The notes under the pieces are model-generated. The model was not told the DNA's origin. It made no database searches and worked only from the letters and a program-made list of their open reading frames with translations. The position numbers and the translations under genes are program-made. Source: Liolophura sinensis (Eukaryota; Mollusca; Polyplacophora; Chitonida; Chitonidae). Taken from it: a DNA stretch of 64,000 nt. The stretch covers positions 24,585,400-24,649,399 of the forward strand of contig NC_088305.1 of the NCBI RefSeq assembly GCF_032854445.1, read 5' to 3'. The stretch's first letter is position 1. Each line of letters begins with the position of its first letter. This document shows, in pieces, positions 1 to 64,000 of this stretch.

Positions 1-359
1 ATTACCAGTGACACTTACCACTGACAATAACAGTGTGCCAGCCTCCAGGCCATACACAGGCCATCTAGATGTTACCAGTGACATTTACCTCTGACAACAA
101 ACAGTTTGCCAGTCTAAAGCACTGACACAGGCCATACACAGACCCTCTAGATATTACCAGTGACACTTACCACTGACAACAACAGTGTGCCAGCCTCCAG
201 GCCATACACAGACCCTCTAGATGTTACCAGTGACACTTACCACTGACAACAACAGTGTGCCAGCCTCCAGGCCATACACAGACCCTCCAGATGTTACCAG
301 TGACACTTACCACTGACAACCCACACACAGACCCTCTAGATGTCACCAGTGACACTTAC
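1..359 (-). repeat. Minisatellite built from RCCD1 exon end and its splice donor
   Basis: About five units of roughly 70 bp. On the minus strand each runs GGAGGCTGGCACACTGTT, then a TGTCAGTG/GTAAGTGTCACTGG block, then an intronic spacer. The first part copies the last codons of exon 360-481 and the middle copies its donor (exon: GTCAGTG/GTAAGTGTC). GTAAGT-type donors therefore recur near 313, 243, 173, 83 (as GTAAATG) and 13. The unit nearest the exon is shortened. Confidence 0.85.
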
Positions 360-3187
360 CACTGACAGCAACAGTGTGCCAGCCTCCGGCACTGACACAG
401 GCTATACGCAGGCCTTCTAGTTGTTCCACTAGGGTCAGGTTCAGAGAGCTTTCTGTAGAGTTGTGACCCAATTGACCTCGGCTGACAGAAATGAAGAGAC
501 AAATGACGTGAAACAGTTTGTTTAATAAACGGCAATACCCTAATTCCTTGGCAATTTCGCACACGAAAGGGTAACTCTGAGTAAAATTTAAGCACATTTT
601 AAATTTGATTTTGGAGAAAAAACTACACTGGTTGGAGGGCTGAGTTTAAGGGCTTCACAAAAAGTACAGTTTTATCAGTCCACACGGAAAAATGTCGTCA
701 GAATTTGATTGAATAAACATCTTACAAGCATGCGAAAAGGTCGAAGAATTACAATAAAAATAAAAAAAGATTAAAATCATCTTCATCAGACATATTTCTG
801 AAAACTGGATCAAAAAATGCTTTACTTACAATTGTTTGCTTCAATATGATTCAGCATTTGAATATTACCATTCCAAAGTGTGCTTTATTGTCCATATTTT
901 TATTTATTTATTTATTTATTTATTTGATTGGTGTTTTACTCAAGAATATTTCACTTATACCACAGCAGCCAGCATTATGGTGGGAGGAAACCGTGCAGAG
1001 CTCAGGGAAAACCCAGGACCATCCGCAGGTTGCTGCCAGACCTTCCCACGTGCGGCTGGAGAGAAAGCCAGCATGAGCTGGACTTGAACTCACAGCGACC
1101 GCATTGGTGAGAGAATTGTGGGCCATTACGCTGCGCTAGCGCGCTAACCAACTGAGCCACGGAGGCCCCTCCATATTTATATTATTAGCTGTTAGGTTTC
1201 AACTTCACCTCCTACTGGTTCAGTTACAACATCTGATTTCAGGAGGTTTGTCTGGTACTCAGGTAACATGAAGCCGTAGAAACCTTTGGGGAGGAGGGAG
1301 GTGTCCTTGGTATAGGTATAGTAGTTACAAATACAAACAACACTTAACCAAAATCAAATATTAACCAAAATCAAATACATAGTTTAAAACCTGAAAACAC
1401 CCCACAGTATCAAAGCTTACCTGCCCAGTCCACAGGTATAAATCTGGCCCGTCTCCGAGAGCACGACAGTATGTTCCTTCCCACAAGTCACCTGTGTCAC
1501 CTGACAGGGTAAACTCAGCGGATTCCATGTCACAAGAGGCTGCAGATCAGATGAATCTTTGTCCCTGAACTCCAGCTCACCACACCTGCCATCCTCTATA
1601 TCAACATTATTTTATTTATTATTTATCAAATGTATCTTCATGCTTTTACACATGAAGATTATACCATCTATATCATCTATTTCATCTGCTAAAAAGTTTA
1701 ATTGTGAAGGAAAATAGAGCAGCACTCGCTGAAGGGAAAACATAGCATGTTAAGAAAATGACAACCTTCAAGACAAACCACCGTACATTGCTATGCACTT
1801 GACAAACTTTCAGGCAAACTACAGCACATTACTAAGCACTTGACAAACTTTCAGGCAAACTACAGCACACTGCTAATCACCTGACAAATCATAATACATT
1901 GTTATGCACCTGACAACATTCCAGGCGAACCACAGCACATTGTTAAGCAAATTTATATATATATATATATAACATTTTAATAAATACATAATCAATGTAA
2001 ACTTTCAGTACCACAACATTCAAAAAGAAAATTCAGCAAAATTACCTGAACATCCCAAGAGTGAATTTTCTCCTGCGGCCAAAAAGGACAGATTTATCTG
2101 CTGAGAGTTATCCCCCTTTGTTGTCACCACATAATCCCTTTTCACAGTTAACCCATCACACTTACAGCCTTCCTCATTGAAAGTTTGGAGTTTTCCATCA
2201 TCCAAAAGCAGCCAAAAGTCAGTCCACTTTACAGCAGCAGATGTGACTTTAGCGTGCGTTTCCAGTCGGCTCCAACCAAAGGTGTTGTGATTGGAAATGA
2301 AGGCTGATCCAAAATCTGATGGAGTAGTAATACAATAAATATATCCACTGACTGTTTTTCTTTTTGGACAAGATCATCATTTATTTTTTTGATTGAAGTT
2401 TTATGCCGCACTCAAGACTATTTCACTTAAACTACAGAGGCCACCATTATGGTGGGAGGAAACCAGGTAGAGAGACCATAGGAAACCTTCAACCATCTGC
2501 AGTTACTGAGATATTATGCTGTGATACCATGCTAATGTCTCTGCCACGAAGATCCCTGACAAGATCATAAGCTTTTATTTATAAAACAGTTTTCTCTGTG
2601 TCTCTAGCCTTACAAAGATAATCACCAAACCAGGTAGTTCAAATAAACGTTAAGGTCTATTTTCAACAATTTCTGATATTAACAGGGTCACATGCTGTAG
2701 AACTGTTCTGCATGTTTACTGTACTTTCTACTCAAAGAAATATTTATTTATTTATTTATTTATTTGATTCGTGTTTTACGCCGTACTCAAGAATATTTCA
2801 CTTATTCGACAGCGGCCAGCATTATGGTGGGTGGAAACCGGGCACAGCCCGGGGGAAACCCACGACCATCCGCAGGTTGCTGGCAGACCTTCCCACGTAC
2901 GGCCAGAGAGGAAGCCAGCATGAGCTGGTCTTGAACTCACAGCGACCGCATTGGTGAGAGGCTTCTGGGTCACTATGCTGCGCTAGCGCGCTAACCGACT
3001 GAGCCATGGAGGCCCCGCCTCAAAGAAATAGCCAGGAGGTAAACCATGCAAGGTAATTCAAAATGATTGGTATACTGGAGAAAATTCAATTAAGTCTTCT
3101 ATAATTTATTTCTCCATTGAATTTCATCGAAATGGGACCTGAGGAAAACCAAGGTAATTTAACATGGCTAGCTGTTAATATAAATAA

Positions 3188-3249
<62 letters not shown>

Positions 3250-4144
3250 ATAATGGGAGAAAATTGTTTCTTTTGTGATCTTAGTTGCTGACCTTTTCAA
3301 AGGTATCAGGACCAAGGCCTGCCACATATTTTTCACTGTTTCATGGACCAGAAGCAATTGCTATATGTCAGCTGAAAAGGCTCAGGGAGACATATCAATG
3401 CCTTGGCTATTTGACCATATCCTGGGAGCATGCTATTGTTGCTGAGAGGTAGCCCAGGTATTTTTCGCCCTGGGATAACATCATGGATATATGACTTAGT
3501 CATACGGTCATGATTGTACAGGACCATACACGTATGCTTATGCCACCAACAAGCAACATCAACAGTGCTCGTCTTCCAGCCACCTGCAGGCAGATGGTCG
3601 TCGGGCTCTGCCGGCTCCCCCCCCCTCCCCCCACCACCACCACCACCCCACCCCCACTATAATGTTGGTCGCCTTCATATAAGTGAAGTATTCTTGAGTG
3701 TGGCGTAAAACACCAATCAAATAAATAAATAAATCAACAGTGCTCAAGCAACGTACTAACAGTTCCAAGTCTAGTTCAACTGAACTAAACGTCGAGGTCT
3801 ATTTTCAACAATTTCGGAAATGTACCTGAGGCAGGTACTCCAAGTCTAAAACTATAGTAACTTGAAGTCTCGCATAGGTTTAAAAATACAACACATGTAT
3901 GTGTTTTTGTACTAGGCTAAGAGGCTTGAAAGCTAGGCGAAGTATTTACCATTCACACAGAGCATAGACGACCATGACAGTAGACATTGGGACATGTGCT
4001 CATCGTTAGGCTTACGGCGTGGTTGTTTTTCACAAGAGCTTTTAGCCGCGGCAACTCAAGCTTTTCCGGGCTCAGTACTCTATGATGTTCAATATCTTCA
4101 GTTGTCAGAGAAATAGGCTTAAATCCCGTGAAGTAAATACCCAT
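360..4144 (-). CDS. RCCD1: RCC1 domain-containing protein 1-like gene, partial
   Basis: RCC1-repeat (beta-propeller) gene read leftward and leaving the window at position 1. Exons with consistent phases are 2046-2315, 1421-1595 and 360-481; the 5' end is unresolved. Exon 2046-2315 encodes a stretch reading KVTSAAVKWTDFWLLLDDGK, which lines up with the start of the vertebrate RCCD1 propeller. Exon 1421-1595 gives VTCGKEHTVVLSETGQIYTC, an RCC1 blade. Exon 360-481 gives GQLGHNS, then VSAGGWHTVAVSG, a textbook RCC1 signature (GG-x-H-[ST]). Joins: AG/GT at 2046/1595 in phase 1, and at 1421/481 in phase 2. In vertebrates RCCD1 partners the KDM8 demethylase; that role is family knowledge, not visible here. 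The last blades must lie left of the window. Identity is fairly sure; start and end are not. Confidence 0.8.
899..1169 (-). mobile_element. tRNA-derived SINE (family A), full length
   Basis: Read on the minus strand it starts GGGGCCTCCGTGGCTCAGT. The tRNA-like head has an A box (TGGCTCAGTTGG) and a B box (GAGTTCAAGTCC). A body and an ATTCTTGAGT-containing 3' end follow, closing in an AAAT-type tail. It is flanked by a direct repeat TCCATATTT (891-899 and 1170-1178), a likely target-site duplication. It sits in an RCCD1 intron. Confidence 0.9.
1770..1950. repeat. Degenerate tandem repeat, about 45 bp unit
   Basis: Four imperfect copies of a unit with ACTACAGCACATTACTAAGC and CTTGACAAACTTTCAGGCAA, in the RCCD1 intron between exons 1421-1595 and 2046-2315. 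A short AT run (about 1951-1970) follows. I see no exon-derived part. Confidence 0.75.
2380..2556 (-). mobile_element. Old, decayed family A SINE
   Basis: It keeps the 3' end pattern (GATTGAAGTTTTATGCCGCA on plus), the ACCATTATGGTGGGAGGAAA body block and a worn tRNA-like head. It lies just upstream of RCCD1 exon 2046-2315 in transcript order, so it may form part of that acceptor region. Confidence 0.7.
2743..3018 (-). mobile_element. tRNA-derived SINE (family A) with target-site duplication
   Basis: Full-length copy, head at right, tail at left. The exact 12-bp direct repeat CTCAAAGAAATA lies at 2731-2742 and 3019-3030. The perfect duplication and intact A and B boxes indicate recent insertion. 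Confidence 0.92.
3190..3245. repeat. (TA)n microsatellite
   Basis: A run of about 26 TA dinucleotides, with an offset TATTATATAATAA edge. Short open frames here are artefacts of the repeat. Confidence 0.95.
3578..3735 (+). mobile_element. 5'-truncated family A SINE
   Basis: Only the 3' half is present, ending GTGTGGCGTAAAACACCAAT and then an AAAT tail. A C-rich/CCA run (about 3616-3655) interrupts the body. Confidence 0.8.
4016..4144 (-). CDS. Candidate first coding exon of the RCCD1-like gene
   Basis: The ATG at 4144-4142 opens a frame beginning MGIYFTGFKPISLTTEDIEH. The YFTGF motif resembles the N-terminal F-x-GF motif of RCCD1 proteins. A good donor (GCC/GTAAGC) at 4016/4015 ends it in phase 0. 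The next certain exon (upper end 2315) needs phase 1, so either another donor is used (a weak one lies in phase 1 further on) or a small exon is missing. A rival first exon lies at 5100-5119 (see the promoter entry). Confidence 0.4.
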
Positions 4145-4920
4145 CACAGTCACGTTTCAGACAAATTTTTTTCGGAATTTTGACAGTTTTCAACTTGACC
4201 CTAACATGTGCCTCACATGTAGTCATGTAAACAAAACTGCCCAACTGAACCTGTAACCTTCGACATGGACAGACCGATAATTCATGGGCCTTAACAGGAA
4301 GTTACGCTCGATACTCGAAAAAGTTGAAAACGCCTCGTGCGTCTTTCTTCACTTCCATCGTGTCGTTTTAGTTATGAACTAAACACTAGAGTGAACCACT
4401 TAGATTCCTCCTACACGAGACTGGTGTGGTAATTTTTTTTTTTACGCACGGAAATACTAGTGTACCCCTAAAGACGGCTGCCGTTCTGTACAGATCGAAA
4501 TAAAGCCAGTCACTCTTGTGTGTGTGGAGGTACATTTACTTACACTTTAGTGGCGGCATCATATCACTGGGCTTAAAACTCAAGCGATCGCTGATTTCAT
4601 AGTAGGTTTTTGGTACAAGAAACACTTTACAGTACAACCCGATTGTAAGCACTCTTGTTGCAGTTGGAATAAGTAGAGAAAGCAAACGTCAGCGGATGTT
4701 GAAAAACAACAACGTCTTACTAAACACTAAGCTTTGCAAACAACAAGACTCGAAGATGATCTGCCCGCATGTAACCTAGTGTCTCGACAACATACTTTAT
4801 GACGTATGGTATCTGTTGAGAGAAGATTAGGGCTACGGGTAGATAAGAGCTCTGCTTCTCCCCTGACACATTTTGTAATTGTATCACCATAATTCAGAAC
4901 CTTTCACTCCTACTCTAGTT

Positions 4921-5378
4921 CCTTTTCTTATACTTGCTTTGCGCCATTGAAGTCTTGACGCTAACAGTGTTAATTTCGTACTCAACAAAGGTCCAGGCCG
5001 ATTGTCTTTGGTATCAAACAAGTCTTGTGCACATAAAAGACACCAACCTAAAGGCCTGCTTTCACACCACACTTCCATAATATGTCCTTAATCACTTACC
5101 TCTCGGCTACTGCCGCCATCTTCCACTGCACCACAAAGAAGCAGGACGTGCATAACAGCTCAAGATGTCGGCATTGACCAAGTAGCTTGTGCCAAGGGAA
5201 GCCTTCGTGGCTTTAATAAGTCTATTCTAAAGATAGTAGAGACATATGGTGACAGGTGCTGTTGGTGTCTTTTATTTGCATGAAACTTGTTTGATACAAA
5301 AGACAATAGGCCTGGAAATATGTTCAGTACAGAATTAACATATGTAAGCATTGAGACTCCAAAGACAGTATAAGAAAG
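4921..5378. repeat. Long imperfect inverted repeat flanking the promoter
   Basis: The left arm is about 4921-5047 and the right arm about 5261-5378. The left arm has GGTATCAAACAAGTCTTG and ATAAAAGACACCAAC; the reverse complement of the right arm has TGTATCAAACAAGTTTCATG and ATAAAAGACACCAAC. I estimate 75-80% match. The spacer holds the AAGATGGCGGC motif. It could be a decayed foldback element. Confidence 0.75.
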
Positions 5379-5404
5379 TTGGGTTCTTTTGGGGCTTATA
5401 CTTA

Positions 5405-5520
5405 TTGTCACCAATGGAATCTACAAATCCTTGTCCAAAGCTGGATTTGAACCTACACTTCATGTCCCTAATGATCGAAAGACAATCATCATAGTCAGAA
5501 CTTGCTCCCACATTCATATT
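5405..5520 (-). mobile_element. tRNA-like fragment (family C SINE)
   Basis: The minus strand reads GATTGTCTTTCGATCATTAG and, further on, a B box (GGTTCAAATCC) followed by AGCTTTGGACAAGG. Related pieces occur at 18690, 25495, 27745 and 44640. Confidence 0.5.
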
Positions 5521-5600
5521 CAATTTGTTCTTTACTAGTACACAACTAGTCTTTCAAGTTTAATGATTTATTTCTTATCAGTTTTTTTTCTTCTCCACAG

Positions 5601-5979
5601 GTCGTAACTTCCATTTAAATCCAAATGTATTTTCAAGGTCTTGTTGATTTCTTTGCAGATGCACAAGAGCTTGTAGCTCAAGATGAACTTCAATGACATC
5701 CCCAGAAACTTCAATGGTGAGCCTTACACAGGGGAGATAACTGCGGGTCATCAGGATGGCTGATGGAGAATCCATACTTAACAGACCCAGTATGGCCATG
5801 GTCAGCCAATGGCAGCGCTGGGTCACATGGACCCGTCGTTGTATGATCAGGGGGAGACCACTGGGCTGGAAGGCGAGTACCACGAGCTGCATAGTATCAT
5901 GGTTGATGGAGGGGATCATTTTGGGGTATCAGCTCTGGCCTTCGACACCCAGGAGCTCCTTTGGATGGGCAACCAGGGG
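5601..5979 (+). CDS. PAN2: PAN2 5' exons and start choices
   Basis: An acceptor ends at 5600, so 5601-5692 is 5' leader. ATG 5693 gives MTSPETSM, spliced over a 68-nt intron (5717-5784, TG/GTGAGC to AACAG) in frame with [19 protein letters not shown] second choice is ATG 5809 ([10 protein letters not shown]). ATG 5683 has a better context and starts MNF, as vertebrate PAN2 does. Unspliced, it shares the main frame but meets TGA 5761 and a TAA before ATG 5809; spliced, it is out of frame. The conserved run begins [13 protein letters not shown] and ends GMGNQG-like at the donor 5979/5980 (GGG/GTAAGT). Confidence 0.6.
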
Positions 5980-8900
5980 GTAAGTTTGCTGTTAAACATG
6001 CATGTATATAATGAACCAGGAGCAGGTTCTACAAAGACTGTTTTCGCTTCTCAGTTTCTTGTATTGAAATGTGAACTGTGGACCTGTAGTCTTCTGATTC
6101 CATGCCTTGTTTTCTGACATCTGACATATATGTCTAACCCTTCGGCACTTAAATAGGCTTTTATGTCCTGACACTAAATATTATAATGTAATGAGCAAAG
6201 TGTAATTGCCTTTTTTATTTGTGTGGTACTAACATTCACAAATTTTGCGGCAAACACATTGCCGCGAAAATAAGTGCTATCCAATGTAAAAACCCATGTA
6301 AGTAATTTATTAATGTAGCATGCGTTACAGTTATAAATGCGTTAAGAAGCAATTCGTTAACACTGCTGCCCATCCAAAGGATGGTTCTAATACTTTTTCA
6401 AACACGTTAATTAGAAATACCTAATTAGAATGTATTCCGGCTTTCACAAATCCAGCTTAATTGATCGTCAGTTAATCTTGCCTTCTTTTCAGGAGGCTTA
6501 GATCCGTCTAATTATCGCCACATTGCGACATTGTTGTTGATTTATTGCTGCGGATAGAGACATACAAATCAATAATTTGTACTGGGCGTGTGTACATGAT
6601 ACGATATACATACGATGAGAGAGACTGTTTTCTTATCGACTGTACTTGACTTCCAGTCAGATCACCTTTCCGACGCACCCGATACATTGATACGGGGTTT
6701 CTGCACTTCGAACTTTCTTTTCATAATGATGATTTCTGAAAAGTTTACTCAAATCTTTCACAATTCACTCAAAGTTTCACTCACACTGCTGATGCACGAG
6801 AATTAAACAGTGGGATTTATTTATATCACATTTAATCCTTGTTGTCTCCCGGAGGGAGTGACACCAATATTTGCTAATGCAGCAGGTAAGGGCTTCGACT
6901 TATAAAGATTAACAGTCTTCAAAAGATTAAAAGCTCAGGAGGATTAATTTCCTTTGTTTGATCAAGTTACTGTATTTTATAGAATATTTGTCACATCTTA
7001 CAGGTACAAACAAGTTTAAATGATAAGATTGTTACTTGAGTGCTTGAGTTGTTTTACTACTTCATGTTTCTGTAATGAAGTTTGATTTTCGTTTATCAGT
7101 TGTCCAAAAATTCTGCAAAGATCCACGTAAGTTGATTCCCAGGAATATGTCTTCTTGCCAAATCTGCAAAAGTTTATACCCGCGAATAAAAAGGCATTTA
7201 CAGTAGTTACTAAACGTAAGCTTAAAGAAGGCTTTTTTGTGGGGTGGGTAGGGAGTTGGGATGGAAATGTTGAAGCTGCGAATTGTAAATGTAGAGGATA
7301 TGTCCTTTGTAAAAGATTATAAATCGGAGTAGATTAAAAATGTTGACAAGTTTCAGTACATCTAAAATGTAAAAATATTTTGTTTTCAGGGTCATGTGAC
7401 ATCGTATTATGGTCTACACCTGGAAAAACATGCATCATTCCAGGCTCATCCCCATGGCGATGACATTCGTCAGCTCATCTGTCATGAAATGGGCATTCTG
7501 TCCTTGTCCAAAAACCAACTGAGGTTGACAGAAAGACGAGGAGTCAGAGTGTTTGAATATTCGTAAGTCATTGCATAAAGTCACCTATTTGCTATGCTTT
7601 TTAAGGTATTCCACGCTCTAGAATCTATTTGCCCTTCACAATTTGGGGATTGCAGCAAGCAATAAAAGCAAGTTCACCTTATTGAATAACAGAACTTGTT
7701 TTAAGTCATGAGAACCATGGGGTGGGTGGTCGAATAAAGATTGTTGATTTTAGGATGTCATACAAAAATTATGTGTTGTTGGTCACCCAAGCCTAGCAGA
7801 AAAAATATGGCCGATTGGAAGAGAATTTTTTATTTCATTCTGGCTAATGAAATATATGGATTTTAAAGAAATTAACATTGACAGAAATATAGACAAAAAT
7901 TCCTTGAAAACATGTGATGAAAATTATTGATCTCAGAAAGGTGTTTTGAGGTTTGTTTGCAAGATACATGTTGGATGATTTGGGCCTTGCTTTCGTTGAG
8001 ATTCCAGGAATCGGATTGTCGTCATGACTACGTGAACCTGAGATAATTCCCTCAAAAAATGTCACATTCAAATTCATGGTTTTACTACAATAGAATATAC
8101 TTTATGTCAAGTCATCAATTGATGAACATGAAATACCCAAAATCTGTTTACTGTCATATTTAGTAATATCTGCATTGAGAGCTACTTTATTGTGATGCTA
8201 GATTTGGACCAGATTCTGGTGGATTGTTGCAGAGCGAATCCACGAGAATCCATTTAGATTTTGGTAAAAATGACGAAAATCTAACACTGATGATTTCCTA
8301 CTGGAACAGTATAAGTGTCAAGACAAAGAGTAACTGATTACATTGTTTTGCCAGTAAAAATGGTTAAGTTTTAGGCTGTTTTAGCAGGATGTAACATTCC
8401 CGTTCTGTGTTTGTTGTTTGTAGAGCTGAGGAAAATGCATGAGATGCAGTGTATGTTACAGATGAGTCCCACCTCTGTCATGATGGGAGGTCACCAAACA
8501 AAAGTTATAGAGGTGGACCTTCAGAAAGGCCAGGAAATCCGACAGGTGAGCTCTCATTATCAGCAGAAAGAATTTCGCAATGGGGATCAGTGTCATCGTG
8601 TTACCCCGTAAACAAATTTGACAGATGGTACAGGCCTGTGTCAGTGAATGACAAGTTCTTAAGTGTCAACAAACATGTACAGCATTGTTTGGTGTGTATG
8701 GACAACACTGTTGACTTCAAAGTGAACGTAAAGTGTGCGATTAGTTTTTGTTTGTATTTTCTCATTGTCACATTGTTACATACCAATGGTGCGGGAGAGC
8801 TCCTAGGTTTTGTGACATCACTCTAGATAGCTATAAACATGGCAAAATGGCGTCACCAAATGAGTGGCTAGGTACAGACGATTATTTGCTATTTACTTTG

Positions 8901-11900
8901 TTAAATGATTTTTAAAAATATTTTTAGAACATTTTTGGAATACTGCCTTATTAAATTATTCAGCTTTAGTGGCTGACTTTATGTTTCACTTTAATGAAAG
9001 TACAATAATTCTTCAACCATTTTTCCTCTTTGCAAGTTGTTTATTCAAGCATTTTCTGAAGGTATTGTTCTGTGTTGACTGATAAGATTGTACTTTTTGT
9101 GAATAATTTCTTTTTTATCAAAGATATAACTAAGTCAATTTACAGTGAAACTGCTTATTCCAAAGGCTGTCAGACACAAAAGAATTCAGAGTGAAGAAAT
9201 TTTGTACTTGTATTTCAGTGTCATGTCAAATTATGTAGCACATACAACAAAACAATAAAACAGTGTGATGTATTTTATGCTATATTTTGCAGGTTCTCAA
9301 AGTTTCACTGTGCTACTTGTGTTTTGGATTTCAAGTGGATGTGGAAAAGCCAGTCTGTGCTATATTCCACAGGTCCACAAAGTTTCTCTGTGGTACATTT
9401 CCTTTGTAATATGTTTCAGGTAGATGTGGAAAAGCCAGGCTGTGGTATATTTTGCAGGCCCACAGAGTTTCTCAGTGGTACATTGCTTTGTAATATGTTT
9501 CAGGTAGATGTGGAAAAGCCGGGCTGTGCTATATTCTGCAGGTCCACAAAGTTTCTCTGTGGTACATTTCCTTTGTAATATGTTTCAGGTGGATGCAGAA
9601 AAGCCAGGCTGTGCTATATTCTGCAGGTCCCACAAAGTTTTCTCTGTGGTACATTTCCTTTGTAATATGTTTCAGGTGGATGTGGAAGAGCCAGGCTGTG
9701 CTATATTCCGCATGTCCACAAAGTTTCTCTGTGGCAGGAGACACCAGTGGCAAGGTAATATACATGTACACAGATAAAAATACCATTTAGATGAAATTAC
9801 ACAGTAAAGTTGGAATTGTGTAGACAATTTTTAGAGTGAGATTGGAAGATAACCCACCGGAACCTCACAGGAGTATTATTTAAGCATCTGGTATGCATCT
9901 CCCTGTTGGCAAGGTTGATACCTGCTGTAGGCTTCGTTATCACCCTTGCTTTACTGTGTGTATACAAGTCTTCAGAAACGGTATTCTTTCAACAGCCAAT
10001 GGCATTGCGGCCCTTGTATTTCTGCCAGGGCATTTTCAGCCAATCATTGATTGTCCATTGTTTCGAAGCAAATGCATGTATGTTTGGATCCCATTTATTC
10101 CTTGGCACAACATTATAAACGCCAATAAGCAGTTTTATGAACGCTGATAGATGTGCTTTTATTGAAACGAACAGGCACCTCAAAGTCACTGTACTATTAT
10201 AGGCAATACTGGTGATAGCGAAAGAGGCCGAACGGCTGATTGATATAACATATGTTTTTGTTGTTTTCATCACTAATTTCTATCAAGCCTTTTTTGCCTC
10301 AAAATGCCCCCCCCCCCCCCCCCCCCCCCCAACTTTTAAAATATCGATGTGTAAGGAGTTATGTTTGCGCTAGGACTTCTGTGGCTAGTGTGAAATAGAC
10401 TTATTCTGTAGATTTATAGTTTTTCTTAGATTTCTGAGTAAAATGAAAATTAGGTGTAAGTTGGCAATGTTGGTGAACCTGATTATGCTAAACTAAATGT
10501 ATTAGTGCTGTATAAAAAATGTGACACTACAAAGAGTCTAATTTATACAGTTTCACTTTTGACTGTTGAAGAAATGCTGATAGTTCACCTTTATATTAAT
10601 AAGTAATAATCTTTCTTGAGTTTTGGTTGAAAGGCCTTATGAATTGAGAGATGAATAAATACTTGTAGAAACTAAGTCATGGGTTTTGCATAAATAAAAT
10701 AAATAAATTGTAGAAACCAATAAGGTATACGCTGTTAGTCATGTCGTATGATGGCTAAAATTTGAAATCGTTAATAAAATAATGCTGTACTTAACAAAAC
10801 TACAACAACAACAACAAATTGGTTGTAGGTGACTTTGTTTGACCCCAACACAATGATAGCAGAACATGTCCTGGAGGCTCACTCAGGCACGCTGTCTGAT
10901 TTTGATCTCCATGGCAACCTGCTCGTGACTGCTGGATTTTCTAACAGGTGAGGGTCATGTGTTTAGAATTGCCAATCACAGGTAATCTTTGAAAGGTCAG
11001 TTGTGTTATTTACCTTTGTGAAGTACACTTGATATGAATTGATGTGGACTATAATCGCATAGAAAACAACTCAAATAAATTTGAATATCAGTATTGAAGT
11101 CCTCTTTGGAAAAAAGAAATTAATTTTGGTGTGTGTGTTTGTGACTGTGCTGCCACAGTTGATTGGGATTGTCACCCTGTATATTTTAAAAAATTCTATA
11201 TTATAAATTGAGCAATGTGGTGAAGGGAAAGAAAATCGTTTGACTGAAGCAGATGTAAACATCAGTAGCAAGAGTTCATCCACATTGCCAACATTTGACT
11301 GTTTTTAATTCAGTGAAAAATAAATCTTAAAAAAAAAACAGAAAAGAATAAATAAAAATGGTTTTGATGATCTTTCCAGTAGTGCTTACTTACCTTAAAG
11401 TGACATGGTGGCCCAAATATTTAGTATCGGGTATTTTTCTCAAGAAGTAAAAGTCACAAGCTTTTGACCTCACCCACAGCATTGTACGTTAAGTGAATGT
11501 TTAGAAATAACAAAAAAAAAAACTGAAAACTGAAAATTCTGCCAGAATATTTAAATAAGGCGCTGTCAATTAAGTGAAAATGGAGCATGGGCACAGCGCT
11601 CAGTAAAATTTATGTGTAAATAAACATAGCTGACTATGGCCATGAAAGAAGGACTTATTCCTCACTTGTGACAGGATCAGCCCAAAAGAGGCATAGAAAA
11701 GAGTTCAACAGGTTGACAAACAAGTCTAGAGTTGTAATTGGCGGTCAGTTTGAACGGTGGAGTACACTGAAGAAAGAGAAGGGTCTTACGAAGCACTAAG
11801 ATGTCGCAAAACTGCTTCGGGATTGGTGGATGCAAATGTTGTTGTTGTTGTGGGCAGGGGTGTTAAACTTCAAAGAGACACACGTTTCTGACTCTTAGTG

Positions 11901-14900
11901 TAATGAGAAGATTATTTGTAACCTTTTCTCAATGCTGTGTAAGCGGTACTTTGCATGTATCTATGTGTATCTCGACTGAACGAAAGTCGATGTCATAGGG
12001 AACTTGCCGAAGGCTGCCCACATGCTTTGGGCCCTTCAGGTTGAGTGTTAATGAGACAAAATGGTCCCCCTGCTTTGTGTTGAATTTGAATAATGGCAGG
12101 ACTTCTCTGTGCTCGTACAAGCTACATATTCAATGAATATTTTTTATTTCAACGTAAGTGATTTAGTTTATGAACAAACTTTAAAACTTCGTTAAGAAGT
12201 CGCAGTCAGAATTTGTTCAAAAATCCAAAGTTTGAGCGACCATGTCACTTTAAAAGAAAATCGCCTCTTTATGTGTTGTTATTTTTTTGTTGATATTGGA
12301 GCTGCAGGTTTTGTTGTTGTTGTAGAATGGGCAGTCTGAATGTAGACCGTTTCCTGATGGTGTATGATCTTAGGACGATGAGAGCTATGGCCCCAACACA
12401 GGTCATCATTGACCCCATGTTCCTTCGTTTTGTTCCCACCTTCTCCAATAGGCTGGCAGTTGTATCACAGGTAAGGGCAGTACAGTAAGTCATTGATACA
12501 GGGTTACTTGTTTGGTGGTCTAATGGTTACAGCGTCTGCCTTGAAGTCAAGAGACCTGGGATCAAACCCAAAACGGAGTCAAAATGGCACTTGTTACTGC
12601 CTCGCTTGGCATTTGGCAATGAGGGAGTAGAACAAGGAAACAGGAATGGTTGACCCGGTGTCAGTGTAATGTTGACTGTGTTGGTGTCATGCCTGGTTCA
12701 GCAGCATGGTGCTTCAGTGGCGCAGCACTTTGGCGGCATGGACTGGCCATGTCACAAGTACACAGAGAATTTGTACACACACATGATACACCTACTGACT
12801 CCTTGTTGTAAAAATTGTAAAGAATGATATAAAACGTCAAGCAGACATGAAGACTTCATTGATACAGAGTTCCTGCAGGGCCTTGAAAATTTGAAAAAGT
12901 CTTTTTTATTGATTTATTTATTTATTTATTTATTTGATTGGTATTTCATGCCATACTCAAGAATATTTCGCTTATACGATGTTGGCCAGCATTATGGTGG
13001 GAGGAAAACCGGGCAGGGCCCAGGGGAATCCCCTACCCATGTGTAGGTTCTTGTCAGACCTTCCCATGTATGACCAGAGAAAAAATCCTGAACTCACACT
13101 ACCACATTGGTGGGACACTTCTGGGTCGTTGGGCTGCCCTAGTGTGCTAATCCCCCTCGGCCATGAAGACCCCCCTGGAATTTGAAAAGTAACTTGCCAT
13201 GGGCATTGAAAAGCCAGGAAAATCAGGGTGTGTTCTAGTTCAGCCCGGAAAACCCTTGAAATTGAGAGTATGGAAGGAAGCAAAACTGGGTCACCTTCTA
13301 TAGTATGCTGACATTCTCTGAAGAAATTTGTTTTGCAACATCTTTGAAATTGCTTTGTATATTGCTTTGTGTTTGTGAAATAACAGAGTTTAATTAATGG
13401 CGGTGATTTTACATTGCTTAAGTGTGTGACTTCAGTCCCAAGAGAGGCCAGGTGGAAATAAAGGATACTTTATGGAATATATATAACAAGGTTAAAAAAA
13501 TTTACAATGAATAATATTATTTAACCCCAATAAGTGAAGGGTTGTCAAAAACAAAATCTTCGGCAGTTTCCTTAAAGTTTTCTTCACATGACGTGATAAT
13601 ATTCCTTATGTGACGATGAATCAGGCTGATATGACATTGAGTAAGGCAGTTATGCTGAATGACGTCGTGCGTGTCTGAAAGTCCGACCTCATTTGTCGAT
13701 ACACGTCAGCGCCAGACCTTCCCACATACGGCAGGAGAGGAAGCCAACACGATCTGGCATGCTAACCCCCTTGGCCACAGGGACCTGTAGGTAGTAGCTC
13801 TTTAAGCGTGTGTAAGTGTACACTGCATTGTGATGTGACTAAAATTTGCAAGCGAGGGTTATATAAATCCCACGATAACAAGTGTTTGCCCTTTATAGCT
13901 CGCCTAACAAAGTAAGGAAGAGAGGGGGATCGGATGCTGTTGGTGTCCAGGTTGTTTAAGTTTTTGGCCAATCATAGGGTTGCAATGGCCACCCACAGTA
14001 CACAGACAGCCAGTCATTGGTAACGATTTGCATATCAAAGACCAAGGAAGTCTTGCCTCATAGCTGAACATTTTGCTGAGCTATTCACAGGGTTGCAATT
14101 GCCTATTGTAGTACATGTACGTTGATTGCCAAGTGCAGTTTATGATTGGCATATCTCAAGATCCTCTGTGATAAATTTGTGCACTCATTGAACACAGTGT
14201 CTTTTACCACAATGATTTACAACTCCATAACATACGAAGTCACTTCTGTGCAATCCTTGTGCACATAATAAACATAATCATAGTTGTGACAGTGTAATAA
14301 TTTTGTTTGTTCTTGTTGATTTAATGGCAAGATGTTAAAATTAGAGGATAATATCTGTGTATATCAGTGTCAGTCATTCTACCTTTTTGTTTTCTTTTTT
14401 GGGTTAAGAGGTCAATATTGTAATGTATCACATGACTTGAACATTTTGCAAACTGCTCGATCAGGCGAGATACCAGTATTCTCTGATTGCCTTTTTTTTG
14501 ACATGCAGACAGGCCAGTTCCAGCTTGTCGAAGCCACTGCCATGACGGCAGCTTCCATGATGTTGTACCAGATTCATACACACGGAGGCCTCATCAACAC
14601 ATTTGACATCTCATCCAGCTGTCAAACCATGGCCTTTGGAGACAGCACAGGTAAGGGTTATCTCCCTTTTAATGAAAAAGTGTGGTTCACATGCTCATGT
14701 TACTTTCTGTCCTTAGTCCCAGGTGAAAGTGTGTATGTGTTTGAAAAAATAATAAACTATAACACCTGTATCCCTTAGGGGATATTTACACCTGCATGAT
14801 TTCCCTCTCTTTAGGTTGATCAAAATTGGAGAGCAATTGATGACTTGAGGGTTTGTAATTAAATATGGTATAAAATCGTGACACACTTTTTACTGCTCTG

Positions 14901-17900
14901 CTGTTATCAAACTTTTGACCAACGTCAATTTTTAATCCATTCTGTGTACCTCTGTCTACAATTACCAGTGTGTATTCTTTTTGTCCTTGTTCAGGTTACT
15001 TGCATCTGTTTGGGAACACAGACCAGCCCGTTTTCAATTCCTTCCCTGAGCCCACAGAGTTTGTGCACCCGGTGAGATTTACCTACCTACATGTATTAAT
15101 GCTGTGACGTGTATGTGCAGTTTGAAAGGGGAAGAACAGTTAAGAAAAAGTATCACTATTAGGCAGGCCAGAATTTGAGGTAATGCCATTTCCTGTTGAG
15201 ACAGAGAACAGTTGATAGATAGGTTGTACAAATCAGGTATGAGATATTTCTTCATTTGGGGGACGGAAGCTTCAGAAAAATGCTCTGGGTTTAGCTTAGA
15301 TCCTGTTTAAAAGAAAAGACAACACCAGACTAAATCTGTGAAGCATAATTCTTCAATCTTTTTTATGTGTTTGTAAGGTGTTTATTCAAGCATATTCTGA
15401 AGGCATTAATCTGTGTAGATTGATGAAATAAGCCCTGAAACTGGACAATCCAACCAATGTAGGTTTGTTCCCCAAGTCAATTTAAAAATGTGCATTAGTT
15501 GTGCTGAAAGTTGGTCTTTTATATGCGAACAGCTGAGGAGTTAGGGTATACATTAAAAAAGCATCCCGCAAGTTTATGAAGATTAACGTTTGAGAACAAC
15601 TTTTGATGTTGAACAACTGAGATATCACAGAACAAAATTGTGTGCATTGATAAAATTGAAAATGCTGCCATGTTTGTAATTTTGATCAGTCAGATGCACA
15701 ATTTATTGTAGAACTTGAGAATGCAGCTTTTTCTGCTTACATCATCTGAACGCTGCTTTGCCTTTTGCTAAGTTGCTAGGTTGTTTTCCAATGGCTCATC
15801 CTGTGGCCTTATAAGAATTCCACATTAATAATTGATTTATTGAGTTGTTCCACATAAATAATTGATTTATTGAGTTGTTCCACATTAATAATTGATTTAT
15901 GGCCTCATAAGAATTCTACATTAATAATTGATTTATTGAGTTGTTCCACATTAATAATTGATTTATTTATGGCCTCATAAGAATTCCACATTAATAATTG
16001 ATTTAGTGAGTTGTTCCACATTAATAATTGATTTATTTATGACTTAATAAGAATTCTACATTAATAATTGATTTATTGAGTTGTTCCACATTAATAATTG
16101 ATTTATTTATGGCCTCATAAGAATTCCACATTAATAATTGATTTATTGAGTTGTAAAGCGCATTGCTGCTCTCCCTGAATAACTCAAATTATATTATGTG
16201 TTATGTGTCTTTTGTTTTAAAATGACAAAATGATGAAGTGTGTAACATACATATACACGTAGTTTCCTCAATTTTTCCTCAATTTCTCTCTCTCACTGAC
16301 AAAAATAAAAAAAGAAAAATGTTCTCTTCATTCTTACAGCCTGATCCACATCAGCCAATCCACATCAATGATGAGTTAACTCCCCTGTCTATCATTCCCA
16401 TGCAGTACCCCACCCAGGGCACACTGCTGTCTGATTGGCCACATTACCTGTGTCAGAAAGTGTACAGGTAGGTACTTATTGGACGTTGGGAAGACTGTGA
16501 CCATGGAACCTGATTGAGAACAGCATCTACTTGTAGTTAATCAAGGACGAACATATACATGTACTTTCCTCATTTATTTATTTATTTATTTGACTGGTGT
16601 TTTACGCCGTACTCAAGAATATTTCACTTATACGACGGCAGGCAGCATTAAGGTGGAATGAAACCGGGCAGAGCCCGGGGGAAACCCACGACCATCCGCA
16701 GGTTGCTGCAGGCCTTCCCACATAAGGCCGGAGAGGAAGCCAGCATGAGCTGGACTTGAACTCACAGCGACCGCATACTCTCCTCATTCAGACGCCCATA
16801 ACCTATTGTCTACAACATCTGCTGAAGGAGCTCACATATCTGATCCAGATGGCTTATTAACAGAATTGAGAATGGCCAATGAAAATGATCGTAGCAGCTT
16901 TAACATAGTAAGCCTGTTGTTGTAAAGTGTCTGAGAAAAAACAAAGGGGTAGGGTGAACACGAAATACCAAATTGGTTGATAGGGATTGAGTTTTAAGTT
17001 TGGAGACAATATATGGTACATTTGTGGGTTATCCGTGAAACCAGGTGTTGCTGAAGTAGTTTTCATTTGGCTGGAAATGCAAATACCAGAAGACGGCAAC
17101 CCGCATCTTCAATATTAACAACGACACATCTCCACCTCGACCAATGAAAATTTGTATTTGTTTGGCAAGTAGTTTTGTATTGTATGGAGCATTCATTGGC
17201 TATCACAGATTATGTAACTTTTCCCTCATATAAGAAAATGAGGTGTCATTCGACAAAGCATCATAGATTTATAGATTTAATTGCTCTGTTGTGGGGAGAA
17301 TGCAGAAGAAGAAGATTTAGCAAAAAAAAAAAAATAATAATAATAAAATAGTTGTTGACTAATATGTGGGACTGAAAAATATTCAGATCAGATAAACTGA
17401 TTGCCATCCTAAACAAGAATGAAACAAATAGTTTGTCTCAGTTTTGTTCAAATCGAGAAAGCTTGGTTTAAACACACTCAGAGAATCTGTTCACGTTGTA
17501 TGACATTGATAATTTTTTTGCAGAAAACCTAAACCAGTCGACAGTGAGATTTTAAGGTCGATGAAGATCTACCACAATGTTGGTTACGCTCCGAACCCAG
17601 GCAACAAACGTCGGAACCAAGTGCAATACAAACTAAATGAGAACAACAAACATCGAAGTCGCAAATCTAGTGTGCCAGAGTCCCCGATGGGAAGGGGTGA
17701 GTGGAGATGTATACATTAACATATTACTCTTGAAAGTTTTTACTTCTGTGTATGCCTGAATTTTGGTATTGTTTTAAAAAATCAGTATTTCAGATGTTGT
17801 AGAAACTTTGCGCTGCATTGACATTCATTTGAAAAAAAATTAAAATCATTTCAGTCTGCTTGTACTTGTTGCTGGATGTTAATTTTCTGCTTGCCGTTAC

Positions 17901-20900
17901 AATATAAGGCGTTACAAATTAACTACCGTGTAAGATGAAGTAGTATGTTGGGGCAGGTAAATGTGCCTTTGTTCTGGTTAATTGGTTAATTATAGTTTTC
18001 AGTCAAAATTCTTAATTATTAATTAATCTGAACATACAATGTATCTGTTGAATGTTTCACAATGTGGGCATCAGCATAAAAATAAGGTATTAAGCCAAAG
18101 TGTCTGCACTAAAGATTTTTGGATGAGAGCGTATTTGCTAATCAAACAAAAATTTTCTGTATTTTCAATGAATATGATACCTGTGCTAGTTATAGTGTTA
18201 AAATGATGCTAAAATTTAAACAAAACATTATAAATTTTTTCATAAACTTTATAGCTGATTTTGAAGGGTAACACATGCCCAGAAACGGCTGATATTTTCT
18301 GAAATGTAAATATTTGGGGTATTCTGAAACAAAAATTCTCATTGATTGTTTACCAAGTATGTTTGGTATATTCTCTTCAGTGTTGAAAAAATGAGAAAAA
18401 TAAACTGTACAACTTGTGGTTTGATGAAGATATGTTATATTTGACTTATTGCGGTCTAAATGCTGATTAACACGCAGCTGAAATTTCCAAAAATTATTTT
18501 ACAGGGGATGACCCATTTATTGTTGTTCCAAAGCGTTACAGACGAGTTGAGATCAAGTATTCCCGACTCGGCGTAGAGGATTTTGACTTCCGTCATTATA
18601 ACAAGACAAACTTTGCGGGTCTGGAGACTCACATTCCAAACGCATATTGCAATTCCATGTTACAGGTAAGAGGGGGTCTCAGTCTTAGGCCGTGATCTAA
18701 TGTGTAAAGGCTATTGCCTTTCAGTCACTAGGACCTACATGGTCTCGGTTCAATCCCGGCCTTGGACAGGGAATTTGTTTGTGTTTGTCTGACTTTTTCA
18801 TGAGATTCAGAGTGATCCTAATAGGGACTATTAAAATCTGAAATCAAATGCTGTTGTTTCAAAAGTTGGAAAGAAGATATCATACACATGATCTTCATTA
18901 CATGTTTGTACACATTGTTTGTCAACATTGTTTGTCCACATGATTTAGAAAAAATTGGCTTCTGGTACTGTGTAAATCTGACCTTTAGTCGACATGATTT
19001 AGAAAAACTTGGCTACTGATACTGTGTAAATCTGACCTTTAGTCAACATGATCAGGAAAAACTTGGCTACTGGTACTGTGTAAGTCTGACCTTTAGTCGA
19101 CATGATTTAGAAAAACTTGGCTACTGATACTGTGTAAATCTGACCTTTAGTCAACATGATCAGGAAAAACTTGGCTACTGATACTGTGTAAATCTGACCT
19201 TTAGTCGACATGATTTAGAAAAACTTAGCTACTGACACTGTGTAAGTCTGACCTTTAGTCAACATGATCAGAAAAAACTTGGCTACTGATACTGTGTAAG
19301 TTTGACCCTTAGTCGACATGATTTAGAAAAACTTGGCTACTGACACTGTGCAAGTCTGACCCTTAGTTGACATAATCAAGAAAAACTTGGCCACTGGTAC
19401 TGTGCAAGTCTGACCCTTAGTTGACATAATCAAGAAAAAGTTGGCTACTGGTATTGTGTAAGTGTGACCCTTAGTCAACGTGATTGAGAAAAACTTTGCT
19501 ACTGGTACCGTGCAAGTCTGACCCTTAGTTGACATAATCAAGAAAAAGTTGGCTACTGGTACTGTGCAAGTCTGACCCTTAGTCGACATGATCAAGAAAA
19601 ACTTGGCTACTGACACTGTATAAGCCTGACCCTTAGTCGACATGATCAAGAAAAACTTGGCTACTGATACTGTATAAGCCTGACCCTTAGTCGACATGAT
19701 CAAGAAAAACTTAACTACTGATACTGGTTAAGTCTGACCCTTAGTTGACATAATCAAGAAAAAGTTGGCTACTGGTACTGTGCAAGTCTGACCGTGTCTC
19801 AACTTCATTCGGAATTTGAAATGAAGTAATATAGACATTGAAAATGAATAGTGCAAAGCATTTATACGGTATATAGTATGATAAATGACCTAATATTTCT
19901 CCCCCAAAATGTGCATATTTGGAGCCAATTAAAGGTCATATAATAATACCTTTGGTGCTGAAACCTACATTTTTCAAGCAATGTATCATCCATGTAAACA
20001 AGGCACCTCTCTAAGGCCAACAGCACAGTTTTTTCAGGCAGAATGTCACAGAAAAATTTTAAGTAACTTACATATCTTATTGTTTATGCATGTGACATGT
20101 GAAAAATTTGCAACTTGGTCATGAGTAAATTTTTTATGTCATTATTACATAACATAAATACTCATACAGATACAGTGAAGTAAGACGTGCAACTTACTTA
20201 TGTGTGTAACTTTTAAGCGATATTAAAATTGTCAAAACTTGTGTGAAACTCCATTTGCTAGGCATTTATGCACTTATAGTAGGTCATTTACCGTAATGCT
20301 GTTGTTCCATCTTTTATCCCAGGTGCTATACTTTATTGAACCGTTGCGGGTCTCCTTGTTGAACCACATGTGTGCCAAGGAGTTCTGTCTGGCCTGTGAG
20401 CTTGGCTACCTCTTCCACATGCTAGACAAGCAGAAGGGACAGACCTGTCAGGTATTTGTAGCCTCCACTCAGTTATATGCATTCTCTGCCTCAGTTTCTG
20501 TTCTATTCTACCTTCTCAATAATTACAGATGCATTTTCAGACACTGTATACCATAGTGCCTTGCGAGGGATGTTGTTTAAAGTAATAAACTCTCCGTCGA
20601 GAGTAGGGGATTACTCGTAGTCGATCAGTGACAGCTGCCCACACCTCTGTCTCGCCTCAGTGATCCTCACCATGTTGGCAAGAGGGGTAGGAAACACACT
20701 GCCGTTTTTTTTTTTTTAAAGATTCACATTTTTCCATTGAACGGTTGTAAGAAGCAGGGATGGACTAAACACTTGTTTGCAATTACTGGTACTGTCCCAG
20801 CAAACAGTATGATTACTGGCACTTGGAAAGATGAAAATCCTGCCTCGGCCGGTATTTAGGCCCACATTGTCTTAGGCCTACAGATCCTGCATTTGACACA

Positions 20901-23900
20901 ATCAACATTCGAACTCTTCGATGAGTATGTGAAATGGCTAGTGAATAACCAGCTTTTATGTCTTCCGTTACAGTTCTTTCACTTTAAAGGCCATTTCCAT
21001 CAGAACAACATGTGGTGGTGTGTGTTACCTGCATGATCCTTACATCTGTGTGTCAAAACAGACATTCATATGCCAGACATCAACCAGTAGTTCCATATCA
21101 CTCATCGCAAGGCCAGTTCTCCAAATGACATATAACCTAGTTGAAAGTTGGGCGTGACAGCAAAAAGTACATACATGTAGCCTCACAAACAGCACTAGGA
21201 TTGTACGTGTGGTGTATTTTTTTTGATTTACTGCAAGGAAAATACTAACATACTTTGCAAACATCAAATGCAGTAAGAAGAAGAAATTTTGAACAGAAGT
21301 CCAACAATAAGAATGTCTGAGTGTTTGTAAGCCCGAGTGATTTTACTTGGTGATCTCAACCGATGCTGTAAGCCAGGTACTTGGAGACTCTTCCATACGC
21401 CATAGGGGTGATTGACCAATCTAAGTTACATAAACATTGCTTTGAGATTCTTTCACTGGGTAGCCACCACCCCTCTCATACTTTTAATTGACTGGCTGAA
21501 ACTTGAACTTACCATCCAGATACAGCATATGCTTGTGTTGTAGACTCCTGCCGATCAAGCTCTGCTTCCTGTGCATCAGAAGCTTTTATTGCCACCTTAA
21601 AAATAAAACCTGGTTCAAAAGTTTTGTCACAGTTTGGTTCACTCACCGATGTATGTACCTGTAGGCCTGTCGATAATTTGGGAAAGCTGCTTAAAATATA
21701 TTGTCAGTGAGATACATACAGGCTGTGAATTTCCATGATACTTTAATCATGCATTTTGTTCTGGGTTTGTTATCTGATAATAATTTCTAAAGCCAGTACC
21801 TGTAGCAATTGTTTTAGATACAGTCTTGATTTTTGTAATCAATATGCACTTAGCATATTTTGTTTCCCTAATGTTTAACTGAAGAGTTTTTCAAGACACT
21901 TCAGTTTATTTGAAGTTGGAATGAACTGAGTGAGGTGTCCAAGGAAAGAAGAAAGCCCCTTCCCTTTTGTCTGTGTCTTATTTATTTTATTTTTTTTGTG
22001 CTTTTTTTTTAACAAACTTGTCAGTTGATTAAAAGCTTTTTTTTCACTGTCTCTCTTTCGATGTAAAATATTACACCCTGAAAATGATTTCTGAATCATT
22101 TCATCTCGTTTGACTAGTAGTACTTTTAGCAGTAAACAGTCCATGGATAATGAAGTCTTTATGCATCATGGATGTTTCATACTAAAGGTTTCACTTTCAC
22201 TTTCTTCATTATTCGAAAAAAGGGAATTGTTCAGAAATCTCACTCACAACATACACCTCTCTGCCTTAATTAATGCATCAGATATATATGTCAGTAATCT
22301 AAACTGCACAACAATGGGAACTTCAACACATAAACGGGGCCTCCGTGGCTCAGTCGGTTAGCGCGCTAGCGCAGCGTAGTGACCCAGAAGCCTCTCACCA
22401 ATGCAGTCGCTGTGAGTTCAAGACCAGCTCATGCTGGCTTCCTCTCCGGTCGTACATGGGAAGGTCTGTCAGCAACCTGCGGATGGTCGTGGGTTTACCC
22501 CGGGCTCTGCCCGGTTTCCACCCACCATAATGCTGAGCGCCGTCTTATAAGTGAAATATTCTTGAGTACGGCGTAAAACACCAATCAAAAAAAAAAAAAA
22601 AAAATCAACACATAAACCAAAAAAAAGGGTACTATCGGATTATTACCCACAAGTAAAAGATCACCCATAGGGGAATATAATGAAAAAAGGGTGATGTGAC
22701 TTCAGGGTACCTTGGCAGTGGCAGTATTGTCCATATAGAGCACACCTTACAATTCAAACATTTAACTACATTTAACTGATATTAAAAAGAAATCTAAGCA
22801 AGTACGTAAAATACGGGTAGACAGACTTTTTAAGACAGTTCTTTTCTTTCTCCCGATGCTCATTCTTTTGCTGTCTTTTCCTTTGATTTCAGGCTAGTAA
22901 CTTTCTACGCGTGTTCCGGACAATCCCGGAGGCTGCTGCGCTGGGATTGGTCCTTGGGGATGCTGAGGAGTCGATGGGGAAGTTCAACCTGTCCCGGCTA
23001 ATCCAGAGCTGGCAGAGATTCCTACATCAACAGATCCACTCAGTGAGACAATGTCTTTTTTTTTTTTTAATTCTCATAAAACTCATTGCCATTTCATTCA
23101 AAAACAATATTTTGACTGTGTTGTTAGACAACAGTCAATTAGCCTTTCAATTTTGACTTAGCCCTGACATACGCCAACTGCCACTTTCACCAAATCTTGT
23201 AAATGTATTTTATGTAACTTCAATGAATATTATGTTGCCCGACAGCATTTTTAGCTTGCCTGTACGGAGTAAAGAGAGGTATTGTGAGACAGAGATGAGT
23301 ATGGTTAGTGTTGCAGTGGCTATCTGTAGTACACAGATAGCCAGTGGTTGATGGCATTCTGCGTAGAAAAAACCAAGGAAGTTTTTTATCTCATAGCTCA
23401 ACATTTCTTCAGCCATTCACAGGGTTGCGGTTGCCACCCATAGTACATGGATTGCCAAATGCAGACCTCTGCGGTAAATTTGTGCAAAAACTCCAGAGAG
23501 TATCTTTTACCACCACAATGATTTTCATTTCATTCCATAACATATGAAGTCACTGCTCTGCAATCCTTACTCATACGATAAACAGTCATAGTTGTGAGAG
23601 TATAATAATGTTTGCCTTTCTTGTTGATTTATTGGCAACATCTTTGCACTAAGCAAGAACTAATGAGGGACTAATATCTATGTATGACAGGGTCAATCAG
23701 TCTGTATTTTAGTTTAGAGGTTAATATTTGAACATATCACCTGACTTGAATGTTATGCAGTTTTACGAACTGCTCAATCAGGTGAGCTACAGGTATTCTC
23801 AGAATGCCTTGTTTTAAAATCCAGATATTATCATTTTGGAAAAACTGTTGTTGAAGGTTTACCCTGGCCTCTCTGGTTTTCTCATCCCCAAAAGCTGCTA

Positions 23901-26900
23901 GCCATTATCATGTATAAACATGATAACTGAAAAGTTTTTGACTATAGCGATAAGCAACACTGAAATAAATAAATAAATAAATAAATAATGGTGAGACTTG
24001 CAAGAACTTCTTGGAATATGTCATTTATCCAGCTTTCTGATCCACATTTGAGACCTTTACTTCTAGGTACATGTAGTTGAATGAATACTTTACCTGGACA
24101 GGAAACGTGCCCAAAGGTTCCGCCTGACTTGCCACCTGTGCCCTCTGACCCTGACCGTATTCCACCTGAGGAGAAACCACCAGAGGGGGAGGAGGAACAA
24201 GGGGAGAGCACTCCGGAGACTGAGACAGACACTGAGGAAGCACCAGTCCCTGAGAATAAGTGAGTGTGCGTCTCTCACTGATGATGAACTCCCAGTCAGA
24301 TATAAAAGATTGGTTTTATATATGTTGACCTTGTGTATGTCTTGGTATGTGTTTCCGTGTACTTCAGTTTTATCCGCACATTAACCTGACAGCCGTCATT
24401 ATTTGTATAAGTCAATTAGTCAATCAATCAGTCAGTCTTTACCTGTGTCAGTTTCATGAATAGTTCACCCCACAACCCCTCCTGTATGCATGTGTTCTCA
24501 CAGGAAAGCTGAAGGCTCTGTCATCAAGGAACTGTTCAGTATCCCTACATTGACAATGTTGAGATGTCGCTGCGGACATGAGGTGCAGAGAGAGACAGAA
24601 TCAACGCTGCTAACCCTGTCCTATCCTGACTGTTCACCTCCAGGTAGGAGGGGAGACTACTCCTGACCTACTGTATTCATTACTTATAATTACATGACTG
24701 CCTAAATTTGCTGTAGAACCGCTTGGGTGGCCTAATGGTTAAAGCGTCTGCCGGAAAAGGCGGGCACCTTGGGGTCAGGGTTGGGTTGGGTCATACCAAA
24801 GATTTTAAAAATTGTACTTGATGCAGCTTGGTTTGGTGTCCAGCACTGAAAGATTGGAACAAGGAAGCAGGACTGGTTATCCTAGTGTCAGTATAATGTG
24901 ACGTGGTGGGGTGTCATGTTTGGTGTCTTCGGCATGATACTTCATTGGCAGCGGCAGTTAGGTGATATGAACTCCCCATAGGATTTATGTATTTATTTAT
25001 TTATTTATTTGATTGGTGTTTTGCGCTGTACTCAAGAATATTTCACTTATATGACGGCGGCCAGCATTATGGTGGGTGGAAACTGGGCAGGGCCCGGGGG
25101 AAACCCACTGCCACCCGCAGGTTGCTGACAGACCTTCCCACGTACGGCTGGAGAGGAAGCCAGCATGAGCTGGACTTGAACTCACAGCGACCGCATTGTT
25201 GAGAGACTCCTGGGTTATAACGCTGCTAACGCGCTAACCAGCTGAGCAACAGAGGCCTCAACTCCCCATAGGAAGACACAATATACAGTGTGTGTACGCA
25301 CACCTACATATAAGACTTCATCGTCATTTGCAAGGTACGATGTAAAACCCAAAGCATATATAAACACATATATCTGCAATGCGTAATGGGATCTGATGTT
25401 GGGTAAGATGCAAACTGCCGTCCTGTAACTGGGGATGTACTTTTATGATTGAATATGATAAGAGGTGTCTTTAGCAGTTCAAATTTATCCGCCTTGTCGT
25501 TTGAGGATTAGGTGTGCTTGCCTTTCAATCGTTAGGACAACCTTGGACTTGGGAAAAATTGTAGAATCCGCCCCGATATGAGTGCTTGTGTGACCTTGAT
25601 GACAATGAGCGGTAGATAATTCCTTGAAGACCATTTGTCTTCCATCAATATAACTGCTGTTGTATAAGTTAAAAATTATTGAACATGGCATTAAGCAACT
25701 GTCAAATAAGCTAATAGATTAAATAGTTCAAGACGTTTTACAATGTTGTGGCATTGTTTTCGTCAGCTAAGAAAATGTGAGAATCCAGTATGGGAAACAT
25801 TGCTTTGAAAAATTTAGTGTTATCATGTGAAACCTGCAACATACTCTCTAATCCTGTTGCAGGTCCATTTCACATAAAACTGGGATCTGCAGCATACTGT
25901 CTAATCCTGTAGCGGGTCCATTTCACGTAAAGCTGGTAGGGGCAGCATACTCTATAATCCTGTAGCAGGTCCATTTCACGTAAGGCTGGGATCTGCAGCA
26001 TACTCTCTAATCCTGTAGTGTGTCCATTTCACGTAGAGCTGGTAGGGGCAACATACTCTCTAATCCTGTAGCGTGTCCATTTCACGTAGAGCTGGGAGAG
26101 ATAACATACTCTCTAATCCTGTGGCAGGTCCATTTCACGTAGAACTGGGGGATAGCATACCTTCTAATCCTGTGGCGGGTCCATTTCACGTAGAGCTGGG
26201 AGAGACAGCATACTCCCTAATCCTGTAGCGGGTCCATTTCATGTATGGCTGGGAGAGACAGCATTCTCTCTAATCCTGTAGCGGGTCCATTTCATGTATG
26301 GCTGGGAGAGACAGCATTCTCTCTAATCCTGTAACGGGTCCATTTCATGTATGGCTGGGAGAGACAGCATTCTCTCTAATCCTGTAGCAGGTCCATTTCA
26401 TGTATGGCTGGGAGAGACAGCATTCTCTCTAATCCTGTAACGGGTCCATTTCATGTATGGCTGGGAGAGACAGCATTCTCTCTAATCCTGTGGCAGGTCC
26501 ATTTCACGTAGAACTGGGGGACAGCATACCTTCTAATCCTGTGGCGGGTCCATTTCACGTAGAGCTGGGAGAGACAGCATTCTCTCTAATCCTGTAGCGG
26601 GTCCATTTCATGTATGGCTGGGAGAGACAGCATTCTCTCTAATCCTGTAGCAGGTCCATTTCACGTAAGGCTGGGAGAGACAGCATTCTCTCTAATCCTG
26701 TAACGGGTCCATTTCATGTATGGCTGGGAGAGACAGCATTCTCTCTAATCCTGTAACGGGTCCATTTCATGTATGGCTGGGAGAGACAGCATTCTCTCTA
26801 ATCCTGTAGCGGGTCCATTTCATGTATGGCTGGGAGAGACAGCATTCTCTCTAATCCTGTGGCAGGTCCATTTCACGTAGAACTGGGGGACAGCATACCT

Positions 26901-29900
26901 TCTAATCCTGTGGCGGGTCCATTTCACGTAGAGCTGGGAGAGACAGCATTCTCTCTAATCCTGTAACGGGTCCATTTCATGTATGGCTGGGAGAGACAGC
27001 ATTCTCTCTAATCCTGTAGCGGGTCCATTTCATGTATGGCTGGGAGAGACAGCATTCTCTCTAATCCTGTAGCGGGTCTATTTCATGTATGGCTGGGAGA
27101 GACAGCATTCTCTCTAATCCTGTAGCGGGTCCATTTCATGTAAGACTGGGATCTGCAGCATTCTCTCTAATCCTGTAGCGGGTCCATTTCATGTATGGCT
27201 GGGAGAGACAGCATTCTCTCTAATCCTGTAGCAGGTCCATTTCATGTAAGACTGGGATCTGCAGCATTCTCTCTAATCCTGTAGCGGGTCCATTTCATGT
27301 ATGGCTGGGAGAGACAGCATTCTCTCTAATCCTGTAGCGGGTCCATTTCATGTATGGCTGGGAGAGGTTGCATACTTTCTAATCCCTTAGCTTGTCCATT
27401 TCATGTATGGCTGGGAGAGACAGCATACTTTCTAATCTTGTAGCAGTTTCATTTCAGGTAAGGCTGGGAGAGGCAGAAAATAAAATCAACACAATGAAGT
27501 GATGCTATTTAATGCCATACCTAGCAGTTCCTCGTCAGCGAAATGAATGACTTACCCCCATAAGTATAAAAATGGTTCATGTAGATTTTAATATGTAATA
27601 TTGTAATAAAGTAGGAAACATTTCAAATATTAACATTGGAGGACACCAGTTAGTGATGAATTTTCCACCTGAGATGCCCTTACGTATTGGTGGAATTTAG
27701 TGGTCTTCAACGTCAACTGCCTTTTGTCACCGATGCCCCACAAGTAGTGAGGGGGGAGGAAATCCAGGGCAGGATTTGAACCCACACCTCATGTGTCCTG
27801 CCTGTGTAAAGGCAAGCACTTCTAATCACTAAACCACGGCCCGCTGCCAGACCTTTATTCAACCAGACAACCAATCTGTCAATGGCCCCTTTCCTTTTCT
27901 GCCCAGGGCCAGGGATGGATCCACAGCAGATCAGTTTTTCTCAGGTGTTACAACACAGTATGGTGTCAGAACAGAGTACCCAGGCTTGGTGTAACATTTG
28001 TGACAAGTACCAACCTCATGTGAGTGCTTAACTTTATAGTACCAACTTCGTGTGAGTGCTTATCTTAATAGTACCAACCCCATATAAGTGCTTAACTTAG
28101 CACCAACCTCACGCAAGTGCTTAAGTTAGTGCCAACCTCATGTGAGTGCTTAGCTTACATGTCGAACCTCATGTGAGTACTTAATTTAGTATCAACCTCA
28201 TGTGAATACTAAACTTGGTGCCAACCTCATGTGAGTACTTAACTTTGTACCAACCTCACGTGAGTGCTTAACTTAGTATCAACCTCTTCTAAGCACATAA
28301 ATTATGTGTAGTACCAACCTCACATGAGTACTTAACTTACATGTAGAACCTCACATAAGTACTTAACTTAGTAGTAACCCCATATAGTCTGGAACATGTA
28401 CATTGTACATAGCCTAGTATGCATCAGGATTAATGGGATGCCTCACCAAGAACCAACCCCTTGTGAGTATTTCATCTATTGTAAACCTCATGTGAATACT
28501 TTGACTGCCAGCATGATGTGAATACTTCACTGAGTAAACCTAACGTATTACAGAAAGTCAAAAGATAACAAGTATTTTTGGATCTTTTAGAATAATGTGA
28601 TTGCTCAAATAAAGTAATTTGATCTAAGAGTAATGTGATTGCTCTAATAAAGTAATATGGTCTTAGAGTAATGTGATGCCCAAATAAAGTAATATGATCT
28701 AAGAGTAATGTGATTGCCCAAATAAAGTAATATGGTCTTAGAGTAATGTGATGCCCAAATAAAGTAATATGGTCTTAGAGTAATGTGATGCCCAAATAAA
28801 GTAATATGGTCTAAGAGTAATGTGATGCCCAAATAAAGTAATATGGTCTAAGAGTAATGTGATGCCCAAATAAAGTAATATGCTCTAAGAGTAATGTGAT
28901 TGTCCAAATAAAGTAATATGGTCTAAGAGTAATGTGATGCCCGAATAAAGTAATACGGTCTTAATGTAATGTGATTGCCCAAATAAAGTAATATGGTCTA
29001 AGAGTAATGTGATTGCCCAAATAAAGTAAAATGGTCTCAGAGTAATGTGATGCCCAAATAAAGTAATACTGTCTTAGAGTAATGTGATGCCCAAATAAAG
29101 TAATATGGTCTAAGAGTAATGTGATGCCCTAATAAAGTAATATCGTCTGAGTAATGTGATGCCCAAATAAAGTAATATGGTCTTAGAGTAATGTAACGCC
29201 AAAATAAAGTAATATGGTCTAAGAGTAATGTGATGCCCAAATAAAGTAATACTGTCTTAGAGTAATGTGATGCCCAAATAAAGTAATATGGTCTAAGAGT
29301 AATGTGATGCCCAAATAAAGTAATATGGTCTTAGAGTAATGTAACGCCAAAATAAAGTAATATGGTCTAAGAGTAATGTGATGCCCAAATAAAGTAATAC
29401 TGTCTTAGAGTAATGTGATGCCCAAATAAAGTAATATGGTCTAAGAGTAATGTGATGCCCAAATAAAGTAATATGGTCTTAGAGTAATGTGACGCTAAAA
29501 TAAAGTAATATATGTCCATGCTTTCATGCTTTATTTGCTTCTTTTTTTTTCGTTAAAAAAAAAATAAGAAAAAGATGTGTTACACTTAAATCAGAGTAAA
29601 ATGATCTTTGAGCTGATGTTATATGGATACATGATACATGTATATGTACTGTTGTCTCCACATGTAAACATGTTAAAGTGTTTTTCTAAATATCCTTAGA
29701 TCCAGTCTAAAGCTGTCAAGTCTTTACCTGACGTCTTGGCTTTGAATTGTGAGATCGAAAACCAGCGAGATTTGGAATTCTGGAAAATACAGCAAAGGGT
29801 AAGGAAGTAGAATTAAGATGGTGTTATAATGTTCATATATTGTGTGTTAAAATTGATCAGTCCACACTATTCCCAGTATCCAGGTGACCAGTCCAATTCT

Positions 29901-32627
29901 CAGCAAGCCAAGGTCTCACTTTGTCCAACTTTCATGACTTTTGTTAGGAGAGGAATCTGCAAACCGGGGCCTTTGTGGCCGAGGTGGTTAGCACACCAGC
30001 GCGGCATAATGATCCAGGAGCCTCTCACCAGTGTGGTTGCTGTGAGTTCAAGTCCAGCTTATGCTGGCTTCCTCTCCTCTTGTGGGTTTGCCCCGGGGTC
30101 TACCTGGTTTCCTCTCACCATAATGCTGGCCACTGTCTTATAGGTGAAATATTCTTGAGTACGGTGAAAACTCCAATCAAATAAATAAATTAATCTGCTT
30201 ACCACGTTATATCAACATGATTAATGTTGTATGTGGTTTCCTGACTGTCTTCCTCAGCAAATCTTGCCACTCAAAAAACAGTGCTCTCTGCCTACACCAA
30301 TAACAATACCACTGATTTCAGTAACAAAGTGGTCATAAAAAGTTTTAACACATATTGTTATACGTAAGTAGGTAAAGGCCACGGTCACTGTGAGTTCAAG
30401 TCCAGTTCATGCTGGCTTCCTCGCCGGCCGTACTTGGGAAGGTGTGCAGCATCCTGCGGATGGTCGTGGGTTTTCCCCGGGCTCTGCCCGGTTTCCTGCC
30501 AGCGTAATGCTGGTTGCTGTCGTATAAGTGGGATATTCTTGAGAACGTTGTAAAACACCAATGAAATAAATAGATAATGGGCACTGCTGCTTTATGAGAT
30601 GCAGGATTTACTTCCCCTTGTAGAGCGCTGAAGACAGATCCCTATCAAGGGTTTCAGTGAATAAATACAAATAAATAACTTATCTGCAAACAAGATACAA
30701 AATCTAAAGGCTAATTTCCATCAGTGAAACATTTGAAAATGTTTGAATTTGTGGTAATTCTTTAAGAAGGTTTGTTTTTTGCTCGGTATCCTGGAAATGA
30801 TGTTAGCCAAAAAAATTTGCAGCGTAATTCAGCTATAGAGGTTAATCAAAGAAATTTAATTTGTCATGTAGCAAGTCTCCTGGAGACACTGCTGTCAGAT
30901 GAACAATTAGTGCTAATTTTGTTTGTATTTTAATATTAACAGTTCAGCCTCAAAATATTCTCTTAAATACTATATCTGATCTCATGAATTTTTTGGTTAT
31001 CTTTATTTTGAAGTATTATTCTTTACTGAAAAACCATCATCAGTTCACCACTCCAGTTGAAATCTTCTCGCAAATATTTTGTTATTTCACATATTGATGA
31101 AATATTCTGTGTTGTGAAAATCCGTCAAGAAGCATCATTATCTAGCAATTTAAAGCTCAGGGCAAAACAGTTCCCGACACTTTTTAAAAAATTTTTGATG
31201 AAATATAAAAAGCATTTAAAGTAGGAGAATTTGCAATGGTCTTTTTGAACCATATCAATGGTTTGATGTCACACACCTTTCTGAATAATAGGGACCTGTC
31301 AATTGCCTGGCAGTAGGACCTTGGCACCATTTCCCAACTCATTATTATTATGACGTCACAATAAGGACAGAATGACGTTACAGTAGAAACTAATACATTG
31401 TAGACGTTGTGCCACAATCATTTTTTGACCTAACAATGACTCGAGGTCCTGCTTCATACTAGTGCCATGTCATGGGATTAAAATGTATGCCACCTCCCCA
31501 TTTCCCCTATTTTTCTCCAGAAGATTTTGAGAATAGTTATTTTCTGTGAAAACATCACAGGAGCATTTTAGTTTTCAGGGATTTGTCTTCCATACATGTG
31601 ACAGTCTGTCGCCAACCTATAGATGGTCTTGGGTTTCCCTCGGGCTATGCCCGGTTTCCCCCCACCATACTACTGGCTGCTGTTGTATAAGTGAAATATC
31701 CTTGAGTACAGCATACACCGGTTAGAAAGAGTTTTTATGAACACAATTTTCTGTTGCTTATTTTTTCCTTAATTTACACATAATTGAATGTGTTACACTT
31801 TATTTAAGCACTATATACTGTTCTTCTCACAGATTTTTGTCATTTCAAATGTTGATGTAATATTCTGTGACATAACAGTTTATAAAGAGCCCAGAAGAGG
31901 AGAAAAGCGACACAGGGCCAAGGGAGTCCACTCCGCTGTCAAAGATGTGTCGTTATGGGGCACACTGTGCCCGACAGGACTGCCGGTTCAGACATCCAGC
32001 TGGGGAGGGCGAGGGGTATGCACACCCACTTATCTGTAGTTACATTTCCTTAGCCAGTGAAGTTGCATGTGTATCGAGTGCAATTTTGTGGTGCTTACGC
32101 TAGCAATGACAGAGGGGCATTGCCCTTTAGCTCAGTTGGTAGAGCGCTGGACCTCGCATAGACATATATGCACACATATATTCGCAGGTTTGCTTTGGTT
32201 CAGGACAAATAATACTAGTTGTAGAATTTTATAAATGTTCATGCTGTAGATGTACTTAAAGTATTTCATAAAGAAGTATCCTTTACCAGATAAGCAAAGA
32301 CCTCTGCTGGAGGTCTGCTTACCTTTGACCAGTGAGGTTACAAGTTCAAATCCAGCTCTTGTTGTTTTGTCCACACTTCACATCGGGAGTTTTTTTCTAG
32401 GTACCTCATAAGGTGCAGTGTTTTCATGCATGTGATATGAAATATTGTGACATCATAAGCTCTCTGGTTGTACCTGGGAAGGTCTCCCAGTAACCTGCAG
32501 ATGGTTGTGTGTTTTCACTTGTTTTCCACCCACCCTAATGCCTGCCACTGTGGTATAGGTGAAATATTCTTGAGTATGGGTTACCGCAACCCATTCTCAA
32601 GAATATTTTGCCTATATGACAAAACTG

Positions 32628-32664
<37 letters not shown>

Positions 32665-32806
32665 CTTGAGAATAAAATGAAGTTTGAAACTGCAGTTGGA
32701 ATATAACAGAATGTAGAAAGTTTAGAAGGCATTTTATTATTTTTTTTCCTATGTAAATTCTCCTCACCAGGGGATCTTTCTCTATTTCTTCAAATATGTA
32801 CATATA

Positions 32807-32856
<50 letters not shown>

Positions 32857-35800
32857 TTACAACATAAACACAAATCAGACAATCTTCTTCGAGGCTCTTG
32901 TAATATAAGGTCATAGTTTTACTTTCATTCTCTGTTTTTTATTGGTAGGGGGGAGGGGTTCATATCCCCTTGCATCTTAGGCTTGGTTTTATCCTCTACA
33001 AAGGTAGAGGCCAGAATTGTACTGTGTCATGTACAACAACACATGGGGATTTTTTACTTCCCAGTTGAGTTTTCCTCAATTTGTGTATCAAATTGAGATC
33101 AAATCTCGCAAGCGGTATTTTTTATTTCTGTGTAGGGATGGGGAGAGTTTCTTGGACCTGAGTCGGTTCAGTGATGAGGACTGTTTTGAGCCCAGTTGGG
33201 TTCCCCTGGGGCTGAAGATTTCCCAAACTGATGAGGGTCAGATCAACATTGAAGAGATTGCCGATGATGTAAGCATACTGCACAGTCTATCAGCCAAGGA
33301 GATGTTTGAACCTCTGTCATGCTAACTCAATGATATAATTACATGTACATGGAGGTCGGTAACTTTGATGAAGTACCAGGCAACGAGAACCAATTTCAAC
33401 CTGTATCGTGAAAGAGTACACAAAAACTGGGCATTTACCCCTTCTCTGCTAGAGTTGCAAAATGAATCCATATCCTCTCACCAGTGTGGTATGTGGATTC
33501 AAGTCCAGCTTATGCTGGCTTTCTCTACCCATGAGGGAAGATCTGCCAGCAACCGGCAGATGATCGCGGGTTTCAATGGGCTGTGCTCGGTTTCCTCATA
33601 CTATAATCATGATAATACTGCTACCATTGTTGAGCATAGCTTGAAAAACAAACCCAAAAATGTGACCATTTTGATGTTGTGGACTTTTACATATACATAG
33701 GTAGTATTTTCCAAGCATTGCATGTAACTCCAGAATGCTTGTTGAGTGGGATATTCCAAAGAATTGAAAGTGGTACTCGCTTGGTGCTCAGCATTAAGAG
33801 GTTAGAGCAAGGAAACTTAGAGCAAGAGAACTGCTTTACCCCTTGTCACTATTATGTTATTGGGTGGAGTTAGCATGAAACTTCAGTGAGGCAGCACTTT
33901 GTCAGCATGGGCTTGCCCTGCTGCGAGAAAATACAGTATATGACCCATTGTCATATGACTATGTATGACGTATTACCATACATGTACCTGTACATAACTA
34001 TTCATAAGCTTGACAACAGCGTTAATAAAATAGTTTTTAATACTGCATGAAACAAATGAATTACCAAAATTGTTTTTCTGTTTCTTGTGTATGTCAGGAA
34101 TCAATGGATCCATTACAAGCAGAGACATCAAACTATTATGAGATTTTTGCCAGCGTGTCACATGTGAAGGACTCAAAGACTGGGGGTAATTTGGTGGCCT
34201 GCATCAAGGTGGGAGAGAGATATCACCAGCGGAAAGAGAATGTCACCTGTACACAGTGGTACCTGTTTAATGACTTCTCCATCACACCTATAGAAAAGGT
34301 GAGATGTAAGACAAGGTGAAGGGGAGGTACTGGTACCTGTCTAATGACTTCTCCGTCACATCTGTGGAAAAGATTAGATGTAAGACAAGGTGAAGGAGAG
34401 ATAGTGAAGATTTCTTGTGATTTACATGTTTACATGTATGTCGCACATAGGGCAAAGGGGATTTCTCTGTCACACATATGGTAAGGGTGATTTCTCTATT
34501 TCACATATGTTAAAGGAGATTTTCTATCACACGTGGTAAAGGTGATTTCTCTATCACACATATTGCAAAGGTCATTTCTCTATCACTTGTGGCAAAGGGG
34601 ATTTCTTTATCACACATATGGTCAGGGTGATTTTTCTATCGCACATATGGTAAGGGTGATTTCTCTATCACACATATGGTAAATGTGATTTTTCTATCAC
34701 ATATGGTAAGGGTGATTTCTCTATCACACATATGGTAAGGGTGATTTTTCTATCACACATATGGTAAAGGTGATTTCTCTATCACACATATGGTAAGGAT
34801 GATTTCTCTATCACACATATGGTAAGGATGATTTCTCTATCACACAAATGGTAAGGGTGATTTTTCTATCACACATGTGGTAAGGGTGATTTCTCTATCA
34901 CACATATGGTAAGGGTGATTTCTTCATCACACATATGTTACGAGTGATTTCTCTATCACACATATGTTAAGGGTGATTTCTCTATCACATATGGTAAAGG
35001 TGATTTCTCTGTCACACAAATGGTAAAGGTGATTTTTCTATCACACATGTGGTAAGGGTGATATCTCTATCACACATATGGTAAGGGTGATTTCTCTATC
35101 ACACATATGGTAAGGGTGATTTCTTCATCACACATATGTTAAGGGTGATTTCTTTATCACACATATGTTAAGGGTGATTTCTCTATCACACATATGTTAA
35201 GGGTGATTTCTCTATCACATATGGTAAGGGTGATTTCTCTATCACATATGGTTAAGGTGATTTCTTTATCACACATATGTTAAGGGTGATCTTTCTATCA
35301 CACATATGTTAAGGGTGATTTCTCTATCACACATATGGTAAAGGTGATTTCTTTATCACACATATGTTAAGGGTGATTTCTCTATCACACATATGGTAAA
35401 GGTGATTTCTCTATCACACATATGGTAAGGGTGATTTCTCTTATCACACATATGGTAAAGGTGATTTTTCTATCACACATATGGTAAGGGTGATTTCTCT
35501 ATCACAGGTTGTAAATGTGATTTCTCTATCTTACATGTGGTGAAGTGAGGTGTTAGATAAGAGTGATAACTACACAGTAATGCTGGCTTCCGCTCTGGCC
35601 ACACGTGGGAAGGTCAGCCACATGCAAATGGTCCCGCGTGCTCTGCCCGGTTTCCACCCACCATAATGCTGGCCGCTGTTGGATAAGTGAAATATTCTTG
35701 AGTATGGCGTGAAACACCAATCAAATAAATGAATAACTGCACATCTTGTCCACTACTAGACATTTGGAAGGCTGCCACAAATACATAAAGACGTACAATG

Positions 35801-38800
35801 GTCGTTGTTAAGGAACAAAACCTGTTCATGGTCACTGAACTGTTATTGTTGTTCACCTTTCATGCAAATCTTCAGTTAGAAGGCTGCCATTTTAACCTGG
35901 AATGGAAGGTTCCGTCTGTGATTTACTTCATTCGACGCGACATCAACAGGTATTACAATCTTCAAGGTAAGAGCTCGCTAACTTCTGCCAAAGTCATACG
36001 TTTGTTTGCTCGATCTTGGAGCTCATTATTTATCTATTTGTTGATTGATTTATTTGATGGGTGTTTTATGTCGCACTCGAGAATACTTCACTGTGACCAG
36101 AATTTAGGAGGAAACAGGGGCAGAGACTCGGGAAATACTCATCTCCATAAGCAGGACTAAAACCAATATCAGTTATGTAGGTGAGAGGCACACAAACCAC
36201 TCGAACACGGAATTAACCTGATTAGCAGAATAAGCACGGGAATCATATGCCTGAGTCAGGAGCCGTCTCTGACTTCACCAGCTAAAACATTGTTCCTGTC
36301 ACAGCTCTCCTGACCAATGAGACAACAGGATTGAATCAGGATATTTTATATCAGGTACCTGATATGTTCTGGGTGCTCATCTTTCCTCCACCCACAGATG
36401 TGATAGCCGTCTTGTACACTGTATTATAGTGAAATTTTTTTGAATACAGTAATACACAATGACCCAGGAGCCTCCCACTAATGCGACCAATGTGAGTGCA
36501 AGTCCAGCTTATGCTGGCTTCCTCCCCGGCCCTACGTGGGAAGGTCTGGCCACAGCCTGCAGATAGTCGTGGGTTCTCCTGCCCAGTTTTCTCCCTCCTT
36601 AACATTTGCAACTGTCGTATAAGTGAAATATTCTTGAGTATGGCGTAAAACACCAGTCAAATAAATGAATGAGCATAATAAATTGGCACAACTGTGTTCA
36701 GTTTGCTCAGACATGCCAGACTTTTGATTTTGTCAGGTGTGTCTTATTACCGCACCTGGACTTTGTTTCAGGAGTGTGTTGTTTGTGGGAGAGTAATTGC
36801 ATGCCTCAAATTCAAAGGTCTAAACACCACTGCAAATAAATGCAAATCCCTGAACTAGTTTTTCTCTGCACATTCTGCAAGCAAAATGTTGCTGTCAGTA
36901 TGTTTGAGTTTAATCGACTAACCTTTGTTTATGTTTCAGTACAAAATCCCATCACATCAGACGTGTTATTTAATGACACATCATTGGTCAACGCCAAAAG
37001 GAGGCGTGTTACCATGACTCCCCTAAGCCCTGATGAAGTCCCGAAAGAAAACGATATCATCGGGCTGGATGCAGAATTTGTGTCACTTAATCAGGCTAGT
37101 GGAACCATGTTTTCATTCTTTTTTGCCAAACAATGGAACGATCACCACTGACAATGAAAATAATCTGATGACCACAACTGCGAGTCAAAAAACTACATCA
37201 ACCACTTAGAAAACTGGAAGGTTATTGACACCATCATTTTTCCCTTCAAGGGAACAAGTTTGAATATGAAGGTGTTTTGTTCGTGTTGCTATTCACCATT
37301 TTTTATATTGACCCAAATTGGTTGAATGTAATAAATACCTCTTCATTGTTTGTGAAACTTTTTTATCTGCTTATTTGATAGGAGGAGTCTGAGCTAAGGA
37401 GTGATGGGACTCGCTCAACCATAAAACCCTCCCACCTGGCTGTGGCCAGGATATCCTGTATCAGGGGGTAAGGATTGAAGGAAAGCTCCATAGCCAATCA
37501 AACCAATTATAAATACCCTGGTTTAGTATGGCTGACTTCCCTTTCTCTAGGAAGCACAAGGTGTAGGTCTACTCTAGACCTGGCCTTACACATGTACAGA
37601 GAATGTGTAGATTTTCATGTTCTCACTTTGGTGACAATAAGCGATGCTCATGTGGCTGTTTGCGCTGTCTAAAGCTCCTTGAAGACCATTTGTCTTCTAC
37701 CAATATGGTGCGCATATCTGTACACATCATATGTGAGGAAGTTAGTGAGTAACTTGCCAAAGCTTGGTGGTTTATGCCAGGTTTCGTCAGCCAGTAAACC
37801 CAATCGCCATCATATAGGCATTTAATTCTTGGGTAGGGGTCGAAGCAGCATTCTAATCAGCCAGTAAGTAAATAAATAATACTTCTGAGGTAGTTGCCAT
37901 GACTGATTTTAGTGGACAGGCCCTGGACCTATGAGGTTTAGAATTAGTATCCAGTTCCTGCTGGTTTGTCTGTGAACTTATGTGAATTGCTTAACCAATG
38001 TTCATGGTTTCCTCAACACATCCATTTATGTTACTTGGTGGAGGTGAAATTTAACCCAAATTTATATAGATATGCGTGAAAAGGTTTTTTTAGCTTAAAT
38101 GTTTGATAATGTCTTATTTATATACAGCAAATTTTAATTACATCTCGTGTAATGTTTGAATCAGAGATGTAAATAAATTGAACCAAATCTGGATTTGAAA
38201 ATGCTGATTTACATTCCCTGATAATTCGCCTAGTCTATGAATAAGTAATCAGTGAGGTAATTGACTGAATGAGTGTATGAATGAATGATTGAATCCATCA
38301 GTCTGTGGATACATGTACATTACTGTATCAGCTGACTTGGGCCTCATTGTCTAATACGGTTAAAGTGCGTGTTTGCCTGAACTATCAGGCCCTTTACCTT
38401 TTAATTTGTGTGTTCGGATTCGGATCTCGCTGTTGCATCTGCAGCTTTCAGTTGGGAGGTTTGTAAGGTTTCTGTTATAGGTTAACCCCGGGCTCTGTAG
38501 CTTCTTCCACCTATAAAGGTGACTTTTCCTTTAAGAGAAAAGTTCCTCAGCATCACAGCTCTAAACACCAATCAGTCATTCCTCTCTGTTTCTCAGGTCA
38601 GGTGAGTTGGCAGGTGAGCCATTTATTGATGATTACATCGCTACACAAGAGCAGGTGAGATTCTACAAACCAGTTAATCTCATTGAAGTCTGATCTAGCC
38701 CCTTGCTGCTCCCCTCTAATAACACAGTCAAAAAAATGTGATTGTTTGAAAAGAAAAAAAAATCAATTTTTCTTAAATTTTATTGGGAGACTGGTAAGAA

Positions 38801-41800
38801 TTTTTGTATTGATCAAGTAGTGTGAATCAAGAATTAATTTCTTATTTGAGAGAGCATGGTCGTGACTTTTTTTCTGATAATATCCACTACCAGGACATAT
38901 TCTTATTTAAAATAATCCCATTTTCTCAAATTAGTATTTTTTTTTTCTTTTAGTAGTTAAGATTGCTTTCTCTTAAGTGATTAACTGTTTGAGCAAAAAG
39001 GTTTGTCCATGAATAAGTCACCAGGTTTGCTTGTAAGGTAATATTTTATGGCCTTTCGTTTGCCTGGAAAATGCACTTTTTATTTATTTATTTATTTGAT
39101 TGATGTTTTACGCCGTACTCAAGAATATTTCACTTATTCGCCGGCGGCCAGCATTATGGTGGGAGGAAACCGAGCAGAGCCCGGGGGAAACCCACGACCA
39201 TCCGCAGGTTGCTGACAGACCTTCCCACTTCTGATCCCAAACTTTAATGGTCACATTGTGACTGTGCATAAAGAAATTGTAAAAATGCAACTCAAAATGA
39301 TGCTCTCTAAGAGTTTAAAAGTCTGTCATTGAAAAGAAATTTGTATGAATATTTAACTTTTTTATTGGTAAACCATCATATTTGTGTTTAGTTTACTTTT
39401 TCGATTTAATACAGCTTGTTTAGTTTGAATGGCCAACAGTTTGGGAGTGGCCAAACGTTTTCCAACACTGAAGTGAATCAGGATATGTCTTGGTTCTTGC
39501 TTTTCCTGCCTAAGGACAAAAGGTGTCTGTCGTACACACAAAGTCAACTTCTCAGACACACAAAGTCAACCTGTCAAACACACAAAGTCAACTTGTCACA
39601 CATGTAGTCAGTCTGTCGTACACACAAAGTCAACTTCTCAGACACACAAAGTCAACCTGTCAAACACACGAAGTCAACTTGTCACACACGTAGTCAGTCG
39701 GTCGTACACACAAAGTCAACTTCTCAGACACACAAAGTCAACCTGTCAAACACACGAAGTCAACTTGTCACACACAGTCAGTCTGTCGTACACACAAAAG
39801 CGATGTTTGTATATAATGTACATGTACAAGGGCACATACTTGATTGAAAGAACAGTGGATGGGTTAAAATAGGAAAAGCAACAAGCCTGCATATGGAGGG
39901 CTTTTTTATATCAGGCTTCAGCGAGATTTGTGTTATTTCAGATCTGTTTATCAACACGTCAGTTTAGGGGGGAGAGATCAGACTTTAATGAGAAACAAGT
40001 ACGCACACTTGTACACTCCACAAACAAACAGAGCGGTAAAAAGAAATTGTACCAATCTTGTCTTAAATCAGTGATGTTAGTTGGCCATGATAGTTACCAA
40101 TCACATCACAAAAAGAATGACTGTGGCTGTTTTATATCCCCCCCCTCCCCCCACCTCTCGTTCAAAATAACAATACAGGGTATTTGATTTGTGGTTTATT
40201 GATACACACGATTGATAGATCTGATTACTTCTTGAAGACCATTGCTTTTTTTTAGTCATTTTTACCAAAGTTTACTAAATGTGGTCATGGTTTATCGGGT
40301 TAAGTGTAATCTTGTAAAGCAGGAAATCTTTAATAATTAATTTACTAAGATCATTGAAATTTTTGTACTGTCACGTTAATATCCTGAGAAGGTTTTGATA
40401 AACATTGCTGGAACTTTTTTCAGTTTGTACAGGTTCAGTCTGGCTAATTTTAGTGTTACATTGTGAACAGGTGAGAACTACCCAGTATAGGCGGGTGTGT
40501 TTCTTGATAATCGACATAACTGGGAAAAAAATTGTGTCTTTGTGCTCGGGAAATGGGGTGAGGTGTATGTGTTTTGTCATCACTTAGGATATATAGTTTT
40601 GTTTAACTGTCCAACCCATCAGAGGCAATATCTTTGATAGAATATTTGTTTGGTGGTGATATCTACCTGATTCTTTCATCTATAGGTGGTAGATTACTTG
40701 ACACAGTTTTCTGGGATAAAGCCTGGTGACCTTGACCCTAATGTGTCCACCAAATACCTGACAAATCTCAAGTCCACGTACAACAAGCTGCGTTACCTCG
40801 TGGACCAGGGAGTCATCTTTGTGGGCCACGGCCTTAAGAAGGACTTCAGAGTCATCAACATTGTGGTGAGTGCAGACAGAATTTTTTAGTGATGTATTTA
40901 CCTGATTGGTGTCTCTTACTGTACCGGTACTCCAGAATATGTCACTTACAACAGCGACCAGCAATATGGTGGGAGGAAACAGGGCAGAGCCCTGGGGGAA
41001 CCCACAACCATCGGCAGGTTGCTGGAAGACCTTCCCACGTACAACCAGAGGGAAAACCAACATGAGCTGAACTTGAACTCACAGAGAACGCTAGCGGCCA
41101 TCATTATGGAATAAGGAAACAGTGGGAATTCCACAACCTTCCACAGGTTTTATATGATTGACAGAAGATTTGGCAAATGTTTCCAGCTTGGAATTAGATG
41201 GGAATGGAAACAGAAGTGGTCTATCATGATGTCATTGCTATTTCATCATTTATATGACCCAAGGTGTATTTTTATGATGTCAAATTTATGACGGGGCTCA
41301 CACAACATACAAATTCCAGATTTCACTCAAAGTCATAGGTTTGCCAGGTGCGTGACAAGATGCCATGGTTTCTGGTCACCTGTGGTAAGTTTCATCCTGT
41401 TCTCTCTTTAAATCAGGATGATTTGTCAAGTAGATGTACCTGGTAAGGTTCAGTAGTTTCCTCTGAATTTTGAAAAGGTTCTTGCATAGCCTGCCTAAAG
41501 ACAAAAGGTTTCTCATGTGCGTGGAAAGGGGCAGTGGTTTCCTCCGACCTTTGACAAGGTTCTTGCATATCCTGCCTAAAGACAAAAGGTTTCTCATGTG
41601 CGTGGAAAGGGACAGTGGTTTCCTCCGACCTTTGACAAGGTTCTTGCATATCCTGCCTAAAGACAAAAGGTTTCTCATGTGCGTGGAAAGGGACAGTGGT
41701 TTCCTCCGACCTCTGACAAGGTTCTTGCATATCCTCTGTCTTTCATCTGAATATACCATGAGGTTTCCCAGGTGGCTGGTACACAGCAGTGATTCTCTCT

Positions 41801-42876
41801 GAGCTATTCCAGGTCTCTCTTACCCAGACACCTGGGGCAGATTCCACAAAGCCATTTCTGACTTTATTCAAAATTTTTTTACAGCGCTCAGTTTTGGGTA
41901 CTGAAAGTTGAAATTTTGATACATTTGGCGTAAGATAACACTGATGAGGTGGACAAAATGTTACCTTATAAAACCAAAGAATGAACGTAAAGATGGTGTA
42001 CAAATTTTGACTTATGTCAGAAACGTCTTTCTGGAACCTGACCCAGACATCACCGACTCAGTCATTCATGTACACGTACATAATTCTCATGACGACGTGT
42101 ATTAAATTTCTTATGTACAAGTCCCATGTGTATCTGTAGGTGCCAAAAGACCATATCCTGGACACTGTGGAACTTTTCCAGCTCCCGCGCCAGAGGATGA
42201 TCTCTCTCAAGTTCCTTGCCTGGTACTTCCTGAGTAAGTCACACAGAAAATGGCCACATGGCTAAAGTGTTCTCCAGGCCAAGCCTTTCAGCAGTGAGAT
42301 CACGGATTCAAATCCATCTCCTGCTCACTCAGCAGTAGCTTTACATCATGAGGTAACTGCTTTGCCATCTTGGGATATGTGTAGGTTTCACCCAGAGCCT
42401 GTACCCTTGGTAGAATTTGAAGTCTTGGTTTTCTGTACCCATTGAGGTAACGAGTTCAAATCCAACTCTTGCTGGTCATCTTCGGCTTTCCCACTATACG
42501 GTTTGCAGTAACCTAGCCAACGTAGTGTAGAAAGTACAGCCTAAACATTTATAAGAAAATCCAAAAATAGACTTGAGAAGAATATATTCTGCATTTACTT
42601 CTAATGTAAGAAATTGCTTGCTGAAAGATCAAATTCCTGTTCAGTAATTTCAAGGACGTACGTGTTACAGAACTAAAGATCCAGTCGTTCACACATGATT
42701 CTGTGGAGGACGCCCGCACAGCGCTGCAGCTGTACGAGAAGTACCAGGAGATGTCGCAGGAAGGGATGGACACGGTTCGGGCGCGCATCAAGGAGATGTA
42801 CGAGTTTGGCCGCAAAGTTCAGTGGAAGATTCCAGAGGTGGAGGAAGAGGCAGATTCCCAGCTGGCAGAATTGTGA
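5693..42876 (+). CDS. PAN2: PAN2 deadenylase catalytic subunit, 28 coding exons
   Basis: PAN2-PAN3 removes mRNA poly(A) tails 3' to 5' in the cytoplasm. Exons: 5693-5716, 5785-5979, 7390-7562, 8424-8545, 9676-9754, 10829-10947, 12326-12470, 14509-14650, 14995-15071, 16340-16467, 17524-17696, 18505-18665, 20323-20451, 22893-23042, 24102-24259, 24504-24643, 27907-28019, 29700-29798, 31879-32015, 33136-33268, 34098-34298, 35876-35966, 36940-37094, 37382-37467, 38597-38654, 40686-40865, 42140-42233, 42671-42876. All joins keep phase except a +1 in exon 4 and a +1 in exon 5; discounting these two bases gives about 1221 residues (human about 1200). Order: WD40 propeller, linker, USP-like domain lacking its catalytic Cys, DEDDh nuclease. 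All other boundaries fit GT-AG apart from one GC donor. Confidence 0.95.
5785..16467 (+). CDS. PAN2: PAN2 N-terminal WD40 propeller (exons 2-10)
   Basis: The propeller is the PAN3-binding, substrate-guiding module. Blades visible include [40 protein letters not shown] with [42 protein letters not shown] with [20 protein letters not shown], and [20 protein letters not shown] with [20 protein letters not shown]. These are followed by [20 protein letters not shown] and a run ending TLLSDWP, the PAN2 signature at the propeller exit. Introns 6 and 7 have TTGTAG-type acceptors with (GTT)n-rich tracts. Exon 4 and exon 5 hold the two frame breaks described separately. Confidence 0.92.
5980..7389. other. 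PAN2 intron 2, nothing recognised
   Basis: AT-rich unique-looking DNA. Short open frames (for example 6615-6806) have no splice context or family resemblance. The same holds for intron 3 (7563-8423) and the first part of intron 4 (8546-9280), apart from a block at 9000-9090 that recurs at 15345-15430. Confidence 0.6.
8424..8545 (+). CDS. PAN2: PAN2 exon 4 with a +1 frame conflict
   Basis: After TTTGTAG/AG, joining to exon 3 (GAATATTC) reads YSAEENA, then TGA at 8439-8441. One frame over, the exon gives [17 protein letters not shown] and [15 protein letters not shown], clear PAN2. Aligned to vertebrate PAN2 (Y-LLDENED-MHSLL), the spacing fits exactly if GCAT at 8437-8440 were three bases instead of four. 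Using the next AG (8429-8430) as acceptor restores the frame (YSKMHEMQ) but drops conserved residues. The call is an indel or assembly error, or an unusual acceptor. Confidence 0.8.
9280..9754 (+). repeat. PAN2: Five-copy tandem amplification of PAN2 exon 5 with its acceptor
   Basis: Units of about 84 bp: TTTGTAATATGTTTCAG acceptor, then GTGGATGTGGAAAAGCCAGG exon body, then AAGTTTCTCTGTGG. Starts of the exon-like parts are near 9337, 9421, 9505, 9590 and 9676; the first lacks the TTTCAG acceptor. Only the last continues to ACACCAGTGGCAAG and the donor GTAATA (9755). It reads [20 protein letters not shown], matching PAN2. Copies 1-3 read V/M-DVEKPGC-type peptides; copy 4 carries two extra bases. 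The true exon is 79 nt, one base too long for GDTSGK to follow in frame. Confidence 0.88.
10307..10330. repeat. Poly-C tract
   Basis: About 24 consecutive C in PAN2 intron 5. The length is probably unreliable in any assembly. Confidence 0.95.
11395..12253. mobile_element. TTAA-flanked MITE-like element with short terminal inverted repeats
   Basis: The left end TTAAAGTGACATGGTGGC mirrors the right end (reverse complement TTAAAGTGACATGGTCGC). TTAA at both edges suggests piggyBac-type target use. No transposase frame is visible in the 859 bp. It ends about 70 bp before the start of PAN2 exon 7. Confidence 0.7.
12511..12850 (+). mobile_element. tRNA-derived SINE, family B
   Basis: The tRNA-like head has an A box (TGGTCTAATGGTTACAGCG) and a B box (GGGATCAAACCC). 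The body contains GGTGTCAGTGTAATGTTGAC and GTGCTTCAGTGGCGCAGCAC. The tail ends TTGTAAAGAATGATATAAAA. Related copies: 24717-24968 and about 33760-33945. Confidence 0.75.
12901..13175 (-). mobile_element. Family A SINE, diverged
   Basis: Tail at left, worn tRNA-like head at right. It is flanked by an imperfect direct repeat (TTGAAAAAGT before, TTGAAAAGT after, near 12891 and 13182). It lies in PAN2 intron 7. Confidence 0.85.
13710..13786 (-). mobile_element. Family A SINE fragment
   Basis: Only the segment CAGACCTTCCCACATACGGC through the decayed head (CTTGGCCACAGGGACC) remains. Confidence 0.6.
13981..14508 (+). repeat. Intron segment duplicated in PAN2 introns 7 and 14 (copy 1)
   Basis: About 520 bp collinear with 23313-23838. 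Shared blocks include TTCACAGGGTTGC, AAATTTGTGCA, CATAACATA-GAAGTCACT, TCATAGTTGTGA and CTGCTC-ATCAGG. Copy 1 runs right up to the exon 8 acceptor (TGACATGCAG ending at 14508), and copy 2 ends in a matching position with AAATCCAG. Confidence 0.8.
15815..16155. repeat. AT-rich tandem array in PAN2 intron 9
   Basis: Repeats of CACATTAATAATTGATTTAT with GAGTTGTTC or GGCCTCATAAGAATTC linkers, a higher-order alternation of about 30- and 65-bp units. It lies close upstream of exon 10 (16340). No exon-derived part was seen. Confidence 0.85.
16571..16776 (-). mobile_element. Family A SINE, head missing
   Basis: Tail and body intact (GTTTTACGCCGTACTCAAGA to CACAGCGACCGCAT on plus); the tRNA-like head is absent. 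PAN2 intron 10. Confidence 0.85.
17524..17696 (+). CDS. PAN2: PAN2 exon 11, linker between propeller and USP-like domain
   Basis: It encodes [20 protein letters not shown], then a basic, Ser/Asn-rich stretch ([26 protein letters not shown]). GYAPNP is conserved in PAN2, where this linker winds toward the PAN3 dimer. Acceptor TTTTTTTGCAG and donor GGG/GTGAGT are strong; the exon runs phase 2 in and phase 1 out. Confidence 0.9.
18505..35966 (+). CDS. PAN2: PAN2 USP-like domain, catalytically inactive type (exons 12-22)
   Basis: The domain begins near [20 protein letters not shown] and [15 protein letters not shown]. In active ubiquitin proteases the Cys box is G/N-x-C-x-N; here Ala (PNAYCN) replaces the nucleophile, as in all PAN2. 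[20 protein letters not shown] with [49 protein letters not shown] with [19 protein letters not shown] and [14 protein letters not shown] follow human PAN2 in order. CxC-GH and CxxC pairs are probably zinc-binding. [20 protein letters not shown] and [10 protein letters not shown] close the fold. The window adds a CCCH-like insert in exon 19. Confidence 0.93.
18690..18800 (+). mobile_element. tRNA-like fragment (family C)
   Basis: TTGCCTTTCAGTCACTAGGA with a B box (CTCGGTTCAATCCCGGCC) just after PAN2 exon 12. It resembles a tRNA head but is not foldable as a real tRNA by eye. Confidence 0.5.
18945..19795. repeat. 54-bp tandem array, about 15 units, in PAN2 intron 12
   Basis: Unit GACATGATCAAGAAAAACTT, then GGCTACTGATACTGTG, then TAAGTCTGACCCTTAGTC. 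Early units alternate two variants (ATGATTTAG and ATGATCAGG), a higher-order pattern. Because 54 is divisible by 3, a minus-strand frame of 126 codons appears; it is a repeat shadow. Confidence 0.92.
22336..22604 (+). mobile_element. Family A SINE, near-intact, poly-A tailed
   Basis: Starts GGGGCCTCCGTGGCTCAGTC. Exact target-site duplication TCAACACATAAAC at 22323-22335 and 22605-22617. Unlike most copies, the tail is plain poly-A rather than AAAT repeats. Confidence 0.93.
23313..23838 (+). repeat. Intron segment duplicated in PAN2 introns 7 and 14 (copy 2)
   Basis: Partner of 13981-14508, same orientation, moderately diverged. It sits deep in intron 14 with no following exon, so its acceptor-like end is presumably unused. 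Confidence 0.8.
24102..24259 (+). CDS. PAN2: PAN2 exon 15, acidic proline-rich insert
   Basis: Acceptor CTGGACAG/GAAACG follows exon 14 in phase 0. The peptide runs [18 protein letters not shown], then [16 protein letters not shown] and [14 protein letters not shown]. It is low-complexity and about as long as the poorly conserved segment between HQ-rich and LFS blocks in human PAN2. Donor AATAA/GTGAGT, phase 2. The start is the only choice that avoids the in-frame stop just upstream. Confidence 0.8.
24717..24968 (+). mobile_element. Family B SINE
   Basis: Head GGTGGCCTAATGGTTAAAGC (A box), body with TAGTGTCAGTATAATGTGAC and TGATACTTCATTGGCAGCGG, matching 12511-12850. A family A SINE was later inserted at its 3' end. 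Confidence 0.75.
24984..25259 (-). mobile_element. Family A SINE with 14-bp target-site duplication
   Basis: Direct repeat AACTCCCCATAGGA at 24970-24983 and 25260-25273. Full length. It landed in or next to the family B SINE, which dates family A as younger at this site. Confidence 0.93.
25495..25700 (+). mobile_element. Family C SINE fragment
   Basis: TGTGCTTGCCTTTCAATCGT head part, then GTGTGACCTTGATGACAATG and CCTTGAAGACCATTTGTCTT. The latter two blocks recur at about 37625-37700 (GTGACAATAAGCGATG, CCTTGAAGACCATTTGTCTT). Confidence 0.6.
25850..27470. repeat. 53-bp tandem array, about 30 units, PAN2 intron 16
   Basis: Unit TCTAATCCTGTAGCGGGTCC, then ATTTCATGTATGGCTGGGAG, then AGACAGCATTCTC. 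Variant units (GGGATCTGCAGCA; TGGCAGGTCC with AACTGGGGGACAGCATAC) recur in blocks, showing higher-order duplication. The unit has a faint likeness to exon 16's end plus donor, too weak to claim. Confidence 0.93.
27745..27842 (-). mobile_element. tRNA-like SINE head (family C)
   Basis: Minus strand: GGGCCGTGGTTTAGTGATTA (A box), TGCTTGCCTTTACACAGG, then GGTGTGGGTTCAAATCCTGC (B box). It lies 64 bp before PAN2 exon 17. Confidence 0.65.
28020..28420 (+). repeat. PAN2: Minisatellite built from PAN2 exon 17 end and its donor
   Basis: Exon 17 ends AAGTACCAACCTCAT/GTGAGTGC (28019/28020). Immediately after it, about 12 units of 27-31 bp repeat AGTACCAACCTCATGTGAGT and GCTTAACTT. The first several retain CAT/GTGAGTGC, and later ones drift (CATATAAGTG, CACGCAAGTG). 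Each good unit is a decoy donor for PAN2 transcripts. Confidence 0.9.
28600..29512 (+). repeat. 37-bp tandem array with a poly(A) hexamer in each unit
   Basis: About 25 units of TAAAGTAATATGGTCTAAGA, then GTAATGTGATGCCCAAA. At each junction the sequence reads CCAAATAAAGT, so AATAAA recurs in the PAN2 sense every 37 bp. It lies in intron 17, ending about 190 bp before exon 18. Confidence 0.93.
29961..30191 (+). mobile_element. Family A SINE, internally deleted
   Basis: Head CGGGGCCTTTGTGGCCGAGG; part of the body is missing; the tail reads CAATCAAATAAATAAATT. Possible short target duplication AATCTGC (29954-29960 and 30192-30198). Confidence 0.85.
30378..30575 (+). mobile_element. Family A SINE, head missing
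   Basis: Begins near GGTCACTGTGAGTTCAAGTC (B box) and runs through GATGGTCGTGGGTTTTCCCC to an AATAAATAGATAA tail. PAN2 intron 18. Confidence 0.85.
31596..31715 (+). mobile_element. Family A SINE 3' fragment
   Basis: CAGTCTGTCGCCAACCTATA through GTGAAATATCCTTGAGTACA; no tail repeat. It lies 160 bp before exon 19. Confidence 0.75.
31879..32015 (+). CDS. PAN2: PAN2 exon 19 encoding a CCCH-type zinc finger
   Basis: Phase-0 acceptor (ACATAACAG/TTTATAAAG) gives [19 protein letters not shown], then [18 protein letters not shown] and GEGE. The spacing C-x5-C-x4-C-x3-H fits a CCCH finger, an RNA-binding fold. Human PAN2 has a Lys/Glu-rich loop at this place with no such motif as I recall it. The exon joins exon 20 ([20 protein letters not shown]) in phase 2 (GG/GTATGC to TGTAG/G). 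A longer frame in another phase covers the same bases but fits neither neighbour. Confidence 0.82.
32120..32390 (+). mobile_element. Split tRNA-like element
   Basis: A clean A-box half (GCCCTTTAGCTCAGTTGGTA then GAGCGCTGG) at about 32123-32152 is separated by some 190 bp from a B-box half (GGTTACAAGTTCAAATCCAG, about 32335). It is best read as a SINE with an internal insertion, not a working tRNA gene. Confidence 0.45.
32461..32665 (+). mobile_element. Family A SINE 3' half ending in an inverted copy of itself
   Basis: Body GGGAAGGTCTCCCAGTAACC, 3' end GTGAAATATTCTTGAGTATG, then after a 10-base turn the reverse complement CATTCTCAAGAATATTTTGC. Arms are about 28 bp with a tiny loop (about 32555-32622), followed by a (TA)n run at 32632-32661. 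Confidence 0.8.
32795..32853. repeat. (TA)n microsatellite
   Basis: Second AT dinucleotide run in intron 19, less than 200 bp after the first. Confidence 0.95.
33474..33605 (+). mobile_element. Family A SINE fragment
   Basis: CCTCTCACCAGTGTGG through GATTCAAGTCCAGC to CGGTTTCCTCATACTATAAT; 3' tail missing. PAN2 intron 20. Confidence 0.75.
33760..33945 (+). mobile_element. Family B SINE 3' fragment
   Basis: GGTTAGAGCAAGGAAACT, then AACTTCAGTGAGGCAGCACT and GTCAGCATGGGCTTGCCCTG match the body of 12511-12850. The head is absent. Confidence 0.6.
34299..35530 (+). repeat. PAN2: PAN2 exon 21 end duplicated, then a 29-bp array of about 37 units
   Basis: Exon 21 ends GACTTCTCCATCACACCTAT, then AGAAAAG/GTGAGATG (34298/34299). 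A 71-bp tandem copy at about 34328-34399 repeats GGTACCTG through GGAAAAG with the donor changed to ATTAG. From about 34440 to 35530 the unit GTGATTTCTCTATCACACAT + ATGGTAAGG repeats. Lined up with the exon end (TTCTCCATCACACCTATAG-AAAAG-GTGA), it is visibly the same sequence. Each unit offers a TATG/GTAAGG donor-like site. Confidence 0.88.
35580..35738 (+). mobile_element. 5'-truncated family A SINE
   Basis: TGCTGGCTTCCGCTCTGGCC to CACCAATCAAATAAATGAAT. Inserted after the 29-bp array, 140 bp before exon 22. Confidence 0.85.
36026..36210 (-). mobile_element. Old family A-like SINE
   Basis: Tail TTTATTTGATGGGTGTTTTA and ACTCGAGAATACTTCACTGT, then a strongly diverged body (AATTTAGGAGGAAACAGGGG). 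Possibly a subfamily. Confidence 0.55.
36459..36672 (+). mobile_element. Family A SINE, head mostly missing
   Basis: AATGACCCAGGAGCCTCCCA through AGTATGGCGTAAAACACCAG and an AAATAAATG tail. An older 3' fragment lies just before it (about 36385-36440). Confidence 0.8.
36940..42876 (+). CDS. PAN2: PAN2 DEDDh exonuclease domain (exons 23-28)
   Basis: The poly(A)-specific 3'-5' nuclease. Exo [14 protein letters not shown] (Asp and Glu of DxE). Exo [18 protein letters not shown] (Asp). Exo [23 protein letters not shown] (His and Asp). All four acidic residues and the His are present, so the enzyme should be active. [48 protein letters not shown] and [12 protein letters not shown] match human PAN2 closely. 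The chain ends [17 protein letters not shown] and stops at TGA 42874-42876. Exon 23 uses a GC donor. The human C-terminal hydrophobic tail is replaced by this short acidic end. Confidence 0.95.
37091..37098 (+). other. PAN2: Non-canonical GC splice donor of PAN2 intron 23
   Basis: AATCAG/GCTAGT at 37094/37095. Only this cut joins FVSLNQ to EESELRSDG in the frame and length of vertebrate PAN2 (FVTLNEEEAELRSDG). No GT donor nearby gives the same join. The matching acceptor TTTGATAG ends at 37381. Confidence 0.85.
37520..37730 (+). mobile_element. Family C SINE fragment
   Basis: GGTGACAATAAGCGATGCTC and CTCCTTGAAGACCATTTGTC are shared with 25495-25700. A short frame here (65 codons) is not coding. 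Confidence 0.5.
38345..38470 (+). mobile_element. tRNA-like fragment
   Basis: TGTCTAATACGGTTAAAGTG (A-box-like) and TTCGGATTCGGATCTCGCTG (B-box-like), then AGTTGGGAGGTTTGTAAGG. Worn. Confidence 0.4.
39078..39227 (-). mobile_element. Family A SINE, head side cut off
   Basis: Tail and body to GCAGGTTGCTGACAGACCTT, then abruptly unique sequence. PAN2 intron 25. Confidence 0.85.
39530..39800. repeat. Tandem array, about 85 bp with internal 28-bp subunits
   Basis: Three units, each with CGTACACACAAAGTCAACTT, CAGACACACAAAGTCAACC and CACACACGTAGTCAGTC variants. PAN2 intron 25. Confidence 0.88.
40894..41096 (-). mobile_element. Diverged family A SINE
   Basis: ACCTGATTGGTGTCTCTTAC tail side, CAATATGGTGGGAGGAAACA body, TTGAACTCACAGAGAACGCT near the worn head. 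It follows exon 26 by 30 bp. Confidence 0.75.
41466..41740. repeat. 81-bp tandem array, about 3.5 units, PAN2 intron 26
   Basis: Unit TTTGACAAGGTTCTTGCATA, TCCTGCCTAAAGACAAAAGG, TTTCTCATGTGCGTGGAAAG, GGACAGTGGTTTCCTCCGACC. Since 81 is a multiple of 3, three stop-free frames appear on both strands; none is coding. Confidence 0.92.
42265..42500 (+). mobile_element. tRNA-like SINE remnants in PAN2 intron 27
   Basis: Two B-box-like pieces (ACGGATTCAAATCCATCTCC near 42302; ACGAGTTCAAATCCAACTCT near 42449) with decayed surrounding heads. Confidence 0.45.
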
Positions 42877-43135
42877 TGTCTGGGATTTCATCTGATGGAA
42901 TTGTGATGTCAGTGATTTTCATCTGGTGGCATTGTGATGTCAGCGATTTTCATCTGATGGAATTGTGATGTCAGCGATATTCATCTGGTGGAATTGTGAT
43001 GTCAACGATTTTCATCCACAGTGAATTGTGACGTCAGCGATTTTCATCCACAGTGAATTGTGACGTCAGCGATTTTCATCCACAGTGAATTGTGATGTCT
43101 GGGGAATTTCATCGACTGTCTGGCGGAATTGTGAT
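42862..43135 (+). repeat. PAN2: Minisatellite built from the PAN2 stop codon region
   Basis: The coding end GCAGAATTGTGATGTC (stop TGA 42874-42876) is followed by eight units of 31-34 bp: GGAATTGTGATGTCAGCGAT + TTTCATCTGAT. Every unit repeats the AATTG-TGA block. Later units read TGACGTCAGCG, creating CRE-like TGACGTCA near 43029 and 43063. The array forms the first 250 bases of the 3' UTR. Confidence 0.9.
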
Positions 43136-43678
43136 GTCAAATGATGTCTCTCATGCAATTTACATGAGAGTATAAAAGCAAGGGTGTCAGAAATTGTACA
43201 CGTACTGTGTAATAGATTTGTACATTAAATTCATTCATACATTTTGTTACATACATCATGTTCATGATTGTTGTGCTACATTTAGGATTAACTACTCCAT
43301 ATGTCATGTACTTGTCGTTGCATGTATGGAGAAATGATTTCTGACTCCTCAGTCCTGGTTCAGACGTTCTCACGCCATGACCACAATATTGCCAGTCTTA
43401 TTGAGCCATTATCATTTATTCATTTGAACTCATTAATGATCTGCTCATCTACAACTATGTGGAACAGGACACCAACACAAGTATCATTGTTACAGTGCAT
43501 GTACATCCCACGACAAATGTCTACATATCTGTGCTACGGTATGTCATTGGGAAATCCGTTCATAACCCATTCTCATTCCATCAATCAAATTTTGAAACAG
43601 TACTTGCTACATGTGTAATATATGTGCGCATATATACCAGTGAAGAGTATTGCTGAATGAAGGATAAGTTAACATTTA

Positions 43679-43757
43679 GTTATTTGATTGGTGTTTTTAC
43701 ACCACACTCAAGAACATGTCACTTATACGATGGCAGCCAACATTTCGGTGGGAAGAG
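43679..43757 (-). mobile_element. Family A SINE 3' fragment
   Basis: TTATTTGATTGGTGTTTTTA to ACATTTCGGTGGGAAGAG. It could be in the PAN2 3' UTR. Confidence 0.75.
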
Positions 43758-44639
43758 GTAAATTAATAAATCATCCAACGAATACTGTTGTATGTAACTT
43801 AATATGGTTTACATCACAAAATGTCATCAAAAAAAGGAATAAAAGTAAAGAGTATGAAGAGTTTTTTCTTCTCCTTTTTGTGGAGTGCTGTCATATGAGT
43901 TGAATTAAAATAGCATTAGTTCAGAGTGATTGCAGTTTCAAAATATTTTTGTCAGTATTTTAACCTTGTCATGTTGATCTCTTCTAGGTTGTCTCATTAA
44001 GGGTAAGCACATGTATAAGGTGAGGTCAGTTTACCGTGCTCAGACGGTTAGAACATACATCCTGAAAACTGTCTAATCTGCGTGAAACCTTGTGTTGGAG
44101 GTTGATTTTTCCTTACAACACCTATGAAAACGTATATGTACTGAAGTAATCGGAAAGCCTTGAAAACCTTAAGATCAGAAAAAATAAAGGTGGCTTTTTT
44201 TATCCTGGCTAGCTTCAACGGTTAATTATGACCGACTTTTTGCTGTGACCATCAGGCCTTTGACAAATGCGCTAAGGGTGAATCCAGTTCTCAGTATAAT
44301 ACAGCTGACAGGCTGAGGCTACAATTCGAGAGGTTTGTCAGGGACAGAAGATCAGTTTCCCGTAGTAGACTGGTTAACTCCACCCATGAAAAACCACACC
44401 ACTGTCATAAACCCTAATTCTTAAACGTTTTCAACCAATACTTTGAAAGATTCTGCCAGAACTACTGGGTTTGCTCAGTTTAATGACGCTTTATAGGCAC
44501 AGACAATTTTTTTAGCATCATTTTCATAATAATGGTAAGCATAAATTCCACTGTAAAAAAAAAAAAAAAAAAAAACTTGCTTAAGTGGTTGGAAAGGTTG
44601 AAGATTTACAGTAAGAGAAAATTCTCAAACCCAGCGTTT

Positions 44640-44708
44640 GAAACCTGTACCTGGCATGTCTTAGTGATTGAAAGACAAGCACTTTAACCACTTTGCCACA
44701 ATTATCCG
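44640..44708 (-). mobile_element. tRNA-like SINE head (family C)
   Basis: Minus strand GTGGCAAAGTGGTTAAAGTG, then TGCTTGTCTTTCAATCACTA and a B box with GGTTTCAAAC. Confidence 0.55.
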
Positions 44709-46263
44709 GTCAACGTACCAAACATCAATCGGGCGTTCAGTTTCTGCATTAAGTTGCTGTGATATAATAATCTCCAGTAACGGTGATAAAATGCAACAGA
44801 CAACATTTAACATTTATTTACACATAATTTATAAATACTTTCTAAAATACTAAATTACTTCTTCCATTAAATTTATTGAGTAGTTTACAATACTCATTGA
44901 TTACCTAACTCAATCCACCCAGGCCAAAAACACAGCAGAAAATACATACATGTATAAGTCAGCACTGACATGACTGATGGGAAGGTTTATGAAACCAAAA
45001 CTGTACAATGGTTGGATGTCACTTGAGATGGGACATCACAAGTAATAGCTGAAGTTTTCATCACACTGGGAAGCCTACAGATTTAATGTAAAAATCAATA
45101 ATTCTTATCTTAGCCCATGCTTGCTAATGGAAATCAAACGATTGCTGGCTATGTTTGAAATGACAACAAAATCAACATGCTCTCAAGTCCCACAACACTA
45201 ATACATGTACTGTCCTCGATTAAAAAACAAAATTCTGCATTTAGTTAATAAAAGAACTCCACCAGACTGACTATGTCTGTTAGCTGTTGCTTTTCATACA
45301 CTTAGGACGCTAGCTCTGGCTGGAGAAGCACATACATCTTAAACAGCCCCTAAACCATCGTCACCCTCTGCTGCCACTGTGATGGACATATTACCGAATC
45401 AGCTTAAATATTGGGAAATAACATGCACGAAAGTTTAGGTCTGCGATCATAACATTTCTGATTCGGTGTGAATCAATACGCTAGGGCATGAGTAATGCAT
45501 ATTGTTAAATGGATACAGTATATGTACAGGTAGATACTGAAAACAGTCACACAAACTTTATTAAGAGAGAAAGACAGGCACAGAATATACATGTGCTCTA
45601 TTTTAAAATCCACAACCATTTTTCCACGTACGAAAGTTGTTCATTTTGAGACTACTTTACTGTCTACGATACCAGAACAACATTTTCTTGAAGCTCTGAA
45701 GTTTACATGTACAAACCCAACCAGTGTAGTTTTGCTGTATGAAATTGGTTTAAATTTGCCTATTCATATGTAAAAGGGTTCAGGATTTAGATCAGTTTGG
45801 GGCACACGAGTCTACAGGTTACAGTCACTATTCAAAGTCTGCCATTCACTGAGAATTTCATGTCCATATTTTTTTAAAATTTTTATTTTAGTCACCAATT
45901 TTCACATCGTATATGCAGATGAGTTAGTACAGCTTGAACTTAAGTCCATGTTAAATGACACTATTTAAATCAAATTCCATGCCATGCCTTACCACATCAG
46001 AAGCATTATCCACAACTTTGTACCAATTTGATCCCAGATTATGTTTTTAAAATGTTTCAAACACTTCTTTAGAAGTGTCAAGAAGGGCTTGTCTTGACCT
46101 ATTGTCTGTTTCCAGGTGTTAAGGTAAGTTTGTTTCATCAACCTTTTAAGTGTTACCACTGTATTTTGATCACTGTGTTCATTACACAGGTCACATCATT
46201 TTTAATAACAATTTAATTGATTCCAAACCTTAATGTGAAACTCTCACCCAATATAAAGTAGTA

Positions 46264-46628
46264 TTAAATGCAAAGAGAACACTAACATGTAGGTTATGTC
46301 AGATGAGAGCCCATTACACAGTCTCCCCCAAAATAAATGGAGTTATTCCTTTTCAACCCAGAAAAATGCATTTGGAACTTCAGATTCTATACTGGGACCA
46401 CTGATGTCAAATTAGGTTTGAAATGCACGTACATGTAGATCTGTGAATGCGTTCGAGGAACAAATGTGGAAGTTAACCCTACAGACTACTGTACATTCTG
46501 ATGTTTTAAACCATTTTACTAGGCTGGAAAAATTTTAAAAAAAATAAATTAAACTATTTTGTTGGACAGTGTTTAATGGTCTTTAACTTAATATACGTTT
46601 CATTTTAGTGTTTTCTTTGCCTTGACAC
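46264..46628. mobile_element. TTAA-type MITE, copy of the element at 48832
   Basis: Left end TTAAATGCAAAGAGAACACT; the right end, reverse complemented, has AAGGCAAAGAAAACACTAAA. Internal blocks such as CTACTGTACATTCTGATG and GCTGGAAAAATTTT recur in 48832-49285. Non-coding. Confidence 0.65.
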
Positions 46629-46915
46629 AGATTAGAATCCAGGGCACTGAACACAACATCTTTACCTTCAACAGAGCAGACAAGTTCTCAGGCAAATACA
46701 GATTTTGCATGCTGATGACTTCATTCAAGTCAAGCATTTCATTCACAATGAGTTCATTATGGAGAGTTTGATGCTGATGGACCAGACACCACTCGCTTAA
46801 CTTTAAAACTTTGAAAATTTACTTCATGTAATTACCTGCAGTTCATTGTTCATGTTTTCACATTGTGTTTCATAACATAGTAACATAGCCAGTCATATTC
46901 CATTCAAGTTATTGA

Positions 46916-47099
46916 TTGATTTATATATTTGATTGGTGTTTACGCCATACTCAAGAATATTTCACTTATACAACGGTTGCCAGCATTATGGTGGGAGGAA
47001 ACCAGGGAAAACCCATGACCATCCCCAGGTTGCTGGGAAACCTTCCCACGGACGGCCGGAGAGGAAACCAGCATGAGCTGGACTTGAACTCACAGCGAC
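46916..47099 (-). mobile_element. Family A SINE, head missing
   Basis: TATTTGATTGGTGTTTACGC to TTGAACTCACAGCGAC. Lies just past the MOB4 stop-codon array in transcript order. Confidence 0.85.
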
Positions 47100-47204
47100 A
47101 AATTATTGAACCCCATCATTTACACAGAACAGCACTTCATGTCCACCTTCCATCCTAAATAGCATTGTGCTTGGGGTACTCTCGGTGGGGGGTACCCTTG
47201 CTCA

Positions 47205-47812
47205 CTGTTCGCACTTCACTCTCTTTTTCCCACTCCTAAAACAGCATTTGGGTTATGATTGCTCAATGTTTAAGCCTCACCCTCTCCTTCCACTGTTTAC
47301 AATAGCATATGGGTCACCGCTGTGCAAGGTTTAAGCCTCACTATCTACTTCCACTGTTCAAAGAGCAATGGGGTCACCACTGTTCAATGTTTAAGCCTCA
47401 CCCCCTTCTTCCACTGTTTACACACAGCATATGGGTCACCACTGTGCAAGGTTTAAACCTCGCTATCTACTTTCACTGTTCAGAGAGCATTTGGGTCACC
47501 ATTGTTCAATGTTTAAGCCTCACCCCATCCTTCCACTGTTTACACACAGCATATGGGTCACCAATGTGCAAGGTTTAAGCCTCGCTCATTCTTCCACTGT
47601 TCAAGCAGCATTTGGGTCACCACTGTTCAATGTTTAAGCATCACCCTCTCCTTCCACTGTTTACACACAGCATATGGGTCACCACTGTGCAAGGTTTAAG
47701 CCTCACTCTCTCCTTCCACTGTTTACACACAGCATATGGGTCACCACTGTTCACTGTTTAAGCCCCACTCTCTCCTTCCATTCTTCACACACAGCATATG
47801 GGTCACCACTGT
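47205..47812 (-). repeat. MOB4: Minisatellite built from the MOB4 C-terminal codons and stop
   Basis: About ten units of roughly 60 bp. On the minus strand each contains AGTGGAAGGAGAGAGTGAGG + CTTAAAC, copying the coding end (GTGGAAGGAGAGAGCGAGGC, TAA at 47815-47813). These are followed by GGTGACCCATATGCTGTGTG. Some units alternate CTTGCACAG and ATTGAACAG variants. The array starts directly after the stop, so the first 600 bases of the 3' UTR are repeats of the last codons. Confidence 0.92.
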
Positions 47813-50800
47813 TTAAGCCTCGCTCTCTCCTTCCACTGCAGCCAATGCCTGCTCCTCCAAGATTGGAACAATCAAGTTGTCTTTCGACATCAGGTTGTAT
47901 TTGGTCACAAATGTTGTAAATCTCTTGCACAAATTAGTCTCATTCTACAACATAAATAAAACATTTTTTTTTTTAATTTCTTTGCATTTATTGCACTTAT
48001 AGTAGCATGTGACAATATTTATTTATTGTTAGTGTAGATGAAACTACATGTAATTTACGGAAAAAAACGTAAAGTGAGCTACAGGAACATTTATTTCTTT
48101 ATTTAATGTTACAAGATCTGAATGGAATGCTAGAAGCCTGCTAAAAGGTGCCGGGCTAGTGGTGAGCTGCTGGCATGCCACTTGGGAGTTCATATGTCAA
48201 GACTGATGTTATACACCGCACTAAAAAATTTTCAGTTGCATGATTTGAGTCAGGTTTCTGAGTGGAGCAAACTGGGTGGAGCCTGGACATGAGGACGTCA
48301 CCAGACCTTGCTGGACACATTCTGAGAAACCTCGTACAGCTGCCACCAAATCAACAGGAGCTTTAACCATTGACCTCATTGGCTAAAGTCTACAGAGCTT
48401 GCAGTTGAACCTTTTAGTCCCCTTGTGCAATGGTGAGAGCCCAAGGCAGAAGAGTGAGTGAGTGATTGAGTGCTTGGGGTTTAACGTTGTACTTAAACAA
48501 TTTTCCAGTCGTATGACGCTTTAGGAGTCAGTAGAGTACATGTACGTGTAATGTGCCTCGTTCTTGCAGGACGGATTTCCATGGCTCTTTTATCTAGTGC
48601 TGCTTCACTGAGACGACTTACTGAAGGAAAGTAAGCTTCCCAGCCAAAGCAATTATACTGGTACAGGTTAATCCCCTTAATTCCCTTACACTATCCCCTT
48701 AATGTTGAATGCCAAGCGAGGAAGCTACAACATTCTCTTTTAAGGTCTTAGGTGTGACTCAACTCAGACTGACCCTGGATCTACCGCCCCCGACCAGGGC
48801 AGAAGACAATTAAATAAATAAAACCATTAACTTAAAGGCAAAGAAAACACCAAAATAAAAAATGTATCACATGAAAGACCGTTAACAACTGTCCAGGAAA
48901 ATAGTTGGATTAATTTTTTTACAATTTGTTTAAAATGCATTTGAATATTTTATTCTATGGCAGATTTTTCTGGCCACAATACTATGGGCAACGTCTTATA
49001 AGCTTTTTGTAACTTTAGACTGCAACATTTCATCATTCAAAATGCATATACATATAGACCTATGCACGCATTCGCCAATCTGACCTTGAAATGAATTATT
49101 TCAGGCAAAAAGGTATAGATGTAACGTAATTGATCCCTTCCGGGTCATAACAGACCACTGTACAATCTGATCTGTTAACACAATTTTACTCAGTCAGAAA
49201 AATTTCAAAACAAAAAAAAAATATTTTCCTGGACAGTTTTAGTCTTTCATTTCATGCTTCATTTTAGAGTGGTTTTTGTCTTTAAAGAGGTTTTGCCAGA
49301 GACTATGCAAAACTCAATATTCCTCAATCAAATGAAATATTTACCTATGTGAACTCTTTACAAGGGCAAAATGATTTAAAAGTTTATAAAACGACCCGCA
49401 TTATATATTTCACACACTGTACTATGGCTTTTGAACGTAACATATGCAAAGAGAAAGCTGATATTTGTTAGAGGTAATAATTTGGGCAATTCTCAGAAGA
49501 ATAGCAAAAACTCTAATGGATTTGCACTTATTAATTTTGTTCAAAATATCTCCAATATGGTCTCTTTAACTTAAAAAAACTGACCTCATATTCATCAAAC
49601 AGTGTTCGATGATGAAAGTATGCATGTGAGAAAATCCTATAGACTCGCCGGCAGACCGACCCTAACTTAGCCACGGACGCTTCCTTTATACTGACCCTGA
49701 AAAGTGCAAAACAGTAGAAAGGTTAGTGAGACTAAGATGCATCATATTGGTGTCCTGCAGGAAAAGTTTCATACAGGGTTTTATACTGTATTTCACCCAA
49801 AATTTAGCTTTTTCAAGTGATATTTCACTTGATGACTGATATATCCACATTATAGGGGCTCTGACCAGTATTTTTTTTTTTTTTTTTTGTAAAGTTAATT
49901 TCTTACGATAAAAACTTAGGTCTGGGTCCCCCTAGGCTCTAAATATAGCTACAGATCCCCCCCCCCCCCACCCCAATTGCAGTTACACATTTGCCCCTGA
50001 TCTCTAAATAATGTTATACATTTTCCCCAAGCTCTAAAGATAGTTATACATTACCCCCTGGAACCCACAGATAGTTACATTTCCTCTTGGGCTCTAAACA
50101 CAGTTATACATTTCCCCCCAGGCTCTAAATATAGTTATACATTTGTCCCTGGAACCCACACAGTTACATTTCCTCTAGGGCTCTAAATGTAGTTCTACGT
50201 TTCCCCTCGGCCTCTAAATATAGTTATACATTTTCCCCTGGACTCTAAACATACATTTTCCCTCAGGCTCTTAATATAGTTACACATTTCCCCCCAGGCT
50301 CTAAACATAGCTATACATCCCCCTCCAAACCCTCTAAATACAGTTACACATTTGCCCATGGGCTCTAAATACAGTTATACATTTCCCCCTGGGCTTTAAA
50401 TATAGTTATACAATCTTAGAACACTGTAATATGCTGTTACTGGTTGAACTTTTGCTTTTACATGGAATTGCATCCAGCAATTTCAAAGATATTAAAAACA
50501 AATTTTTTCAAGAAAACATGAGCATACTGTATACATAAACAAAGTAACTCTGAAGAAATTAATTTTGACAACTTCAATGTTTTGATTTTAATTAAGTCAT
50601 CCTCAGAGGAATTGTCCTGAGATGTGATTGGTTTATAGATAGATCAGCCCAGAGTACATGTATGTGTGTCACGTTCAAATAACCCTGCCTGGGAAGCTGA
50701 AGACGAGAGTTGTTTTCAGTTTCCAGCGTTTTTAAGCTCTCTACCAGCTTTGCTTATAAAGACATCTGGTTACGACTTTTAACCATGCACTGTCAGGTCC

Positions 50801-53800
50801 TAGTTTTTTGATACTGAGCACAAGATACATGAGAAGATAGACTTACCTGCTAGGGAAATACTTATTACTGTTCAGTAGACATGCAGCGCCATCTAGTGTG
50901 TGACGAGTGTAGTCGATAGCTGGACACTGTGGACAAAACAATATCCTAATGAGGTCATCTGAGCAACACAAATGGTTTGCCATGTTGGTGTTTTCCAGAA
51001 GCAGGTAAGACCAAATGTAGATGCATTTACAGCGCTGTCTCACTAAAACGCCATGCTAACACTAACCAGACATTTATTGCTGAAACATGTAAGATCTTCA
51101 CATGGTAATTGTTAGCATGTATTTTAACTGAAAAACAATGCAAGCTGAGAGGTGGGATTCCAGGCCTAATGTGCAAATCATGTGAATGTCCTTACCTCTT
51201 TGGGAGTTTTATGGGCAGCGCAGAGGAAGATCCACTGCTCCGTCGCTGTCATCTGTGTGCAAGTCTCCGGGTTGCACTCAATCTGGAACATAACACAGTA
51301 AAGAATCCCTCAATTACACAAATACACTAAATCTGGAATGTAACACAGTGAATGTCCCTCAATAACACACACTCAATCTGGAACATAACACAGCGAACGG
51401 CCCTCAATAACACAAATACACTCAATCTGGAACATAACACAGTGAACGGCCCTCAATAACACAAATACACTCAATCTGGGATATAACACAGTTAACGGCC
51501 CTCAATAACACAAATACACTCAATCTGGAACATAGCACAGTGAACGGCCCTCAATAACACAAATACACTCATGTGAGACATTTGTCCACTAGGATATCAC
51601 ACTACCTTCCCAGCATTCCTCAAAACAGATCGCTAGAACATCTAGAACCTCAGAAATAAGAAACTCAGTGATGACAACGTTTTGGTTAAGCACTGTTAAG
51701 CACACAACATAGCATCACATAACACAGCATCATAACACAGGACCCAGAAGTGTCTCACCAATGCGGTCGCTGTGAGTTCAAGTCCAGCTCATGCTGGCTT
51801 CCTCTCCTGCCATACATGGGAAGGTCTGCCAGCAACCTGCGGATGGTCGTGGGTGATACACAGCATCACACAACACAGCATCATATAACACAGCACCACA
51901 CAACACAGCATCATATAACACAGCATCATATAACACAGCATCACATAACACATCATCACATAAGACAGCATCATATAACACAGCATCACATAACACAGCA
52001 CCACCTAACACAGCATCATATAACACAGCATCACATAACACATCACATAACACATCATCACATAAGACAGCATCATATAACACAGCATCATATAACACAG
52101 CACCACACAACACAGCATCATATAACACAGCATCATATAACACAGCATCACACAACACAGCACCACATAACACAGCACCACATAACACAGCACCATATAA
52201 CACATCATCACATAACACATCATCACATAACACAGCATCACATAGCACAGCATCACATAACACATCATCACATAACACAACATCACATAACACAGCATCA
52301 CATAGCACAGCATCACATAGCACAGCATCATATAACACAGCATCCCATAACACAGCACCACATAACACAGCACCACCTAACACAGCACCACCTAACACAT
52401 CATCACCTAACACAGCATCACATAGCACAGCATCACTAAACACAGCATCACATAACACAACATCACATAACACAGCATCACATAACACATCATCACATAA
52501 CACAGCATCACATAGCACAGCATCACATAACACAACATCATATAACACAGCATCACATAACACAGCATCACATAGCACAGCATCATATAACACAGCATCC
52601 CATAACACAGCACCACATAACACAGCACCACCTAACACAGCATCATATAACACAACATCATATAACACAGCACCACATAACACAGCACCACATAACACAG
52701 CACCACATAACACATCATCACATAACACAGCATAACATAACACAGCATCATATAACACAGCAACGTATAATACATATACACTGAATTTATTCTCTGCTGC
52801 CCCATCACATCTATTTTTTAATAATGGGGCTTACTGAAAGGGCTTACTGCTTACTGAAAATATCTGCTTATACAGCGGCATCCAGTCTTAAGGGCCTTTT
52901 CACACATAATTCCATTCCATCTACAACACATACCTGTAACTTGACTGCCAGACCATTCAGCTCCATGCAAAATTGTCTGTTGAAAAGAAAAATTTTTTTT
53001 TTAATGTTTCGGATTAAACACTGTATTTTTATGCTTTTTGTGCACACACAAGCTTAGACTTGCAATGGGACTCAAATATACCTACATGTACAGCATGCAT
53101 CTGTTCAGTTTAAATATGATTAGTCATCATTGTCACAATCAAGGATAATTCATTTTAATCAAATATGGCCTGAAGTGATCCTTCAGTTATAAAGCATAAC
53201 CAATTCTAAACTCTCAATCTATCTAGTAAAACAGACATTCTCTGAGTACTGCCATCTACAATTCAAGTGTTGACAAAAAAGGCCCTAATTTTGTTACCAA
53301 CACAGCGAGCAAAAAGAAATCTGGCCTGTTGTTTATAACAAAACCAGGAGCCAAGCTGGATTAGACACAAAAGGTGCTTGCTCACTGTGAATGCCAGGCC
53401 ACTAACCAACAATATAGCATGCTCGATTCTAGCTCTCACTGGGGTTTGTCAAGTACCTTGCATCGGTTTACTCAATGCCCTCCAGGTTTCACCACCCAAT
53501 CCACAAACCTAACCCCTGTCACATCACAGAGTTATTTATTCATAATTATGGCACTTAACACCAGTCAAATGAATAAATGAATATACCGTACGATTTGAAG
53601 GTTGTTGGATTGACAGGGACTTCACGTGGTCTAATTCAAGAGGCTATTATATGTTTACAAACTAGCAGTAACTTTTGAGTGCGTTCTGATTCTTGTGATA
53701 TATTGGAACAGAAGGCAATGTCATATTTCTCAGAACACAGCGGTATTTTGTCACATGACATCCAGTTAAGGAAGCTCCTCGCTGATGTCTTTCAGGATAG

Positions 53801-56800
53801 TTAACATGACTCCAAAAACAGCATTTGAAGTCCTTTTAGGCCCCATAAATAGCCTCAACTACCACACATGTATGGCTCATCCATTTCCTCACCTGAGATG
53901 TTCATACTTCCACACGCCCTCATCCTGGCCCTCAGGGGGCGTCAGTATCTCCTCAATGTCAGTGATGTCCTTACGAATCGCCTGCTGTATGAACTAATGG
54001 AAGGACAAAAAAAAAAAGATAATCAGGTCCCATGCTTGCACAAAGCAGTGGGGCGCATAGCCCGGGATGACAACGCTTGTAAGGCTTTGTGTAGTCATGG
54101 CTGGGTCCCCTTTAGCCCAGTAGGATGACGTAAATTTTGGAAAACAACTGATTACTATCATACCTCGCCCATCCAGCTATTCCTTTACAATGCTTAGGGT
54201 TCTAGGGTTCTAGGGCACCTGGCTGTCAAAATTCTGAGACGTCGATCATCCCAAAGGTAAATATCCACCCATATTTATCCTTTCCGCTGACTTTTCATTT
54301 ACAAAATGGCCAACATCTACACGGGGCGCATTCGCGGCCAGGCAGCTGGGTACAAAACTATCCTCCTCTTCAATTATGCTGTTTATGAAGTCATTTGTTG
54401 TTATGCGGTCATGTGCAGGCTGGTTTGCGTCCCATTTACATTATGATGGCCCCAAATGGCGCATCACGGAACCAAACTAGAGCACGTGCCGTTGTTTTGA
54501 CATGTCTGAGTGACCTCCACCAATAAAACCAGCAAAGGTCAGTCGCTTCGTATCGAACTGTCTGGCCACACATGCGTGTAGTGCAGATGGTGGCCATTTT
54601 ATGTTGGTTTTGGGAGTTGGGATGATCACTATTATGATTACTGAGTCAGTGATGTCCTTAACCAATCACCTGCTGTGTGAGCTAATGGAAGGACAAAAAA
54701 AAAAGACATGTATGAACAGTGGGGATGTTTTACCAGCTTGGGAGATTTATAACAAGCGTTTTATTCTTTTTTTTTTTTCCAGAAAGACATCTTACGACAA
54801 ATGTCAAAAATTTTCAAATACTACACACGGACATGTAGGTCCATAATTAATTTCACTTACTATGTGATTTTAAAAGTCAAGCTAAAGAGAAAGGCATCTT
54901 ACGACGAATGCCAAAAATTTTAAAATACTACATATGGACAAACAGGCATATATTCCATTTCGCTTAATACCTGGTTTTAAGAGCAAAGGATCATAGAAGT
55001 CGTCTGAATGAGCCGGTATTCGGTTTGTCGATTGAATAAAAAACTCAATAACTGGTTATATTTACACAACTTGAGGTTGCTTTTTGAAATATTCAAAATT
55101 TTACATAAACTAAATATGAACATAAAGTTTCGCCAAGCAACCTGTTCACGCTACAAGTGATCTCTCATTTACGGAAATCTTCATGACCCTCTACGTGGAT
55201 TAGATTTAAGAAGGCAATTTTGGAAGCAGAGGGGCCTATGAAATCAAACACGACACACAGTAAGCTTCTTTGGTCTATGCCAAATCAGTCCTCATGAATA
55301 ATTTGACCAACTTCATCTTCCGATCGTTCTGTTTTTGACAATAGCATAGCGTGAGTGACTGCACCTGTGCGCACTTGGTTTCCTCCCCCTGACGTCAGGT
55401 GGTGCTAATATCTTCGCTCCTTACAAGGCAAGCACGCAGGTTGCCTCCTGGTTTCAATTTCAGGATTCTGAAGTTTGATAAATGGCTTATAGCAGTGAAA
55501 TTAAAACCTTCTTGGCCAGACATAAACATTTACCAGCGACACTGGTTCACTATAAAAGCATTTTTTGTTCAAAGACTGAACATGTAGATGTGTGCCAGAC
55601 AGGACTTCAGGCCGCTGACATTCAGCCGTACTCATTGTGGCAGTGACAGTTCAATTAATGGACACATAAGGTAGCAGTGTGTTTTTTCTCTCTAAATATG
55701 TAGTATGTATATTTAAAGATCATTATTGTCAATAGTCCATGGGGTAAATCACTGATTGTGGGTCTCTTACTTTTCTAATTACCAGTGGCTGATTTTTGTG
55801 GAAAATTTCATGTTATTAGTACCCTGTCAATAAGTCAAATCAGACTTCGTTTTGAACCGCTTCTGTTATCTTTTTTTTTCTTATTTCCTTTTCTTGTTTT
55901 AGATAATGCACATAGCATTCAAGTGGATGCCTAATTCAGATTAGTTTCTAGTATATATGTAAGGTGCTACATGAATTTTGATTTTCTATGTTTCTTTTTT
56001 TTTCTTTAGATCATTTTTGACATTTCCTTTTACAGACTGAGAGTGACAACCACATATTCCGTATGGCATTAATGCTTGACCATTCTGTCTTGTTTCATGA
56101 CTACTGAATATTTTTTTAAAAGTGATTTCAAGATCAATTGCTCATGTTGTGAGTTCAGTCAATCTAGACTGATGCTCTAGGTTTGTAAGCTTCCTGGGCA
56201 GGTCTTCACACTTCACTGAAATGGTATCCTAATATATGTGTAACAATAACTGCAATGTGAGCTGCTTATTGGTTTGCAGCATCAACTAGGAGGCCAGACT
56301 TAGCTTACATACAGGCAATGATAATAACTTCAATCAATGAAGTATATTGTAACATATAAAAATATTCAATTTTAGTACTTCAAACAGCCGATTGAAACAA
56401 AAAAAACTTAATTTCAGTTGAAACAAAAACTCAGTTTGGCTAAGAAAGTGGTGGCTGGTATGAGGAAAAACGCCTTCTACAAACCCCTGAAGAGTCAAGC
56501 TTAATGATGGAGAGGCAAACTCTGTTTTACAGTACCTGTTGTACAGCGAGTGTACTGTCCATCTCCTCAAATGCTTCATCTGGCCATCTGCACCAGTCCT
56601 AGAATCAAAAGATAAACCAGTTACATGTACAACACGCACACGTCATATATCATTGGTTGTTGTAGTCATGAAACACAGAAATATCTGACCAGAACCTGCA
56701 GCAGACACTGTGATGAGCCTGACGACATGCTGCAGTTCTAGTCAGAAATCGCTAAATCATTAAGGTCGTGAAAGCGTGGACGAAGCAGAGTTGTCGAAAG

Positions 56801-57370
56801 CTTTGCTAGTCAAAATACTGTTCAAAATGAACTTCATACCAGCCAAAAAGGAGAGAATGTCAACAGCTTTTATCTACCCCTAGTCCAATCACGTCTCTCC
56901 ACACATACTATCTGTCACATAGCAGTATGTGTGGAGAGTGGAGAGACAGATTGAATTACGCCCTCGTATAGGGGTAGATAAAAGCTCATGTGTTGAAAAT
57001 GACAGCCATTATTTTGACACCTTTTCAGGTCTTTAACTTTTTCAGGATAGTTAATCATCAATAAATACAAGCGACATCAATTACATTTGTCACTACCGTC
57101 CAGCATCGCTCTCAAATGTGAACAGACGGAAAATATAAATAAAAATCACAATCACAGATATCGGAAACTGGACCTTCTATGAAGACGCACTTACAAAGAA
57201 TTAGGGTCTTTGGAAGGCCATATTTAATTACCGATATTTCCTCTCCGCATCCACACAAATAGTTCAGATATTCCAAGCACTTTTATAGTGCTCAGTTTTA
57301 GAGAAGAACTCACCTCGGCTTTTGTACCAGGACGATTTCTGCGAACGACAGCCTGAGCGTCAGCCAGCAT
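47813..57370 (-). CDS. MOB4: MOB kinase activator-like 4 (phocein), complete, 8 exons
   Basis: STRIPAK complex subunit linking striatin/PP2A to GCKIII kinases. Exons in transcript order: 57314-57370, 56536-56598, 53893-53993, 52934-52976, 51196-51282, 50847-50926, 49585-49696, 47813-47944, total 675 nt, 224 residues plus stop (human 225). All phases agree. Visible blocks: [133 protein letters not shown]. The Cys pair (ECNPETC) and His pair (SHAYFHH) are the MOB zinc ligands. Start ATG 57370-57368 ([12 protein letters not shown]). Donors are GT; exon 7 uses GTCAGT. Confidence 0.96.
48450..48800 (+). mobile_element. Dispersed molluscan-type repeat
   Basis: TGAGTGCTTGGGGTTTAACG, TTGTACTTAAACAATTTTCC, AGGACGGATTTCCATGGCTC, CTAGTGCTGCTTCACTGAGA, CTTAATGTTGAATGCCAAGC. 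I know this string of motifs from repeats in bivalve and other molluscan genomes; classification is uncertain. No coding frame. Confidence 0.65.
48832..49285. mobile_element. TTAA-type MITE with about 65-bp terminal inverted repeats
   Basis: Left: TTAAAGGCAAAGAAAACACC to ACTGTCCAGGAAAATAG. Right (reverse complement): TTTAAAGACAAAAACCACTC to ACTGTCCAGGAAAATAT. TTAA lies at both edges. No transposase. A related copy is at 46264-46628. Confidence 0.75.
49945..50410. repeat. Degenerate tandem array, about 34-bp unit, MOB4 intron 6
   Basis: AGTTATACATTTCCCCCTGG, GCTCTAAATAT, repeated about 13 times with drift. A C-run (about 49959-49968) and a T-run (49872-49888) lie just before it. Confidence 0.85.
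51283..51575 (-). repeat. MOB4: Minisatellite built from the MOB4 exon 5 acceptor
   Basis: The exon starts TATGTTCCAG/ATTGAGTGCAAC (51283/51282). Upstream in transcript order, about six 49-bp units repeat GTTATGTTCCAGATTGAGTG + TATTTGTGTTATTGAGGG. A 20-base block spanning the acceptor and first eight exon bases is copied in the good units. Each offers a decoy 3' splice site. Confidence 0.9.
51655..52765. repeat. 15-bp tandem array with a SINE embedded
   Basis: ATAACACAGCATCAC repeated about 60 times with ACATC, CACCA and TATCA variants, in MOB4 intron 4. Frames stay open on both strands (up to 326 codons) because the unit is 15 bp and stop-poor; peptides such as THHIRQHH are repeat shadows. 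A family A SINE piece interrupts at 51740-51854. Confidence 0.93.
51740..51854 (+). mobile_element. Family A SINE middle fragment inside the 15-bp array
   Basis: GGACCCAGAAGTGTCTCACC to GCGGATGGTCGTGGG; both head and tail are missing, and array units lie on both sides. Confidence 0.85.
54644..54704 (-). pseudogene. Decayed copy of the MOB4 exon 3 start and acceptor
   Basis: About 60 bp, roughly 90% like 53958-54019. Minus strand: poly-T, CCTTCCATTAG/CTCACACA, then CAGCAGGTGATTGGTTAAGG and ACATCACTGAC. The real exon reads [12 protein letters not shown]; this copy has an in-frame TAA. It lies in MOB4 intron 2, 650 bp upstream of the true acceptor. Confidence 0.85.
54780..54970. repeat. Tandem duplication, about 110-bp period, MOB4 intron 2
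   Basis: ACATCTTACGACAAATGTCA (near 54786) recurs as GCATCTTACGACGAATGCCA (near 54894), followed by matching AAAATACTACA and GGACA blocks. Adjacent to the exon 3 acceptor copy. Confidence 0.75.
56865..56985. mobile_element. Short palindromic (foldback) element
   Basis: Outer arms AGCTTTTATCTACCCCTA and TAGGGGTAGATAAAAGCT are exact inverses; inner arms TCTCCACACATACT and AGTATGTGTGGAGA also pair, making a two-part hairpin. A related piece (CGGGTAGATAAGAGCTCT) lies near 4836. MOB4 intron 1. Confidence 0.75.
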
Positions 57371-58819
57371 CTTGGGACGATCTGTATACCGGATGTGATA
57401 TCATATACACGAACACCCATACAATGCGCATGTTCACACCATCTCAGTCACTCCTGCACGAACCATCTTAGTTCTTGAAATGCCCTAGCACATACGAGCA
57501 GAAATACATGTTTGTCCTGCATTTTATTTGTAAAAATGGTAATATCTAGAGATAAGGTTTCATAAGATATCCGTGCAGACCAAATACAAACATTCTTATG
57601 TGGGTGACGTAGGCTTACGCTTACACTTTTGTACGCGTTGGTTTGGTGAACGGCACCGTCAAAACTGTGCTTTTCGGGGGGAACAATCTTGAATCATATC
57701 TCAGTCCTTCTAGAATTCCTATAAGGCTCCATAGAACAATTTGGGGAAAATAATTTGCTGCACCGCGGCTGGGCACATGAAGAGGGCGTGAGGAATTTCC
57801 ACAGTGTATCGCATGATAGGCTTATTACGCAGCCTTAAAAGTGACATCGTTAATTATAGAAGAAAAAAAATATGTATATTGAGAAAAACATAAGCAAATA
57901 CCGTAACAACACAACTTATGGTTGAGATATGTGGTTTTTTTTTTAATAAGCCGTGGTCAAGAGATAATTCACCAACGGAAACACGGATTTAAGCCCAGGT
58001 CTATGTCGTGCGCACGAGATCTTCGGTAGCACCATGGCTTGACCGCAAATTGTTGGACTCAATCAGATCGTATCTTACAAACCTGGCTGTTTCGTCCAAT
58101 CACAGCAGTTCTTACTCAGGCACTCGGGTCGATCATTGGCACATGTAACTTCAGTTCAATGGAAGGTGTTGCTACATCAGCTGATGTAAGCTCACTTATT
58201 TTTACTATTTTTTAGGTAAAATTTTATACGCATCATAATTAATCCAAACAGTGCTCGCCAATCTATGAATTACGCTTGCCATTCTGTGCCATTTGAGTTC
58301 ATCAGTGTACAATGTAGGCTAATTACAACAGCGCAAACTGTCAAAGTTGTTGTTGTGCTCTTTATTTTAGCAATGTTAGTGCATGACGTACTCATCCTCA
58401 GTATTTAATAAGTCCAACTTAGTAGTTGCAAACGTAAAGTTGGTGGTAGCTCTGTGTGGCTAGGTTTGTGCAGAAATATATGTAAGCATTTACTTTCCCA
58501 GCACTCTTTGGTTCTCAGTGTGCTATCCTCAACACACTGGTGTTGTCCACAGTTAGCCCGAGACCTCGGTCTAAGAGTGGCTTATATATACTGGACCGCT
58601 AGCCATCCTTAGCCCGAGAGTTGTCTGCACCCGATTTCGGAATATTGCTTACAAAGAGCTACAACCTCATTCAATTCAAATGCATGCGTTTTAGATTCGT
58701 CCTGAATACACATAAAGCACGGCTATTCTGAAAGCTAAAATATTTACGCACATCTTGCCACAGCCGCTACTCGCCTTTACATCCCCACTCTCCTGTAAAT
58801 CTTAGCTGAAGTCAAAAAT
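57371..58819. other. MOB4 upstream region, nothing certain
   Basis: Presumed MOB4 promoter and possible divergent promoter for a rightward gene. TTATATATA near 58583 is TATA-like and lies between two copies of TTAGCCCGAGA (58554, 58610). No repeats of the families above are seen. Confidence 0.4.
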
Positions 58820-58970
58820 ATGGTTATATTTGGCAGGTCGCCATGCGCTGGCATGTTTTTAAAATCTGGGTTAGCAAGGCACGCTTGCGCAGCAGTGGAT
58901 AACCTTTCCGGAAAATTTCCGGAAATTGAAATTCTGACGACTTGCCAGCTGTTGCTGTCAACAGCAAATG
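58820..58970 (+). CDS. Candidate first coding exon, function unknown
   Basis: ATG in a fair context (AAAATATGG) opens MVIFGRSPCAGMFLKSGLAR, HACAAVDNLSGKFPEI, EILTTCQLLLSTAN and meets a donor AATG/GTAACA (58970/58971). The VIFGRSPC-x start and spacing recall a thioredoxin-like strand-turn, and there is a slight likeness to the N-terminus of MDH1B. That is not enough to name it. No second exon was found to its right in the window. It may be chance. Confidence 0.3.
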
Positions 58971-59934
58971 GTAACAGTCAGGGAGTGTTTTGTCTTTTCT
59001 GACGTACCTGCCACATCCTTTGGCAAAAAACTATCAAGGCCTTCACGCACCGTAATGCCTATGGTACCCAATTTTGAATGGAGCGGATGTCGAAGGTAAC
59101 CCACGTTTTTCATTTGCTAAAAAAATAATTTTAATCTGATAGTTTGCACAAACTGTGAGGTCTGTCATTTTGTGCCATAGGCTTCTGTCAAATTTGAATC
59201 TCCTCAGTAATATGGCTTTGTGCCTGTCAGAACTGACAGCCAGCTCAAAACATAGTGACGTAATGAAAGGTCAACCATGAATGCACATGGGCGGGTAGCA
59301 GTAACATGGTTTTGTAGGTCAAAATGTCAACACGGCATGTGAGCGTAAGTCACAACTGTGAATTATCTTAGATTTACTGGCCGTAAAGGGTACAGAATGT
59401 TGGAAAACTTGGCAGAGGATGACTCGGTGAACATAATTCATTGGAGTTTTGTCCTGTTAATGCATGTACTGGTACATTTTGCACAGATTTTTGTTGCGCG
59501 TAGTTTCTCCGCGGTTGGCTATTTTTACATACCACTGTTTTAACCTGGATGACTCCTCGGCTGTGATCTATGCCTAACCCCATATTAAAAGATCACAGCC
59601 GAGATCCTTGCCTAGTTCGCAGTAGGCCCAGTGTATGATGTGGTTGCTCGTAATGCCTGTCCTTTTCTGCGACCGATGTATGTCAGTTTAGTGATATGCT
59701 ACGTTTTGGAAGTATGCACTGCACCCTTACTTCTATGTGTACATCACCTACTGGCATCATCTGCCATTCATGCACCATGTTTCAAATTTCAGTATAATCG
59801 CTCGGAAGTACTTCTTTACATGCATGTTAAATTTCTGTTTGTGCAACCCATCAAACCTACAGCCATTGCATATGTCACATATCCTTTTTTTAATACCATT
59901 GAAACAAGATTGGCCTTCTTGTCTGAGGGAGTTA

Positions 59935-60136
59935 GGACGCCAGTGCTGCCATGTGACCCAGTCGCTAAGAGATCAACTCTAGTTCATGCTGGCTTCCTCT
60001 CTGGCCGTACATGAGCAGGTCTTCCAGCAACCTGCGCATGGTTGTGGGTTTCCTCCTCACTCTGCCCAGTTTCCTCCCACCATAATGCTGTACTGGAATG
60101 CTCTTGAGCGTCAAACACCAATGAAATAAATAAATT
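59935..60136 (+). mobile_element. Family A SINE, diverged
   Basis: Worn head (GTGACCCAGTCGCTAAGAG), body GGTCTTCCAGCAACCTGCGC, end CACCAATGAAATAAATAAAT. Confidence 0.8.
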
Positions 60137-63100
60137 TATCATTTATACAGTATGCCAACAACATGCACCATTTCCAGCATGCACTTGTTCCCTTCTTTAA
60201 ATGTTGCGTGCATCAAGTTCCCATAACATTCCCCTAATGCATGTTTATGTTATGCCATTCTCGGCTTCACACTGTCTCAAAAATGCATTTGTGTAAAACC
60301 TCTAATTGTGTTTTTGTGTATGGTTAGCAAAAACAGAATGCTGTGAAGTACTTAATTTTTGCATAGAACTAATTTTCGTATCAATAATTTACCGCAAAAA
60401 ATAATTTCAGCGAAAAATATCCAATATTGAATGATGTGCTACAGGTCGAAGGTAAATTATGGTTTAAATATGTACAAACTCTGATGCTAAGGCTTTGTTG
60501 GTATAAAACAAAGTGGGAGTTCATTCGTCTGTAGTTAGATTAGTCTTCACTGTGCCAGTAAAGTGAAAGAAAAGTACATTCTAGCATGTGCTGGCTTCTA
60601 ATGAATGTCGCTGTGATAAGCGCTATGTCATTAGCTGTGTCTCTCTTGTGATCCAATAAGTTCTAACAAACTGTGAAGTGTGTATAACACAATGGCCGTT
60701 TGACAGCTACAGCAATGTTTGCGGTTTCTAACCTGCTACAGAGGACGATTAAAACTGAAAACAGTGCAAAACTTACTGTGTTGCTTGATAAAGAATGAGT
60801 GATTGGCGCCGATAATGGTGAATTCACATGTTTTGAAGTAAACTGCTCAAAAGGTGACAGGTCACTTTGCCAGAAGTTGATGAGTACTTTAAAAGTACTC
60901 ATCAGTGAATCAAAAAGAAGTGACACCTGTTTGAGTACTGCTCACAGTAGGTGCGAAGATAATCTTCTTACGTAGTGTTAAAGCATCCCCCATTGTTTTA
61001 ATCTATGATCCAGATCACAAGGATTAGTGACACTGCAGGAAACAAAGGAGAATTAAAGCCACCCATGATGATTCAGGTTTGACGTGCTTGAATAATTTGG
61101 GCCATATCTTGGAAAATTTAAGATTTTAAGATTTGTCTTTCAGTATTCTCTTAAATACACAAAAATTAATTCCAGCAAACATAGTTTTGGAGAAAACCCA
61201 CAAAAATAAATTCCAGAGAATAATAAGGACTTTACAGTAATCCCTTGTGTTCCAAGTTCAACTGCTTGAACATTCCGTCTTATTCCTCAATATTTTAATC
61301 TCAGATGTGTTTGTGTTTCCATCACACTTGTATATTCCTTTAGATCATGTCACATGAATGTCTATTTTACGCCTGTGTCACTTTTGTGTTTAAGTTTTAT
61401 ACATGTAAACTATGTCCAGAAAATCTATGCTAATCTTAACTCTTTGTACAGAAACTATATTATTCTGGTTCCCAAAACCATTAACTACGCCATCATATGG
61501 CCATAAACTTGTCATGTGTTACCAATGCAGATTCTAATCAACATACTGCTTCAGTTGTTTTTCCTCAGTTCTGTTAGTATTTGTGTATTATTTCAATCTC
61601 ATGGCTGTATTAAAATCATACAAAATTTCCAGGTTCTAAACATATTTTGTTTTCATGTTCACACATCTGTGGCTTGTGCATAGCTGTATATATGTACATC
61701 TTTTACATGTTGAATTTTTGTTATTTTTTCCCCCCCTAAAATGGCTTTTGTTGCTCTCTGGCATCAGTATGCTCATGTATTGCAGCTTCTGTTATCAGCA
61801 GCCTCTATGGTTAAACTTTGTAGCTTATGTCGTACCCCGGGCGTCAGCATCTGCATCTGATAATGGAGAAAACGATGTTAAACAAAATGTTAGGAGGTGG
61901 TATCTTAAAAAGTACTGCGGGTATTGAGCTCAGGGTTTGCCCACTTGTAGAGCACAGTATAGGGTTGGTATCTTACAAAGTATGTCATGTATTGACCTGA
62001 AGTTTTACATACATATAAATCTCCTTGAGCATATTAATTACTGTAAATTACCAAATTCACGATTTCAGTTCTTTATGCATTGGGCGGAAGTTTTGCTTTC
62101 ATGTGTCTCATACAGGCGAGCCCTTTGGTAGCAATTATAAGTTTAGCATAACATGTTGTTGTTCATTTGTTTTTATTGCATTCTTACACCATTACACTTT
62201 TTCTGTAAGCCTCATACTGTTTGTGTTGCTCATACATGCTCTTGATTAAAGCCTTCTCTCATAATATATCGATAGTGTGCCAATTGTTTTATGACCAGAG
62301 GCTTGGTCATTTTCCTAACTAATCTAAAGTATGCAACTAATCGTTGCATACTTCATTGTTATCACATTGATTAAATGATGTAAAGTTTATCTTAAACACA
62401 AATCTCTTATAACATTACTTGAGTTTCCTTTTATCATACATGTAGTATGTGTTCAGTGAAAAAAAGCATAATTTACATGTACCTTTTTTAAATTTCAGGT
62501 TTACTTATCCTCAGCATTCTTGTCAATATGGGGTAGGCCAATCTTTTCACCTTTTATGCAACATTGGTAAGGACACATCATCTTTCAAGTTTATCAACAG
62601 CCACCTATTTTGCCATTTCAACCTTAAACTCCTGTTACATTATCTGTTTATGTTCTTCGTTATGCTGTTGCAAATCATTGTAAAATACATAGCAACATGT
62701 AAACATGGCCACAGTCAACAAGTGTGCTACAATGTCTGTATATGCTACTAGTTTTGCAAACAAAGGCACTTCCCAATTGCACTCAAAGTTGCAACAAGTG
62801 GTCTACACCACTCCTGGTGCTGAGGTAATACCTAAGGTTGGTTTCAAAACATTTGCCTTCATCCAGTATATTGTAGTTTGCAGGCAGTGGCCCAGTGGTT
62901 AAGATACACAAGATACATATAGCCACCCCAGTTTGGAAGGCAATTGTACACATCCCGCTCTTAATTTTTATGGCTCCTTAAGCATGACAATAATCCGTCG
63001 ACCATGCTTGTGTGGTCGTCATCAAAGAAGTTGGTTTCAGAAGTAAAATTCACACAACACAGAATGCACTTGTCTAGCACTGCCAGTCAAAACCTGTGTG

Positions 63101-64000
63101 TTGCATGTGGCAAAGCTCACCAGCTGCTGACCAAAGGCCTATGTTTTTTTGTTTTTTTTTTCGGCACAGCCATGGTCTCAGTGAAATGCACAAATAATCA
63201 AATATTACGTAGTATCAAGGCCATATGTAGAGCCATTTAATGTCCACAAAACAGTTTGTCTCTGAAACTGTTGCACACCCAAACTAATCAAACTGTTATT
63301 AAAACTAGCTGACATACTGAGCAAAAATATCACAGTTTACCAATAAAAAGCTTTTGTTTTCATACCAATTTCTCTCATTCACACACTCCAAAACTCCCAA
63401 GCATGAATTTTAGTTGCATTTCATAAAATGTTATTTTTAATGTTTGGCATCACAACCTACTAGTTTTTTCTACACATGGCCTTCGGTATTGCTTCAAACC
63501 AAAATCAAATAAGGTCACTTTCATATGTATATCATTGTTTCACTGTTTATCATATTGCCTCTCCATCAGTGCAACTTCGTCATGGTTCTTCTTATCAATC
63601 ATAAAATTGGGTCAATTTGGTTAAATGTGTATATGTAGATCAAAGAAACTGTGTAATAGTAACCCATTTTGTTAACTTGTCTCTTTGCACTGATTTCCTC
63701 CTCACAATTTTATGTTCCTTGTTGCTACATTTACATGCACTGTGTAGCTGCAGGTGTTTCAGTTAATTAGTAACAATAGTTCTTGTTTACTGCCAATTCT
63801 CAAACCAAACCAGTTAATTTAAATAAAATCCTTTCAAAATATGTGGTTAACTGTGCATGTAGTTACATTTTTGTAACGGTAACACATTAAATATTATTCA
63901 AGGCACAACCATTTGCAGCATCAGCGGTCATCTCATGCCCTCCCTTAGCATAATGTATGTAAATCATGTAGGCAACACTTTTACAAAATATATGTGTAAT
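60137..64000. other. No gene recognised
   Basis: AT-rich unique-looking DNA. Short frames (for example 61655-61927, 62449-62751) lack splice context and family likeness. Small palindromes: about 60878-60902 (AGTACTTTAAAAGTACT) and 62325-62352 (AGTATGCAAC and GTTGCATACT). A tRNA-head-like GTGGCCCAGTGGTTAAG lies near 62887. Confidence 0.5.

Follow-up and report, generated by a model that had tools for sequence, protein, structure and literature searches.

Minisatellites spanning exon edges in a chiton genome and a candidate new intron in PAN2

The stretch of DNA analysed here (hereafter the window) comprises 64,000 nt of the forward strand of the chiton Liolophura sinensis (GCF_032854445.1, NC_088305.1:24,585,400-24,649,399), in which three genes, RCCD1, PAN2 and MOB4, bear tandem arrays. 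Human proteins served as templates for the spliced alignments that located the exons of PAN2 and MOB4, with some PAN2 exons set by eye; the RCCD1 exons were set by eye on the sequence. In independent checks, the MOB4 product matches the phocein structures 7k36/5yf4 and a segment of the PAN2 product matches PAN2 chain 9qtu; furthermore, the Pfam domains PAN2_N, UCH_1, RNase_T and RCC1 are present in the products of the window. Alignment and by-eye placement found no PAN2 exons between 29799 and 33135, the placement of the PAN2 junctions near 23473/24102 is uncertain, and ~37094 is probably the true position of the exon end used as 37087. A suspected GC donor of PAN2 did not hold up on checking. 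The gene models of RCCD1, and of MCM8 and MCM9 among the control genes, are partial.

An earlier note on this DNA had claimed eight arrays that copy an exon edge. Seven are tandem arrays with a real exon edge inside the repeat unit, namely three donors, two acceptors and two stop codons, whereas the eighth is a single copy. Boundary-spanning minisatellites have been described from amphioxus as "mirages" (PMC3087553, PMC3902484), a term that we use in listing the features:

1..367, minus strand: RCCD1 donor mirage, ~70-bp units, the right-hand part of an array of ~1.5 kb; real donor 360
9329..9734, plus strand: PAN2 exon 5 mirage, 85-bp units, copies c1-c5
9504..9561, plus strand: PAN2 copy c3, the putative functional exon 5a, 58 nt
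9562..9737, plus strand: putative new PAN2 intron, 176 nt of array units
9738..9754, plus strand: putative PAN2 exon 5b, 17 nt, a remnant of the original exon 5
28006..28370, plus strand: PAN2 donor mirage, 29-bp units; real donor after 28019
34257..34400, plus strand: 74-bp tandem duplication at a PAN2 donor; real donor after 34298
34444..35541, plus strand: PAN2 29-bp array of 38 copies, separate from the 74-bp duplication at donor 34298
42868..43099, plus strand: PAN2 stop-codon array, 31-bp units; stop 42874-42876
47239..47813, minus strand: MOB4 stop-codon array, ~62-bp units; CDS end 47813
51275..51571, minus strand: MOB4 exon 5 acceptor mirage, 49-bp units; real acceptor 51282
54645..54704, minus strand: MOB4 exon 3 acceptor region copied once at a distance, 60 bp; source 53958-54016

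The unit spans an exon-intron boundary in one array of RCCD1, three of PAN2 and one of MOB4, and both sides of splicing are affected (three donors and two acceptors). The RCCD1 array is larger than the 1-359 given earlier, extending ~1.1 kb leftward beyond the window, and holds 21 donor copies in ~1.5 kb, each consisting of the exon end followed by GT (GT in 21/21). The unit of the PAN2 array at 34444..35541 aligns across the donor edge at 34298, with 27/32 positions identical in the best copy, and this array was apparently derived from that edge. PAN2 exon 5 apart, donor copies and the MOB4 stop copies all lie downstream of the working edge, and acceptor copies all lie upstream of it. The further claim that each case sits directly beside its source holds for the arrays, which adjoin the exon edge that they derive from, but not for the MOB4 segment at 54645-54704, which we rejected as an array: it is one copy, 55/59 identical, 688 bp from its source.

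A genome-wide DNA search, which may miss common words, placed three of the seven edge arrays at their own locus only, bar one weak match of 71% elsewhere to part of the PAN2 28 kb array; one non-edge array searched in the same way was likewise essentially locus-confined. For the three edge arrays searched, this confinement agrees with the proposal of the earlier note that the arrays arise from the adjoining exon edge and have grown in place. We infer that replication slippage or unequal exchange is the underlying mechanism: either process would first duplicate a segment of some 30-100 bp, the duplication would expand, and where the first duplicated segment spanned an exon edge, its copies would carry a splice donor, an acceptor or a stop codon. 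Such arrays could persist if the exon-proximal copy, probably the one used in the RNA, keeps the gene working while the remaining copies fall in the intron or the 3' UTR.

In amphioxus, mirages are reported at Adh3, the globins BflGb6/BflGb9, PGBD5 and TnC, where regular splicing is undisturbed and length is unstable, somatically too (PMC3087553, PMC3902484). As described there, they resemble the chiton arrays in being minisatellite-like tandem duplications across the intron-exon boundary, at donors as well as acceptors, with units of 10-72 bp in Adh3 and 150-160 bp in the globins, compared with 29-85 bp in the chiton window. By the same accounts they differ in their host, a cephalochordate rather than a mollusc, and in that the chiton arrays span stop codons too. 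The chiton arrays, known here from one haploid assembly, are the molluscan counterpart of amphioxus mirages.

It had been suggested that so many arrays touching an edge exceed chance, given that coding sequence makes up 6-7% of the window. This fraction is the wrong measure for edge overlap, because edges, not coding bases, must fall within a unit; hence it was replaced by the density of edges (77 per 51.3 kb of gene body) multiplied by unit length. Arrays below a TRF score of 80 were dropped from the main count, with further thresholds tried, and control exons of <25 nt and start edges were also left out of the counts, the 17-nt exon 5b of the window being kept. Under a null of one randomly placed unit per array, 2.3 of the 19 window arrays should contain an edge and 7 do, with P=0.01 (0.003-0.026 across thresholds and tolerances), a post hoc value for a window chosen because edge arrays had already been noticed in it. 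When whole spans are instead shifted at random, 8.3 are expected against the 7 seen. The window therefore stands above the unit null but shows no excess against shifted spans, and a general excess is not established.

As controls we examined 11 other genes, which are conserved housekeeping and replication genes and may be more constrained than RCCD1, PAN2 and MOB4. Each of the 11 contains arrays, 46 in all with 469 edges, and 10/46 hold or touch an edge, where the unit null predicts 6.3 (P=0.11, ~1.6-fold); at zero tolerance 7 do so and 5.2 are predicted (P=0.27). Exon-edge nucleation is thus not supported as a general rule. The 10 edge arrays are spread over 6/11 genes: in six the edge is present in additional copies (MCM2, MCM6, two in PRPF8, MCM8 and MCM9; 5/11 genes), while four merely touch it (POLR2B, two in PRPF8 and one in MCM9). 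With each array counted once, edges with arrays are more frequent in the window (7/77) than in the controls (10/469; Fisher P=0.005). In a strict TRF-free test with 32-mers, local copies were found at 7/75 splice edges of the window and 7/460 of the controls (1.5%), and at 3.6% of intron positions (ancestral-weighted), above the value for control edges.

Exon edges, donors above all, might be hot spots of tandem duplication by virtue of transcription-linked breaks, R-loops or splice-site sequence. Besides the window excess and the 1.6-fold control excess, this idea could draw on the pooled count (17/65 arrays against 8.7 expected, P=0.008) and on the preponderance of donors among control edge arrays by span (8 against 2 acceptors, P=0.11) and among control edges with copies in the strict test (6 donors, 1 acceptor). 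However, the control excess is not significant, and local copies are rarer at control splice edges than at intron positions. Moreover, the 48 non-edge arrays (12 in the window and 36 in controls) lie uniformly along their introns (KS P=0.82; folded, 0.36); clustering of arrays toward exons, plausible from raw distances, was rejected by this in-intron placement. We consider a hot spot unlikely, though the counts remain compatible with a modest bias toward exon edges. Our preferred reading, which we regard as quite probable, is that the arrays are minisatellites that arose locally, in a genome rich in repeats, with edge capture outside the window occurring about as often as density predicts.

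Selection might alternatively retain edge arrays, for instance if spare splice sites or stop codons were useful. Its best case is RCCD1, in which 20/21 copies have an identical donor score, the donor 9-mer shows 1.1% mismatches, compared with 10.6% for the 31 flanking bases, and the donor region stays near the minimum of variability when the centre of the alignment is slid. Of the 8 donor arrays with at least 2 copies, 6 vary less in the donor 9-mer than in its flanks, a comparison made on a gapless alignment centred on the donor, which favours donor conservation. Against this, the donor is more variable in the other two (PAN2 34298 and MCM2), sliding the centre gave no minimum at the donor in the PAN2 28 kb array, and other stretches proved equally conserved in PRPF8 (both arrays) and MCM6. 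Selection on decoy donors is clear in RCCD1 only and is not supported as a general phenomenon. Furthermore, the 10 control edge arrays fall far below the 18.8 expected from random span placement, which implies that edges tend to be avoided. Retention by selection thus appears very unlikely, and birth in place remains the preferred account of the arrays.

The array in PAN2 exon 5 is of a different layout. Its 85-bp unit consists of 58 nt of exon and 27 nt of acceptor-side intron, and the exon part of copy c3, the only copy without an amino-acid change relative to the copy consensus, together with the 17 nt of exon 5b gives 75 nt that are in frame and continuous with PAN2 chain 9qtu. Joining this internal copy to the 17-nt remnant would restore the conserved PAN2 protein, so that splicing at sites derived from the duplication would give the exact coding sequence. 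The predicted sites are a weak donor (TGTG|GTACAT; score -0.9, with 4/232 control donors as low or lower) and an acceptor, GTGGCAG|G. Exon 5b runs on from copy c5, interrupted only by 4 inserted nt that break the frame and make the CAG|G acceptor. Substitutions in c3 are 0 non-synonymous and 2 synonymous, against 11 and 3 in the other four copies, a weak difference (~P 0.08 by hand). Two other arrangements were rejected: the last copy alone as exon 5 (79 nt) shifts the frame, and an acceptor at 9542 gives an open, in-frame exon of 213 nt but loses conserved residues (both lengths calculated by hand). A genome-wide DNA search for a second locus with which to compare the array found none.

We tentatively propose, with confidence falling just short of even, that this is an intron caught at birth: the gene would now splice exon 5a to exon 5b and remove the 176 nt between them, which consist almost entirely of repeat units. 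An acceptor with its exon segment would have been amplified to five or six tandem copies, after which a donor would have come from a repeat junction and an acceptor from the 4-nt insertion in the original exon, which, being out of frame, could no longer serve by itself. That the intron is ancestral seems less likely, because c5 passes into 5b with just the 4 inserted nt between them, the pattern to be expected had the exon once been unsplit. The apparent layout matches a hypothetical model of globin intron birth from mirages (PMC3087553, Figure 7), in which, as set out there, exon 'a' comes from a central copy of the mirage, exon 'b' is created by a new acceptor within the original exon, and the intron consists of mirage units; what was there a model is here a fitting sequence. 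A tandem duplication crossing an intron-exon boundary has also been reviewed as yielding a new intron (PMC3443670). PAN2 exon 5 shares with that case, as outlined in the review, the boundary-crossing duplication, and differs in being a multi-copy array with its putative donor at a repeat junction and its acceptor at the 4-nt insertion.

The arrays, or the oddities of frame in PAN2, could in principle be artefacts of an assembly that, according to its description, rests on 14x HiFi data (PMC11068029). Apparent frame slips in MCM4 and PAN2 exon 3, each at a homopolymer, suggest small indel errors of assembly, and the slip in exon 3 weakens the argument for PAN2. The 4-nt insertion in PAN2 exon 5 lies away from any homopolymer. 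Copies are diverged in most arrays (TRF matches mostly 74-98%) and arrays are present in all 11 control genes, observations that, like the position of the insertion, speak against an artefact, which we hold to be very improbable.

Copied exon edges occur in 3/3 genes of the window and 5/11 other genes, indicating that boundary-spanning minisatellites are a common feature of at least one mollusc, at a rate that outside the window needs no special exon-edge mechanism. The edge arrays form a standing stock of spare splice sites, which makes the chiton genome well suited to studying the origins of introns and exons. A new intron may have arisen from such repeats in PAN2, and exon 5 of this gene is a first candidate for testing how new introns and exons begin.

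The genes of the window lie as follows; the support for their identities includes the Pfam matches PAN2_N, UCH_1, RNase_T and RCC1.

Genes of the window
Left end of the window, minus strand: RCCD1
About 5.8-42.9 kb, plus strand: PAN2 (PAN2 chain 9qtu and Pfam)
57.4-47.8 kb, minus strand: MOB4 (7k36/5yf4)

TRF returned 48 rows across the window. Merging of rows (period of at least 10, score of at least 80) left 19 arrays within the bodies of the three genes, with the left flank counted in, and 7 of these arrays contain an exon edge, i.e. a splice donor, a splice acceptor or a stop codon.

Arrays containing an edge
RCCD1 donor
PAN2 exon 5
PAN2 donor, 28019
PAN2 donor, 34298
PAN2 stop codon
MOB4 stop codon
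MOB4 acceptor, 51282

Five edge-array pairs were put to an alignment test, and for every pair the real alignment exceeded all 200 shuffles. Of the eight duplications or arrays that the earlier note described as copying an adjacent edge, seven hold a real edge; the eighth, the MOB4 exon 3 acceptor copy (54645-54704), is one spaced copy. The RCCD1 array extends past the window edge (window 1-367 and 5801-7000 of the outside stretch L001) and comprises 21 donor copies, all of them with GT; the donor score is identical in 20 of the 21, and the donor 9-mer varies far less than its surroundings. Neutral copies would not have to show such constancy. A MOB4 intron carries an array of 15-bp units (51858-52762, 905 bp) with long open frames on both strands. 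A tRNA-SINE-like element with the common core GCCAGCATTATGGTGGGAGGAAACC, presumably resembling a molluscan SINE, occurs at 15 places in the window (e.g. 968, 2815, 12985, 25060, 30106 and 60068).

Whole-genome DNA searches (609.46 Mb in 632 contigs, C1 being 96,433,062 bases) found no second locus for the PAN2 exon 5 array, the RCCD1 array or a non-edge array at 25.8 kb, and a single partial match elsewhere (71%) for the 28 kb array. Given that these four arrays, of both edge and non-edge kinds, are confined or almost confined to their own loci, they are local births. Slippage and unequal exchange are established modes of minisatellite birth, and the present arrays were probably born by one or the other. 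Donor copies and MOB4 stop copies lie downstream of the working edge and acceptor copies upstream (PAN2 exon 5 excepted), which is the side that the reading frame requires.

In the window, whether arrays meet edges more often than by chance depends on the null. If an array of unit u stems from one random segment, it holds an edge with a probability of about u x edge density; under this unit null 2.3 edge arrays are expected in the window against 7 seen (Poisson P=0.01, with a range of 0.003-0.026 when four score thresholds and two tolerances are tried), whereas random shifting of whole spans predicts 8.3, so that the excess claimed earlier holds under the first null and not the second. As the window was chosen for its pattern, we modelled 11 independent genes as controls (CLTC, PRPF8, POLR2B and MCM2-9; 469 counted edges and 46 arrays), drawn from 280,000 letters outside it. 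Here an edge lies in, or abuts, 10 of 46 arrays (8 donors and 2 acceptors), where the unit null predicts 6.3 (P=0.11) and whole-span shift 18.8; at zero tolerance the count is 7/46 against 5.2 (P=0.27), and P spans 0.067-0.35 over all thresholds and tolerances. The overlap in the controls is not significantly above the unit null and lies far below random span placement. Six of the ten contain extra edge copies (MCM2, MCM6, two in PRPF8, MCM8 and the MCM9 acceptor) and four show mere contact (POLR2B, two in PRPF8 and one in MCM9). The MCM9 acceptor array is the largest edge array found, with 43 further copies of the acceptor edge in an array of 64-bp units over 2.8 kb (L019 4778-7567, G000:C6). 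Tandem repeats fill about 60% of the 20 kb around it (L019-L020, G000:C6:81166001-81186000), where a 3,648-bp array sits inside one 3,828-bp intron.

Per edge, the window (7/77) exceeds the control genes (10/469; Fisher P=0.005); it is a high draw, noticed post hoc. Pooling both gives 17/65 edge arrays against 8.7 expected (P=0.008), a figure that inherits the window's selection. A TRF-free test, which sought recurrence of the 16 bases on each side of an edge within 1.5 kb with at most 8 mismatches, found local copies at 7/460 control splice edges (6/231 donors, 1/229 acceptors), while for ancestral-weighted intron positions the share was 3.6%; a first run on nine control genes gave 4/390 against 3.5%, and the window 7/75 against 3.7%. 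The 48 edge-free arrays show no departure from uniform placement along introns (KS P=0.82). Together, this uniformity and the control rates put edge capture outside the window close to the density rate, or lower; edge enrichment there is not established.

PAN2 exon 5 is one candidate intron birth, judged from sequence. Its array has five tandem copies (c1-c5) and a preceding degenerate part-copy, the unit combining 58 exonic nt with 27 nt of intron from the acceptor side. The last copy (c5) runs directly into GAGACACCAGTGGCAAG, the remainder of the conserved PAN2 exon, save for an excess of 4 nt; an exon at 9676-9754 would accordingly be 79 nt long and out of frame. The junction chosen by spliced alignment is a different one, from c3 (9504-9561) to 9738-9754 (58+17=75 nt); it gives FLCGDTSGK against FFCGHTSGK in 9qtu, and the acceptor at 9738 scores highest (5.6) within 9200-9800. 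In the third copy all amino acids agree with the copy consensus (0 non-synonymous and 2 synonymous changes), which is true of no other copy; the remaining four have 11 non-synonymous and 3 synonymous changes plus indels. Against an intron birth count the very short exon and the weak candidate donor (-0.9; equal or weaker in 4/232 control donors). So do single-base apparent frame slips at homopolymers in PAN2 exon 3 (~8431) and MCM4 (G000:C5, L016), which suggest small indel errors in the assembly.

The PAN2 exon 5 layout is that of a hypothetical model for amphioxus globins (PMC3087553), and a potato gene is described as having gained an intron through duplication across an intron-exon boundary (PMC4974935). 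The chiton genome of PMC11068029 has since had its species name corrected to Liolophura sinensis (PMC12441733). The two reports located on mirages, i.e. boundary-spanning minisatellite-like tandem duplications, both concern amphioxus (PMC3087553, PMC3902484), and among the titles and abstract starts listed, from a collection with few subscription papers, no molluscan mirage report was found. The edge arrays of this chiton are real anatomy of an already-known kind, for which the chiton is, as far as the literature search shows, a new host lineage.
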